A DNA stretch of 64,000 bases. It comes from Tribonema minus (Eukaryota; Sar; Xanthophyceae; Tribonematales; Tribonemataceae). The notes under the pieces are model-generated. The model saw nothing but the letters and a program-made list of their open reading frames with translations. It was not told where the DNA came from and did no database searches. Of the stretch, positions 1 to 64,000 are shown piece by piece. Each line of letters starts with the position of its first letter. Position 1 is the stretch's first letter. The DNA is taken from positions 1,364,001 through 1,428,000 of the forward strand of contig JAFCMP010000514.1 of the NCBI GenBank assembly GCA_017506865.1. Direction: 5' to 3'. Position numbers and translations under genes: made by a program.

Positions 1-3000
1 CGACGATGGGCCAGCCCCCCGCCGCGGCGGCGCACGGCGCGAGGGGGAAGGCGGGTGCCAGCGCATCGGCAGTGCAGCGCACGTACGCGCCATCGAAGGC
101 CACATCGCGCATAGAGGCAACGTGACTCCACACAAGCGGCGGCATGCTGGCAAACTTGGCGACTGCGCTGGTGTCCTTCAGGCCGCCGAAGTAGGGCAGT
201 TTGAACGCGGCGCGCGTGAGTGCCTCCCTGCAAGAAGGGCGTTGCGCAGGCGCCGACCACTTGTGAGTTGTAATTTCAACTTCTTTGTATGATGTTCTTC
301 AAGATTTGTGTTGTTGCTGTTGTTGTTTCGCAAAATGATTCTGGGCGATTGTATTGTTGCTGGTGTTGTTGTTGCTGACCTGCTGGACCGGCGCATGTGG
401 TCCACTTGTAGGCTCAGTCAGTGCGGCGCGGCATGACGTGTGTGTACGACTTTCAACACCGGCAGCTGTACTGCTGTGTACTGTTGTGTACTGTCCTTTT
501 TAGTCCAGCCAGCATGCACACCAACTGCGCCAGCAGGTGAGGCGAGACAGCGGCCAGTGACAGCACGCATACATTACCCCCCCATACATTACCATGCCCC
601 CTCCCCCCCCCTTCCTGACACACAGACCCACAATGCCACAAAGCATTCAGCCTTCCGTCACCCATTTCCCTGTACCTCATTTGACTCCTAGGTCAGTAAT
701 GCCGGCTGTAAATTCACAACGACAAGCACTGCCCCCATTCTGAACGCATCAGTAGCTGTTGCATCCACGATATACTGGAAGACGAGTGGCCAGCTGTGAC
801 ATCAATTAATGTTGCTGGCAGTACTGTGGTGTGAAGATGCGGCTTTTGTGGCCTTGCCGACAATTGGACCGGCGCTCAGGACTTGCGCAAGCGAGACCAT
901 GGCTGTTGCTGACGAGCCTGCAACGCCAGAAGCGGTACCACCTGCCCGCCACTGTGCAGCAGGTGTGTGTCACTACACTGAGCACCATTGAGCACCATTA
1001 GTGCCTCACCTTATGGCGTGCCACTGCATTGAGCACGCCATGAGGTGAAGCACTCAATGGTGCCAAACTGCAGGATCTTGTGCGCTGTGCCCCTCCGCGT
1101 GTATACTAGTGCAAGCTTGAAGCTGCAGGTAGCTGTGACTTGAAGAACGCAGGTTCGACTCTGGACGCCAAACGCTGAGCATCCGTGCCGCCGTCACACG
1201 CCCTGACCTGACATCCGCCAGCACGCACGCCGCCACGAGCGCCGCCGCCCACCCCACGCTCCACCACCCGTAACCCCCCACCCCGCCCCCCTCCGTGCGC
1301 GACGCCACGTACACCAGCTGACACAGCGCCGCCACAACGCTCAGCACGAAGTGCCGCAGCGGCCACCGCTGCGCGAGCGTCAGCGCGGGCATGTGCCGGC
1401 CGTTGATGACGCTGCGCACGCCGAGCCCCCACCAGCGCGGCGCCGCCGCCGCCGGCGCCGCGCCCACGGGGTAGTACGTCTGCACCATGACCTCGAGGGG
1501 GCGGGGTTCGGGGGCGTTGAAGGGGGGTGCGCCGGCGACGGGGGTGCGGATGTGGTCGAGCACTGCTGCGACCGCGTACGGGCCGCGCGTCGCCAGGGGT
1601 AGGTATCCTGCAGGGGGGGGGAACGGCACGCTGTAATGAGTACTGTGTTCGCGTAGGAAAGGAATGGGGACGCGTATGTGGGGCTAAACACGGTCGCGGC
1701 CGGGCCGCGCGTGGCCAGGGGTACGTACACTGTAGAAGGGGGGGGGGGGGGGGGGGCAGCGGTGTTTCGTGAGCTTGGAATGAAGGCGTTTGCGGCGGCT
1801 GGGCGCTTCTGAATTGGCGCACCGCCAGGTGTGTGCGCGCGCGGAGGTTGCCTGCAGCGCTGCGAGCGCGACATGAGCGCCTGGCTGAAGGATGGCGCTG
1901 ACGCGTGTGCGACGAGGAAGCCAGGGGTTCACGGTCGACATGGCGGCGCGGTGAAGGGGGCGCGTGGCAAGGAAGGGCCGGACACATACACGTCTCATGA
2001 TTGCTGCTGTGCGCGTCTCTCTGTTGTGCACAACACGCACAGCCTGGCCTTGCAGCAAGTAAGTTTTCATCAAGTCTGGACGCATGGGTCACTGGTAAAA
2101 CAACCTGCCGCGCAAGAAGTCACCGCACCATGTATGCCAAAGCCTTGTGTGAAGCCATGCCTTTGTGTACTTCAAACGGGCACCTCTTTCATGGGAGCGC
2201 TAGAGTTTTCAACAGGATGCAGGAGGTCCCTGTCTCAGTGGCACAGGGTGCCGCTGCCTCTGTAGTGTGGCTCCGTCTGCGCGAATCTCACTGAGAAAAG
2301 GGCAACTTCAGCCACTGCGCGTTGCTGCATCTCCAGGTGCAACAGCAGGAGAAACGAAAAGCGTAGCGCTACCAGACAGCAATGCGGCACGGGCTACGAG
2401 CTGCGCACACAGGTGCTGCGCGCCAGCTGAAACACACGTTCGACTTGCCTGGCAGCAGGAAGCAGAAAAACGCCGAGAGCGTCAGCAGCAGCGCCGCGGT
2501 AATGCCCCACGCCAGTCCCGTGCTGCCCGTCGCCGCCACGATGATGAATAAGAGGATGGCGGCAACGTAGGCAGGTATCAGCTGCCACCGCACGCCGTCC
2601 AGCGTCGCATGTATTGCGAGTACAGAAGCCAGCGCCAGTGCCGCGCTGCCACCTGCGGCGGTGGCAGGATTGTGCGTGGATGGCGCCGAGACAGTGGCGT
2701 TGACGACGAATGTTACTTGAATTAAACGTGAATGCGTGTTGAGGCAAGTGGAGTGGGGCTGAGTACAACGCAACTTACGAGGTGGTGTGTCGGGGTGCAG
2801 TGGTGGCATCGCCATCTTCAAACATGCATAGGGGCATTGCTGGCCTCGAAAGGCTGCATTCGAGCGACAACACACGACCACTGCGGCGTGGCGCTCGCGG
2901 CGACAAGCTGTGTGAATGACGCCTAGCCAACACCCACCACCCACCACCGAAGCCACACATGTTTTGACAACCTGCTGTTGACCAAAAATATCACACAACC

Positions 3001-3267
3001 GCCTCGTGAGACAATGCTGGGCTTCAAGGCGCTGGCAAAACTGCACCTTCTGCGGATTACATGACGCGGAACCATACCTGGGCGCGGCAGAGCGTCCGCG
3101 CTGATGAAAGAGGCGACCATGTAAGCTGTCAGCAAGCCAGCAACCACATACTCCATGGGGGACCATAGCAAGGCGAGCAGCCTATGGCCAAGTCTCCTGA
3201 CAGGCAACTGCGTCGCTGCTGAAACAGCATCAGAGAGGCCCCCAGCAGCGGTGGAGCTCTGGCACAT
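1..3267 (-). CDS. Platelet-activating-factor acetylhydrolase-like membrane hydrolase, 5' part (runs off the window)
   Basis: Four exons, 3267-3078, 2715-2449, 1607-1208 and 227-1, join in phase 1/1/2. The N-terminal half is membrane-rich; exon 2 has the stretch VRWQLIPAYVAAILL and a long hydrophobic run. Exon 3 has TRGPYAVA...LDHIRTPV...EVMVQTYYPV, which matches the start of the PAF-AH/alpha-beta hydrolase fold (GPY-VG...D-R...vqvWYPa). Exon 4 ends in WPIVV just before the expected FSHG nucleophile elbow, which lies outside the window. Family members hydrolyse acetyl or short acyl esters of phospholipids. Intron 2 begins with GC (CAG|GCAAGT). Odd: exon 3 inserts about 80 residues, with two possible membrane helices, between the YYPV strand and exon 4. 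The ATG at 3267 is the first in frame; a Met nearer the first helix is possible. The family call is by motif; substrate is unknown. Confidence 0.72.
1690..1756 (-). repeat. Decayed copy of the exon-3 acceptor in PAF-AH intron 2
   Basis: A copy of the exon-3 start (GTACCCCTGGCCACGCGCGG, with a CTACAG acceptor just upstream on the minus strand) begins at 1729, 122 bp upstream of the real acceptor at 1607. A long C tract precedes it, as it does the real site. After about 40 bases the similarity is lost. Confidence 0.7.
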
Positions 3268-3474
3268 GGCTCGTTCCCGTTCAGTAAAGCAAAGGTGGTA
3301 CCAGCAGAGGACAATTGCTGGTGTTAACTGGCAGCACTCGCTTGCGGAGCGGGCGGACTAAATGGTTTATTCACTCTACACAGAACAACGTCATGTACTT
3401 GACACATGTGACTTGCCAGTTGTTGAAGTGTGTGAATCCTCGAGAGCGAAGCTTGCAGGGGCGAAGTTCGGCGT
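3268..3474. promoter_or_regulatory. Shared divergent promoter region
   Basis: The 207 bp between the start codons of the PAF-AH-like gene (minus) and the DUF1499 gene (plus). The two genes are head to head, so both promoters and 5' UTRs must lie here or overlap the genes. No TATA box or other known element was recognised. Confidence 0.4.
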
Positions 3475-4158
3475 ATGATTCTCAGACAATCCCGCCTGCT
3501 CCTGCTGGTGCCGGCAGCGCTGCTGCTGTGCACAGCTTATGCCGTGGCACCAGGTGCCAGCTCACACCAAGTGCCGGCAACTGTCGCTGGCGCAGCTGCC
3601 GCTGCTGGAAGCTGTACACAGGTTGCTGTCATCAAAGCGCTGCCCTTGCAAATGTCACGCAAAGCCGTGTTGCATCAAGCGGCTGCAGTCGTCACAACAT
3701 CGCTGATATGGCAGGGCAGTGACAGCGCGAATGCAGCAACCGCGCCGCCGCAAGCTGGCAACTGTGTGGAATGTGTGGGCGTTGTGAACGATCTGCTGGC
3801 TCCCTGCCCAGATGCACCCACGTGCGTATCCACTCAGGATGACAAGCCCTACTGTTTCATGGAGCCGTGGGCCTACGAGGTCACCACTTCACAGGCCAAG
3901 ACCCTGATAGCGAACTACCTCTACACTCTGCCTGGCGCCAAGATCGTAGCCGAGAGCGAGCGCTACTTGCGGGCAGAGGTAGCATCGCTGGGGGGCATTG
4001 CAGTCGATGACGTGGAGCTCTACCTGACGCCCAACGACTACACAGTGCAGTTCAGGGCCAACAGGCGGGATGGCGTGACGGATCTAGGTCAGAACAGGAA
4101 GCGGATGGAGCGGATGCGCATCGCGCTTGGGTTCGAGAAGGTGAGGTTCAATGCATGA
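3475..4158 (+). CDS. DUF1499 family protein, predicted plastid/thylakoid targeted
   Basis: Single-exon ORF of 227 aa. It starts with a signal peptide (Arg-Gln-Ser-Arg, then a Leu/Ala core ending near TAYA|VAPG). At about residues 62-87 a second segment reads SRKAVLHQAAAVVTTSLIW...SANA, which looks like a second, possibly thylakoid-lumen, transfer signal. The mature part (about 95-227) has the DUF1499 pattern: SERYLRAEV, DDVELYL, VQFRANRRDGVTDLGQNRKR near the C-terminus. Five or six Cys lie just after the targeting region. DUF1499 proteins occur in bacteria and plastids and have no settled function. Start chosen because the signal peptide follows directly. No intron is needed. Confidence 0.8.
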   Translation: MILRQSRLLLLVPAALLLCTAYAVAPGASSHQVPATVAGAAAAAGSCTQVAVIKALPLQMSRKAVLHQAAAVVTTSLIWQGSDSANAATAPPQAGNCVECVGVVNDLLAPCPDAPTCVSTQDDKPYCFMEPWAYEVTTSQAKTLIANYLYTLPGAKIVAESERYLRAEVASLGGIAVDDVELYLTPNDYTVQFRANRRDGVTDLGQNRKRMERMRIALGFEKVRFNA

Positions 4159-4768
4159 TCGCTGTTTGAGCAATGATCTGGGCTGTGGCACTTGTCCGAT
4201 CATCGCTGCCGCGGCAGGCTGCTCTGATGCCAACATGCAGCGAGGGCCGTGTTGGCTATGGTGCTTGTCTGAACATTGCAATTGCGGCAGGCTGGCCTGA
4301 CGCCAGAACGCCGCAGCGCTGGTGCTTTCAAGCCGAGGTACAACAGATGTGATCGAACACAACTGTCTCACAAATGATCTCATGTCACGTGATGAGGGCT
4401 GGAGGCTTTGACAACGCCACCATTGCATTGTGCAACTGGTACCACTTACTTATCCAGGAGCATGCTGATCGACATGGCCTGCTGACCGGCGAGCCACACC
4501 CAGCCGCAGTTACAAGAGCGATGCTGTCTACGTTGTAGTGGATCTGAAGGACGCGAAGCGTGCGGCTCTGAGCATGTTTCTCGGGCTTGGAATTCTGAAG
4601 CATCAGCAGACATGGATGAACACTGCGTGAGAGCAGCAGAGGTCTTTTTCGGAGTCTGCTGCATGGCGAATACGTCGTGTTGCTGTGCGCAAGCTGCGCA
4701 CGAGGCAGCAATCCTCTGCCACGCTCTGCAAATCGAAAGAGGATTGCGCAGCAGGTCGAGAGGGTCTC
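4159..4768. other. Intergenic, no gene seen
   Basis: Contains two similar segments (GGCAGGCTGCTCTGATGCCA at about 4214 and GGCAGGCTGGCCTGACGCCA at about 4286) that look like a decayed tandem duplication of about 70 bp. It is probably the 3' UTR of the DUF1499 gene. No convincing ORF on either strand. Confidence 0.4.
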
Positions 4769-5239
4769 ATGGCTGCACTTGCCACTAGAAACGACCGCAT
4801 TCAGTTTCGTTGCAACCGCGTGGTCACCACGCTCTGGTGTCGGTGGGCGCTGGGAGCGTTGCAACCAGCAGTACGCCTATCGATGCAGGCACCACTGCAA
4901 CAGCCGCTTTTTGGCATTCACGGTCGCGCAAACTTTCTGCTGCGTCCACCGCAGCACCTATCAGTCGTACTTCGACCTCAACCATGCTGTGCTCGCTCCG
5001 CTTTTCCACAGATCCCAGTGCTCCGCAACCGGACGCGAGCGTTCATTTTCGGAGAGAGTTTCTTGGACTCCTTTGGGCCCTCTGGATTTAACAACGAGGT
5101 CCCAGAGGAGATGGCACCAGGCGCTATGTGGGACAGGGACCCCAAAGCCCCTGTTTTCGAGACCCCTTCCCCCAGCCTGAAAAAGGCACTGGGGGGGTGG
5201 TGGGCGGAGCAGGGGGACGACCGTGTGCGCAGCAGATGA
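4769..5239 (+). CDS. Hypothetical protein, weak candidate
   Basis: Open frame of 156 aa from the first ATG (4769); it stays open upstream to 4685 without an ATG. The C-terminal third (GFNNEVPEEMAPGAMWDRDP, then PSLKKALGGWW) has balanced composition and looks protein-like. The N-terminal part is Arg/Leu-rich and could be an organelle presequence. I do not recognise a family. An overlapping minus-strand frame is also open (4961-5362), so this may be chance. Confidence 0.35.
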   Translation: MAALATRNDRIQFRCNRVVTTLWCRWALGALQPAVRLSMQAPLQQPLFGIHGRANFLLRPPQHLSVVLRPQPCCARSAFPQIPVLRNRTRAFIFGESFLDSFGPSGFNNEVPEEMAPGAMWDRDPKAPVFETPSPSLKKALGGWWAEQGDDRVRSR

Positions 5240-6851
5240 CTGAAAACTTTCGAGTTTTGTCAAGTTTGAATGTACGGACATCGTGGAGGGCCTGTTCAGG
5301 GTCTGTTTAAGGGCTGTTCCTGCGTATGCGCAATACATGTGTAAAGCAAGCTTTTTGAGCAATCTGTAGACTAGGGTGTTGGCATATTAAAGCGGACCAA
5401 GGTTTGCACCGGTGAGGAGAGCACCACAATTTGTCATTGGACTACATGGTTAATTCAGAACGCACATTACATGGTTGAGGCTTTTGTGCGAGCACTCTTT
5501 TGTGGCTGCTGAACACTCATCTGCTGCTTTGAACTGATCCCACACCCGATCCATAGCTGGTCCCTAGCATGTCTTGCTGTGGCGGCAGCATGCACAGTAA
5601 ATGACCACAAGGAGATCTGTGGACGCACAGTCATTGACCCCACAAGGAGGCCTGTCTAGGTGCATGATTGGCAGTATGTTGACCGACTGACTATGAAGAG
5701 TACGTACTACGAGCTCCTTCCTATATGCACAAGGCGATGAGTTGCAGGGGTGCAAAGCTTCATGGTGTTAGCCAGGCCTGTGGGTGCATCTGCAGATATT
5801 CGCGACGCTCAGCATCATGTCGTGCGCACAGTGGTACCAGGTTATGAGGCCCTGGACGTATCAGCCGAGCGAAGGCGTTGTCAATTCGGATGAGCTCTCG
5901 CTGGCAGGGCGACACTGATGTGCATAGCGTAACATTGGTAGTGCGGCATGCTTGACATGAATGGCTTGCGCAAGACAGCATGGTTGTGCACAGAAATTAC
6001 AAAAAAAGCAAAGCAGAGTCTGAAGTTGCAGTCATGTCCGCACGATGGAATATTTCTGGGTTGCATTGTTACCGCGCACGAATTGGCCGTACCGGCTCGG
6101 GACACACTGCCAGCGCTGCCGTCTGTCTGGCCTTTTCATTGATGGATTATGATGGCATTGCACCATGAGAGCCACGAAACACACACGCAGCTACGCTCAT
6201 ACCTTGCCTTGCCGCCACTGCTTCTCTCGATCAGCGCCATTGATGAACAGTAGTGTACATACGCTTGCTTGCTTTTGGCGCACGACGCTGTATAGATGCA
6301 CTCTGTAATCACAAACCTGCAGTTGATCACCCTGCCTAGACGCACTCTGTCATCACAAACCCTACAGTTGAGCATCATCCTGCCTAGACGCACTCCGTCA
6401 TCACAAACCCTACGGTTGAGCACCACCCTGCCAACTGTGACTCCCAACCTGATTCGCACATGGCATCGGTGTTCACAACCTGTGCCCTCGTCTCGCGCCT
6501 GAAGAGTGCTGAGCGGGGCACCCCTCCCGCATCTGTTGCGCCCTTGATAAAATGCTGTGTCATCAACGTCGTCCTGCTGTAGCGACACGTGCTTTGGCGA
6601 AAAAGGGGTGGTGGCAAAGCGCGGCGCTCCCATTCTCGTGCGCGCCACTGCCCCCGCTGCTGCCACCGCGCACGCGGGGAATGTCACCATGGCTGCCTCT
6701 GAGCAAGCTGTTCGCAAGCACGGCGGCACCAACTTCAGGTACATGAGCTGCATGTTGCAGCAGTCATGGGCAACGCGTCGGCGCGCAGCCACCTGCTCTC
6801 ATGTAGAGTATGTTGCCACTGCCGCTGGACTTCGCGTCCCGCCGCCACAGC
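5240..6851. other. Intergenic, downstream of CYP97
   Basis: Lies beyond the CYP97 stop codon and probably holds its 3' UTR and the 3' end of the 4.8 kb ORF. Apart from the minisatellite at 6297-6432, no gene, RNA or mobile element was recognised. Confidence 0.4.
6297..6432 (+). repeat. Minisatellite, about 53 bp x 2.5
   Basis: Three successive copies start near 6297, 6350 and 6404 and share GCACTC(T/C)GTCATCACAAA, then CCCTAC(A/G)GTTGAGCA and CCTGCC. The later two are closest to each other; the first lacks a few bases. Confidence 0.8.
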
Positions 6852-9800
6852 CTAGAACGGACACCCGCCCCCTGCAGCACTGCCACCGCCGCCGCCGTCG
6901 CCGCCGCTGCCGCCACCTCTGCCTCCGCCACTGAGGCTGCAACTGCCGTCACCGCCGTGCTCACTGCCTCGCGGCAAGCCATCCTCACCCCCAGCGCCAC
7001 CGCTGCTGCCGCCGCCGCCACCGCCACCGCTGCTTCCGCTGCCGCGCCGCCGCCGCGCCGTCATGCGCAGCCCGTCAGCGGTGTGGATCGTGGCGCCGGT
7101 GACCATGCGCGTCTCGCGCGGCGCGCCCGCGAGCGCGAGGTCGAAGTCGTGCAGCAGCAGCGCGAGCGTAACCGTCGCCTCCATGAGCGCAAACTGATCG
7201 CCGACGCACTTGCGCTGGCCGCCGCCGAAGGGGAGAAACGCAAAGTCGGACGCGATCTCGCTCGGGTAGAGCCCCGCGAGGCCGACCCTGGGGTCAAAGC
7301 CGGCCCAGCCCGTGACTCTGCAGGTCGATGAGCGAGTGAGTGAGTGAGTCGATGAGCTTGAAGGGGAGGAACACAAAGTCGGACGCGATCTCGTTTGGGT
7401 AGAGCCCCGCGCGACCGGCCTCGGGGTCGCAGCCGGCCCAGCCCGTGACCCTGCAGAGTCACAAGGGCGAGTCGATGAGTGAGTGAGTGAGTGAGTTAGT
7501 CGATGAGTTTGAAGGGGAGGAACACGTAGTCCACGGCGGCGTCGCTGGGGTAGAGGCCCGCGGCGCCCGCGTCCGGGCTGTAGTCGGCCCAGCCGGCGAC
7601 GCTGCGGCGCGCGCGCGGGCCCGAGTTGCACGTAGTGAGTGAGTGGGTGAGTGACGCGGTGAATGGGTCAATTACTTCATAGCGACATGTGCATTGGCGT
7701 ACACTTAGGATTAGGCTTAGGCGACGCGTGGTGCACGCGGATGCGGGCTGAATGTAGTGAGTGAGTGGGAGAGTGAGTCAGTGGGTGAGTCAGTGACTTC
7801 AAGCCAGCGGCATCTGACAACGGGCGCGTCAATGGTGTAACTGCTGCCTGTATGGGCGCCCACTGGTGGTCTACGTGCGCGCTTGTGATGACCTCATTGC
7901 TGAAGTCGAGCACAATGCGCTACCCCTTACCCTTGTCCTGAGGTCTGTTGCGAATGCACAGAAGCCTGTGGCATCAGTGCTCAGGGGTATTCTGCACCAG
8001 CTTGCAGAGACGCGGCGGCGTGCACGGATGTGGGACATGAAGGTATTGCAATTAAGCCAGTGAGTCAGCGAGTCAATCGCTGGGCCTGCTGATAGGGGCC
8101 AAGAGCGTGCATGCAAGTAAACAAAGGTGTCACTGTTGCCGTCCTTGGCATGATCTGGTAATTCACATGCTTCTGATGGCTAGCCCATTACCGCTAGAGA
8201 GGACGGACGCGCAGTCTGCAAAAACCTCGCTGGTTCTATGAACGTAGGTGTTGAAACTTCAACAAGGCTGCAGCTACTGCAAGCCTGCTCGCCGACACAA
8301 GGCTTAAACGTCATGTCATTCACGCCAATGCCATCATCAAATACCGCCATCACTGCGCGCTCACCCCGGATTGCTGTGCGGCCGCAGGAACCGCTCCGGG
8401 TCGTACTTGGCCGGCTCCTGCCACAGCGCGGGGCTGCGGTGCAGATTCCATGTCGATATGAACACGTCCGCACCCCTCACGAGCCGCACGCTGCCCCTCG
8501 CCTCCCCCTCTGCAGCGCCAACTCCACCCGCCCCCCGTGTTCCCGCGCGTCGCTGCGCGCCGCTGCCGCTGCCGCCGCCGCCGCCGCTGCCGCTGCCGAT
8601 GCTGCCGCCAGCGCCGCTGCTGCTGCCGTCACCGCCGCCACCGCCGCTGCTGCTGCCATCACCGCCGCCACCGCCGCTGCTGCTGCTGCCGCTGCTGCTG
8701 CTGCTGCTGCTGCCCCAGGCGCCGCCGCCGCCGCCGCCGCCGACGGGCACCACATCGCCGCGCAGCGCGCGCCGTATGAGCACGGGCGGCTCGGGGACAG
8801 CCGCAGCGCCTCGGCCAGCCCGAGGCGCGTCAACTTCAACTTTGGAATGTCGTCGAAGGACGGCGCGCGGCGCGGCCCGAGGACCGTGGCGATTTCCTCG
8901 CGCACGCGCGCGGCTCGCGCGGCGTCCTGCGCCAGGTTGAAGAGGGTCCAGGTGAGCACTGCCGCGGTTGTTTCGTGGCCCGCCACGAGCATGGTCATGA
9001 GGTCGTCGCGCAGCTGCTTGGAGGTGGTGTCCTCGCCGCGCATGTCGATCAGGAAGCGCAGCAGGCTGCGGCGACGGCGGCGGCAGTAGGGGGGGGGGGG
9101 GGAGGAGTAGCGTTGTTGAGACCGCGTGTACATTCGGGGGTGCACTTGCTGTGTAAGACCGCAAAATCGGGCACCGCATCAGCCGAATCGGAGTGTCTCA
9201 TCCAACATTGGAGCTCCAAAGGCTTGCCGTGTGCGGTCAGCAGAGCGGGGAGGCGCACGCTGTATGGCACACCAAGGCCTCGATACCGTTGACAGAGTAG
9301 GATGCGTCTGGTCGAGCACTGCTGTGGTGTTCAGCCGGACAGCCCTGCATTCAAATGAAAGCCGTGCTTCAGCAGTGTAGAGCAACGGGTGTACGCAGGT
9401 GAGGAACGCGCGAGTGCTTGCGCAGCGTGCAAACATAAGCCATCACATCGTCTGAGCGACACAACCGACCAGTAACTTCAAGCGCGTGACTCAACTCTCA
9501 TTCCGAGACCAGAGTGCGCACGAGAACACAGAGCGATGAGCACTGCCCCTTACGACTCAATCGCAGGCGGCGTAACATAGCCACGTGGACAGAGGGTGGC
9601 AGCACCTCCTGCACCAGTTTAGTACTTCAACTACAGTTACTGAAGTGTATTTATTACCTTGAATCATCAGCTTTATCCAAGTCTCTCCCCTCCAGCTCAG
9701 CAATGTCAGCCACCTGCAAGTGCCAACAAAAAAATGATCGCAGAAGATATTTGCTGCAGACTGCAAGAGACAGCAACAGAAACATACCGGCAGATAGACG

Positions 9801-12800
9801 CAGACTGCTTTGCAAAAATACTTGTGGCAAGAACGTATACGTCACGTGCGATGGCCGCTTGTGAGCTACTGTACTTTGAATAGGCCGCCTCCGCACTGCG
9901 CAAAACTTTCTGCTTGCGACGCTGTGTATTCAACGCAAGTTGAAGTTGCGGTTCAACAGGGAAAGCTGGACAAAGCTGCAGAGCCGTTTTCAAGCAGTTC
10001 TCGACGCTTATACATCAAGTACATGTGTACTGCAAAGTACACACGTGAGCTTGACAATAGCAAGCGACCAGCCTTGTGTAAGCTGTGGTCATGCACGGTC
10101 GCACAGGGAGAGTCACCTCTTGCGTTTCAGCCGCCTTGGCGATCAGCTCGTCGAGCACGTCGTTCAGCAACTTCAAGTCGTGCTTGAACTCCGCCTGGCT
10201 CGGCAGCAGCCGCGACGCGAACGGCAGCTTCCAGTAGGGTATGAAGCTGGCGCTGCGGTGCTCGGCCTCCCTGAGCACGCGATAGACCGCCTGTGTCGTG
10301 CACACGAGAAAGGGGACAATGCAGGGGAGTCTGGGTCAATGCAGGGGCAAGGTAGGGGGGGGGGGGGGGCACGACACACGAGCTCGGGCGTGGTAGTTGC
10401 GATACAGTAGTGCCAGAACGGATGACTGATTTAAAACATATGACACCCGGCAGGTTGCAGCTGCCCTGTCTTCAGCGGCCGTGTAATGTGTACGGTCTGC
10501 TCCGAAGACACACGCACGCGTCATGACACATAATAATAATGGTTATAACAATAACGGTTGTAACAGCTCCAAGCGAGCGAAGGATTGCGTGAAGCACAAG
10601 CATGCGCAGACGCTCTCGCTTCAGGTTTCAGCTACGCCGCGCATGTCTGTAGCTCGGAGTGCTGGATATCAGCAGATACGCAGCTGCCAGTGTAAGGCGG
10701 TGTGAGGGCGACTTGGAGGTTGCCTTCCTGAAATTGACAGAAGGTGACTACACCAATGCAGTCCTATGCGAGTCACGTACCGATCTCGTGTGACCTACAT
10801 GTAAACTACTCGGTCTACAGCACTTCAAGTTCTTGTTGTCGAATTCTACGTGGGGTGCGACATCTCATGTACCACCAAGGCCAGGAGACATTTGCTGTTG
10901 TGTCATGAACTGACACAGGACAAGTGCTCAACCATGTTTACTGACAGCGCTCAGCAACGGGCCACCCTGCCCCTCCCCTCTTGGAACTGCCATGTGGGTC
11001 ATTGCCTTTGGTCACCGGCAATGGCAGGGGCTGCCAAAGTTCAACTTCAACCAGCGCAGCCGAAGTCACAGCAATGCACTCTTGCACAGGCTGCATGTAC
11101 TTTGAAGTATGTATATATAACGCTGCTGTGGAAACTACCCACATGCATACATACCTTGATAACCGGCGACTCGTTGGTAGTGCTGCCGAAGTCGTAGTTG
11201 AAGACGGCGCGGCCTATGATGTCCAGGCTCACGGAGCAGAACTTCTCCTCCATGTCCAGCACGCGGCCCTCGTCGGCGGCGCGCCCGACCTGTCGGCAGC
11301 AGCATCGCTCAGGGTGACGTAGTTAGGCGGGGGGGTGGGGGAGGGGGGTAATTCAGTGCAGCTGATCCGCGTCAAAGGCGCGCCCGATCCTGCGTCTCGC
11401 AGTTGAAACGGCAGCAGCACTCAGCGACGGCGGCAGCGCTCAAGTGGAGAAAGAATGACTGCGTTGAGCGATACCCCCGAGCCGTGTGCGCCATACGCAT
11501 CAGCGCTGCACCGCGCTGTGCTTCGATGGTGTACATGCGTGCTGAAGTACTGAAGTGATCGGCAATGCGCATTGAGACACTTTCAAGGTGTTCACAAAGA
11601 CACACATAGATTCTGCTTGCAAGCTGGACATCCACCATCTGGGCTTTTTTGCGCCCTGAGCGATAATTAACAACAAGCACTAACTGAGGATATGCCCTAA
11701 CGGCCACTTGGAAATGTTGTGTCTGCGGACGGAAGATTACCTCAGCAAGCAGCCCACTCAAACATGCTGTGTCTTCGGAGGGACGATTACCTCAGCCAGC
11801 ACTTGTGGAAGCCCGGCGCAATGGAGCACCTCACTCCGTCAAACTTTACTCATATAACTTCAAACTTGAAGTCTGGCCCGGTGCCTCACCTCATCCAGCA
11901 GTGCCTCGTTGCACTCAGCAAAGAGCCGCACCATGCGGTTCAGCCAGCGCTTGTGGAAGCCAGGCACGATGGCGCGCCGCCGCACCTTCCACGTCTGCGG
12001 ATCCGCGGGGATGAGGCCCTTGCCCATGATGGGCTCCTGTTACACAGCGGTTACGGCGGTTACGAGTGCAAGTATTGTGTGCGTGAGACAAGAGGCTCAC
12101 TCGTTATAGGAAATACAGCTATATACCATGGAGAACATGTATGCGTAATTTTCAGTATACATATACATGATACAGGTGTACATAAATGGCGGTATAGAGT
12201 GTCATGAGTGGCCTTTCACGTCTGTGGATCCGCGGGGATGAGGCCCTTGCCCATGATGGGCTCCTGTTGGACAGCGACGACGGTTACGCGTAGGATTGCA
12301 TGAAATCATACTTGGCCACATACATACGACGTATTTGGTGCGTATTTGGCAACCAGGAATACGTCTTGAGCAAGCCTCGAGCATGCTGCGCGAAGGGCGT
12401 TTTCTTTTGGGGGGCATGTGGTGAGTCTGCTCGATTCAGAGCATACAGTCCACCACGAAAGGGGCACTTCAACTCAGAAATAAACTTCAAAATACACTTT
12501 TGTGCAACGCTAGTTACGTGCGCAAGTGTTGTGTGCGTGATACGAGGTGTTCACTTGTTATACAGCTGTACAATGCGGAGTACATCTGGCGATGCTGTAC
12601 GCACTTCCGCGATGCGCATTGAGACACTTTCGAGGCGTTCGCAAGACGCATGTAGATTCTGATTGCAGGCTAATCATCCACCGACTAGGCTTGTTTGCGC
12701 CCGCAGTGAGAATTCGTAAAAAGCACGTGTATGCATGCTTCAAGTATATGTGTACATGATGCAGACATGTACGCGCATGGCGCTGCGCAGTGCAACGAGT

Positions 12801-14870
12801 GGCAGTGAAAAGTGGCGACACCGTGCGCGCAGGCGCATGCGGTTGGTGACCTCCTGTGCAACACTTTGTGCGCTGCGTGCCACATGAATATGTACTTCCA
12901 GTGCCATGGCCAGCACTGGCTGAGCGTTGACGCGCCACTCTTACATGCAATGTTGCACACTCGTACACGCAATGTTATGAGTTCTCAAAGGGCGCAGAGG
13001 GCAACAAAGTTGTTGAGTGTTTTCCATGGTAACAATACACCGCACGTGCGAGAATCAATGCAACGCAGTTGCTCGCACCCTATCCATGCCCCACCTCGGT
13101 ATTGTGTACAACAGGACACAGTGTGCGGCGGCGCATTCTCTCACCAGCACCTGTGTACCGTACATAGGCACTGTGTACAGTACAGCAGAACTGTGAACAG
13201 TACACCAGCACGTTCACAGTACACCAGTACCAGCCAGCAGTGTGTGCAGTACACCAGCGCTGTGTACAGTACACCGTCACTTTGTACAGTACACGATGAA
13301 CTGCAGCGCGCAGTTACTGTAGCCCGCGCTCACCAGAATGGTCGCCAGCATGCCCTTGTCGTACGCGACCGCGTTGGTCTTGAGAATGTGCTTAGCGGCG
13401 ACGGGGTCGCTGATGACGATGAACGAGCGCGGCCCGAAGGCTAACTTGTACACCGGGCCGTACTGGTGGGGGTACTTCTCGAGGAGCAGGAAGAGGGGGC
13501 CGCCCGCGAGGTCTTCTAGGCGCCCGCTGGCCACCTGAAGGAGCGAAACACCGACACAGAAGTACAGGGTGTTGATGGGCGATGAGCGATGTGGGGGTTC
13601 AATTGCAAAACAGAAGAAGGTATGAAGAGTGGGACCATGAGCAACAAGGATCTTGTTGACGCATGAGCAGCAGGAAGAGGGGGGTGCCAGCGGGGCACAG
13701 TGCAGCGGTACTCAATGGGGGGCAGTGCTGCAGATGGGTAAAGCGCGGCCGACTTCGCAGCAACGAAGGTGAAGTGATGCTCTTGTCGGAGCGATGCTGA
13801 AGGTGGAGCAACGATGAACGAGGTTGAATCCGCAAGTTGAGCAACGCTGCGGGGCCGCAATGCTGCCAACAGCAAGACCCAGGACATGGAGTGTCGATGA
13901 AGATGTTGCATTTGAGCAAGCATGCAGCGTTCTGCCAACGAGCGCCACGCCTGTGCTAGTGATTTAGCTCGCATGCATGTAATAGGATACAAATTGTGTG
14001 AGCTGTCCGGCGCACGCACTGAAGCGCGGCATGGCCTCCCTGAGAGCAGGCTCAGCATTGCCGCCTTGCTGCACTTCCGTAACGCGGCTCACAGCAAGCT
14101 CGCGGGCAGCACCAAGCTGCATGAGGCTTGCGCGTCATGAAAGCGCTGGCGATGCGAGTGACACGACAGCTTCCGAACAGGGTTCCAAGTGCCACAAAGC
14201 TGCATGTGCTTTTCATTGATTCGTGCTCAGGGCGCGAAAAATCAGATGGTGGATGTCCCGCTTGCAATCAAAATCTAAATGCGTCTTGTGAACGAATGCC
14301 TTGAAAGTGTCTCAATGCGCATCGCCGATCACTCTTAAACGACATGGCCAAAATGGCTGCATGTACCTTCTGTAGAAAGGTGCTCCAGCTGCCGGTGAAT
14401 GTCCCGACGCTCGCCACAGGAGCCCCATCCAGCGAGGGCGCACCAAAGTACTTCTGCGCCACATTGCTGGCAATGATGTACAGAGAGTCCCAAGCCGAAG
14501 GCGGCGGCAGGATGTCTGGTTCTTGCTCTGGTGGTGCAGGCTGCCAAGGGGTCATCCTGAAAGGAGCGAAGCCTTGCCTGGGAGGGGCTTTGGAGTGCGA
14601 AGAGTCCACCATGGCACGCCGTGCACGTTCCAGCTGCCAGTCGAATCCGTATTTCTGGCCTTCCCACTCGTCCAAGGGGGGTGCCGATGGCTGAAGGTCC
14701 GAAGGGGGTCGATCTGCGACTGCCGAGCTGCCGCGCTCTTGAACGGCAGGCAGAGTAATGCTGAACCGTCGTGACAGAGGCGCCTGGTAACTCGCTCTGA
14801 ATGCATAGCACTCTGTCAACAGCAACGCTGCCAGCAGCAGCACTGCGCTGCCGACATCGCGAGCCAACAT
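6852..14870 (-). CDS. Cytochrome P450, CYP97 family (carotenoid ring hydroxylase type)
   Basis: Eight exons: 14870-14367, 13534-13334, 12036-11890, 11289-11155, 10290-10117, 9713-9658, 9065-8365, 7317-6852; about 794 aa. Exon 1 starts with a signal peptide ending CYA|FRAS, typical of import into red complex plastids. CYP97 landmarks follow in order: [35 protein letters not shown]...[18 protein letters not shown]-helix AGHETT, K-helix EALR, NLHRSP, YDPERF, haem loop [12 protein letters not shown] (Cys ligand), [12 protein letters not shown]97 enzymes hydroxylate carotenoid rings; subfamily unclear. Odd: exon 7 lacks one base near 8792-8796 (CCCC run). Without it neither the PEPP frame nor the phase into exon 8 works. 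About 80 Gly/Ser residues are inserted before [14 protein letters not shown], and the C-terminus is a Gly/Ser tail. Either a sequencing error or a broken allele. Confidence 0.88.
7318..7625 (-). repeat. Ladder of exon-8 acceptor copies in CYP97 intron 7
   Basis: Two copies of the acceptor plus the first ~95 bases of exon 8 lie upstream of the real one. Their exon starts are at 7450 and 7601, against 7317 for the real exon (steps of 133 and 151 bp). Each ends in TTCCTCCCCTTC followed by AA(A/G)CTCATCGACT and a CACT/GAGT microsatellite. The copy at 7450 is nearly identical to the exon; the one at 7601 is more diverged but still open. They lack the haem Cys, so they cannot replace exon 8 whole. 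Confidence 0.88.
11360..11410 (-). repeat. Partial copy of the exon-4 acceptor in CYP97 intron 3
   Basis: Minus-strand sequence resembling the exon-4 acceptor region (GCTGCTGCCG... then a GGTCGGGCGCGCC-like stretch) recurs about 100 bp upstream of the real acceptor at 11289. Confidence 0.5.
11719..11830 (-). repeat. Partial copies of exon-3 end in CYP97 intron 3
   Basis: CAGCCAGCACTTGTGGAAGC at 11793 matches CAGCCAGCGCTTGTGGAAGC inside exon 3. Around it a ~50 bp unit (GCTGTGTCTTCGGA...GATTACCTCAGC) is itself repeated (11725, 11770). Confidence 0.6.
12205..12275 (-). repeat. Decayed copy of exon-3 acceptor in CYP97 intron 2
   Basis: About 60 bp matching exon 3 from the acceptor (CAGGAGCCCATCATGGGCAA) to the ADPQTW codons. 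It sits about 210 bp upstream of the real exon (12036). The copy has an in-frame TGA where the exon reads TGG, so it is not an alternative exon. Confidence 0.8.
13150..13305. repeat. GTACAGTACAC minisatellite in CYP97 intron 2
   Basis: Seven or so imperfect copies of an approximately 20 bp unit, (C/G)TGTGTACAGTACACCAGCA, just inside the intron from the exon-2 donor. The GTGTAC/GTACAC core is palindromic. Confidence 0.75.
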
Positions 14871-17131
14871 GCGCACAGCCGGGCTTTCGGAGAGCTATTT
14901 CCGCTTTCGTGCTTCTGTCCTGCGGCAGGGAAGACAGCGGTCGAGCACAGCAGCAAGGCAACGCGAACACAGCAGTTGGCCATTTTTCTAGCTTGGTGTT
15001 CTGTGGTCACGCTGCAAGTTGCCGTGGAATGACTATCCCGTGAAGCTGGCTAGTCATCAGCTAGAATTTTGCGTGTGGACTAACCTGTAGGTCCACGCGC
15101 CTTCAGCTGCTGTTGCTCTGCGCATTTAAGTGAGCGCGCTGTGCTCTAAGTTCCTTAGCACGTGCAGCTATGCACACCTCGGCTTCGTTTCACAATGCGC
15201 GAAAACATGATCCTCCGCGATCCAAAACAGATCCATCCCCCAAGTTCAACCCTAACCCTAACAGTCGAATCAGAGGTGGCTTGCTGATGCAGGTGCAAGT
15301 TTGCCAACGGAACCTGAAGCCCACCACAACACACGACTGGTGTGACACCCGGAGGCCACCTACGCAAGGGCAGAGCTCTCTGTGCCTTACGTGGGAGATG
15401 GCGATAACTTGAAGTGCGGCAATGGGGGTCTGACTCTTTGAAAGTTTTCTGCAGATACCAAGTTCAAGTTGTTGTCGCAGCGACAGCAACACAAACACTA
15501 CTGCGGCTGTAACAAACCCCCACAACATTCACAAGTGCCTTCCACATGTGGTGCTCTACAAGTATCATGAAGATTGTGTGGCCCTGAGATACATGAGCTT
15601 ACGTAATTACCACTATTACTCCAGGAGGTAGCTCAACAAGTCGATTGTTGCAAGATGCACTGCAATTAGACGTTCTGTCCGCACCCGGCCTCGAGCGTCT
15701 TGCAACAACACACTCATATGAAAGCACACAAGTAAATGGGGGGAGCTCCCCGGCCGGTATATTCGACACGTCAGATGGGCAGCCTTCAAGTAGTTCATGA
15801 AGTCAACCTTCACATTGCTCCTCAATGCGCAGCAGTGTTTTGCCAGCCTAGTACACGTAACATCTTGCCAGCTCGATGCCATCACTGGTGCAACACACAG
15901 AACCGTGGAAGATGAGGTTTCAGTTGGCAGTGTGATTCTGGTGTTGTTGCCAGCTCTTTCATCACACAACATCAGATGGTGGACGTGTGACTCGCATACA
16001 GTCACCAGAGCCGTATGGATATGCTGATGATCAACTGGAAGGCTGCAGCGCTCCTCTGTTCTTATCATCAGGCAGAGCCTGCTACTAGGGCCGGATAATC
16101 TACGTCCACCCAGGAGCCACTCTGAAGTTTGCTGCAGGTCTCATCGTGTGGTGCGATAGGGCAGCCTCGTTGTCTCGAGCGTGGATCCGCATTTGCCCTG
16201 GCAAGCAGGCGGTCTTGATGCCACGAGGCGACAATGCTCATTGGCCGCATAAAGCAGATTCTCTTCTGTGAGCATGTGTTGCACTCTGGTCTGTGCTGTC
16301 ATGACAGAGGCGCCAGGCTACTGCTGCTGCATGGTGTGTTGCTCCACAAGTTTGTCCATGTCGGCTATGCCTTTCAGTTCCTGGCGTACACGGTCCCGCT
16401 TTGCCTTCGACTCTGCTGTAGCCTGTTGATACACCTGTTGGGGACCGGACCGAAAGTGAAGGTGCGTGGTCTGAGCTCTGGCAACTGCTCAAGCATGTGT
16501 AATTGACTTCACAAGTGGTGTAACCCGTCAACACGTAAATTGTGGTGATGATTGAGCAACCATATGCGACTGATCATGAGCTGATGAGTGGCAATTACCA
16601 AAATGGGCGATTGGGAGGCAGAGTTGAATATGTAACTTCATATTTTTTTTTCGGTACAACGCCTCCAAGCAGCGTGGTTGTGCGATTGCTGTTGTTGACA
16701 AAGCGGATAAGTATTCATAAACTTATCCAGATGAAGCCTCTGCTAGCAAAATCGCGCGAAGTCTCACATTTCTCCGGGCTGTCGCATTCCTTATGAAAGC
16801 CGCATGTCGCTCAGGAGCTATATGCTCAGATATGCATTGCTGCTGCGCTCCTGCCTCCTCTGGCTGCATGCTGCCTTTGCGGTCGGGTCGGGGAGTGAAA
16901 TTAAAAAGCGGATCTTTTCACCGGCCAACCCGCCCCCCCGCTAGCGCCGCTGGGGTTCATGAGTTCATGACCTACCTACCTACATAAAAATTGACGCTAG
17001 CGCTGTTATGGGCCAGTGACCATGACAGCTTGCACCTGACCACTGCTGCTAGTGGCTCGTGGACCAGCAGATTGGTCCAGCGCGGGAGCGGGAGTGACTT
17101 GGATTCGATTTTGACAGCGGCGGCGGCGGCG
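14871..17131. other. Intergenic, divergent CYP97 / NRT2 promoters
   Basis: 2.26 kb between the two divergent start codons. It must hold both promoters. Contains one short telomere-like tract (15248-15262) and a C-rich stretch near 16920-16950. No convincing ORF, RNA gene or named promoter element was found. Confidence 0.4.
15248..15262 (-). repeat. Short interstitial telomere-like tract (CCCTAA)
   Basis: AACCCTAACCCTAAC, two and a half units of the TTAGGG-type repeat, in the CYP97/NRT2 intergenic region. Confidence 0.6.
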
Positions 17132-20100
17132 ATGATCCCGAAGGCGGATCTCAGCGCAATCGCAGCGCAGTCTTCGTCGCTTGACATCGAGGCTCCCTCG
17201 AAGTTTGACTTGCCTGTGGATCATGACGACAGAGCACAAACTATCAAGTGAGTTAGCACCGGCTCGACGTCGTTTTCGCGTCATGTTTTTTCTTTGCTGC
17301 TGCAGTCTCTGACATGGCGCGCACACGCACATTGCTGTTGGCCTGTATGTGCATGTTTTTTTTGTTTAGTCAGAAGCTGAGGCCTCTTCCATGCAGTGGA
17401 TAGTTTGCCAAAACTGGAAGTTCTTTACCAGACCATGAGTTTCTTAAAATCTTGGCTCGTAAATTCACCTACTGGTGCACGTTGTTAATACACAAATGCA
17501 TAGCGGCCTTTGCAAAGGCAGCTTAAGAATCACTACCTGATATTGATATTTCTACTTTGTTGTAGGGTTGCGGTCACTGGGCTTATCTCGCACAGCAGGC
17601 CTTCAGGCCTTGACATTTTCAAACCTGATGATGGCAATGTTCTTTACCAAGGCGCCCTTTCGTGACGAATTCTCTGCATCAATCCCCTTGTAAAGGAAGT
17701 GATGCACGTCACTGAATCACCTGTTAGTCTGTGCACGGCCATCTGCAGTACCCTCCTCATGCCATCTGTCACAAGTGCACCCACCCGGGGCGATTGCCAT
17801 AAACGATTGCGGAGCGCCCGGCGCACCGCTTTTCACGGGCTGCCGCCGTAACACCGCACCCTGCCAAACACTGCGGTTCCACATCCGCCGCTGCGTCGCC
17901 GCAATTAGCGCTCTCGCCAGCTGCGCCGCGCTGTCGGCCGGTCGCTGACAGCGCTGCGCCCTGCCAAGGGCGTCTTGCGCCTGTAGCTCAGTGCTGTCGC
18001 GTCATTGCTACTTCTCTCACCCTGTAAAGTCGCTTGCTTCCTCACCCCTGGTTGGCTCGCGTGCCGGCAGAGGTGACGAATGCGCCGTTCCCCGAGCTTT
18101 CTCTACTGCCAGTGCACTGACGCTCTCCGTGAACTCGCAGAAAAGGCCCCTTTGGGTCATAACTGCCAGCTCCTACACCGACACGCTGCTCTATCAGCCT
18201 GCGCTCCTGCATCGCAACGAAAGGCCCCTTAGGGGTCATAATAACTAGCTTCTAAGCAGCCGCACTGCTCCATCAGCCTGCGCCCCTGCATTTCAACAAA
18301 AGGCCCCTTTGGGGTTATAGTACTAGCTTCTAAGCAGCCGCGCTGCTCTGTCAGCCTGCGCTCTTGCGCTTTTTTAGCCCCTTTGGGTTACAACCGACAG
18401 CTCCTAAAACGCGCTGTAAAACGCGCTGCTCTCCGCTGCGCAGGCTGCTGTCCTGCTCGCGCCCGCACATGCGCGCGTTCCACGTCAACTGGATCTCCTT
18501 CTTCCTGTCCTTCTGGCTGTGGTTCGCCTTCACGTCGCTGCTGGGGAGCATACAGAAGACCATGGGCCTGACCGACTCGCAAGTCTGGTGAGTATGTAGT
18601 GGGTGCCATGCGCTGTTTGAAGTTGACATTGAAGTTGAAGTGGGCAACCACACGGCGCTGCTGCTTGCAGCTTGTCTTGTCTGCAACACGTCACGCTTTT
18701 TCACTGCAGCTCGCACAAAGCGGGCGTGTGTTTAAGACCGCTACATCCAACGCGCTTTTGCACTCTACCGTGAGGCTGCCACGGAGTCAGTTTAGCAACG
18801 TCAGTGCACGATTCATCGCTGTACGTCTCGCCTTGCCACCCGTTTCACCTGCTCTGCTTGGGGCTGCCACAGATCCAGCGAACCGAATTCAAGGCACCGT
18901 GTGATGACACACACTACCGCTCTCAAGTCTCACCCTGCCACCTGCTCCCCCCGCTGTGCGCGCCCCCCCCCCCCCCAGGATCAGCACGTGCCTCAACATG
19001 GCATCCCCTGCGCTGTCGCGCCTGTTTGTGGGGCCGCTGCTGGAGTGGACGGGGCCGCGGCTGGCACAGGTCGTCATACTAATGGCGACGGCGGTGCCCG
19101 TGCTGCTGGGGGGGCTGGCTGACAGTGAGTACATACACAGTACAGAACACAGTGCAGGACATGACATTCTCAACCTGAACTGCTGGAGTGGACGCTGCCG
19201 CGCCTCGCGCAGGTGGTCATACTCATGGCGACGGCGGTGCCTGTGCTGCTGGGGGGGCTGGCCGACAGTGAGTTTTTAACCTCAACTTCTGGACATTTCG
19301 AAGTATGTTACTTGATGGCGACGGCGGTGCCCGTGCTGCTGGGGGGGCTGGCCAACAGTGAGTACACGGGACATTTTCAACCTCAACTGCTGGATACCTT
19401 GAAGTTTGTTATTTGGTGGCGACGGCGCTGTCCGTGCTATTGGGGGGGGCTGGCCGACAGTGAGTACATACTAGTAGTACAGGTCACAGTACAGGAAACA
19501 TGACATCCTCGACTTGAACAGCTGGATATGGTAGTGATGGCGACGGCGGTGCCCGTGCTGCTGGCCAACAGTGAGTACACGGTAACGGTACACGGTACAG
19601 TACACAGTACAGTCACAGGTCCAGAACTGAACTGCTGGATGTGGTATCATCGCAGCGGCGCTGCCCTGCTGCTGGAGAGGACTGGCCGATAGTGAGTACG
19701 CAGCAGTACAGAACACAATTCAGGTTGCTGATACAGTACAAGGTGATCCTGGACCTGAACTGCTGGAAACAGTCTGATGGCGACGGCGTTCCCCCTGCTG
19801 CTGGGGGGGCTGGCAAACAGTGAGTAATACGTACACAGTACAGGGTGACAGCTGGCTGGCGAACAGTGAGGACAAAGTACAGAGTGACAACGCCAGGGGC
19901 TGTTGAACTTGGCCGGCGGTGACGCTCCTTTGTGGCGCTGCTCAGCCGCTCCAAGGCACCCTGCCACTGCGCCCAATCAGCATCAATCTGAAGCACATAC
20001 TCTCAAACACTTCACCATCAGCCTGCTGCATAGCGCATTAACCGCCTACTAATTGAAGGGCGTACTCTCAATTACTCGCACCGTCAGTCTGCCGCATAGC

Positions 20101-23100
20101 GCATTCTCCGCCTACTGATATGATGACAGGTGACCTGAGCACTGAGGCTTGCCCCGCTGGCACGTTACCGCTTGCAGATTTTGCGGAGCTCTGCGTGGTG
20201 CGCTTCTTCATAGGCATCACTGGCGCCAGCTTCGTGTGCTGCCAGGTGAGACGGGAGTGTAGAGCGCTGCCTGTGTGACATGCTAGCATTAGGGGTAGGG
20301 TTAGGATGAGGGTAAGAGTTAGGGTTAGAGTTAGGGTCACATGTAGGGTTCGCAACAGACGTTGCAGCAAGTTCTCAGTCGTTTCTCACCGTCTCAACTC
20401 AACCACAAACGTCACACGTCTGAACTTCTCTGGCGGCTTTGTATCTAACCCTAACCCTAACCCTAACCTACAACAATGCGCCTGTCTTGAGTAGTCTACC
20501 TTGCAACATTACGTTGGCACCACTTGCAGAATGGCTCTTATGTCACCGCTTGTGACCATACCCCTCCACACCCCTCGATTCATCGGCACAGGTCTAGCCA
20601 TTGATGATCTCAAATACGCTAGGCAATGGTCAGGCGGTACGCTAAGCATGCCTATGCTTCTGCAACCTTGCCTCCCCTCACACACACACAGCAGCATTGG
20701 CATAGGTGTCAGCGACGCTTAACCCACCATCCGCCCCCTATTTCTCTTCGCCGCAGGTCTGGGCGACCCTCATGTTCTCGGACAACGTCCTCGGCGCCAC
20801 GCAGGCGAGTTTGCGGGCTATCTGACCATACCTACCCATACCTTCCCCCCCCCCAACCCCCCCAACCCCCACCGCAGGTCTGGGCTACCCTCATGTTCTC
20901 GGACAACGTCCTCGGCGCCGCGCAGGCGACGGTCGCGGGCTGGGGCAACATGGGCGCGTCCTTCTCGATGCTCGTCATGTGGGAGTTCAACGACCGCCTC
21001 GTCGGCAGCGGCGTTCCCGAGGACCGTTCCTGGCGCTACACGCTCATCCTGCCGGGCGCCGTCGCGCTAGTGTGGGGGGGGCTGCTGGCGTTCATTGCGG
21101 ATGACGCGCCGCGGCCGGACGCGCGCGTGCGCGTGCGCGACGCCAGCGCCGTCGGCAGGGTGGTGAGTGCTAGTGACTCCCGCTCCCAACGCCGCATCCT
21201 TTGGCAGTAGGTACAGCCTAGCTCTATGTCTATGTACTACAACGCAGCCTTGGCCATCAACTGACTTCCATCGCGGATGACGCGCCGCGGCCGGACGCGC
21301 GCGTGCGCGTGCGCGACGCCAGCGCCGTCGGCAGGGTGGTGAGCGCATGCAACTCCTGCTCTCACCTGTGCGTCCTTTTGCTGTAGATCCTAGCTCGATG
21401 TCTACTTAGAGCTTGGCCATCAACTTGTCGTTCATTGCGGATGACGCGCCGCGGCCGGACGCGCGGACACTCGTGCGCGACGCCAGCGCCGTCGGCAGGG
21501 TGGTGAGCACGTATGTAGTGCTGATGCCCCGATTTACCTTCAACAGCTGTCCACGGGTAGTCGGTACTATTTTACTATATTCTCAGGGTAGTGAGCCGGG
21601 ACGCGCGTGCGCGTCGCCAGCGCCGTCGGCAGGGTGGTGAGCGCGCATGCAACGCTGATGCCTCGACTTAACTTCAACAGACAAGCTTAACCCTGTGTGG
21701 CTCGCAATGACCACGAGCGTAGGGCGTAGCTTCTACCCTGCCGCTTGGCCTCGAGCTGACTATCGGTAGTGACGCGCGTGCGACGCCAGCGCCGTCGCCA
21801 GGGTGGTGAGTGCTAGTGACTCCCGATCCCAACGCCGCATTTTCTGGCAGTAGGTACAGCCTAGCTCAATGTCCCATGTACTCTAAAACAGCCTTGGCCG
21901 TCAACTGGCCATGTATCCAGGGGGCGAGAGCAATGTTGGCAGGGTGTTCAGCCAGGATGCGCGTGCGCGACGCCAGCGCCGCCGGCAGGGCGGTGAGAGC
22001 GCATGTAGCGCTGATGCCTCGATTGAACTTCAACACACACAGCTTACCTGGCGCGTGGCCCACAAGCTGACTTATCGTAGGGTTAGGGTTAGGGTTAGGA
22101 TTAGACTTATCCGCCGGTACAGGGGGGGTCACGATATAAGAGCGGGTCCGTCCCGCCAGCCTCACCGCTCTTATACCGTGACCGCTCTTATATCGTCCTC
22201 GTCCTGGGGCTTAACTAGGGCTAGGGCTAACCCTAGGCTAACCCTAGCCCTACACCTAGGGTTTGAAGTACTTAAGTAGGGTTAGTGCGTCAACAGTTGA
22301 AGTTGGCTTCGAATTAAGCCGGAAGCAACCGCACTGTGCGCTATACGCTGTGACTGATTGATACGCGCTTGAGTGTTGTTGATTGTCATACAAAATCCGC
22401 TGTTCAAGCATCGTTCGTGAGGCGGCAAGTGGTAGGTGGACACGATATAAGAGCGGTCAGCCCCGAGCAGCACCAAACCGCTCTTATATCGACCATATCC
22501 GTGTTCAGCCGTCAGACCGCTCTTATACCGTGACCGCTCTTATATCGAGCGCTCTTATATCGTAGCCCTCCCTGTAGTCGGTATCGACAGAGTGGTGAGC
22601 CGGGACGCGCGTGCGCGACGCCAGCGCCGTCGGCAGGGTGATGAGAGCGCATGTAACCCCACTCCCTCACCGTTACCCATGATGGTGAGGTTCGTAAGCG
22701 CCCTGACTTCGAGAGGCGATTCCCCGCTGAGAGCATTCAGCGCTGCTGAACCAAACGCGTGCCGCATCGCAATGTGTCATTGCCACATGTACTGCTTTCA
22801 CAAGCTGCAGCGACTGCGGGCCGGAAGAAGCGCGGCCACAACAGGCTTCCGCTCTCATGCTGATAAGCATGTGTGGCTCGACAGCACCCTCAAGGCGGCG
22901 ATGGAAGGCGGCAATGCCCCCAAACGCTTTTGAACTTCAAGAGACATAATTCCGTGGCGACGCTCCACTGAAGCTAATCCTGAGCGCTGTTGTGTCGCCT
23001 ACTGCGGCGCACAGGTCATCCGCAAGGCGGCGACGAAGGGCGGCAACGACCCCAACTCGTGGTACCTGGCACTGCAGTACGCGGCGTCGTTCGGCATCGA

Positions 23101-26100
23101 GCTGCACCTGTACAACTCGGTGAGCGCTGCTGCACGACGACAATGGATCGCAGATGTACACTTTGAAGTGCTGATGAGGTACATATATCTCGGTACAAGT
23201 CAGTGAGCGCTGCTGCACAACATTGCATGTCGATCTGCCTCCGAAGTATTTCTGAAGTGGTGATGAGGTATACTCTCTCTGCCTTCTCGTGCGATGGCGG
23301 GTGTCATAGTTCACCTACAGATGTGCCGGGCAATGACAGTATGTGGCGTCGTTCGGCATTGAGCTGCACCTGTACAACTCGGTGAGCGCTGCTGCACGAC
23401 GACGACGGATCGCATATGCACACAAAGTATTTTTTAAGCGCTGATGGGTTATACTCTCGCCGCCTCGTGACGACGGCTGTGACGGCTTTCATACTTTGAC
23501 CATGCCAAGCAATGAATGGTCAGCAGCGCCGATGAAAGCAGAGCGCAAAATGCTTTCAAACCCAGCATCCTGTAAGGGATCCTTTGGCTGGATCTCATGT
23601 CCAACATGACCTTCAACAGCCGCGGCTGCGCTGCACTGCTCATTGTCTCTCACACGCAGCTGGAACGGAATCGACGCTTGCGTGCCTGCGCAGTCCGCCG
23701 GCGCGTGCCGCATACACTCGCCGCATTCACCAGGCATGCATGTACGTGCAGCGCTGCTGAGCATCACCACCGACACGTTTGCATGCCTACCTACCCCCCT
23801 CGCAGCTCACCGGCTACTTCAACGAGCGGTTCGGCGTCACGCCCGGGCGCGCCATCCTGGTGACGTCCCTGTTTGGCTTCTTCAACGTCTTCGCGCGCCC
23901 GCTGGGCGGGGTCCTGTCGGACAAGCTCGGCGCGCGGATGGGGCCGAAAGGGCGCCTGCAGGTAGGTTAGGCTGCAGCTCATATCTATGCATACTTCTAG
24001 CATTCTGAAGTGTTATCGAAGTATGTAGGCGGTACCTCGTACTTTGTAATGCTCTGAAGGTGTTATTCTCAGGTTTTACCTAGCTTTGAAAGTGATACTT
24101 GCAGAGCTCGGCGCGCGGATGGGGCCGAAGGGGCGCCTGCAGGTGGGGTAGGCTGTAACTCGAATTCATTTACACTTTGAACCTCACCATGTAAACATTA
24201 ACAAGTGAGGCTGTAGCTTGTATTTGAATTAGAATGAGAATACCTTGGAAATAACTGATTGCAATCGTTTCGGCTGAAGGGGCGCCTGTAGCCCATGCTT
24301 CTATTCGATACGCATGTTGGTCCCCATTTAAGTACTTCTCGAAGCACTTCAAGTATCACAATTCAAGTAATGCGAATCCCCGCACAACAGCAAATCCTGC
24401 TGCCCTCCGACGCGTCGCACTTCACGCAGGGCCACGCGGCAATGCTGCTGCTGGAGGCTGCTGATACAACCACTCCAACAAATCTGCCACCGTCTGACCA
24501 CTGCTTTAATGCACTGCCACCCACAATGACCTGATAGCATCCAACCTTGACCTCATACCTACAAGGTACATCTCACTTCTCACTGCGCGCAGGGCCACGC
24601 GGCAATGCTGCTGCTGGAGGCGGCGCTGCTGTAGCCCCATGGGGACGCAAACGCGTGCATCAAGCTCAACCTCAAACGCAACATCAACCCCTACCACGCT
24701 GACGGCTGATGCAAATCCCAACATTACAGTAAATCCTGCTGCCCACAAACGTGTCGCACTTCACGCAGGGCGACGCGGCGGTGCTGCTGCTGGAGGCGGC
24801 ACTGCTGATAAAACCACTCCAACTTCATCTGCCACCTCTGATCACTACTTCCATGGACTGCCACCCCACAACGAACTGATAGCATCCAAACTTTACCTCA
24901 TACCTGCACTGTGCATCTCACTTCCTGCTGCGCGCAGGGCCACGCGGCAATGCTGCTGCTGGAGGGGGCGCTGCTGGCGGCGTTTGCGGCGGTGGGCTCG
25001 CTGGCGGCGGCGCTGGTGCTGCTGAGCCTGCTGAGCATTGCCGTGCAGGCAGCGGAGGGCCTCTGCTTTGGCGTCGTCCCGCTCGTGCAGCCGCTCGCGA
25101 GCGCCACCGTGTCGGTGAGTGCGGTGTGCTCTTTCACTTCAAGTGATTGAAAACTTCAAGTTGAAGTTGGGATGATGCGTCCCGCTCGTGCAGCCGCTCG
25201 TGAGCGCCACCGTGTCGGTGAGCAGTACTTCTGTAGTAGTGTGCTCTCTTCAGTTGAAGTGATTGACAACTTTAAGTTGAAGTTGGGGTGATGCTGAGCA
25301 TTGCTGTGCAGGCCTGGAGGGCCTCTGTTTAAGCGTTGTCGCCGCTCGCGAGCGACACCGTGTCGGTGGGTTGTGTGCTCTGTCCAGCATCACAAGTCAT
25401 CGACAACTCAAGTTGGAGTTGAGATGATGCTGAGCATTGCTGTGCAGACATAAGAGCCTCTGCTTCAACGGATCCCGCTCGTGCAGCGCCACTGTATCGT
25501 TGAGTATGTAGTGGTGTGCGCTTTTGAGCCTCCAATTGGCAACTTCAAGTCAAAGTCAGGATGATGCTGGAGCCGCGGCCGCAGTAGGCCTCTTCGGCGG
25601 CGTCCCGATCGTGCAGCCGCTTGCGAGCGCCACCATGTCAGTGAGGAGTAGTGTGCACTTTTCAGCCATGAAATGTGTCACTGTGTGCCCGCGTGCCTAT
25701 GGCCTGGCCCGCGGCAATGCTCACTTCATGTTTGAAGTTTGACTGAGAACACACACACACAGGTGGTGCGCTGCCGATCACGCCGAGCACCAAGTGCAGC
25801 AACCTGCAAACATCACGCCCACAAGCCACTCTGGTGATGCGCAGAAAGTGCTGATCATGACTGTGGCTGTGCGGCCACACTTCTTGTCTTCAACTTCTTC
25901 TCATCTTCTTTTGTTTACTTCAACTTCTCTTTTTTTTGTGTTAACCTCAACTTCTCCTTGCGCCCCCCCGACCGCCCTCCACCCCCCACCCCCCGCAGGG
26001 CGTCGTCGCCGCCGGCGGCTCCCTGGGCGCTGCGGCGCTCGCCGCCGCCAGCGCGTGCGGCGCGCGCACGGAGACTGTGTACGGCTTTGCCGCCGGCTAC

Positions 26101-26214
26101 GTCGTCCTCGCGGCCGCCGTGCCCGCGCTGCTGATCAACATCCGCGGCCACACGACGTTCGGCAGGCCGCCGCGCGGGCTGCAGGCGGCGCTGGATGTGC
26201 CGGGGGCGTGGTGA
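17132..26214 (+). CDS. NRT2: High-affinity nitrate/nitrite transporter, NRT2/NNP family
   Basis: Nine exons: 17132-17247, 18444-18587, 18979-19124, 20178-20245, 20878-21162, 23015-23119, 23806-23961, 24938-25114, 25999-26214; 470 aa, normal for NRT2, all phases consistent. It takes up nitrate with protons across the plasma membrane (MFS). Seen: the N-terminal FDLPVDHDDRAQTIK followed by SRPHMRAFHVNW (NRT2 hallmark); VVRFFIG...VCCQ; nitrate signature 1 AGWGNMGAS; MFS loop ARPLGGVLSDKLGARMGPKG; nitrate signature 2 AAGGSLGAA in the last exon. The C-terminal tail after the last helix is short. The frame is open upstream of the chosen ATG to 16991, so the start is uncertain. Nearly every intron carries duplicated exon-edge copies, listed separately. 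Confidence 0.93.
18142..18443 (+). repeat. About 80 bp tandem units ending at the NRT2 exon-2 acceptor
   Basis: Four imperfect units begin near 18142, 18222, 18300 and 18375 and share GGCCCCTTTGGG...CTCCTA...CTGCTC...CAGCCTGCGCTCCTGC. The last unit ends in the real acceptor and exon start (CTGCTCTCCGCTGCGCAG|GCTGCTGTCCTGC). The earlier units therefore look like older copies of that junction. Confidence 0.75.
19125..19870 (+). repeat. Seven-copy ladder of the exon-3 donor in NRT2 intron 3
   Basis: The exon-3 end plus donor (GGCGACGGCGGTGCCCGTGC ... CTGGC(C/T)GACA|GTGAGT) recurs with donors at 19268, 19358, 19460, 19571, 19692, 19820 and 19866, against 19125 for the real one. Steps are 143, 90, 102, 111, 121, 128 and 46 bp. 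Each unit also carries a piece like ACCTGAACTGCTGGA. Copies shorten and change (GACA to AACA or GATA) with distance; only the first extends back to GTGGTCATACT. Confidence 0.93.
20288..20470. repeat. Interstitial telomere-like tracts, both orientations, NRT2 intron 4
   Basis: Degenerate TTAGGG units at 20288-20338 and perfect CCCTAA units at 20444-20470, about 105 bp apart and facing opposite ways. Confidence 0.8.
20755..20815 (+). repeat. Truncated copy of exon-5 start in NRT2 intron 4
   Basis: GCAG|GTCTGGGCGACCCTCATG... matches the first ~55 bases of exon 5. It is 120 bp upstream of the real acceptor (20878) and has its own acceptor. The match stops after GCGCAGGCGA-like sequence. Confidence 0.85.
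22078..22285. repeat. Telomere-like tracts flanking a hairpin, NRT2 intron 5
   Basis: GGGTTAGGGTTAGGGTTAGG at 22080 and mixed CTAGGGCTAGGGCTAACCC-type units at 22208-22285, in both orientations. Confidence 0.75.
22131..22562. repeat. Cluster of inverted repeats, core CCGCTCTTATATCG
   Basis: Eight copies. 22131-22145 pairs perfectly over 15 bp with 22182-22196, with a further near-copy at 22165-22179. 22443-22457 pairs over 15 bp with 22477-22491. Three more same-direction copies lie at 22516, 22533 and 22549. All are within one intron. Confidence 0.88.
22885..22925 (+). repeat. Decayed copy of exon-6 start in NRT2 intron 5
   Basis: AAGGCGGCGATGGAAGGCGG, then CAATGCCCCCAA, matches the start of exon 6 (real acceptor 23014/23015). 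It is about 125 bp upstream. Confidence 0.7.
23195..23410 (+). repeat. Copies of exon-6 end and donor in NRT2 intron 6
   Basis: ATTGAGCTGCACCTGTACAA, then CTCGGTGAGCGCTGCTGCACGACGACGAC at 23359-23405, repeats the exon-6 end and its intron start (real donor 23120). A shorter remnant (CAGTGAGCGCTGCTGCACAA) lies at about 23202. Confidence 0.85.
24097..24296 (+). repeat. Copies of exon-7 end and donor in NRT2 intron 7
   Basis: GAGCTCGGCGCGCGGATGGG ... CGCCTGCAG|GTGGGG with a donor at 24143 repeats the exon-7 end (real donor 23962). A smaller remnant (GGCTGAAGGGGCGCCTGTAG) lies at about 24271-24291. Confidence 0.85.
24425..24810 (+). repeat. Three-copy ladder of exon-8 acceptor in NRT2 intron 7
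   Basis: CGCAG|GG(C/G)(C/G)ACGCGGC... plus about 30 further exon-8 bases recur with exon starts at 24429, 24593 and 24769, upstream of the real one at 24938. Steps are 164, 176 and 169 bp. Each unit also carries an intron piece with CTGCCAC...CACTGC. Confidence 0.9.
25180..25650 (+). repeat. Four-copy ladder of exon-8 donor in NRT2 intron 8
   Basis: CTCGTGCAGCCGCTCG(C/T)GAG... CACCGTGTCG|GTGAG recurs with donors near 25218, 25366, 25500 and 25641 (real 25115). Steps are 103, 148, 134 and 141 bp. Units include a shared AACTTCAAGTTGAAGTTG-like piece. The copy at 25500 has lost its GT context. Confidence 0.9.
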
Positions 26215-28179
26215 CGCTCCCCCCATGGCGTCTTGAAGTTATGAGTTGAAGATGCTACTCGAAGCTACCGTGCAGCCGGCGCTGGACGTGCCGCCCCCCC
26301 CCCCCCCGTGGGGGTCTTGTTTGAAGATGTGACTTGAAGATGCTACTTGAAGCCAATGACTCGAGGGCAGGGCGTGCTGGGTGCGTGGTGACGCCGGCAC
26401 GAGCTCTGGTTTTGTTGAAGTTATGACCTCAAGTGTCGGCCGGCTGGGGGCAGGGCAGACACCTGCAGGAGGATGCAGGGGTAGTCTCATTGAAAGCGGG
26501 GGCGGGGGGCGGCAAGGGGGGGGGGGGGGCTGGGATCCGCAGGTGGGGGTGGGTGGTTGTTCATGCACCGTGTATATCTTGCGCAAACGGCTCATTTTGC
26601 TATGGAGTCATGCGACGGCGACTGCGCCGAGCTCAGCTATGGTTTTCGATGTCCTACGCAATGCGATATGACTCGAAGCCCTAAGCAGACACTGGGGCGG
26701 GGTTGCCTCGTCACGCGAGAGCGTGCGGTACATGAGCAGTACACGAGCAGTACAAGAGCAGTACACACAGCAATTCTCGCGCCGCGCCGGCCATGCGCGC
26801 GCATTGCCGCTTGCAGCGTATGAGCACCAGGCAGGCTGCGCTCAGGTACTTGTATGAGTAGACTGTGGTTGTGTATAGCGTGCCGCATCATGACTGCCAC
26901 ATGAGTGGTCAAGTGTTGGTGGCACTGGCACGCTTCTGCAGGGGTGATTGATCCCGCGTACTTCTCTGTTTCACATGTAAGACACTAGAAGCTTCGTTGT
27001 AGGCCTTGCCGAGCGCTGCTGCAGCCTAAATCACTTTGACACTTGGTGCTGCGCGTTGCTGCGACGCTGCAGCAGCAGGCTGAGCATCTGATGCGCAGCA
27101 GCAGCTGAGCAGCTGACGCCAGCTGCAAGCAAAACTTGGCGGCGCAGGAAAAGTGGCACTGGCATCCGTGCTGATGTAACCATTTTGGGCAGCACACCAA
27201 TGGCGTTGTTGAAGTCCGCTCATTAATCAAAGCCACGTGTGAGCACAGTCAGCACCTGGACTGCCTTGCAGCGTGTTCTCCTGGATGTGTTCGCTGCTGC
27301 TGCTGCCGCTGCTGCTGCTGCCGCTGCTGCTGCTGCTGTTGCTGGCCTTGCAGCGCCGCCTTGTCTGAAGCTCTCTGCATTTGTCCGCATCTACGCGTGC
27401 GCACGCTCTTTCACTCACCAGCGATCTGAGCCAGCGTGGCTGGCTGCTGCAAACCAGCAGGGCCCCGTTTTTTGTTTTCACACCGTACACTGTTTCACTG
27501 CTTGTTGAGAACCAGGCTGAACATGACATGTACATGCCTGGACTTGAGGAGGTCTCTACACTCGTTGCCGTGTAGTGTGTACGTGCTTGGCGAGTCTTAC
27601 GTAGCACGCGCACAGGTGCTCTAATTGAAGCAAGCCCAGTGGGGCAACATATTTTCCTGAGGCATGTGCAGTGCTCAGCATTTTTCACATGTGCCCATTG
27701 TACGCGCTGAAATGCGGACTGCGGACGCCACTGTGTGCCACCCAAGTGACCGAGGACGCTACCTTGAAGGGGGGAGTTCTGCAATCGCTAATTAGACATG
27801 AAATTGCATGGTACATGCACATCCCCTCTCATGGCTCTCGGCTCTTTATGAATGAAAACGAATCAAAAGATCGTAGAGCTCTTGATGAATGATGAAGGGG
27901 GCAAAAGGCAAGCTGAACTGGCAGACAGTACGAGACTGTGGCGATTCTGTCAAACGGTGCACTTGACAGACGCTCAACCTGGTTGTGATATACTTTTTTA
28001 AGAATGCGCTACGGTGTGTGTTTCCATCCTCATGCAGCGCCGCCGTGACCTCTAAGAAACGCGTAAACCCGCCACACACGGTACACGCCACGTCTCCCTC
28101 CGCAGCACAGCAGCCGTCGCCGTCAGCGCGGGCAGCGGCGCAGCAGCAGCTTCGCGGCTCCGCAGCACAGCCGTAGCCG
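26215..28179. other. Intergenic between NRT2 and UBXN11-like (convergent)
   Basis: Besides the stop-region copies it has a G-tract (26518-26530), a run of AGCAGTACA(C/A)G-like units (about 26733-26770) and a CTG/GCTGCC trinucleotide stretch (27296-27346). Several ORFs of 60-185 codons overlap on both strands across the trinucleotide run; none looks like a real protein. Confidence 0.4.
26270..26400 (+). repeat. Copies of the NRT2 stop-codon region downstream of the gene
   Basis: GCAGCCGGCGCTGGACGTGC at 26272 repeats the last codons (real 26182-26214) and continues with matching 3' UTR (GTCTTG...TTGAAGATGCTACTTGAAG). A second copy near 26374 keeps GCGTGGTGACGC. Steps are about 90-100 bp. Confidence 0.8.
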
Positions 28180-28215
28180 TCAGCCCGGGCAGCGGCGCAG
28201 CAGCAGCGTCGCGGT
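28108..28215 (-). repeat. Tandem copy of the UBXN11-like stop-codon region
   Basis: A 57 bp unit covering the last codons and stop (CTGCTGCTGCGCCGCTGCCC, then GGGCTGACGG, on the minus strand) is repeated immediately downstream (about 28108-28165), with one base change at the former Gly codon. Confidence 0.8.
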
Positions 28216-30063
28216 CGGCGCGAGCCCTGCGTCGCGCAGCGTCTGCGCCATGTCCGCGTACGCGCGCGGCGGAAACGCGCTGCGCATCTCGAACGGCGGC
28301 GCCGCAGCGCGAGCGCTCGCCAGGTGCCGCGCGATCACCGCGCGCAGCACGCCGACGCTGCAGTGCTCGGGCAGGCGCACCAGCAGCAGCGCTCCTCCAC
28401 GCGCGCTGTCGGGAGTGCGAACCTGTATGGAGGTCAGCTGCGGCGCGCTGCTGCCGCTGCTGCTGCTGCTGCGGCACAGCGCCACGGTGTCGGCGGTTAT
28501 GGTGCCCCCGTGCTGCTCGCTGCCGCTGCTGCTGCTGTGCGAGCCGTGAGGCGCGTGCTGCTCCACAAAGAGCAGTGCGGGAGACGCTGGCTGGTCGCTA
28601 AAGTGCAAACCGCCGTCAGAGCCGTCTAGTCTGGATGCGAGCGCTTCCGCTGCATTGTGATCTTCACTGACATGTCTATGAGCCTGCGCTTGTGAAGAAG
28701 GCTTTGTGCGATGTGTTCTGTTTGCTCTCACACCGGAGCTGTTACAACTGCTGCCTTCCCTGTGCCTCCCGCTATCGTCACTATCCCCGCTACGGCACGC
28801 AGTATTACTGCCACCTAGCATTGTGCCGCCGCCGCAGCTGCTGCCACAGCCGACGCCGCCGCCGCCGCCGCTTTTTCTTCCGCCGCCGCTGCATTTTCTT
28901 CCGACGCCGCTGCTGCCGCCACTGCCAGTGATGGCGGCACTGCCACCGCCACTGCTGTTGATGCTGCAGCCGCCGCCGCCATCGCCACCGCCGCAGCCTC
29001 CGCTGCCGCCGCCGTCGCCGCCTCCGCCGCCGCCGCCCCCGCTGCTGCTGAAGCCCTCGTCCAACCGCCGTCCGACGCCGGAGAACGGCGCAGCACGCAA
29101 GCCGCTGCCGATGCCGCTCACCCCGCGCCTGTCCTGCACCTCCGTCAGGAAGCCGTCGGGGTAGCGCCGGCGCAGCTCGGACGGGAAGAAACCGTCCAGT
29201 ACGTCGCGTATGAAGGCCTGCGTGTCGACGGCGTCGTAGCGGCGCAGGCAGCTGCCCTCGCCGCCGAGCGACAGGCCGTCCGCGTAGATGCTCAGCGCGA
29301 CGGTGTCGGGCCGCGAGAGGCGCGCGCGGCGGCCGCTGCGGACGACGCCGCCGCCACGCTCTTCCAGGATTATCGTGTTGAGGTCGTGGATGCGGGCGAT
29401 GAGCAGGTCGAGATCGAGCTGCGGCACCGTGGCCGCGCCCTCGGTCCATGGCAGAAGGACGTCCCTGTCGGTGTCAATTGGCGGTGGGGGAGCGTCGCCG
29501 CCACCGCCGCTGCTAGTGCCTACCCACTTCAACCCGTAGTCATTTAGGAATGTCTCCATTTCCTCCACCTGCCGTCTGAGCCTCTGATTCTCTCTCTCGG
29601 CCGCCAGCAGCGGCGCAGCGTTTCCGCCGGTGGCCGCGTCGAGTTGCCGCATGAGTGTGGCTTTTGTCTTCTTCATGCCCTCCAGCTGCGCACTCTGGCA
29701 AGCCACCTCTGACTCTAAGGCTGCCACGTTGGCACGGAGTGCAACGGTGCGCATCATCACGAGCCTGTCCAGCTCGGCGTCCACACATAATGATCGAGTG
29801 CCGCTTCCTCGTTCGGTAGCCGGTGCCGCATGTGAAAATCGGTCAACACCGTCACCACTGCTGCCGGCCACATTGGTCTCAGGTGCTCTGGCGCGCGCAG
29901 ATGGGGTTCTTGGCCTCCCCATCGATCGCTGCTGGAAAGGCAGGAGGTCATTAAGCAAGGCCCTTTCGAAGCTGTGCTCCCGGCTGTCAGAACCTGCTGC
30001 TGCAGCACTCAAGGGCCGCCGCCTTGATACCGGAGGCCGACTGGGTGCCCCGCGACCTTGCAT
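28180..30063 (-). CDS. UBX domain protein 11-like (SEP + UBX domains)
   Basis: Single-exon ORF of 627 aa. Order: basic N-terminus; coiled coil about 95-175 with LESEVACQSAQLEGMKK and ERENQRLRRQVEEME; SEP domain about 255-320 (IYADGLSLGG...FIRDVLDGFFPSELRRRYPD); long Gly/Ser-rich linker about 340-500; C-terminal UBX-like ubiquitin fold (TSIQVRTPDSARGG...LRDAGLAPTATLLL). SEP plus UBX with a preceding coiled coil matches UBXN11 (Socius), a p97/CDC48 adaptor family member linked in animals to Rho/actin and cilia. The start is the first ATG, with no upstream in-frame Met seen. The linker is coded by GCC/GCT-type repeats and may vary in length. A divergent or convergent partner is not obvious. Confident in domains; function is inferred. 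Confidence 0.82.
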   Translation of the reverse strand: MQGRGAPSRPPVSRRRPLSAAAAGSDSREHSFERALLNDLLPFQQRSMGRPRTPSARARAPETNVAGSSGDGVDRFSHAAPATERGSGTRSLCVDAELDRLVMMRTVALRANVAALESEVACQSAQLEGMKKTKATLMRQLDAATGGNAAPLLAAERENQRLRRQVEEMETFLNDYGLKWVGTSSGGGGDAPPPPIDTDRDVLLPWTEGAATVPQLDLDLLIARIHDLNTIILEERGGGVVRSGRRARLSRPDTVALSIYADGLSLGGEGSCLRRYDAVDTQAFIRDVLDGFFPSELRRRYPDGFLTEVQDRRGVSGIGSGLRAAPFSGVGRRLDEGFSSSGGGGGGGGDGGGSGGCGGGDGGGGCSINSSGGGSAAITGSGGSSGVGRKCSGGGRKSGGGGGVGCGSSCGGGTMLGGSNTACRSGDSDDSGRHREGSSCNSSGVRANRTHRTKPSSQAQAHRHVSEDHNAAEALASRLDGSDGGLHFSDQPASPALLFVEQHAPHGSHSSSSGSEQHGGTITADTVALCRSSSSSGSSAPQLTSIQVRTPDSARGGALLLVRLPEHCSVGVLRAVIARHLASARAAAPPFEMRSAFPPRAYADMAQTLRDAGLAPTATLLLRRCPG

Positions 30064-30562
30064 GACTGAGTTTTGCAGGCTCGGCGATCACATTACTACT
30101 ACTTCAATTTAAAAAGAACACATTTGACGGTTTTTCAAATGTAACGTTCGACCAAAGAAAAGCCTCTGATTATGCGCCTTACTTACCAACACGTGCCCAA
30201 CTTGTACTGCTGACTACTTGCGTCACGGTATGCACAGATGCCGTCGTTCCAGTCCTATCCCCAGCTAAGCCGATGCTGCAAACCCTGACAGCACTGCGCA
30301 TGTGGATCGATCGTACTGCTTCGTGGCATACAGCATGGAATTATACACTGACAACATGGTAAACTGTTGTGCTGCATGATGTATGCACACAAGGAAACTG
30401 CGCCATTCTTTCCAGCATTGACACACGGCAGCAGCAGGATGGAATCGCCTGTTGTGCAGTCGCTCGCTGCCAACATCTGCGCATTCGCGACGCGCACACA
30501 CACTCACATAAGCAAGACCCTCGGCTCAAGGTGAATGGCCCTGCTAATGCAGTAAGCGCGTG
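30064..30562. other. Intergenic, UBXN11-like promoter and POLR3K 3' end
   Basis: AT-richer than its surroundings (for example 30100-30145). It must contain the UBXN11-like promoter and the POLR3K 3' UTR. Three short overlapping minus-strand frames exist near 30265-30529 with no recognisable protein. Confidence 0.4.
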
Positions 30563-31977
30563 TCATTCATTCCAGCGGAAGCCACAGTCGACGCATTTGT
30601 AGAACACGGTCATGGGCTCGTCAGCGGATCTGAGCTGCGCCTGGAAGAAGTAGGCCTCCTTGCCCTTGCCCGGATCCCTGACATGCCGCAGAAAAACAGA
30701 TCAGGAGTCAGCTGGCTCTCGAATGACGTAGACAGCAATGGAGTCAATGTGTGGCTTATGCAGGTCAGGTACGTGTTGTACTGATGGTGGCCCGATGATA
30801 TGCGGAGCTCAAAATGCGGACAAACAAGCCTTTTTTCATCAGCAGAAACTCTGCGTGTGACTTCAGATCTGTGGCCGGCTGCAGGCTCTGAACCACCTAC
30901 TGTTGAGCAGGCATGCAAGGTCACTGTGCGACAATTTGACTTCCTGCTACTACTACTGAACTCAATCCCTGAGCATCGGCAACTTGCGCGAAAAGTCTGC
31001 ATTGCAGTTGAAGTACATCACAAATGCTTGGCGGTGAACTTCGATGGTCGGCGCACTGGGTATTGCATCAGACACTAGCAACTGACTGTGGCGCTCGGCA
31101 CACTGTGGACGCACAGAGCGCCCAGTGGCAGTGCTATGCGCACAGCCAACTCACCAAGCAACACGCGCCAGCTACCCCACCCCCCCCCCCTTCCCATCCA
31201 AAAGTATGTGAAAGGGTCTGACAACGAACTCACAACCGCATCAGACTTCTGGCTTACTGTGTGCGATAATTAGGCATACACAACAACTAATGGGCTCGTT
31301 GGTGCGCTGTAGCTCGCTTGCGCTGGTCGCGAGCGCCGCATGCACGCACCCCTGTGCGTGCGTGGAGCGTTCACTCACTTGCAGTTGGCATCTGACCCTC
31401 GTTTCTGGGACATACTTGCTCGCAAATAAGTACCAGCAATTGTCACAGAATGAGGTCAGCAGCGCAGTGCGGCGAGCATGCGCTGTCCGCAGCAAACACG
31501 GCGCTTCCGCACGCGTGCACGCAAGGACGGCGCCCACTCCCACGCTGTCGGCACCTGCCCTCGCCTGTGAAACACTTCAAGTATTGAAGTCGCGCGCCGT
31601 GGCGACACAAGCCTGTGATCTTGAGTTGGTCTGAGAGGACGGTCAACCATTTCTTTGGGCTTCTGAAGAATGGGAAAAACTAATACTTTGAAGCAAGATT
31701 TTACGAAAGAGTGAGGAAGGGGCTCGTGCGGCGCGCGCGGAGCGTCCACTCACTTGCAGTCGGCGCACGCCACGGGCGCCTTGTCGACGTTGACCCACGC
31801 GTCCGCGCCGCCGAGCACGTCGTCCACCTCCTTGCGCTGCAGCGTGAGCGCCTTGGTCACCTTGCCGCCCTGCCCGAGCGGGTGCACGTACGGGCACGTC
31901 TGGCACGCAAAGCGCTGCCCGCCGCGCGTCGCCGCCTCCACCATGAGCAGGTTGCCGCACGTGGGGCAGAAGAGCAT
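30563..31977 (-). CDS. POLR3K: RNA polymerase III subunit RPC10/C11 (POLR3K)
   Basis: Two exons, 31977-31754 and 30677-30563, phase 2; 112 aa, close to the 108-aa human protein. N-terminal zinc ribbon: MLFCPTCGNLLMVE...FACQTCPYVHP, Cys pairs at 4/7 and about 27/30. Linker: EVDDVLGGADAWVNVDK, then CADCK. The C-terminal TFIIS-like ribbon includes the diagnostic QLRSADEPMTVFYKC and ends CGFRWNE. The RSADE acidic hairpin is the RNA-cleavage element. The subunit works in the nucleus in Pol III termination, RNA cleavage and re-initiation. The 1.08 kb intron contains nothing recognised beyond short C tracts. Start is fixed by conservation from the first residue. Upstream tandem copies carry the same start codon. 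Confidence 0.95.
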
Positions 31978-32545
31978 GGCGTCGCCCCCGCTGCGCTGCT
32001 GCCACGCCGCGCCGCGCCGAGCCTGGAGCAGTGGCGGCGGCAGCGGCGGCGGCAGTGCGCGTCAGTCATGTGAGCGTCGCGACTTGCTGAGTAGGGGGCG
32101 AGTGTGGGGATTGAGCGTTGCCGCCTCCACCATGAGCAAGTTGCCGCACGTGGGGCAGAAGAGCATGGTGTCGCCCCGCTGCGCTGCCGCGCACGCCGCG
32201 CTGCGCCTGGCGCGTGTGGAGCAGCAGCGGCGGCGGCGGCGGCGGTGCGCGTCAGTCATGTGAGCGTCGCGATTTGCTAAGTAGGGTGCGTAAGGTCGTG
32301 AGCAACGCCGCTGTAGCTATCAGCAAAGCGGCCGTGCGTAGGGCAGAAGCGCATATGCTCGCCTGCTGCAGTGCGCCGGCGCTGCGTGTGTGTGCAGCAG
32401 CAGCGGTGGCGGCAAAGAACAACCTCGGTCGTGCGCGCGCGTCGTGACTTGCCAAGTAGGGTGCGTGGTGTCGTGCGCGCGGGGGGGGAAGCGACGCTGC
32501 CGCCTGCGTCACCAAGGCTGCTGCACGTGCATAGCACGCGTGCCT
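31978..32545 (-). repeat. Tandem ladder of the POLR3K start region
   Basis: Units of 187-191 bp contain the 5' UTR and about 45 bases of coding sequence. The second unit has an intact ATG at 32166 with the first 14-15 codons nearly unchanged (MLFCPTCGNLLMVEAAT), then runs into the next unit. The third (ATG at 32354) is degraded (MRFCPTHGR). A fourth, near 32497-32540, is barely recognisable. Units share TTGC(T/C)(A/G)AGTAGGG at their joints. Confidence 0.92.
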
Positions 32546-32667
32546 CGCACGCGAGGCTCCAATGCGGCGCTTCGTGTAGCCCAGCTAGGGGCGCTCGCGA
32601 TGCAGTCACCAGGGGCATGCATGATGACAAACACAGCTACTTCACGCATGGACGTCTCACCCCGTAC

Positions 32668-32755
32668 CTGTGCAGCTCTTGCTGAACTCTGCCCCCACTT
32701 TCAGCAGTCGCGCAAACTCCTCCGCTGCTGCGGTGCGCCGCCGCCGCGCCTGCGC
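32668..32755 (-). CDS. Candidate isolated coding exon
   Basis: Minus strand: a C-rich acceptor (CCCCCCAG) is followed by an 88-base open stretch and a CACAG|GTACGG donor. It would encode AQARRRRTAAAEEFARLLKV then GAEFSKSC, a plausible amphipathic helix. No partner exon was found upstream (to about 33.2 kb) or downstream. It could be part of an unrecognised gene or of a 5'-extended POLR3K transcript. Confidence 0.3.
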
Positions 32756-34537
32756 CTGGGGGGGCAAGGAGAGCTAGGAGTCAGCAGTGCTCAGGCGGCT
32801 CAGCGAGCGGCTGCACCGCGTTTGCGACTGTGAAACTGGAAGTGCGGGGTCCGGGATCAGCAGGTTATGTGACCAATGCGGAGAAACCGCGCTAACGCAA
32901 TGGTACTCGTGCGCCGCACCAGTAGCCTAGCGCCGACGTCACATACAGCACTACAGCCGCCGATGTCAGCGCTATAGGCGTCGATGTGCCCGTTGTGCGG
33001 TCCGGGCTGCACCACACCTGGCCATGCGCTTGACGGCCTCATGCTGCAGAACAGCCCCCTAACAGCAGCGTGCTCCGCAGCATGACAGCAGTCGCACGTT
33101 GCGTGCTATTCGAGGGCAAAACGGCAGCTGGCATGCCTCTGTGCGGCGCGCGCCGCCGCGCCCACCGACAGCGGGCTGCTGCGATGAGCTATCTTCTGCA
33201 CGCCTTTTCCATCAGGTAATTATGACGGTCAACATGCGTCAATGGTCCCTACGGGATAAGCAGGGTTTTCAACTGTGGCTTTTCTCAGACCCCAAGCAGC
33301 GACTGCACACAGGTAGTGCACCAGTATAACACGCTTGGGCGCAAATTGTTGCTCTTGACGTTCAAAGGCCGCATGCACACATGTGCATGACGCTAATTGT
33401 GCATCAAAATGTGTATCGATTGAGAAATTGCTGTTGGCCTGCAACGTGCATCTCTTGGAGCGTGAACTGGCTATATGTGCTGCAGCAACTGACCCTTCTT
33501 TTGTAAAATTCTGCAACGCGCGCAGGATGGCATAGCGAAGGCAATGATTGGTGGCTGATTGCTTTTTCTGTTGCTCTGACAGCAGTGAGGGTGGGCACTA
33601 GTTGGCCTATGTGCATCGTCGACCAGAGCGGATATCGCACTGGTCAAAGCACCAAGTGCTGACTTGAGTTGTGCTCCATCAATAATGCTGAAAAGTCACA
33701 GTCGGGGCTCAGCATTTGCGGCTGAACTGCGATGAGGACAAAGCGCAGCTGGCTAAGAAAAAAGGTCCAAGCTCGATTGCACCGCGCAAGCCGCTTATGC
33801 CTAAATCCGTCATGAAATTGGCCGGTTCTGTCAGCAGCACACTTGAATTGCTTGCCTGTTTGCTTCAGGGCCAGTGATGCGTACAAAACTACAGGCATCC
33901 ACTGTGTACGTGACATGTTGCATGCCTCGGGCGGCAGATGCTCACCTTCAAGTAGACTCCAGCTTACTCTATGCGATCTCCGGTATAATCCGCCAGCCAC
34001 CGACCGCTGCTCCTCGATGATTGCACGCTAGCAAGCACCGCTCCTCTTCTAATTATTAAAAACAAGATTGAAGTTAAAGGAGTTGAAGTTGAAGTTAAAC
34101 TTTTGAGGTTAGGTTTTTATTCTTGATGGGCGGCGAGAATGTGGTACAGTAGTTCAAAAACACGATAAGTGTGAAGAGGGGATGCGCAAATGCGCTGCAG
34201 AGGCGGAGCGTCGCCAATATACTGAGTGACGGTCAATGTTGTCCTGTCTGGGTAGGGTCACCACGTAAGATTTAAAGTGGTGGGTCACAAAGTCGCGGTG
34301 GGTCACTTTACGCGGAGAGCTGCAGCCAACAGGAGGGCATGGTCGCTGAGAAGCTTTGATGTTTCGGCTCTCGTGCCTCACACTTTGCAGCAGGTGTGTC
34401 CCTGTGGCTCATTTGTCCAATCACTTGCGTTTTGACCCGAGGCTTGCCGCGTGGCGAAAGAGGCCGCTGTTAGACTTCTGCTAACCACCCATGGTCTACT
34501 TGTCTCCTGCTCTCAGGAATTTCGCTGCTCTGTCGCC
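32756..34537. other. Intergenic, nothing clear
   Basis: Short open stretches on both strands, none recognisable. TTGAAGTTGAAGTT-type units at 34065-34106. Contains the promoter of the trypsin-like gene; its ATG could also be 34451, in the same frame. Confidence 0.4.
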
Positions 34538-35571
34538 ATGTCTGAGGGTGCTGCCGCCGCTGCTGCGGTGCGGGTGCGGGCGCGCTTGACACAGGAAGAG
34601 GAGGAGCTGCAGCGGCTCCGCCGGCAAATAGCCGACTTCGAGCGCGCTCTGGATACGAAGCCGTTTGCACCTTCGAGCGTCGGACTGAGCTCCCGGCAGG
34701 CCGTGCAGGATGAGCTTGAGCTCCCGCGGACAAATCTACCCGCTTTGCAAGATCTGGTGCTTGTGTACGCACAGCGTGTCCAACTCCTGGAGCAGCAGCA
34801 GCAGCAGCAGGGTCGCGCAGGTGAGCGCGCGGCTGTATGAGTTCACGACACGTAACTTCAAGGCCTTTTCGCTTCAGGCCACGTGCTGCAATGCTTCGCA
34901 CTCAAAGGCTTTGCGTCTGGCTTGTGTGTCCATTCCCGTCGGGCGAGCTTCTATCATAACCAGGTGGGACTGCCGTCGGTGCATTGTCGGAAGCAACCGC
35001 AAAGTATGTTGCAACATATTGTGGTCTACAACGTGCTTTTCCCACGTTCTATTTGATGCGCCGTCACGTCATGAGTGTTGAATGCAACGACCATGCTCGT
35101 ACTCACTTGTGGCGCGCAGTAGCTCAAATAGTGCCACAAACTACTGCAGTTGGAGCTGTGTGTGTCCACGGAAAACTTGATACAACATGCAGCGAGATGT
35201 CGACTCACCGCTCCGCTGTAGCAATGCAATAACAGCACAACAGCACGCGCCTGTGTTGCAACAGCGGTAGCACTTGACTACTGATTGTAGTAACTATAGC
35301 TTCAGCTAGAGTGTGCCCTTTCAGCTAGTAGCCCAATGGCCCGCACAAGCCAGCTTGCAGGCAGGAAGAGTCCATCGACGATGCAGCAGCCAGACGCCAG
35401 GCCAAGGACAAAATATGCAGGGCCAACATTCGGTGACACAGAGAACACCATGTCTGCAGCAGCAGCAGCAGGAGCGCAGGCAATCCAGTGCACAGGGCGC
35501 AATGAGCCCGACATGCAGCAGCAGCCTTTCAGCTCGTGCATGTCGATCTGGTAGCGTGGCGTACATGCTGG

Positions 35572-35620
<49 letters not shown>

Positions 35621-38600
35621 CAGAAGTACTGTGTTGCACATGGGATGCGGTCCCATGCAGCGCTGAGGCCCGCTTCTCCTGGTACTTGTAGTCTTGCATT
35701 CGGTTCTTGCAGGCTTTGGTAATTTCCTGCATCAGCAGCAATTAGTAAGAGCAACTTAAAGCAGCCTGTACAGTGCTGTATCTGCCGCACCTGTTAAAAG
35801 ACCGTAGCGGATGACACACGCTCTACGCCTTCCTGTGCACATCTCAACACCTGTTCACGGCACCGCACACTAGCTGCCTGCCTGTAGTATTCACCCACCG
35901 GATGTTTGGTGAGCCAAATCTTCAGCTCCACTCACCTGTGCGCCGTCTGATGACGCTGAGGGGCATGCATTTTATATCGCAGTCAAAGCACAGTCTCATA
36001 GGCCTAGCTCACCACACACACACAACACAGGAGTTCCGTTCATAGGACTGTGACACATAAGATAATTAAGCGCCTTCGCATTCCTAGACCCCCCCCCTCC
36101 CCCCCAACCCCCGGCCTGCAGGGCTGCTATGCACAAAGTTGATGCACAAAGTTCCAACTCTTACTACGTAGTATTTGTGATGTCCTGTGATTTGCTGTCT
36201 GTGTCCGCACCATCTCGGCACCCAAGTTGTGCTTGCTCATGCCGTTGTGCTACAATTGTTGTTATGCAACGAGCTTCGAGGTAGCCAGGCCTCCGGTGGT
36301 ATCGCCTTCTGATCAGCTCCGCAGGGCGCCTCTTGCGATGTGCACTTGCTACTTGGTCGTCCGTGATTCTGCACTTTTTCATGTCTCCCAGTGACCACTG
36401 CTACAAGCTCAAACGTAATCTTGCTGACAGCCCTTTGCGTTGGCATGTGCCTGTGTCATTGCAGGCCTCCAGCAACGCAGAGCTGCTGCTGCTGCCGGTG
36501 GCGATCCTTTGGGGCAAGCTGCGGCCGCTCACCCAGGTGAGGAGGCTGCCACTCTCTACACTGTGTCTTATCAAGGCATGCCGGTTGTCTGGTATGCTGC
36601 TGCTGCTGCTGCTGCTGCAGTGCTCAGCATGTTGAAGTGCTCAAGAGGATCATGTTGATGGTCTGTTAAAGGGTGTTGTCAAAGGGTGTTGGACACTTGG
36701 TGTTCCACCTTCATCGGTCATGCCATGCCACTGCAGAACCTGCTATGTGGGATCTCATGCAGCGCGATGGTCATACACCCAAACGACCCAATGGCAGTCC
36801 AGAGATTGCGGCATACGTGCTGGTCGCATACACTGTGATCAATGCACTGATCGCCACCCCGCTACTACATGCTTATCATATCCACGACGTCATCTCCGCA
36901 CCTACTGCTCACAGAGCACACTCTTTCGCATGCAGACAATAAGCGCATGAAGGATGCGTGGGGTTGCGTCGGCCTCATCACGCATCACGGTGAGCGTGCA
37001 GGGACCGTAGTCCGGCTGACCCAAGATGGCCTCTGCGTCAGCGCTGCCCATGTATTCCTGGAGGGAGAGGAGTTTCTGCACATGAGGGCCTGGGGTCAGC
37101 CGCTGAGGCTTGTGGCAAGCTGCCCCAGCGAAGACATCATCTTCCTTCAAGGTGAGCAGCAGTGATTTCGGTTTGTGCCTTATCGTTTGGTCAGGCGCTG
37201 CGCTCAGTAGCAATGATTCCTGCATGCATAGTGTCTACACTGTGTACACGGTCCGTTGCTCATGACATGTCAGCAGCAACGTCAACACGATGGGCATGCA
37301 TGTTGTGGTCTTGTGATGGTGTTGTGCACCGCTTTAGAAATTCAGAGCGCAGCGCCTGTATCACTGATCGAAGCACAATCACCAACGAATGCGGCAGCCC
37401 CAACCACACTTGCGGACCGAGACACGCACATTTGGTTGGTCGTTGCGCGCTGGCAGGCAACAGCCGCAGCGCACACCAGCGCTAGTCAAAGGATTTTGGG
37501 TGTTGGCATCAACTGCAATCAAGGACAATTGCGTCCTCTTTGTATACTGTGCACGCCAAACATGCAAGTTGCAAGAAGCAATGAGAATTAAAAAAATTTA
37601 TCCCTCCATCGGCAAAAATCAGACCCTTTATGATCTAATCAGACCGGCGACTACTGCCACCATGACTGTTGGCAACAAACGATTTCGATTCGTAAGTGCA
37701 ATATCCCAGCTACTTCAACTTGCAGTGCTGACACACGCTTTGATCCTCAGCTACTTCAACCTACAGTCTTGACCCATTGACACACACTTGAAGTCATGCC
37801 ATCCGAAGTCGGATATATGGGTTGGAGTCAAAGTTGAAGTTTGAGTGGACTTCCCTGGTAACGCTTTGGGCAAGTGTGTGGGGCCCACGGAGCTGCCGCA
37901 GACCATCGCTGCCTTCCACTCGCTGGCGAGTGGTGAAGGCGTTGCAGGAGCGTAATTGCTTCTCTAATTGTATAATGCTGCTGCCATTGCCTATTATTAC
38001 TTGAAGTTGAAGTTGTGGTGACGGTCATGAGAACCTCGGGGGGTCCCACTAGGCCACAGCTTCAGCAAAGCACACTTGAAGTGATGATTTTCTTTTGAAC
38101 ATCAAAATGAACTTGAAGTATCTCATCAATCGCTTGTTTACTGCAACTTCAAGTGGTGCTGCTACTCTCACGATTGCACTCTATCTTCACAAAAAGTATC
38201 GTAAACAGACCAAGCATACAGGGTCTAATGTTCGCCAATTCAGGGCCACTGTGTCACAGCTGTGCCCCCAATGAGTGATTTGTAAGGTCAAAGCACAATT
38301 GCTGCCTGCAGCCATCACAACTGTTGGCGATGGGCAAAACTTCATGATGGGAAGGGAAGGGAAGGGAAGGGAAGGGAAGGGAAGGGAAGGGAAGGGAAGG
38401 GAAGGAAAAAGGGCATCAATTTGCTGTGATAGGGAACCTCTCCTTAGACTTTTGGCGGGGAGTGGTGTATGCGATGTCAACTGCATCTCCTACCTAACCA
38501 GTAGCATGCATGTTGGCTTGTCGTTATCAATGCTGAGGCTGGAACATCAGCTCCAAGCAGCAGTGTTTGCATCCACTAGGGCAATGCATGCATTACACTT

Positions 38601-41600
38601 CACCGTTTTGGGCCATTGTACGGTGAGCTCAGGCTCTACATGCTGCTTTCTTGCGCAGGAAAGGAAGGGGCGGCAGTGGACCTGACATCAAACTGTCACC
38701 TGTTGCCCACGATGAAGCTCAAGGCAGTCTCATTCCCCCTGGTTGCACATGGAGACCACAAGACACCCGTGGTGGTACATGGTGTTGTGTCAGCAATTAC
38801 TCCCAGCCACAGAGTGGCTCTCGGCACCTACCACGCAGGTCAGAGGTGCAGTCATTCAAGTAGAGGCCGACAGTCTGTGTCACTTGCAGGTCGGGTAGCA
38901 TTGGCTATAATGACATTCAGCACGCACTCCACAGATATGCTTTTGGGCAGCAGTGCGTCTGGTGCATTTAAATTTTATGGCGGTAGCGTCACTGCTGCAT
39001 CGAAGATGAGACTGTGGGTACTACCTATGGTCCTTTCTTGTTTGCACCTCCATAGATTTTTCTTTTTTTGTGCATTACATTGAATCAGATGATGCAAAAT
39101 GGGTAGCACCAGCTTCACAGCATTGCAGAGCGTGTGGCAACATCATCACTTGCTGGCTGAGGTTCGGTCTCTGGCACTTGTGTGGGGGCTTCGTACGCTG
39201 CACTTGTCAACAGCATGTGTGCGTGCCGCAGCCGCTGTGTTCATGCCAGCTGATGTGCCACTCAGCAGGTTCACAGTTTTCGGCAACTTGGCACAAATAG
39301 AGCCAAAAACCAGGAACCAGCCAAGGGCCACTGAGAAGGGAAGCGAGTGCCACGTGTCAGTCACCATTAAGGTAGCACGGCCACAGATCAGTCTCTCGCT
39401 GACACGGGCAGCAGTGGTAGTTGACAGGCGACATTTGGGCATTGCAAATCTGCTGCCACATCGATTACCTGGGTTGCTGCCCAGCGTGTCAGGTGCATGC
39501 AGGCCCGCAGCAGCAGCAGTGGCCACTTTCGGTCGCGCATAACAAGTGGTATCACTATATGCTTGGCTGGTGCGTGGTAACATTGAGCATCACCTGTCAT
39601 CATTGCCAATTGCATCATGTCTTGCCTCTTTCAAGCTGCACATTGAATGTCACCATGTTGTTCCCAATGGCATCTCTTGTGTGCAGCCATGCCCACTGCA
39701 CCGGGCGGCGTAGTGCTGGACGAGCAGTTCCGCTTCGCTGGCATTGATACCGGCATCCTCCGCGTTGATGAAGTCCACAACAAGCCAGCTGAGGGTGAAG
39801 TAAAGGTAAGCACTGCTGCTCCTTGACCTGTAGCACGCAGAGTGTGTCGCCTGTCCTGCCTGACGAAGGCTGTATTGTCCGATCATCATGTGTGCTTGGT
39901 GTTAGTTTTTTTGTGTGTGTGCTGCAGCAGCCGTGATGCTGCAGTTGAGCGGTGAGATACGTAGTGGTCGCACAATATGGCTCAAATATAAAAGTTTCGG
40001 AGCGCAGCGCATATGTCTGATGCCATAGTCAGAACAAGCAAGGCGAGTGAGCAAGTGCGAGACTGGTGGGGAGTGATGGTGTGGCATTTGTGAATGAGCT
40101 CCAGTAATGTACGAGTATGGGCGCGGCATCTACTACTGGTAGTAAGTGTTTGTGTGCGAACACTCCACCAGAGGGCACGGGTTGTGTACAAGCATGACGG
40201 CAAGACATGTGAGTGTTGGCATCTGCGTCCAACCTTCGAATACTGCACGAGTATGGGTGTGGTATCCGTGTGCAAAAAGAGTACCCTAGAACTATCGACT
40301 GGACCTCATGTGGATCAACAAAAAACGAACTAGAGCCTACAAATACCTGAAATACCTATACGGGACGATCTGTACCTAGGGTGGGTATTGATCGTCATCG
40401 AAGGCACAAAACACGGCCTATGGGGTGTTGATCGTCATCGAAGGCACAAAAACACGACCCCTATTGCGGCTCTTATTGCCATTGCGTGATACATTCGAGC
40501 GCTATGCAAGCCCCCAGCGCCCAATAACCTGCACTGTAGCATCAACGACAGCAGCCATCAACACAGCTGCTTCATACATCAAGCAAGCATGTTGTTGCCG
40601 ACCCTTGTGATGAAGTTGGACTGCTTCAGAAGCCCGAAGTACATGTAGAGGCATGCTCAAACCTCGCAAGCAAATCCGAACTAGCAAGTTCGCGCAGGTC
40701 AAAGTTCACCTTGCTGCAGCAGTCGAGATTGGCGTGCGCACACGGCGGTGGGCAGAAGTAGTGCCAGTCATGAATCCTGTGAGTTCTGTCCTACACAAGC
40801 TAGCAAGCTTCTTTCTCGTGCAAGACGCTGTACGGTTGTGCAGAGAGACCTGTTTGCAAGAAGCTTGCACGCCTGCGCAATAGAGCACTGAGAGCCTCGC
40901 GCATTCTTGTAGATTTCCATATATTTGACGTCAATCAAGATCAGGACATCTTCATCGCACCTACCGTAGTCTAAGAACGCATTGCATTGCTGTGCTGTTG
41001 CTCGGCTCGGTTGTTTCCGCTCTGTTCCTTGAGGGTTTGCAAACGCAAGCCACAGATGGCATAACGCTGGAACATGTGCACTTGCCACGCAACACTCTCC
41101 CCGGTCTTCGTGAAACATTTGTGCGCTGGATCAACATCACCGCTTTGAGCGCAGCTTATTGTTTCACTATGAGTGATTCTCGCTGAGCGAGGTTTGAGAG
41201 GGGTGAATGCTGAGCGTGTGAACGGGCACATGCAGGCCTGCAATGTTGCATGTTTGCCCTAAGATCCCGACCCCACCCCTTTCCAGGGAGTCGTTGTGGT
41301 AGTGGCAGCAGCAGGGAAGCAGTAGCAAACAAGCTCTTGCTGACGTGCAGCAGCTAGTACCGTGCACAACCACATTGAAGTTGAAGTTTGTGGCCTGCCG
41401 GCCCCCAGAGCCCGCGTTGCTCCTGCTCTGCCCGGTGCCTGCTGCTGCATCTTCACCTACATCTCGTGTTGCTAAAGGCACTCTGTGGGTCGCCAGGCTC
41501 CACGTCAAACTATCGCAACGGCTGTTCGAAGCAGCTGCTTGTCACATATGTCATTACACACTGTGAACTATCAAACGATGGAAGCTGCACTTGGTACTCG

Positions 41601-42032
41601 CTGATACGCACACACACTCACGCGTGGCTCGTACATGTGCCGACAAACCTGAAGCTGCTGACTTTGTCCATGCCTCGACTGTCCTTGCAGGCGCAGTTGC
41701 GGCCACACACTATTGACTTCCCCGCCGATGGATATCAGTCAGACGCTAGTGAGAAGTCAGCGCGAATGGCAGGCCATGAGGCGGAGGCGGACCAAGGCCC
41801 AGATGAGGACGAGGATGCCGTCACCGCGCCTCCCAGCCCGGCATCGTTTTCGGACCCGGCCATGAACGCCCAGTGCAGTACACCTGGGCACTGGCAGGAC
41901 CGCCAGATGAGGTTCATTCCAGCGTCTGCAATTATCCGCCTGTTGCAGCGCATCAACCCCGAGGAGTTCCCGCTGGCAGCGTACGAGAAGGCAGGCGCAC
42001 GTAGCAAGGGCAGTGCATTGCCGCTGAAGTGA
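34538..42032 (+). CDS. Trypsin-like (S1-fold) protein with N-terminal coiled coil, catalytic Ser not found
   Basis: Seven exons join in phase: 34538-34820, 36465-36536, 36936-37151, 38659-38838, 39687-39805, 40698-40778, 41691-42032; about 430 aa. Residues about 20-95 form a coiled coil (TQEEEELQRLRRQIADFE) with a Gln run. The protease-like part has GTVVRLTQDGLCVSAAHVFL (His of the triad in SAAH), SEDIIFLQ (likely Asp), GVVSAITPSHRVALGTYHA, and PGGVVLDEQFRFAGIDTGI, which aligns with the strand after the active Ser in S1 proteases. At the expected GxSGG position the model reads MPTAPGG, so Ser is absent unless an exon was missed in the 848 bp intron. The acidic C-terminal tail (PDEDEDAV...) is of unknown role. 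The ATG at 34451 would add 29 residues. Probably a pseudoprotease or an incomplete model; substrate unknown. Confidence 0.62.
35575..35620 (+). repeat. (CTG)n microsatellite
   Basis: About 15 CTG/GCT units in intron 1 of the trypsin-like gene. Confidence 0.9.
38347..38405 (+). repeat. (GGGAA)n microsatellite
   Basis: About 11 uninterrupted GGGAA units in intron 3 of the trypsin-like gene. Confidence 0.95.
40385..40462 (+). repeat. 43 bp direct duplication
   Basis: TTGATCGTCATCGAAGGCAC followed by AAAA(A)CACG occurs at 40387 and 40430, in intron 5 of the trypsin-like gene. Confidence 0.85.
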
Positions 42033-42967
42033 CACACAGGGCATGCGCTCCTGTCTGACTGAGCACTGCCACCTACCCAATTTTTGCACTCGTAGCCTAC
42101 TGGGCGCAGTCATGGCAGTAGCAGCTGCATGTATCGACTCTGAAGCCGCGCTCTAGACATGCACGTCCACACAACGTATGCGCAAACTCTGCTGGTCGTT
42201 GCATTTGCTGCTGGTGGTTGCGTACTAGCGGACACCAGCCTGCAGCATGCATGGGACGCTTCACGGACAGGATTGCTGGCACAGTCTTCCTTGAGTGAGT
42301 GGGCGCACGGTGTTGTCCGAGCAGGAGAGTACAAGGTCCGACTGTGGCGGTGTCAGTCGATACATATTACATGTGCTTGTCCGTCAAAACGTCTGCTTGA
42401 GGGAGAGACACTTGTGCACTGTGAAAGCTGTCTACCCGCCTCTTGTTGTTTGGTGTGTTGTGTGTCAGCTGCGCATGTACGTACTGCTACTTAGTTGCGT
42501 GTAGGTCCACAACCCCTTGGCCTAGCCAGCTAAGTACAATTGCAAATAGCGCATGCACTACTGTCGACGCTTGCGACTCCAGCTGTTGGTGTTTTTGCTG
42601 CTGCTGCTGAATTGCTGCTCCTGCTGCCAAGGAAAAGTACTTCCCAAACCCCAGTGCCATTCCTGGCCCATTTGCTGTTCCAACTGCTCGTTGCGGTATC
42701 AACTTTTCCTAGGGACCGAAGGGACCTAGGTGGAGTGTGCGGCGAGAGAGGCAGTATCAGGGACACGACACTACCACTGTGTGGCTGCACCCTGCACCAA
42801 AACACGGTCGGTCGCGCGCAATGGCGCCTGCCCTACTGCACACAAAGCACCGGACGATAAATGTGAGGGGCGGTTTCACCTGGGGGTCGAGGACCCCCCC
42901 CCCCCCGCCCCCCCCCGCATCAATGCGCTGCGGAGTGCCCTGTCACCTTCTACCACAGCGCGCTCAC
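42033..42967. other. Intergenic, no clear gene
   Basis: A minus-strand open stretch (about 42530-42735) might be the exon that follows the candidate exon at 42968-43202, after an acceptor at CCCTAG. It would end at a TAG near 42530 with a Ser/Ala-rich product. Support is weak. A C tract (42893-42915) lies beside the candidate donor. Confidence 0.3.
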
Positions 42968-43202
42968 CTGTGCTCTGATCGTCATCGTCCAGCTCATCGC
43001 CGGGTCCGAGGCGCACGCAAGACCCCGTGCTGCTCGCGTTGTCATTGTCGTCCCTCTCGGCGTCACCACCGTTGCCGTCGCTAGAGTGCCGCATCTGGGC
43101 CTGCGCACGTAAGGTGGCAGCAGCATGGCTTAGCACAGCGCGCCTCAGCACGAACTGCTCACCAGGTGGCGGCGGCGCAGAAGGCGGGCGCGTGCAGGGC
43201 AT
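42968..43202 (-). CDS. Candidate first exon of an unknown gene
   Basis: ATG at 43202 opens a 78-codon frame ending in an ACAG|GTGAGC donor (42968/42967). The product starts Pro-rich (MPCTRPPSAPPPPGEQF), has a helix LRRAVLSHAAATLRAQAQ, and then an acidic Asp/Asn/Ser-rich tail. No family recognised, and the downstream exon is not settled. Confidence 0.3.
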
Positions 43203-43693
43203 TGCACGACGCGCGGCTCGAGATCCGGCTGGAATGTCACCATGACTGCGGCAGTTGCCAAATAAGACAGGCTACCACTGGCAAGCTAATAGACACTAAG
43301 TGTGCCACAGTGCTGTCATCAACTTGTATGCTGGCTAGAGTATACTATCAACTTAACTTGAAGCTGAAAGTCTTTGAGTTAAAGGCATACGCATATGATC
43401 ATCATCCAGTTCAACCAGAATCTGATCTGGTAGTACAGCCACATTGACAGTCACTGCAGCCTGAATGCAGACAAAGTTTAACCTTGAGAGAGGAAATACT
43501 GTCATACGATCATGATCAAGGTTGTGTGCAAAGTAGGAATGCTTGCAGGAGCAGTGTTGCTGCTGTTGTGGGGCGCCTGTTGCCAACGTCTGTGATGCGT
43601 TGCGCATGTGCAGCAACTTCAACTTTCAAGCAGCGCTGCGGCTTCATCAGCAGTGTCCCACACAAGTTGAACTGCATATCGATGTATTACGTG

Positions 43694-44422
43694 TAGGGTT
43701 GGCACGTGCGTAGATAGTATATATACGGTATATTGGTACATACGCGTATATATACGCGTAGACGCCGAAACGGGGCGTATATTCGCGTATACGCTTTTGC
43801 ACCGCTGTGGTGCTCACGAGCGCTGCCCGTGGCCCAGCGCATGCCAAGGGTAAGGTGGCTAGGGCTATCTGGGGGCCAGAAGCGGAAAGGCAGGGCTGAG
43901 CGGTGGTCTCAAGCCACAGAAGGCGCCTGCACAGCCTGAACTTGGCAATTCAGTGGCTCAGGCAGCTTCGCACCTGGCCAGCAGAGCCTGCATGAGCCTT
44001 CACGGCTTGTTCTGTCGGTGATGTGGAAGAGGACGATGGGAAGGGAGTCGCTGCACATGCTGACAGACACGCTGCCCTCTGACGAGGCGCAGCTTTTCAG
44101 CAGCACCATGCGGTCGGCGCACTCAGGCCGTAACCAAGCTTCTTTTGGCATTCGGCCAACTTCAAGAAAATCCCACACTTCAAGTGTTGCTCTGATGACA
44201 CTTTATGAAGGCAATTATTTCTAGTGTCTGCATGTCTGTAATCAGCACCCTGAGCCCGTTCGAATGCACCTGGTTTCAGAGAAATCTAAAGACGACAAGT
44301 CGTCGTAGCGAGATTTGGCTTTGTCAGATACGCTAATATACGCAGTATATACGTATTGTACGCCAAAAATACGTATATATGCGGGTATGCAAAATCCAAA
44401 CATACGCAATGTGCCAACCCTA
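43694..44422. mobile_element. Non-autonomous hAT-type DNA transposon (729 bp)
   Basis: Perfect 12-bp terminal inverted repeats TAGGGTTGGCAC ... GTGCCAACCCTA, flanked on both sides by the identical 8-bp target duplication ATTACGTG (43686-43693 and 44423-44430). The 8-bp duplication and the TAGGGTTGGCA end are typical of the hAT superfamily. Subterminal regions are full of CGTATATATACG-like palindromes. The centre (about 43800-44220) has higher GC and overlapping ORFs on both strands, the longest 89 codons on the minus strand. None resembles a transposase, so it must be moved by an enzyme coded elsewhere. The perfect target duplication suggests fairly recent insertion. Confidence 0.93.
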
Positions 44423-44575
44423 ATTACGTGTGTACATGCGGAGGTGCACATGAGTGCACTTTGTACAGTCTGCCGAGCACATGAACTGCTCACGCAGATG
44501 GTGATCCTGTTGCGAAGCGGATGTACGGCCTCTGTCACCAAGACCCAAAGATGCTGGAGGTGAGCTCGATACCGC

Positions 44576-45154
44576 ATGCGGCTGCATTGCATGCGTCATC
44601 GTCAAAAGTCCTTCTTCTCTCTCTTGCCGCAAGCAGGCCGCCCTGGGGTTCTTGAGTGTGACCATATTCTTGGCAGCCATGATGGCGACGGCTGCTCTAT
44701 GACCCGTAAGCTGAGCGTTGGCAACGTGGCTGCAATCCAGACAGGGACAGCAAAGCATATGTGCAAAAGTGTCAGCACACATGCATCACCTGCAGCAGTG
44801 ATCAAGTATTTCTTTTTCTTTAGAACAACAGCATCAACATTGCAGGACAGTTCTCAAAGTCTGCATCGAAGTGCATGGGAGAATCATATTAAAGTTGATG
44901 TGTTGACAGGCGACGGATCGATGTGTGCCGTTGCAGCGTGTCTCCGCAATAGGTTCATTCAGTCAGGCGGGCTGACGCCAAAAACGACGCGCATCAATGA
45001 GCTTTTTGGGTATCGTAGCAAGACTGCTGTGCATTGTGCTGAGCATGCTGCATCTTTGGCAACCCTGCCCAAGAACGCCCATGCCCACAGCAATGTGCAT
45101 TTGAGGCGGTTGTGGCAAAGACAGCCAACGCAGCTAGCTGAAGATGGGTTTTAG
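44576..45154 (+). CDS. Uncertain ORF with a Cys/His motif
   Basis: A 192-codon frame. Only the C-terminal part (about 125-185) looks protein-like: a Cys, then INELFGYRSKTAVHCAEHAASL. The FG...A-x-x-C-x-x-H spacing recalls the EsV-1-7 repeat of stramenopile algae, but the first Cys pair is not well formed. The N-terminal half is probably chance. It may be an exon remnant. Confidence 0.22.
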   Translation: MRLHCMRHRQKSFFSLLPQAGRPGVLECDHILGSHDGDGCSMTRKLSVGNVAAIQTGTAKHMCKSVSTHASPAAVIKYFFFFRTTASTLQDSSQSLHRSAWENHIKVDVLTGDGSMCAVAACLRNRFIQSGGLTPKTTRINELFGYRSKTAVHCAEHAASLATLPKNAHAHSNVHLRRLWQRQPTQLAEDGF

Positions 45155-46673
45155 CTCCAAGGCGCTGCGCCCACGGCTATGGCTTTCAGCTCAAACCTAC
45201 TCACCCTGTAGCCAGTTCGCAGGTGACAACCACTAACACACGGTGTAGGTCCGCTATGGCAGTTGCAAGTGCCAGATGCTGTCTGCTGCTGTTAAGTAGT
45301 CATCGGCGGGTAAGGACCAGCACGTTTGTTTGCCGATGCACGACAGCTTCGCTCGCTTCGCATGCGCCTTAGAAGATGAGGGTGACTTGGACAGCGGGCA
45401 ATGGCAGTTACAAGTGCGAATATCATTGCATTTACAGCAGTGCTCCAACGTCTTTCGCTCTCACCATGCATTCCAAATGCCGCACGCACAAGTCGAGTTG
45501 TCAGACCGCGCAGTCATGCGCTTTCTGATACCTAGTAATAAATTATACTCAGTAGTATGAGTGGTAGGAGCACGACTCCTCATGATAGGTGTATGCATAT
45601 GTGCCTCGTCCTTTCTTTTCAATACCGGAATATGACGCAATTGAGTAATGTAGAGCATGCAGCAGCAGCAGCAGCAGCAGCAGCAGCGGCATCCATAAAC
45701 GTCAGCTCCAAGCGGATATGGAGTGTCTGGGCAAGTTCTGCAATAGATCAGGGGGAACATCATGAGTACATCCTGTCATGTGCTCACTGATGATGGCCAT
45801 CGTGGCGCATCTGCATGAGCATACCTAGGTGACAATTTTCACTCACTCTCACCACACGTTCAGGATGCAGCAGCGCAAGCAGAATTGTTAGATGGCGCAG
45901 GCGCAAGAGGCGCCTTTGCAGCCGCCCCTAGAAGCTCATGCATTTGTGTTTTGAGATGACTTCAAGTTCAAGTTCAAATTGAACAACTGCCTCGTCATGC
46001 ACTATTTGGCCTTATTTACAAAATTAACACTTTTTAAAAGCAATTATTACTGGTCATCAGCGTTCATGGATTAGGAACCTATGATGTGAGACCATCAGAT
46101 CACAGACGCTCAGCAGCACAATAGCAATGTGCACTGGCATCTGTTCAGCATCGCTCAGCACACATCAGCAGCACGGTGTGCGGTACTGTGCACACGTATC
46201 AAGCCGTCCCCGCTCCCGGCCATCCCTGATACGGACGCTACGCGCTATGTAGTAGTAGTAATATTGCCAGCGGGTGAAGGAATACCACATCTCTAGTGCA
46301 GCTGCGACATGAACGTTCAGTATGGGCACCGATAGCAGTTATGGGCAGCCGAAGGTGGCACTCAACTCACCTCCCGTGCCATATAGAGAGCCAACAGCTA
46401 ACAGGTGGCATTCCAGCTCGACGCATTCAAAGTGCCACAAGCATAACTGAGACTGCCGGAGGCTGTAGGGGCCACAGCGGTTGCTGCCTTGCTGCTGTTG
46501 CCGCTTTGCCCTCGTGCTGCTGCTGTGGTCTGCACTACCAGCAGGCACGATGGCGATACGGCGCCGACTGAGCAGATGTTCTGCAAGCAGCCGGCTACGT
46601 GCGCACTGAAACCAGTGTGGGGTGGACGTCGGCCACCAATCCTGGCTTTTTGTCGATTTTTTTTCGGTTTTTT
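45155..46673. other. Intergenic, no clear gene
   Basis: Contains an (AGC)n microsatellite at 45659-45688 and short TTCAAGTTCAAGTTCAAATTG tracts near 45961. No convincing ORF or RNA gene. Confidence 0.4.
45659..45688 (+). repeat. (AGC)n microsatellite
   Basis: About 10 AGC units. Confidence 0.9.
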
Positions 46674-47927
46674 TCAAATCGCCTCTTCAGTGAAGAGAGG
46701 CCAGACCACTTCTGAAATGTACGTCGAGCACAAGTGACACGCTGTAAAAAAATATGCTCAGGACACACGCTGCCTTGGCCTTCTGCCGCATCATGCGCGC
46801 TCTGATACAGCAGACATTGCAGCAGCAGTCGGCTCACCTTGTTCTTCACCGATCTTCCTCACTGCCAGCAACAACCGATGGACCGATGCCTCCGGCAGAC
46901 CTTGAAAGCATAGCGACAGAAGCGTCAGGGACTGAAGCGTCAGGGACTGCGCATCTTGGAGGGTGCTGATGCCATAAAAGGGGAGCAGCATGCAAAAGAA
47001 CTCTCTGAACGCGCCAGGCAGCAGACGAGTGGATGTAAGCTGCCGTTGAAACTCGCGGCAGACTCCAGGAACTCTGGTGAACTCGCGCGGGTCCACACCT
47101 GTCCAAAACATGCGAGAGACAAGCATCCTATTAGTTGAACCCGCTGTGGGAACTGATTTTATTGATGTGCCCTCAACATGAGCAGCATTTTGGCGAGCGT
47201 TGCTGCTAGTGCCGTTGGACGCAGCTCTGGTCACCGTAGCGATAACGCAGAGGCCGCCGAGAGCTGCCAACACAGAGTACTGTGAGTTCGACACTGGCTC
47301 AAAACGTGGTGCTGCTGCTGCGCTGCTGTACAAAGCTCTGCTCAGCTCTTTGACAAGACAGTATGGCCGAGAAGAGTAAGGGCACAGGTAACCTGAGGCC
47401 GTCACTGGCACACAAGATGCAGCGCACTGGCATCTTCAGTCGATGCCGCTATGTTCCGTGTTACCATTGCTGCTGCTGCTGCACAGCTCTGGTCAGCGCA
47501 TGGACAGAAGAGTACGGCCAAGGACAGTAAGGCCACAGGTATCGCGAGGCCGATACGGGCACACAAGACACAGCGCACTAGCATCTTCAGTCGATGCCGC
47601 CAAAAAGTCAGGTCCACGCTGCAGAGTGGCCATTTTGTGCGCCGTGTCAATGAAAAAAACAACAACATGCGAATGCTCACCTTCAGTGCCAGGCTCCTCC
47701 TCCTCCTCCTCTTCCTGCCAGTGAGCCAGAAATGACCTCAGAGTACCCTGCAGCTCTTCCATCCACTGTATATTCTGTGAGGCTCGTTCTGCTCCTGGAC
47801 GATCACGATTTTTGATCGCGTCTTCCAGTTGTTGTTTCAATCTGCTCAAATGGAACTCATCATTGGCAGAAACATTTTGTCGCAAAAGGCAACAAAAAGC
47901 AGACCACACCGCTGATTGCTCGCTCAT
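46674..47927 (-). CDS. Unknown protein with coiled coil and one membrane segment
   Basis: Three exons, 47927-47681, 47404-46838 and 46711-46674, both introns phase 1; about 283 aa. The first exon gives an N-terminal helical part (SRLKQQLEDAIKNRDRPGAE) and an eight-Glu acidic run before the donor. Exon 2 has a hydrophobic stretch YSVLAALGGLCVIATV (about residue 125), then a compact, Leu-rich helical region (REFTRVPGVCREFQRQL ... LTLLSLCFQGLPEASVHRLL). The last exon adds VVWPLFTEEAI and stop. I do not recognise the family. The single membrane span and coiled coil suggest an organelle or peroxisome membrane-associated protein, but this is a guess. Intron 1 carries a copy of the exon-2 start. Confidence 0.6.
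47490..47610 (-). repeat. Copy of exon-2 start in intron 1 of the 46.7 kb gene
   Basis: About 120 bp (GACTGAAGATGCTAGTGCGC ... ATCGGCCTCG... CCTTACTGTCCTTGGCCGTAC) repeats the acceptor region and first ~80 bases of exon 2. Its equivalent start is near 47555, 151 bp upstream of the real 47404. The copy reads GTGTGCCCG where the exon has the acceptor GTGTGCCAG, so its acceptor is destroyed. Confidence 0.88.
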
Positions 47928-48460
47928 CGCATGCTGATGCTGTGCTCTGTCGAGAATAAAACTAAGTCAAGTTGAAGTTCTTCAAAACGGGAGTGGGCCC
48001 AGGTGCTGAGTTCCAAATCGTCATGCAGCCTACGTTGCTAAGGTCATGTCAGCCGCTTTGTCAGAAATGTTTGCAAACATACAGAGCCTCGCAATATTGG
48101 TCGCTTTCTGCCCCTTTGAGAAGACAGAGGCTGGCATCCTTGGCTCAAGTTTGGCCAGTACCTCAGGCATGCATGTGCACTGGGCTCGGGTCTCTGGCCG
48201 CCCAACAACTCGTTGTGGCGTTTCAAAAGCGCAGAGCTCGCATACTCATTGCTCTTGATGATATGATATTTCTTGAACAATTGATTATACTGCAGTTCGT
48301 GCAGCCCGGCACACTTACACAGCAGGCTAATCACTACTGTAACACCAAACTGCAGTGAACAAAGCGCGCTGACGTGGAAACCAGAAAGCGTAGACACAGT
48401 CTCATGTACAGCGGCCACAGCGTCGCCGCCGCCGCTGTGGCCGCTGTGGCCTCCGCTCCC

Positions 48461-49555
48461 CTACGACCCGTCGGCGGCACCGCCGCCGCCGCCGCCCCCG
48501 ACTGCTGCCGCCGCCGCGCGCGCCAGCTCCGCCTGCAGGCCGCGACGCGCGCCCTCGTACGCACGTCGCAGCGCATCCGCGTGTGCTACGTACTGCGACT
48601 CGAGCTGCGCGAGGCGCACGCGCGCCGCCGCCACCGCCGGCGTGTCCGGCGCCGCCGCCGCACCGTACGGCGACGCCGCGGCGCCGCTGCCGCTGCCGAA
48701 GTAGCGCGCCGCGGCGGCGAGCGACGAGTTGCTGCCGCGCGGGTGGTGGGCGCCGCCGCCGCTGCCGCCGCTGATGCTGCCGCTGGCGCTGGCGCCGCGT
48801 GGCAGCGCTGATGGCGGTGGCGGCGGCGGCATCGGCATCGGCATCGGAGGCGCCGCCGCTGCCTCTGGCGCCCGGCGTCGGGAGCGGCTCAGACTGCTGC
48901 CGCTGCCGTTGCTGTGCTGCGGCATTCTGCGCGCCGCCTCGTCAAGGACGACACAGGAGCCTGCGGGCGGGCGCGGCGCGAGGCAGGCATATGGCGCATA
49001 TCGGTGATGTGGCATGTAAAGAACTTCAACTGTTGAGGTTTGCCTTTGACGCCTTACGGCTGTATTGTGGTGAGCCATCTTGCGACAAGATAACCATCAC
49101 AGGGCTTCAGCAAACGAGATGGTGGCAGAAGCGCGCGCCCGCTCACCGCCCAGATTCACAATATATGGGACCGCTCACGCGGCAGCACTCTTGGCATGGG
49201 GGGGGGGGGGAGGATGAATGGGGCAGGGGTGGGGTTGGTTGACCTCCTGATGGCTACTCTGACACTCACAGAATTCTGGCATTCAGAGCAACAGTTGCAC
49301 CTGTGCCAAGAGCGCATGCAAACTTCAATCCATCCCCGCACCTCAGGAGGTAGTGTGTATGTATTCAGAATACTATCGTGCATGTACACAGAACACTTCC
49401 TCAAAGTACTTCAAGCTACACATCATACCTGTTCGCATGTGACGGGGTTGTTTGTTCCAAGCGCAGCCTGCGTAGTGCGCGCCTGTCACTGGCAACTGGA
49501 TCATCTCGTGCGGAAGATGGTGGTGGCCCCATGTGACGACCAACTCATGAATGCC
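48461..49555 (-). CDS. Unknown gene, at least two exons, structure unresolved
   Basis: Well-formed exon 49555-49429: C-tract acceptor CATGCAG, 127 open bases (phase 0 in, 1 out), donor ACAG|GTATGA. It encodes HELVVTWGHHHLPHEMIQLP, then VTGAHYAGCAWNKQPRHMRT, which looks strongly conserved, but I cannot name the family. The last exon probably runs from an acceptor near 48958 (CCCGCAG|GCTCC) to a TAG at 48461. It is rich in Ser, Gly and Pro with a helix RVRLAQLESQYVAHADALRR near the end. A small exon around 49190-49150 would join the first in phase but not the last, so one piece is missing or mis-set. Upstream exons were not found. Confidence 0.42.
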
Positions 49556-49918
49556 CTGCATGAAGGGGGGGGGGGGGGGTGATGGTAAGTACTGGTACTC
49601 GTACTCACGATGACAGGCCCGCACTTGTTATCCAAGGGAGGCCGGATGTCCATGGTGACATTTCAGATGCAGCGATTCGAAAATGCACCAAGAGCTGGGC
49701 CACTGGTGCTGCTACACAGCCCAGCATTCCGCTCTGCGTGTGCACTGGCTACTTGATGCTGCAGAGCTGTGTCCACTTCATGAAATGCACATGCTGATGG
49801 CAACAAGTGCGTCAGAACCACGTCAAAGCGATTGACAGACGGCGTGTTTGCTCATGAAGAAGGTCCGGAATGAACGCACTTCAACCACTTGAATGCAAAG
49901 TTTCACATTTTGCAGTGC

Positions 49919-50209
49919 TCAGCGCTGGCTCATGTCGACTGCGGCAAGCTGTTGATGTGCTCCGGCTGCGCCATCTTTGAACGCCTTGTTGATCAGCTGC
50001 GGCAGTTCATCAACATCGTGAAAGTGGAGTTGAACTTGGCATGTTTCTGAACTGCCGGAAGAGGACGTGCACAGTCTTCTGACGAACGCAGCCGAGATAT
50101 GAGCCCAATAAGCTGACTTCACTACATAACGGCTCCGATAAGGCTTCTGCTTATCACAAAAAGCAATAGGTGAGTCTACTTCAACTGGCAGTTTGTGACC
50201 GCCTGACAC
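49919..50209 (-). CDS. Small hypothetical ORF, possible terminal exon
   Basis: A 96-codon frame with balanced composition and a helix VDELPQLINKAFKDGAAGAH. It could be a terminal exon preceded by candidate exons around 50240-50411 (PLELLDEGGTRCQITWTPEM; VRLWRAEDEQLCEG). No family recognised and no splice solution found. Confidence 0.28.
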   Translation of the reverse strand: MSGGHKLPVEVDSPIAFCDKQKPYRSRYVVKSAYWAHISAAFVRRLCTSSSGSSETCQVQLHFHDVDELPQLINKAFKDGAAGAHQQLAAVDMSQR

Positions 50210-53200
50210 ATGGGCTGTGAGGCAAATGTGTAGTCAAACTGCCCTCACACAGTTGCTCATCCTCAGCGCGCCACAGGCGCACTGCAGTTGGGTACGTAGG
50301 CAGGGTATGGGTAGGTGTGCATGCCTGCACAGTTACTATGCACATTTCAGGCGTCCACGTGATTTGGCAGCGCGTACCCCCCTCATCCAACAGCTCGAGC
50401 GGCACGCGCAAATGAGAATGTGATGCTCTCCGCCAGACCAGAGGAACGGAGTGAGGGTGGGTGGCACATGTACTTCAGAAGTATTGCGCTTCGAGGTTGC
50501 CTTGCAGCAATATAGCATTGTGTCGCAGCCAGTAAGAAGGGGCACAAGCACGCGTGGCTACATACCGCTGTGCTCACCATGTGCAGGCAGCGGTGTCTCC
50601 GTTGCTGTAGCAGCTGGTGTATGATCTGCTAGCGTCACAAGGCACCCCTATGTGGGGCCCTGCACCCGCTGCAACCTGCCTCTCACATGTACCCACATGC
50701 CCTTGGCGCTGCGGTGGAAGCGGTACACAACAAGGTGTTCAAATGGAGCTCATGAGCAGATGTATTGAGACGTCAATCGCCAGCCCTCTGCTGCCAACGA
50801 AATTTTGCGGGGGTGCATCTAGAGGGGGTTCTGCTCTGAGCACTGTCACCAGCAGGTACGCTATGCACCAGATCAATAGCAAGAAAAGAGGCAGATGATG
50901 ATGATGATGCAATCACAGTGCTCAGCCACCAGGTGCAGCCCTCATGCACTGTTCGCTGTCAATATGCGCTGGCAATGAGAATGCTCCATGGTACTGCGCA
51001 GCTGCAAGACGTTGCACTGCCGTAATCGCCACCGTTGGGACAAATTTACAGGTATGTAATGCTTTCACACACTTGCTCAGGCAACCGACTTCAATTCAAC
51101 GAACTGCCCATAACATTGCAAAAGAAGTGGGGCTTTGGTCTTGGCTCCACTGGTGGTCTGGACGTTGACATGGCGCAAACAGAAATGCCACAACAAGCTG
51201 GATCTACGTTGCCCTGTAAAATCTGATTTGATGCATCAGACATTTCACACTTCAGATGCACAAAGTCAGTAAAACCGCCACTCCATGCTCTGTTGAACTC
51301 AGACAAAATCACGCGCCGTTTTATCTGTAGGCACTAGGCTGCTGGTATATGGTGTTGTATAATGTGCTTTGAAGCCTCATGCAAAGGAGGCAAGATGGGA
51401 ACAGGGCTTGACCAGCGCAACGAATACACTGTCATAGAGTAGGCTGTGAATTGCTGGCAACAAGGACGTGGCATTAAATTGCTCAGATGAATCTCTTGCA
51501 CAACTGCGAACATGAGATTGGTAATTATTGTTGTGAACATGCCAGGCTGCTGGGCGAAGTGTGCATATTTGTGGAACTTGAAATGCACTGATGCATGGGA
51601 CGCTCTGAATGACGAGAGCTGTAAAGTGCTACTCTGCAACGAAGAGCAGCCTGAATTTATAGAACAAACAAGCATAATCGATGATAAGCCATCAGGCTAC
51701 CAAGTGCTCATGCTCTACAGCCTTGTGCATCTGCCGCAATGGTTATTCTGCAACAGTTATTGCATGGCATGCGCGCGTTCGTGTGCATCTGTCAGGGCCA
51801 AAGCGCAGCCTATTTTTTCTTCCAATTTCTCATGGCTCGTGCAATCCAGCCCAGCTGTGCCAGAGGCTGCTGATAGCATGCTTTCATTTTTGGCATACTG
51901 CCAGCTGAGTTTTTTGCAGTACTGACTTGAAGCACCATGGTGGTGTTGAGTGGCACGATGGTGGTCTGCGCTTCCAGTTCAAGTGGCGATGTGCGCTGCA
52001 CCAGATGATTGCGGAAGCAACTGCCGCTGCCCGCGCAGCGCAGCAGGGGTGCTTTGAAAAAAATGCAGAGGGCTCACAGCTTGTGCTGTGTCACAGCACA
52101 CAAGCAACAAGATATGTGCAGTTGGCAGGCAGCACCTCCTCATCTCACCACAAGGTTGCAGTGCCAGTGCCCCAATTTCAGCCACCACCAGACGCAGCTC
52201 CACACCATACCACACGGCTCCCACAGCTTTGACCTCTAGCTCCTTTCTCCAGCCTCATTGCACCTTCAATAGTTGAGAGTGCAGCCTGCGTCATAGCCAG
52301 CACCAGTGCACAGAGTGCCACTGGAAGCAGTTGCCAACCAGTCAGGTCTTCACTGCTTAGGCTGCATTGCTGGGAGCCTGTCCTGCATTGACTGTCCTTG
52401 GCCGCTAACTGACAGAGCTGCACGTGATCTGTGGCGCGCAATCATTCGATGTTTGGTGCTGTTGCACCAGCCATACTGTGTCTGGTACTGCGTGCGCTAC
52501 AGGCAGCAGCCAAGAGCACGGATGCCCGACATGACATCAACCGCCGCCCCCGAAACAGAGCCGCGCAATCGCAATCGGCGGATTTCACTAATCACCGATC
52601 ACAAATCTGGGTTGAAGTGATGTTGACGAAACGGTGACATGCCTTGTACCGTGTGATGGCAGGATTGCAGTGCTGCGTCTAGATTGACGCCGCCGGTCAC
52701 AGTGTCCCCGAATCTACATCTATCCGTGACCTTGACCTGCCAGTCGCACACAGGTCAAGTCCGACCTTGTCACACGAGCATGGCACATAGCGTGCATCCA
52801 AAATGCTCGCTGGAGTCGCTCCTGGCGACAGCCATCGCGTAGCAGACACAGCAGGCTCAACCACTGCGCTTTTGACAATCTACACGCCAACGTCGTTGAG
52901 CCTGATTTGTGTCGATCCTTGCAGCCGATGTGATGGCGGCTGCTGCCGTGCCCGCTTTGAGCAGTAATGCGTCCCTCTGCGGCTCGCCAGCCCGCCGTCG
53001 TGCATGCCATTGCGCGTATCGCTAGCATGCACGCCATCGTTGCGAGTTCGCTTCAACCGTAAAGGTTCCCCCTGACTTCCCCCGGCGAGCCAGAAAAACT
53101 GCTCTCTTTTACATCTCGTCGCAACTACCACGCACGAGCTGCCCGAAAGCCTGCGCCAGACACCTCTTACTCAACAGCAGAGTAAGCAGCAATCCGAGCA

Positions 53201-53861
53201 GCAAGCAGGGCAGCTAGTGGCGAGTGAGCATAGTAACAGAGCAGGTTTAGAGGTTTCAGGCACTGCAGAGGTGAGGCAACACCTCTGCGGCAAGCGGCAG
53301 GGAAGACCGCTGGGGACATCGCGGCGCTGTTCAAACCTCGGAAGCAGCGCTAAGGTACGTGCTTGCGCGCTGCACAAGGGCTGTCAGCACCTGTAGCCTC
53401 TCAATATCATCCCTGGTACCTCTTGTCTCATCACCAGCAACAGCAAAGCTGGCCAGAAGCAACAAATAAGCGCCCTGAATCGAAGGGCCAGTGTGGCTTG
53501 ATTTTCGCGGAAGCGGTGGCCAAGCGAGGAGCAACCAGCCCTGATGTTGAGTGCAGCTGCTGTCTGATAGGTGTTTCAGCACAGTTTGACTGCTTTGCCT
53601 TCATCAGGTTTCAGACTTGTGGAGCTGGCTGCCTTGAGCAGTGACCATTTTTGCACTGCAAATTGCGGCGAAGTTTCGAGATGGGCATGCATGTGTAAGC
53701 ACCCCCAACCATGTCGTTGCGATTGAATGCTGAACCTTGTGACACTGGCTGGTGCAAGCAGCATCCCCAATTACTCATGTGTAAGACCTTGGAAAATAGT
53801 AACCTCTTCTTCACACATGAATGCTCGTTGTGTCTTTGCGCGCCCGCCTAGGGAAGGCACC
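50210..53861. other. Long stretch without a convincing gene
   Basis: Frames of 60-137 codons occur on both strands (for example 51512-51925 plus, 52178-52441 minus), overlapping each other and without recognisable domains. A possible exon near 50240-50411 (minus) is noted under the small ORF. A (GATGAT)n run lies at 50894-50909. Confidence 0.35.
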
Positions 53862-56403
53862 ATGTTCACCAACTTCAGCAAGAGCAGGACCACGTCTGCG
53901 GCTGCCTACATCATCGGCGGCGGCGCTGCGCTGGTGGCCGGCAAGATGGTGTTCAACAAGGTAATGATGGCAGTTTGCTCATTTCCTGTGCGTGGTCATC
54001 ACCAATGATTTTCAGCCGCTGCTTCACACCTACAAGTATGCCGCTGAATGTGCTGAAACTCCCCTCCTGGTGCAATACTGTGTCACACTTGCACACCCCG
54101 CGTGTCAACTTAAAACTGCAGCGATTCGTATCGATGATGAGCATTGCGTATTTGCTCTTTGTGCTGCACAGGTAGGTAGGTACCATGCCTTGTACACGAT
54201 GCTCGACCAAACTATATGCGGCGCAGTGGCGGGCAAGCGATCGCCGATGATCGACACGCACTCCTGAAGTGACCCCACAACTTCCTCTTCTCTTCTGATT
54301 TCCGCTGTCGTGTTCAACAGGTCAGCGCTGCCGCAGCTGCCGAGCGCAACATTGCGATGCTGACGCGCGCAGCGCAGGCGGGTCTCAAGCAGCTCGAGGC
54401 CACCTCCGAGAACGACCACATCAGCGTCGGCGGCAATGCCATCCGGGAGCGCGCCCTGCGCATCAGTGCTCAGCACGAGTGCGACGCGGCTCTGCAGCGA
54501 TGTGCGCTACTGCAGGAACAGCTTGGCGACGAGCGCGCTGCGCGGGAGAAGGTGCAGCTCAGCAACGCCGCGCTCCTCTCCGCCGCCAGCGCCTTCAACG
54601 CCGACAAGGCGCTGGTCGTCGCCCACCTGACCAGCGTGCACGAGGCAGAGGTGATCGCGCGCGGCAACGCAGAGGAGCGCCTTCAGGAGCTGGAGGACGC
54701 GCACGCGGACCTGCGGGACGCGCACGATGAACTGTTAATGCGCGCGGCTCAGCTGGCGGACGCCAACGAGGCGCTGCGCGCTGGCGCCGGCAACAACAAC
54801 GACGCGGCGGAGGCGGCGGTGGCGGCCGCGCATGACTTCGAGGCGTGGCAGGCGCGGCTCAACGCCGAGAACGCCAACCTCCGAATGCAGCTGACACAGA
54901 CCAGTCGGGAGTTCAGCGACGCCAAGCAACTCATTGCCGACCTTCAACGCCAGCTCAACGAGGCGCGTGGCGAGGCGGCGCCTGCGGAGGAGCCTCAGCA
55001 GCCTCAACTTCAACTTCAACTTGAAGACCTGAAGCCCGCCGCCCCACCCGCCCTCGACAAGCACGTCAAGAACGCCTGCGTGGCACAGGCGCGCGCCGCC
55101 TTCACAGCGGCGGTCCTGCTGAAGGGCGCCGCCGCCACCGAGACGGCGGCGGTGAAGAACGAAAAGCGCCACTGCCGCGCCGCGAGCCTGCCAACAGGGC
55201 TGCCGCCGCAGGTAAGGCCGTGCAAGTGGAATGCGATTGTGCGCAGTGGACTGGTGAGGCATGTCAACTTTTGAAGTTGTGCATATACGCTTTGTATAAT
55301 TGGTTGGTTCGGTGTGTAGGCGGCTAGCCTTGGTGTATCAAGTGCGCAGCACACTGCTGAGCGTGTGATTCATGTGTAGCATGGCCGCATCGCATGACGT
55401 ACTATCCGGGACTGTGGCAAGCGCAGCTACGGCATACGCGCTGTTCACTGCTGCGTGTGATGCACGCGATCATGTAGCATTACAGCATACCCTTCAGCAT
55501 TAGCATAAGGAGCACCGTCATGTACAACTTCAACATCAGTCCACAGCACATGCTCAGCTTCTTCACAGAGCTGCCCATCTTTCATGGTTGAAGTTGGTCA
55601 TGCACTTCAAGTTCACATCGCAGCCTTTTTGTCTGTTCGTACCCTGCTTCACACAGGCGCAGCACCGCCGCACCAAGAGCGAAGCTGCGGCGACCGCGCC
55701 TGCCCGCGTGCAGTTCTGCAACAAGGTGCAAATGCGCAGCTACGGTCGCCTGGAGGCCTTCGCAGAGGGGGCCGCCTCCGCCGCCGCTGCCGCCGCCGCC
55801 ACCGCCGCCGCTGCCGCCGCTGCCGGCGAGCTGTCTGCGGAGAAGGCCGCTGCCGCAGCCGCCGCCGCCGCCGATGCTGCCGCCGACGCCGCCGACGCCG
55901 CCGACGCCGCCGACGCCGCCGACGCCGCCGACGCCGCCGCTGCTGCTGCCGACGCCGCCGCCGCCAATGCTGCCGCCGACGCCGCCGACGCCGCCGACGC
56001 CGCCGACGCCGCCGCCGCCGCTGCCGCCGTCGCCAGCGGGCTGCCTGCGGCTGAGGGTGCTCAGGCATCAGCGCTCGGCGAGGGTATCCTGCAGGTCGAT
56101 ATGACGAAGCGAAACAAGCTGCCTGACCTGCACCCGGAAAGCACTGTATGCCCCCCCATGAAGGGCTCGAAAGGCGGCCGAAACGAGAATGCCGACAAGC
56201 CTTCGCCAGCAGAGAAGGAGCTCGTGCGGGTGCTCGCCACTGCGGTGCTGGCTACGGCGCCTCCGCTGCTGCAGGCTGCTCAGGGGGCGCCCCTCACGCA
56301 GGTGCTGGATGAGGGGGAGAAGCACTTCGCGCACCTGCTTCGCACCGCTACCGCCATCATCAACGTTGCTGAGGGGGGTGTCGGCGGCGTGGAGGGGGGG
56401 TGA
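53862..56403 (+). CDS. Ala-rich coiled-coil protein with N-terminal membrane anchor
   Basis: Three phase-0 exons: 53862-53960, 54321-55211, 55657-56403; 578 aa. Residues about 15-31 (AYIIGGGAALVAGKMVF) form a short hydrophobic segment. About 60-260 is a long coiled coil (LQELEDAHADLRDAHDELLM; FSDAKQLIADLQRQLNEARG). A KHVKNACVAQARAAFTAA helix follows. Exon 3 has repeated DAADAADAAD triplets coded by (GACGCCGCC)n, then a conserved-looking tail (KPSPAEKELVRVLATAVL). No family recognised. The coiled coil with an anchor suggests a tether or scaffold. Pieces of at least one relative lie at 59.2-62.7 kb, on both strands. The DAA-repeat length is probably variable. Confidence 0.72.
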
Positions 56404-56534
56404 GCACAAGGGGGAACTGTGGGGGGGGGGGGGGGGGGGGGTCAAGGGGGGGCACTAAACTTCACAAGATCCTCAGACAGGTGAGCGAAAGGTATTGTGG
56501 GACACTCTGTCTTCAGTCGATGTGCTGCGTGTGC

Positions 56535-58600
56535 ACATGTGTATATATGGATGTGCAATGCTAAGCACGCATACATGCGTGCTGCATACCTACCCTGGCA
56601 GTTCACTTGCAGTGCATTCTGCCAGTACAAGTGCGCTTGCATGTACTCGCACATGCCCATGAATTTCAAACGCTCACTGGTGCACATATGACATGCACAG
56701 TTTGCTGTGTATGTGATTGCTGCAGTGTTCTTACATACATAACTCTCAACGCCTTTTTTTTCTTCTTCCACTGCAGATATACCCAAGACAAAATCATCAG
56801 CAGCTTGGCCACAACGGTGCAACAGCCCTACACCTGCTAGCAGCCGCGGCATACGCGGCCTCCTACAGACCTGCTCTGCGTAGTCTTTGAATGGACTCAC
56901 GGACTTAGTTTATATACAGGTCCTCAGAGCGGAGCGGGAACGTAGGAGGGCGCCATGTGTCGCACCCGGCAGTTACAGGGGTATGCGCAGTTTCATTCGT
57001 TCGCGGCATGGCTCAGCAATGGCGATGTTAGCTAGCCCCCAAGGATCGACGACTACTAATAAACAAGCAAGCCCCCCCCCCCCCTCCCCCTGACTCAAAG
57101 GGCATCAACCAGTGTTCAACTCGGCAACAGAGGTGGTGACCGCAAGTTCAAGCAGCAGATCGATGCAAAGGTGAGCAACGGGGGCAGCTGCTTTGAAGTT
57201 TTGGTGCACATGTGTATGTAAGGATATCAGGTGTATGTATGATGTGTAAGCAAGATACGTCTACATACCTACCCTGATCAAGTGCTCACTTTCAGCGCAT
57301 TCATGTGCTTGCATGTACGCACACTTGTAGTTTTAATTGAAGTACTATGTCTTGGGCATACGTGCGTGCACACCATGCACGCATAGAAGCTGTGACGTAC
57401 TCAACCACTACTGCGTACTTGTATACATTGTACACAATGTGTTTAGATGTCTGCACACTCGCAGTTGCGCTTTCAACATTTAGATTCACAAATGTGAATA
57501 CTTGCGCTCATGCAATTATGCCATTGCATCCACACCAAGCACACACACAACTGTCACGTCTTCAACTCCTGCTGCATACTCATATATGTATATATATTGT
57601 CTGGTGCTCTGCTGATGCATGCCATGTCCACAGATGCCCCAGCAACGACATGATTAATGGCTCACCAACAATGGTGGAACCACCGTACACCTGCTACTAG
57701 CAGCAATGCGGCGTACGCGGCCTCCTACGTACCTGCTCTGCGTAGTTTTCGAATGAACTCGTGGACTTGTATTCATACAGGTCCTAAAAGCGGAGCAGAA
57801 TTATAGGAGGGCGCCATGTGTCGCACCCGGCAGTTACAGGGGTACGGGCAGTTTCATTCATTCGCGGTATGGCTCAGCAATGGCGATATCAGATAGCCCC
57901 CAAGGATCGATGACTACCAAGAAAACAAGCAAGAGAGCCCCCCCCCCCCCCCGACTCAAAGCGCATCAACCAGTGTTCACCTCGGCATCCAAGGGTGGTG
58001 ACCGCAACTTCAAGCAGCACATTCAAAGGTGAGCTGCTGCTTTGAAGTCCTGGTGCACATGTGTATATATGCATGTCAAGCGCATAGATGACGTATACAC
58101 ATACAGCATGCACACCCTAATTGTGCTCATTTGAGTGCATACATGCGCTTGCATGTACGCAAACTCACATTTGCACTTGAAGTACTTCGAAGTATCAGAT
58201 TTACACAGCGCAATTCTGCCATTGCATCCACACCTAGCACACACGCAACCTGTAGCGTCTTCAACTCCAACTTCATACTTACATATATTGCCTGCTGCTC
58301 TGCTGATGCTGCCATGTCCATAGATGCCCCTACAACGACACCATTGATGGCTCAGCAACAACGACGAGGCCGCCCTACACCTGCTAGCAGCAGCGGTGCG
58401 GCATACGCGGCCTCCTGCGGACCTGCTCTGCGTAGTTTTCGAATGGACTCATGGACTTGTATTCATACAGGTCCTCAGAGCGAAACCGTAGGAGGGCGCC
58501 ATGTGTCGCCCGCGGCAGTTACAGGCAGTTTCACTCGTTTGTGGCACGGCTCAGCGATTGTGAATTCAGCTCTACCAGGAAACAAGACCCATCATGCCAT
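56535..58600 (+). repeat. Three-unit tandem array, 0.69-0.86 kb units
   Basis: The marker TAGGAGGGCGCCATGTGTCG occurs at 56943, 57804 (one base different before it) and 58489, 861 and 685 bp apart. Each unit also has ACATGTGTATAT...CTTGCATGTACGCAC, a GGCATACGCGGCCTCCT block, a C tract, and (units 1 and 2) a CAAAGGTGAGC donor-like end. Spliced exons could be present, but frames are not kept between units, so I regard it as non-coding. Confidence 0.85.
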
Positions 58601-59192
58601 GTGCCACTCAGCCAGAGAACAGCACACGAGCGGACTCCAATGCTGTGATAGTTTGCATGTCAGCAGCTGCGGCATTGGTTTGAGATTGTGAATGACACAC
58701 TATGATTGACGGAATGCGCGTCATTGGCCTTTCATGTTTCCGCTGACTGCACTTTTGCATTTGAATGCGCAATTCATCTTGACGGTCACAGCTGAATTGC
58801 GCCCGCATCATGTGCTGCCGCACAGTGATTTGCCGTTCTTGCTGATTGATTCAATTGTGAGATTCAATCATATGTACTCTGAAGCACACGAGGGGCATAA
58901 TGATGTGCACCAGTCGTCTTTAGTCTCCATGCAGTAGAAGCACATGCACGCTGACAGCGTTGCATGCGCGATTCTATGTTGAACGTGTATTCTACATGTA
59001 GCACAGCACACATAGAGTACGGCTTGGCAAACAACTAATGAACAGTTCTGCTGCAGCAGTCTGCCTGCCCGCTGACATCATGGCCAACACTGCCTGCTGT
59101 CGTTTTGACGCCACCTGCTGAGCATTGCTGCTCCCGTGTGATGGTTATGGACGATGATCAGCTGGTGCACCAATGGCGGCGGTGGCGGCGCC

Positions 59193-59583
59193 GCAGGGGA
59201 GTTTGATGCGTGGCAGGCGCAGCTTGATCAAGAGAATGCCGGCCTCCGCATGCAGCTGGCGCAGCGCAGTCGGGAGTTCAGCGACGCTCAGCAGCTCATC
59301 GCAGACCTACGGCGCCAGCTGAACGAGGCGCGGGGCGAGGAGGCGCCTGCGGGGGAGCCTCAGCACCCCCAACTTCAACTTCAACTTGAAGACCTGAAGC
59401 GCGCCGCCCCTACCCGCCCTCGATAAGCACGTCAAGAACGCCTGCGTGGCGCAGGCGCGCGCTGCCTTCACAGCGGCAGTGCTGCTGAAGAACAGCTGCG
59501 AGAATGCTGCCGCTGCCTCGGTGAAGCACGAGAAGCGCCACTGCCGCGCCGCGAGCCTGCCGGCTATGGGGCTGCCGCAGCAG
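59193..59583 (+). pseudogene. Fragment of the coiled-coil gene exon 2 (plus)
   Basis: Matches the 3' half of exon 2 of the 53.9 kb gene (GCGTGGCAGGCGCAGCTTGA onward) through to a GCAG|GTAAGG donor at 59583/59584. An inserted T in GCCGCCCCTACCCGCCCTCG shifts the frame and meets TAA at once. The exon start is missing. Confidence 0.85.
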
Positions 59584-59689
59584 GTAAGGCCTGCCATGCG
59601 TTGGCTGAGTGTGCAAAAAAAGAACTTCAAGTATGCCGTTGTGCACGCTCAGCCAACGCATGGCAGACCTCGCCTGTGGATAGTCGGCA

Positions 59690-60290
59690 GGCTCGCGGCG
59701 CGGCAGTGCCGGTTCCCGTGTTTCACCGCCGCCGCATAGCATCCCTGTGGCTGTCCTTCAGCAGCACTGCCGCTGTGAAGGCGGCGCGCGCCTGTGCCAC
59801 GCAGGCGTTCTTGACGTGCTTATCGAGGGCGGGTGGGGCGGCGGGCTTCAGGTCTTCAAGATGAAGTCGAAGTTGCTGAGGCTGCTCCGCCGGTGCCGCC
59901 ACGCCCTGCGCCTCGTTGAGCTGGCATTGCAACTCCGCGATGCGCTGGTTGCGACGTTGAGCTCCCGGCTTCGCTGCGCTAGCTTCATGCAGAGGTTGAC
60001 ATTCTCCTAATTGAGCTGCGCCGGCCACACGTCAGACTCCCCCTACATCGCCGTCGCCGCCGTCGGTCACTGTCGGCGCCAGCGAGCAGCATCTATTTGG
60101 CGTCCGCCAGCTGCGCCATGCACCTGGACATAGCTGTCTTCTCATGCTGCAGGTCGTCGTGCTGGACGTCCAGCTCCTGCAAATCCTCGTCGACTTTGAC
60201 GCGCGCCGCCACCTCTGCCTGGTGCGGTCCCATCGTATGGGCGCGATCAACGTCTTGTCGGCGTTGGTGGCGCTTGCAATAGTGAGGTTG
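59690..60290 (-). pseudogene. Inverted fragment of the coiled-coil gene exon 2
   Basis: Minus strand: the exon-2 match runs from about 60290 (ACCAACGCCGACAAGACG) past LDEDLQELD-like and CQLNEAQG...PAEQPQQLRLHLEDLKPAA to a truncated end near 59690. Several frameshifts and stops (for example in the QLADA region near 60095). It points toward the plus-strand fragment at 59193-59583. Confidence 0.82.
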
Positions 60291-61410
60291 GTGGAGTTGT
60301 GGTGTTGCAGCTTGTCACGCGCAGCGTGGGCAGCGCAAAGATGCAGCCCAACACAATGTTCAGCGCCTCAGCTGCTCGTTTGAGGTCACAGCTTGCCATC
60401 AGCTCGCCTGGTTACAGTTCCGTCACCCGTGCAACTCTCACGCTGGCTGCTGATGAACAAAGTTGCATTCAATCACTGGCTCAGAGCCCTAATACTTTGC
60501 GTTGCTGGTGAAGCTTGATGCGGCCGAGTAGGTCAGAGATCTCAAGCACTAACCCAAGCTCCATGCGGCGCCAGCGCCTGCTCTCGACGAGGCAGCCGTG
60601 AGCTCCGCAGGATAACTTTCTTCAGTTCTCGTGAGGATAACTTTCTCTTCGAGCATAGCACACGCGCGCCCTCGTCAAGTCGCCGGTGTGTCCGCCTCAG
60701 CGGCACTGCACCATCCCCATCAGCTGTCCTTCCAAATGAAGATACTCGAGAGCACTCAGCATGCGCGCCACGATGAGGTTTCCAGATTGTGGTGGCGACG
60801 TCCAGTCTGCCTGTCTCAAGGCCACACAGCCGGTGATGGGTTCGCATAGGGCAAATGGCACAGCTCCTCCTGCAAAAGCACCTCCCTGCGAGAGCGCAGA
60901 AGTTCAACTTGCAGTTGCAGTTCATCATGAAGTTCGTAGCGGGCGAGAGAACACATATCTCTTGAGGCAAAATGGTCTACAGGAAGGCAGCTTGGCATCT
61001 GCAGTGGCACTGCAGCTACGGGGGGCGATGGCGCAAGCATAATGACGACACTAGGTGATCAGCGCGCCAGACTGTCAGATGTCGTGGTGTGGCGTACAGA
61101 CTCCTGATGCCCTCGAGGAGGACACTTGCAACTTCCACACTAAGCGGAGTCCGCGAATGCATAGGGAAGGAATTACAGTGTGCAGCACGTTGGCAGCGCA
61201 GGAGCATCATGGTTTACTCGCCTCGGAGTGAAGATGACTGATCCTGCCTGATCCGCGGATCCAGCAACGGAGTTTGCTTGCAGGCGTAGAGCCAGCGCGC
61301 CTTAATGCTCCGTACTCTGTACCTGTGGTACTTCTGTTGCTCAAGCATGCTGGTGGCGGCAGTTAAATGGCCGGCATGGAGACGTCGAGCGATACATATA
61401 TCAGCTGCGT

Positions 61411-61919
61411 GCAGCATCGTCGCACCGGGAGTGCGGGAGCAGCCGCGGCGACTGCGCCTGCCTGCGTGCAATTCTTCGAAAAACTCCAGGTGCGCATGTA
61501 CGGGCACCCAGAGGCATTCAGAGGAGACCGTCTCCGCCGCCGCTGCCACCGCCGGTGAGCTGGCTGCAAGTCAGCATACCCAGGCAGCAGCGATCAGCGA
61601 GGGGATGTCGCTAAAGCCCCCCCTTCGACGGGGGCGTGTACGTCACCATGGCGTCAAAAAAGCTGCCTGACCAGCACGACAAGTGCCAGGTCTGCACACC
61701 CAAGGAGGGCTCGACTGGCGGTCGGAACGAGAACGCCAAGAAGTCGTCGCCTGCGGAGAGGGAGCTTGTGCGGGTGATCACCACTGAGGCGTTGGCTACT
61801 GAGCCTCCATTGCTGCTGGCTGTCGAAAGGGGCGAACGTCGCACAGGTGTCGGCGCAGGCTCGGTGAGGACTACACGCACTTGCTGTGCACCGCGCCGCC
61901 GATACCGCCCTCCTCATTG
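61411..61919 (+). pseudogene. Fragment of the coiled-coil gene exon 3 (plus)
   Basis: Starts at an acceptor-like GTGCAG and matches exon 3: CATCGTCGCACCGGGAGTGC, CAATTCTTCGAAAAACTCCA, then (in another frame) the KLPDQHDKCQVCTPKEG and SSPAERELVRV regions. It lacks the DAA-repeat and has frameshifts. Confidence 0.85.
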
Positions 61920-61929
61920 ACGGTGTCAA

Positions 61930-62430
61930 TGATGGCGGTAGCGGTGCGCAGCAGGTGCGTGTAGTCCTCATCAAGCCTGCACCAGCACTTGCGCGAGGGA
62001 TGCCCCTTCAGCAGCCTGCAGCAGCAAAGACGCCGTAGCCAGCGCAGCAGTGGATAGCACCTGCACGAGCTCCTTCTCTGCAGGCGACGGCTTCTCGGCG
62101 TTCCCGTTGCGACCGCGTCTCGAGCCCTTCTTGACCCCGCAGACCGTGCTCTTCGGGTGCAGCGTAGGCAGCTCCTCTGGCGTCATGTCCACGTACACGG
62201 CCGCATCGTTGGCAGCACCTCCTCGCCGGAGCGCTGCTGCCTGGGCACGCTCAGCCGCAGGCAGCTCGCCAATGGCGGCGGCAGCAGCAGCAGCGGCGGC
62301 GGCCTCCTCTGCGAACCCCTCCGGGCGACCGTACACAAGCACCTGGATTTTTTTCGCAGAATTGCACGCAGGCAGGCGCAATCGCCGCAGCTGCGCTCTA
62401 GGTGTGGCGGTGCTGCGCCTGTGTGAGGCA
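61930..62430 (-). pseudogene. Inverted fragment of the coiled-coil gene exon 3
   Basis: Minus strand: [56 protein letters not shown] match exon 3. An A7 run near 62350 (CGAAAAAAATCC) has one extra A, which breaks the frame between CVQFCEK and the rest. The 3' end meets the plus fragment end to end near 61920. Confidence 0.85.
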
Positions 62431-62499
62431 GGGTACAAACAGACAAAAGGCTGCGATGTGAACTTTCATCAGCAACTTCAACCATGAAGATGGCAGCCC

Positions 62500-62660
62500 T
62501 GTGAAAAAGGGCACCTCTGCGAAAGCCTCGGGACGACTGTAAACGCGCACCTGGATTTGTTTCGAAATGCACGCAGGCAGGCGCAGTACCCGCAGCTGCG
62601 CTGTTGGTGGTGCGGCGGTGCTGCTCCTGCGTGGGGCAGGGTTTGCGCAGACAAGAGCCT
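62500..62660 (-). repeat. Decayed copy of exon-3 acceptor and start, upstream of the inverted fragment
   Basis: Minus strand: CCTGCCCCACGCAGGAGCAG ... TGCGCCTGCCTGCGTGCATT ... CCAGGTGCGCGTTTACAGTC repeats the start of the exon-3 fragment, about 215 bp upstream of it (intron side), with a stop. Same arrangement as the exon-edge ladders elsewhere in the window. Confidence 0.75.
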
Positions 62661-63680
62661 GCGAAGTGAACGAGGTTCATCAGCAACTTCAACCTTGTCA
62701 GGCAGCTTGAAGCTGAGCATGTGCCGTGGTGCCGTGGAGGACCTGAAGTGGAATGTGACGGTGCTCCTTTTTTTGCTGATATTGAAGAGAAGCTGTGGTG
62801 CTGTGTTCCATGATCGCACGCGTCACACGCTCAGCAGTGAGCTGCGAGGTTGTAGCGGGACCAGTCACATCCCTGCGAAGCACATGATTCAAGACGCAAA
62901 GCGTGCATGCACATTTTCAATGGGGGACATGCCTTGCCACACATGCATGGCGGGCCTTGGTTGCGGCGGCAGCATGCTGTGTATGACCGCTTATTCAAGT
63001 GCTCAAAAATTGTTCACTTTCACAACGGACATGTGAGTCGCGACAGCATGTGAATGCAGCGTACAGGCTTGTGGTGCGTTCACATTGTGCTTCCTGTCAC
63101 TTGCGCAATTCCTACCGCAACGTTGCAGCCATGTGTATTGTAGATGCCAGCAGCAAGGTTGCAGCGGCACGCACATAGCCGGTAGCATGTGGACAACCTA
63201 CATACAAGACTGTAGACAGACAGGTGCTCTGTGGGCGTCAGTGGTAGATGGCTGTACCAGCATATTGCGCACTGGTTCTGCAACGGTATCAAATGCTACA
63301 CAAGTTACAATTCACGGCCCGCTTGTGGTGACCTTGGCCTGCATGATATTTTCGGAATGGAGTCTGCGCGAAAAGGAGTGGCCTCAATGCCGCTCTGTGT
63401 GCGGGCGACAGTTGTGTCGCTGTGCACGGCATACCTTCCTGCGTACTTCAATGAGCCAGTCGCTGCTAAGTAGAGTGGGAGGGAGGTTGGGGGGGGGGGG
63501 GGGCAATCGGTGCATGATTAATCAGTGGCAAGAGTTGTGTCATCAGCAACCAAAGAAAGGGCGTTTCCAATTCCACTGCCTCAAGTGCAAGCTACTAATT
63601 GGTAACAAACGCTGTGATGGCATACAAGCGAAGAGGCAAAGCGCAAAAGTCCTGGCAAGGCAAAGCTCGGCACTCGCAGC
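62661..63680. other. Intergenic, nothing clear
   Basis: Long but unconvincing plus-strand frames (for example 63085-63684) cross a G tract at 63490-63503 and have no recognisable domain. Confidence 0.35.
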
Positions 63681-64000
63681 ATGACTATTACACGTCGTGT
63701 TCAAGGGCGCTGCCGATGTGGCCATGTCCCTGAGGTGGCAGCGTCATATGCTTTGTTGCTGAGTGTGACAACGCCGCATTGCAGGCTGCATCCAGGAGTG
63801 TCACAACATGCAGTTGCACTTGAGGTTGGCGATTCATTTCCAGGTGGCCAGCCCTGGGCGCCGGTTGCACCAGATGGCAGCATAGTTTCTGCGAAGCGTT
63901 CACGTGCTTCGTGCGTGCGCTGCTGCTGTGACGGCACCCCCCATTTCTGCTCAGTGCGCAGGCGCATTCTTTTGCCTTCGTCGTCTCGATTGGCCTCAGA
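63681..64000 (+). CDS. Candidate exon, open to the window end
   Basis: From ATG at 63681 the frame is open for 320 bases to the edge. The product has a CRCG group near the start and a Cys/His-rich region (CVRCCCDGTPHFCS) about 80 residues in, reminiscent of a zinc-ribbon. It also remains open 5' of the ATG for a few codons. Family not recognised; transposase-type zinc fingers or a nuclear protein are possible. Confidence 0.4.
   Translation, partial: MTITRRVQGRCRCGHVPEVAASYALLLSVTTPHCRLHPGVSQHAVALEVGDSFPGGQPWAPVAPDGSIVSAKRSRASCVRCCCDGTPHFCSVRRRILLPSSSRLAS

What the first reader, a model, noticed from the sequence alone, without database searches (positions are those of the whole stretch)
1690..32545. 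Exon edges seed tandem-duplication ladders in almost every gene
In PAF-AH, CYP97, NRT2, UBXN11-like, POLR3K and the 46.7 kb gene, the DNA spanning an exon edge is repeated 1-7 times on the non-coding side, at steps of about 45-190 bp. All edge types are hit: donors, acceptors, a start codon and stop codons. Copies tend to shorten and mutate with distance, so the oldest are outermost. Seen directly: the copies and spacing. Inference: introns and flanks grew by repeated local duplication. Tandem duplication of an AG|GT segment is a known proposed route of intron birth, but serial one-sided growth at both splice sites, genome-scale, would be new to me. Null model: random tandem duplication everywhere, purged inside exons, and visible only where exon sequence marks it.
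Basis: partly seen in the sequence, partly recalled or inferred. Interest (0 to 1): 0.93.

Follow-up and report, generated by a model that had tools for sequence, protein, structure and literature searches.

The report
Splice-site duplication ladders in algal introns
In this alga, short stretches of DNA that straddle the borders between coding and non-coding parts of genes have been copied side by side again and again, so that introns appear to have grown outward from their edges.

Summary
The copies are real, local, diverged and widespread, but not in almost every gene. A copy lies on the intron side of 25 of 79 curated splice edges in P450, AAA and kinesin loci (cross-locus null 1.0%) and of 17 of 46 boundaries in the window. 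Adjacent pairs are direct (257) rather than inverted (2); 170 of 257 steps are 80-199 bp.

In 19 introns, 21 of 38 edge windows but 86 of 386 mid-intron windows have a copy. Eight of these introns came from genes I already knew to carry ladders; in the other 11 it is 8 of 22 and 33 of 174. Uniform duplication gives a mid/edge ratio of at least 0.96 in all 34 settings, against 0.40 (all) and 0.52 (unseen). Exon parts of the duplicated units are short (31 distinct edges: median 56 bp, maximum 100; KS p=1.5e-5). Nearer copies match better in 9 of 12 ladders.

Best reading: recurrent local duplication focused on splice junctions lengthens introns stepwise. Why junctions are the focus is not shown. 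Start codons, stop codons and the UBXN11-like gene are not supported as separate cases.

The parts
1573..1745 (-).
   Evidence: 82% over 51; 42/49 in the edge scan
7227..7652 (-).
   Evidence: 76% over 293; translations; sequence
11985..12291 (-). P450 acceptor edge 12036 and one copy
   Evidence: 89% over 83; 59/63
13144..13294 (-). short array beside a P450 exon; weak case
   Evidence: 36/43 at boundary 13274, splice score 2.7
19037..19851 (+). NRT2-like gene: donor edge 19124 with six copies downstream
20751..20941 (+). NRT2-like: acceptor edge 20877 and one copy upstream, step 121
   Evidence: 93% over 70; 54/56; sequence
21085..22660 (+). NRT2-like: donor edge 21162 and copies downstream, steps 134-187, the last one beyond an insert
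   Evidence: 20740-22060 has no other match in the genome outside this ladder
23062..23465 (+). NRT2-like: donor edge 23119 and copies
   Evidence: 89% over 101; 62/65
23924..24161 (+). NRT2-like: donor edge 23961 and one copy, step 181
   Evidence: 91% over 57; 52/57
24370..24976 (+). NRT2-like: acceptor edge 24937 and three copies upstream
25029..25661 (+). NRT2-like: donor edge 25114 and four copies downstream
31926..32478 (-). POLR3K: boundary 32022 (acceptor-like, just upstream of the ATG) and copy upstream, step 189
   Evidence: 75% over 387; 61/68; Zn_ribbon_RPB9 E=3.3e-12
47316..47600 (-). edge of ORF 46794-47435 and one copy, step 152; gene unnamed
   Evidence: 81% over 135; 26/27; no Pfam

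Best explanation
Segments of roughly 80-200 bp that straddle a splice junction are duplicated head to tail. Because the splice site touching the exon body stays in use, the extra copy falls inside the intron and decays there. Repetition at the same junction builds one-sided ladders, older units further out, and lengthens the intron. Shown: direct orientation, step sizes, unit content, divergence, outward decline, and an excess at edges over the intron interior in this sample. Inferred: that the splice site next to the exon is the one used (no transcripts); that the duplications come from break repair with local fill-in and end joining; and that they arise, or survive, at junctions more often than elsewhere, either because breaks occur there (polymerase or spliceosome pausing, phased nucleosomes) or because copies with little exon sequence are tolerated best.
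For: 257 direct vs 2 inverted pairs in 303,498 bases. 25 of 79 edges with copies vs 1.0% null. 19 introns: edge 21 of 38, mid-intron 86 of 386, bootstrap 95% 0.37-0.74 and 0.16-0.28; 11 introns not seen before choice: 8 of 22 and 33 of 174. Uniform-duplication simulations: mid/edge ratio above 1 in 32 and 0.967 and 0.979 in 2 of 34 settings, observed 0.40 and 0.52. Sampling 11 simulated introns gave both observed values in 0.0004, 0 and 0 of 5000 draws at three rates. Observed identity of best copies (mean .920, sd .053) fits the steady-state runs (.922.058). Fit needs a 3- to 12-fold edge rate (6 of 20 grid settings inside the bootstrap box, none at 2-fold, 12-fold being the top of the grid). 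31 distinct edges: exon part median 56, maximum 100, x/D>0.6 in 2 of 31 vs 47% of 317 simulated, KS p=1.5e-5. Noncoding windows with a local partner: 0.206 within 50 bp of predicted coding, 0.076 at 600-800 bp. Two stretches picked without regard to genes: 4 of 5 clusters touch predicted exons.
Against: Exons rest on profile hits, codon usage and splice motifs, not transcripts. Eight of the 19 introns were from genes known to carry ladders and give 13 of 16 edges. Deletion and indel spectra in the simulation are assumed. In one search intron windows 755-825 bp from an edge again reach 0.24 (not overlapping an edge copy), which a simple decline does not predict; unannotated exons may explain it. 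Outside the window, windows 1-1.5 kb from predicted coding still show 0.10, so absence away from genes rests on the window. Of 11 young pairs (>=92%, >=50 bp) only 2 have match length equal to step, 8 are shorter and 1 longer, so blunt whole-unit duplication is not generally shown. Copies in the P450 paralog pair share the junction place but cluster within each gene. The junction focus could be selection after the event.
Confidence: 0.57

Rival explanations
1. Uniform tandem duplication in all non-coding DNA; exons purge it and exon sequence merely keeps edge copies recognisable.
For: Intron parts of the same units reach the score in 0.16-0.26 of pairs, exon parts in 0.86-0.88. Mid-intron copies exist (86 of 386). 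Master-copy differences by codon position 61/49/129 suit a constrained exon and a neutral copy. The edge excess is smaller in the introns not seen beforehand.
Against: Simulations with this bias built in never give mid-intron rates so far below edge rates (34 settings). Breakpoints non-uniform. Gradient with distance. Five window stretches without predicted coding: about 2 of 640 windows with a partner.
Confidence: 0.14
2. Equal birth rate, but edge copies live longer because gene conversion with the intact exon refreshes them.
For: P450 paralogs: Lc-Lex 10, Wc2-Wex 12, Lex-Wex 13, Lc-Wc2 18 differences of 91, with the same junction place.
Against: Identity and intron-part detection fit runs without conversion (INTPART 0.52 observed in 21 cases, 0.53 simulated). 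Does not explain breakpoint placement.
Confidence: 0.12
3. The copies are functional: alternative exons or spare splice sites kept by selection.
For: Splice dinucleotide kept in 26 of 32 donor and 22 of 25 acceptor copies; two P450 copies are frame-open.
Against: Steps show no frame preference (remainders 0/1/2: 18/23/16); indels inside 14 of 57 copies, 13 of them with a length not divisible by three; outward decay.
Confidence: 0.07
4. A mobile element or introner that inserts at splice sites.
For: Dispersed elements exist in this genome.
Against: Each ladder printed repeats its own exon; the one ladder searched has no match elsewhere.
Confidence: 0.03
5. Assembly or sequencing artefact.
For: Raw reads and a second assembly were not available.
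Against: Most copies differ from the exon by several per cent, some with indels, on many contigs.
Confidence: 0.03

Closest known systems
[quoted passage not shown] potato RdRp PMC4974935, abstract start seen)
   Same: Local tandem duplication of coding sequence that includes splice-like sites, one copy becoming intronic
   Different: There a new intron arises inside an exon and has the size of the duplication; here existing junctions are copied serially and an existing intron is lengthened
Small tandem duplications from break repair by fill-in and NHEJ (PMC8355091, passages seen; Vaughn and Bennetzen 2014, seen only as a reference there)
   Same: Direct local duplications
   Different: No splice-junction focus in the passages seen; that paper speaks of insertions under 100 bp; repair origin not shown here
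Introner elements (recalled; Amoebophrya PMC7789003 seen as listing and abstract start)
   Same: Intron change across a genome
   Different: Introners are dispersed families; these copies repeat each edge's own sequence
Minisatellite arrays (recalled)
   Same: Head-to-tail units, some arrays of equal step (L048, steps of 110)
   Different: Units straddle a splice junction; match quality mostly declines outward

Membership tests
Intron gain by tandem duplication | Duplicated segment straddles a splice-like site | tested here: met
Intron gain by tandem duplication | A new intron inside a formerly continuous exon | not testable with these tools
   no outgroup genome to tell new from old introns
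Introner element | Dispersed family of near-identical copies | tested here: not met
   one ladder (window 20740-22060) searched; no match outside it
NHEJ fill-in tandem duplication | Direct orientation | tested here: met
   257 direct, 2 inverted
NHEJ fill-in tandem duplication | Little or no junction homology | tested here: inconclusive
   2 of 11 young pairs have match length equal to step; 8 shorter, 1 longer
Minisatellite array | Regular period across the array | tested here: inconclusive
   some regular (L048), many irregular steps

The most novel reading that the evidence does not exclude
A DNA-level duplication process is directed at splice junctions themselves (through transcription, splicing or chromatin at exon borders) and acts as a standing mutational engine that lengthens introns from both ends in this lineage.
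Probability: 0.3. Interest if true: 0.9.

Novelty: new variant of a known kind. Interest (0 to 1): 0.7.

Why it matters
How introns get long without mobile elements is an open question. Here each step leaves a readable, ageing copy, so rate, direction and breakpoints of intron growth can be measured gene by gene. If breaks are really focused on splice junctions, RNA processing and DNA damage are linked in a way that a strain comparison could test directly.

Tried and rejected
Coding function of the copies: codon-position and indel counts do not support it. Constraint on copy splice sites: 48 of 57 kept against about 0.70 expected from the identity of neighbouring bases; the site sits inside the matched anchor, so I make no claim. 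Exon versus intron parts in copy-copy pairs: exon parts more alike, but copies were found through the exon part, so this is biased. Intron-part lengths were spoilt by overlapping windows and are not used. An old-burst age model did not rescue the null. My first guess of a green alga was dropped: two rbcL fragments match form-ID enzymes (the form label and the species behind the PDB codes are recalled). Species not identified. In one search the stretch 30200-31600 (2 of 38 windows) overlaps a likely POLR3K intron by my later reading and is left out of the 640. Of 46 breakpoint cases, 12 were outside the step or length limits and 3 of the 34 left were second views of one edge; one search uses 31. 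Papers: the listings of searches (capped lists; abstract starts) showed no description of junction ladders; searches were for the species guess and for repair.

Change made on checking: confidence lowered from 0.60 to 0.57 and the null raised from 0.12 to 0.14, because the introns not seen beforehand show a smaller edge excess. 'In all settings at least as many mid-intron copies' was wrong for 2 settings and is mended.

Full report
Setting. The window is C511:1364001-1428000 of a held genome of 158,181,000 bases in 554 contigs. The genome is eukaryotic and intron-rich. Two rbcL fragments, each with a stop, were found; one 49-residue piece differs at 2 positions from the best PDB match. I read it as form ID, the red lineage (recalled). 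Species not identified.

Observation. Self-alignment of the window gives 68 local direct pairs. They sit at exon borders, most strikingly in the NRT2-like gene, where the last ~80 bp of an exon plus the donor and part of the intron recur downstream at steps of 134-187 bp. Pfam confirms P450, SEP/UBX, the RPB9-type zinc ribbon and DUF1499, gives MFS_1 below its cut-off, and gives nothing for the two ORFs sent from the PAF-AH region. Of 46 boundaries tested, 17 have a copy; I discount two that are not splice-like.

Genome-wide sample. Exons of P450, AAA and kinesin families were located by profile. I picked 79 splice edges (41 donors, 38 acceptors) by eye from the printed borders, after seeing the loci's self-alignments and before scoring copies at those edges. 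A copy of a 70-bp anchor lies within 1.2 kb on the intron side in 25 of 79 (15 of 41 donors, 10 of 38 acceptors); anchors against other loci reach that score in 1.0%. Over 303,498 bases there are 257 adjacent direct pairs and 2 inverted; 170 of the 257 steps are 80-199 bp. Search power for steps under about 60 bp is lower. Many loci are clean: 15 of 57 show no local pair (counted).

Is the edge really special? Exon sequence is constrained, so edge copies stay recognisable longer: intron parts of the same units reach the score in 0.16-0.26 of pairs, exon parts in 0.86-0.88. I therefore compared with a forward simulation that builds this in: uniform duplications of 80-200 bp, exons changing only at third positions, substitutions, indels and deletions in introns. 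From 19 candidate introns 18 got borders by splice scores (one gave no pair), and the NRT2-like intron was added. Edge windows have a copy in 21 of 38; mid-intron windows not overlapping exon-derived copies in 86 of 386. This set is not blind. Eight introns (L058, L061, L062, NRT2-like) are from genes I knew to carry copies: 13 of 16 edges, 53 of 212 windows. The 11 others (L063, L065, L066, L067): 8 of 22 edges, 33 of 174 windows. In 34 uniform settings, including faster intron mutation, other deletion sizes and an old burst, the mid/edge ratio is above 1 in 32 and 0.967 and 0.979 in two; the data give 0.40 for all and 0.52 for the unseen introns. Drawing 11 simulated introns matched both unseen values in 0.0004, 0 and 0 of 5000 draws at three rates. 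An edge rate 3 to 12 times the uniform one reproduces the whole set: 6 of 20 grid settings fall in the bootstrap box, none at 2-fold, and 12-fold is the top of the grid. The unseen subset lies near the 3- to 5-fold rows at the rate 0.005 (my reading). In the larger, less clean set the edge rate is 0.32 and the mid-intron rate 0.147 to 0.178; there, intron windows 755-825 bp from the edge rise again to 0.24, possibly through unannotated exons.

Breakpoints. For 31 distinct edges with steps of 70-210 bp the exon part has median 56 bp and maximum 100; 2 of 31 exceed 0.6 of the step. Uniform duplication gives 29% above 100 bp and 47% above 0.6 (317 simulated); KS p=1.5e-5. In the 34-case set the rest of the unit, on the intron side, has median 82 bp. 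The duplicated segment is thus roughly centred on the junction. Selection against copies with long exon parts could produce this as well as targeting. Of 11 young pairs only 2 match over exactly one step, so the nature of the join is open.

Where copies are rare. Noncoding windows with a local partner fall from 0.206 within 50 bp of predicted coding to 0.076 at 600-800 bp; outside the window they are still 0.10 at 1-1.5 kb. In five window stretches without predicted coding about 2 of 640 windows have a partner. In two 9-kb stretches picked without regard to genes, 4 of 5 clusters touch predicted exons; one at the end of L069 touches none.

History. In 12 ladders with two or more copies the nearest matches better than the farthest in 9; pooled rank and score correlate at -0.45, p=0.002, points not independent. 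Steps show no frame preference, and 14 of 57 copies carry indels, so they behave as decaying intron sequence. The P450 paralog on C5 has a donor ladder where the window gene has none (boundary 8364). At the shared last-exon acceptor both genes have copies with the same junction place but gene-specific sequence: gene conversion, or two hits at one place.

Verdict. A real pattern, in a genome-wide sample, of direct tandem duplication enriched at splice junctions, which lengthens introns. Tandem duplication, and intron birth by it, are known (PMC2891723, PMC8355091, passages; PMC4974935, abstract start). I saw no account of serial one-sided growth at existing junctions in the listings of searches. 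The cause of the focus is open.

Noticed in passing
window 43694-44423: 730-bp element; 39 places scored at 99-100% identity; short terminal inverted repeats and 8-bp flanking repeats in the two copies looked at. A young MITE, hAT-like by recalled criteria.
   Followed up: partly
window 14203-14357 and 11554-11680 (-): About 150-bp dispersed family; 40 scored candidates including the window, the others mostly 77-85% identical, both strands. SINE-like or introner-like, unknown.
   Followed up: no
window 22080-22560: Insert inside the NRT2-like ladder with TTAGGG runs and short palindromic repeats.
   Followed up: no
L059, L060: Fragments of rbcL with stops, probably plastid DNA in the nucleus; form-ID type.
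   Followed up: partly
window 54812-59591: Larger direct repeats, 79-83% identical, 0.7-4.4 kb apart, near an ORF with a weak, below-cut-off ATG14 match.
   Followed up: no
L007, L016, L033, L045: Donors reading GC instead of GT at 4 of 41 curated donors (set typed).
   Followed up: no
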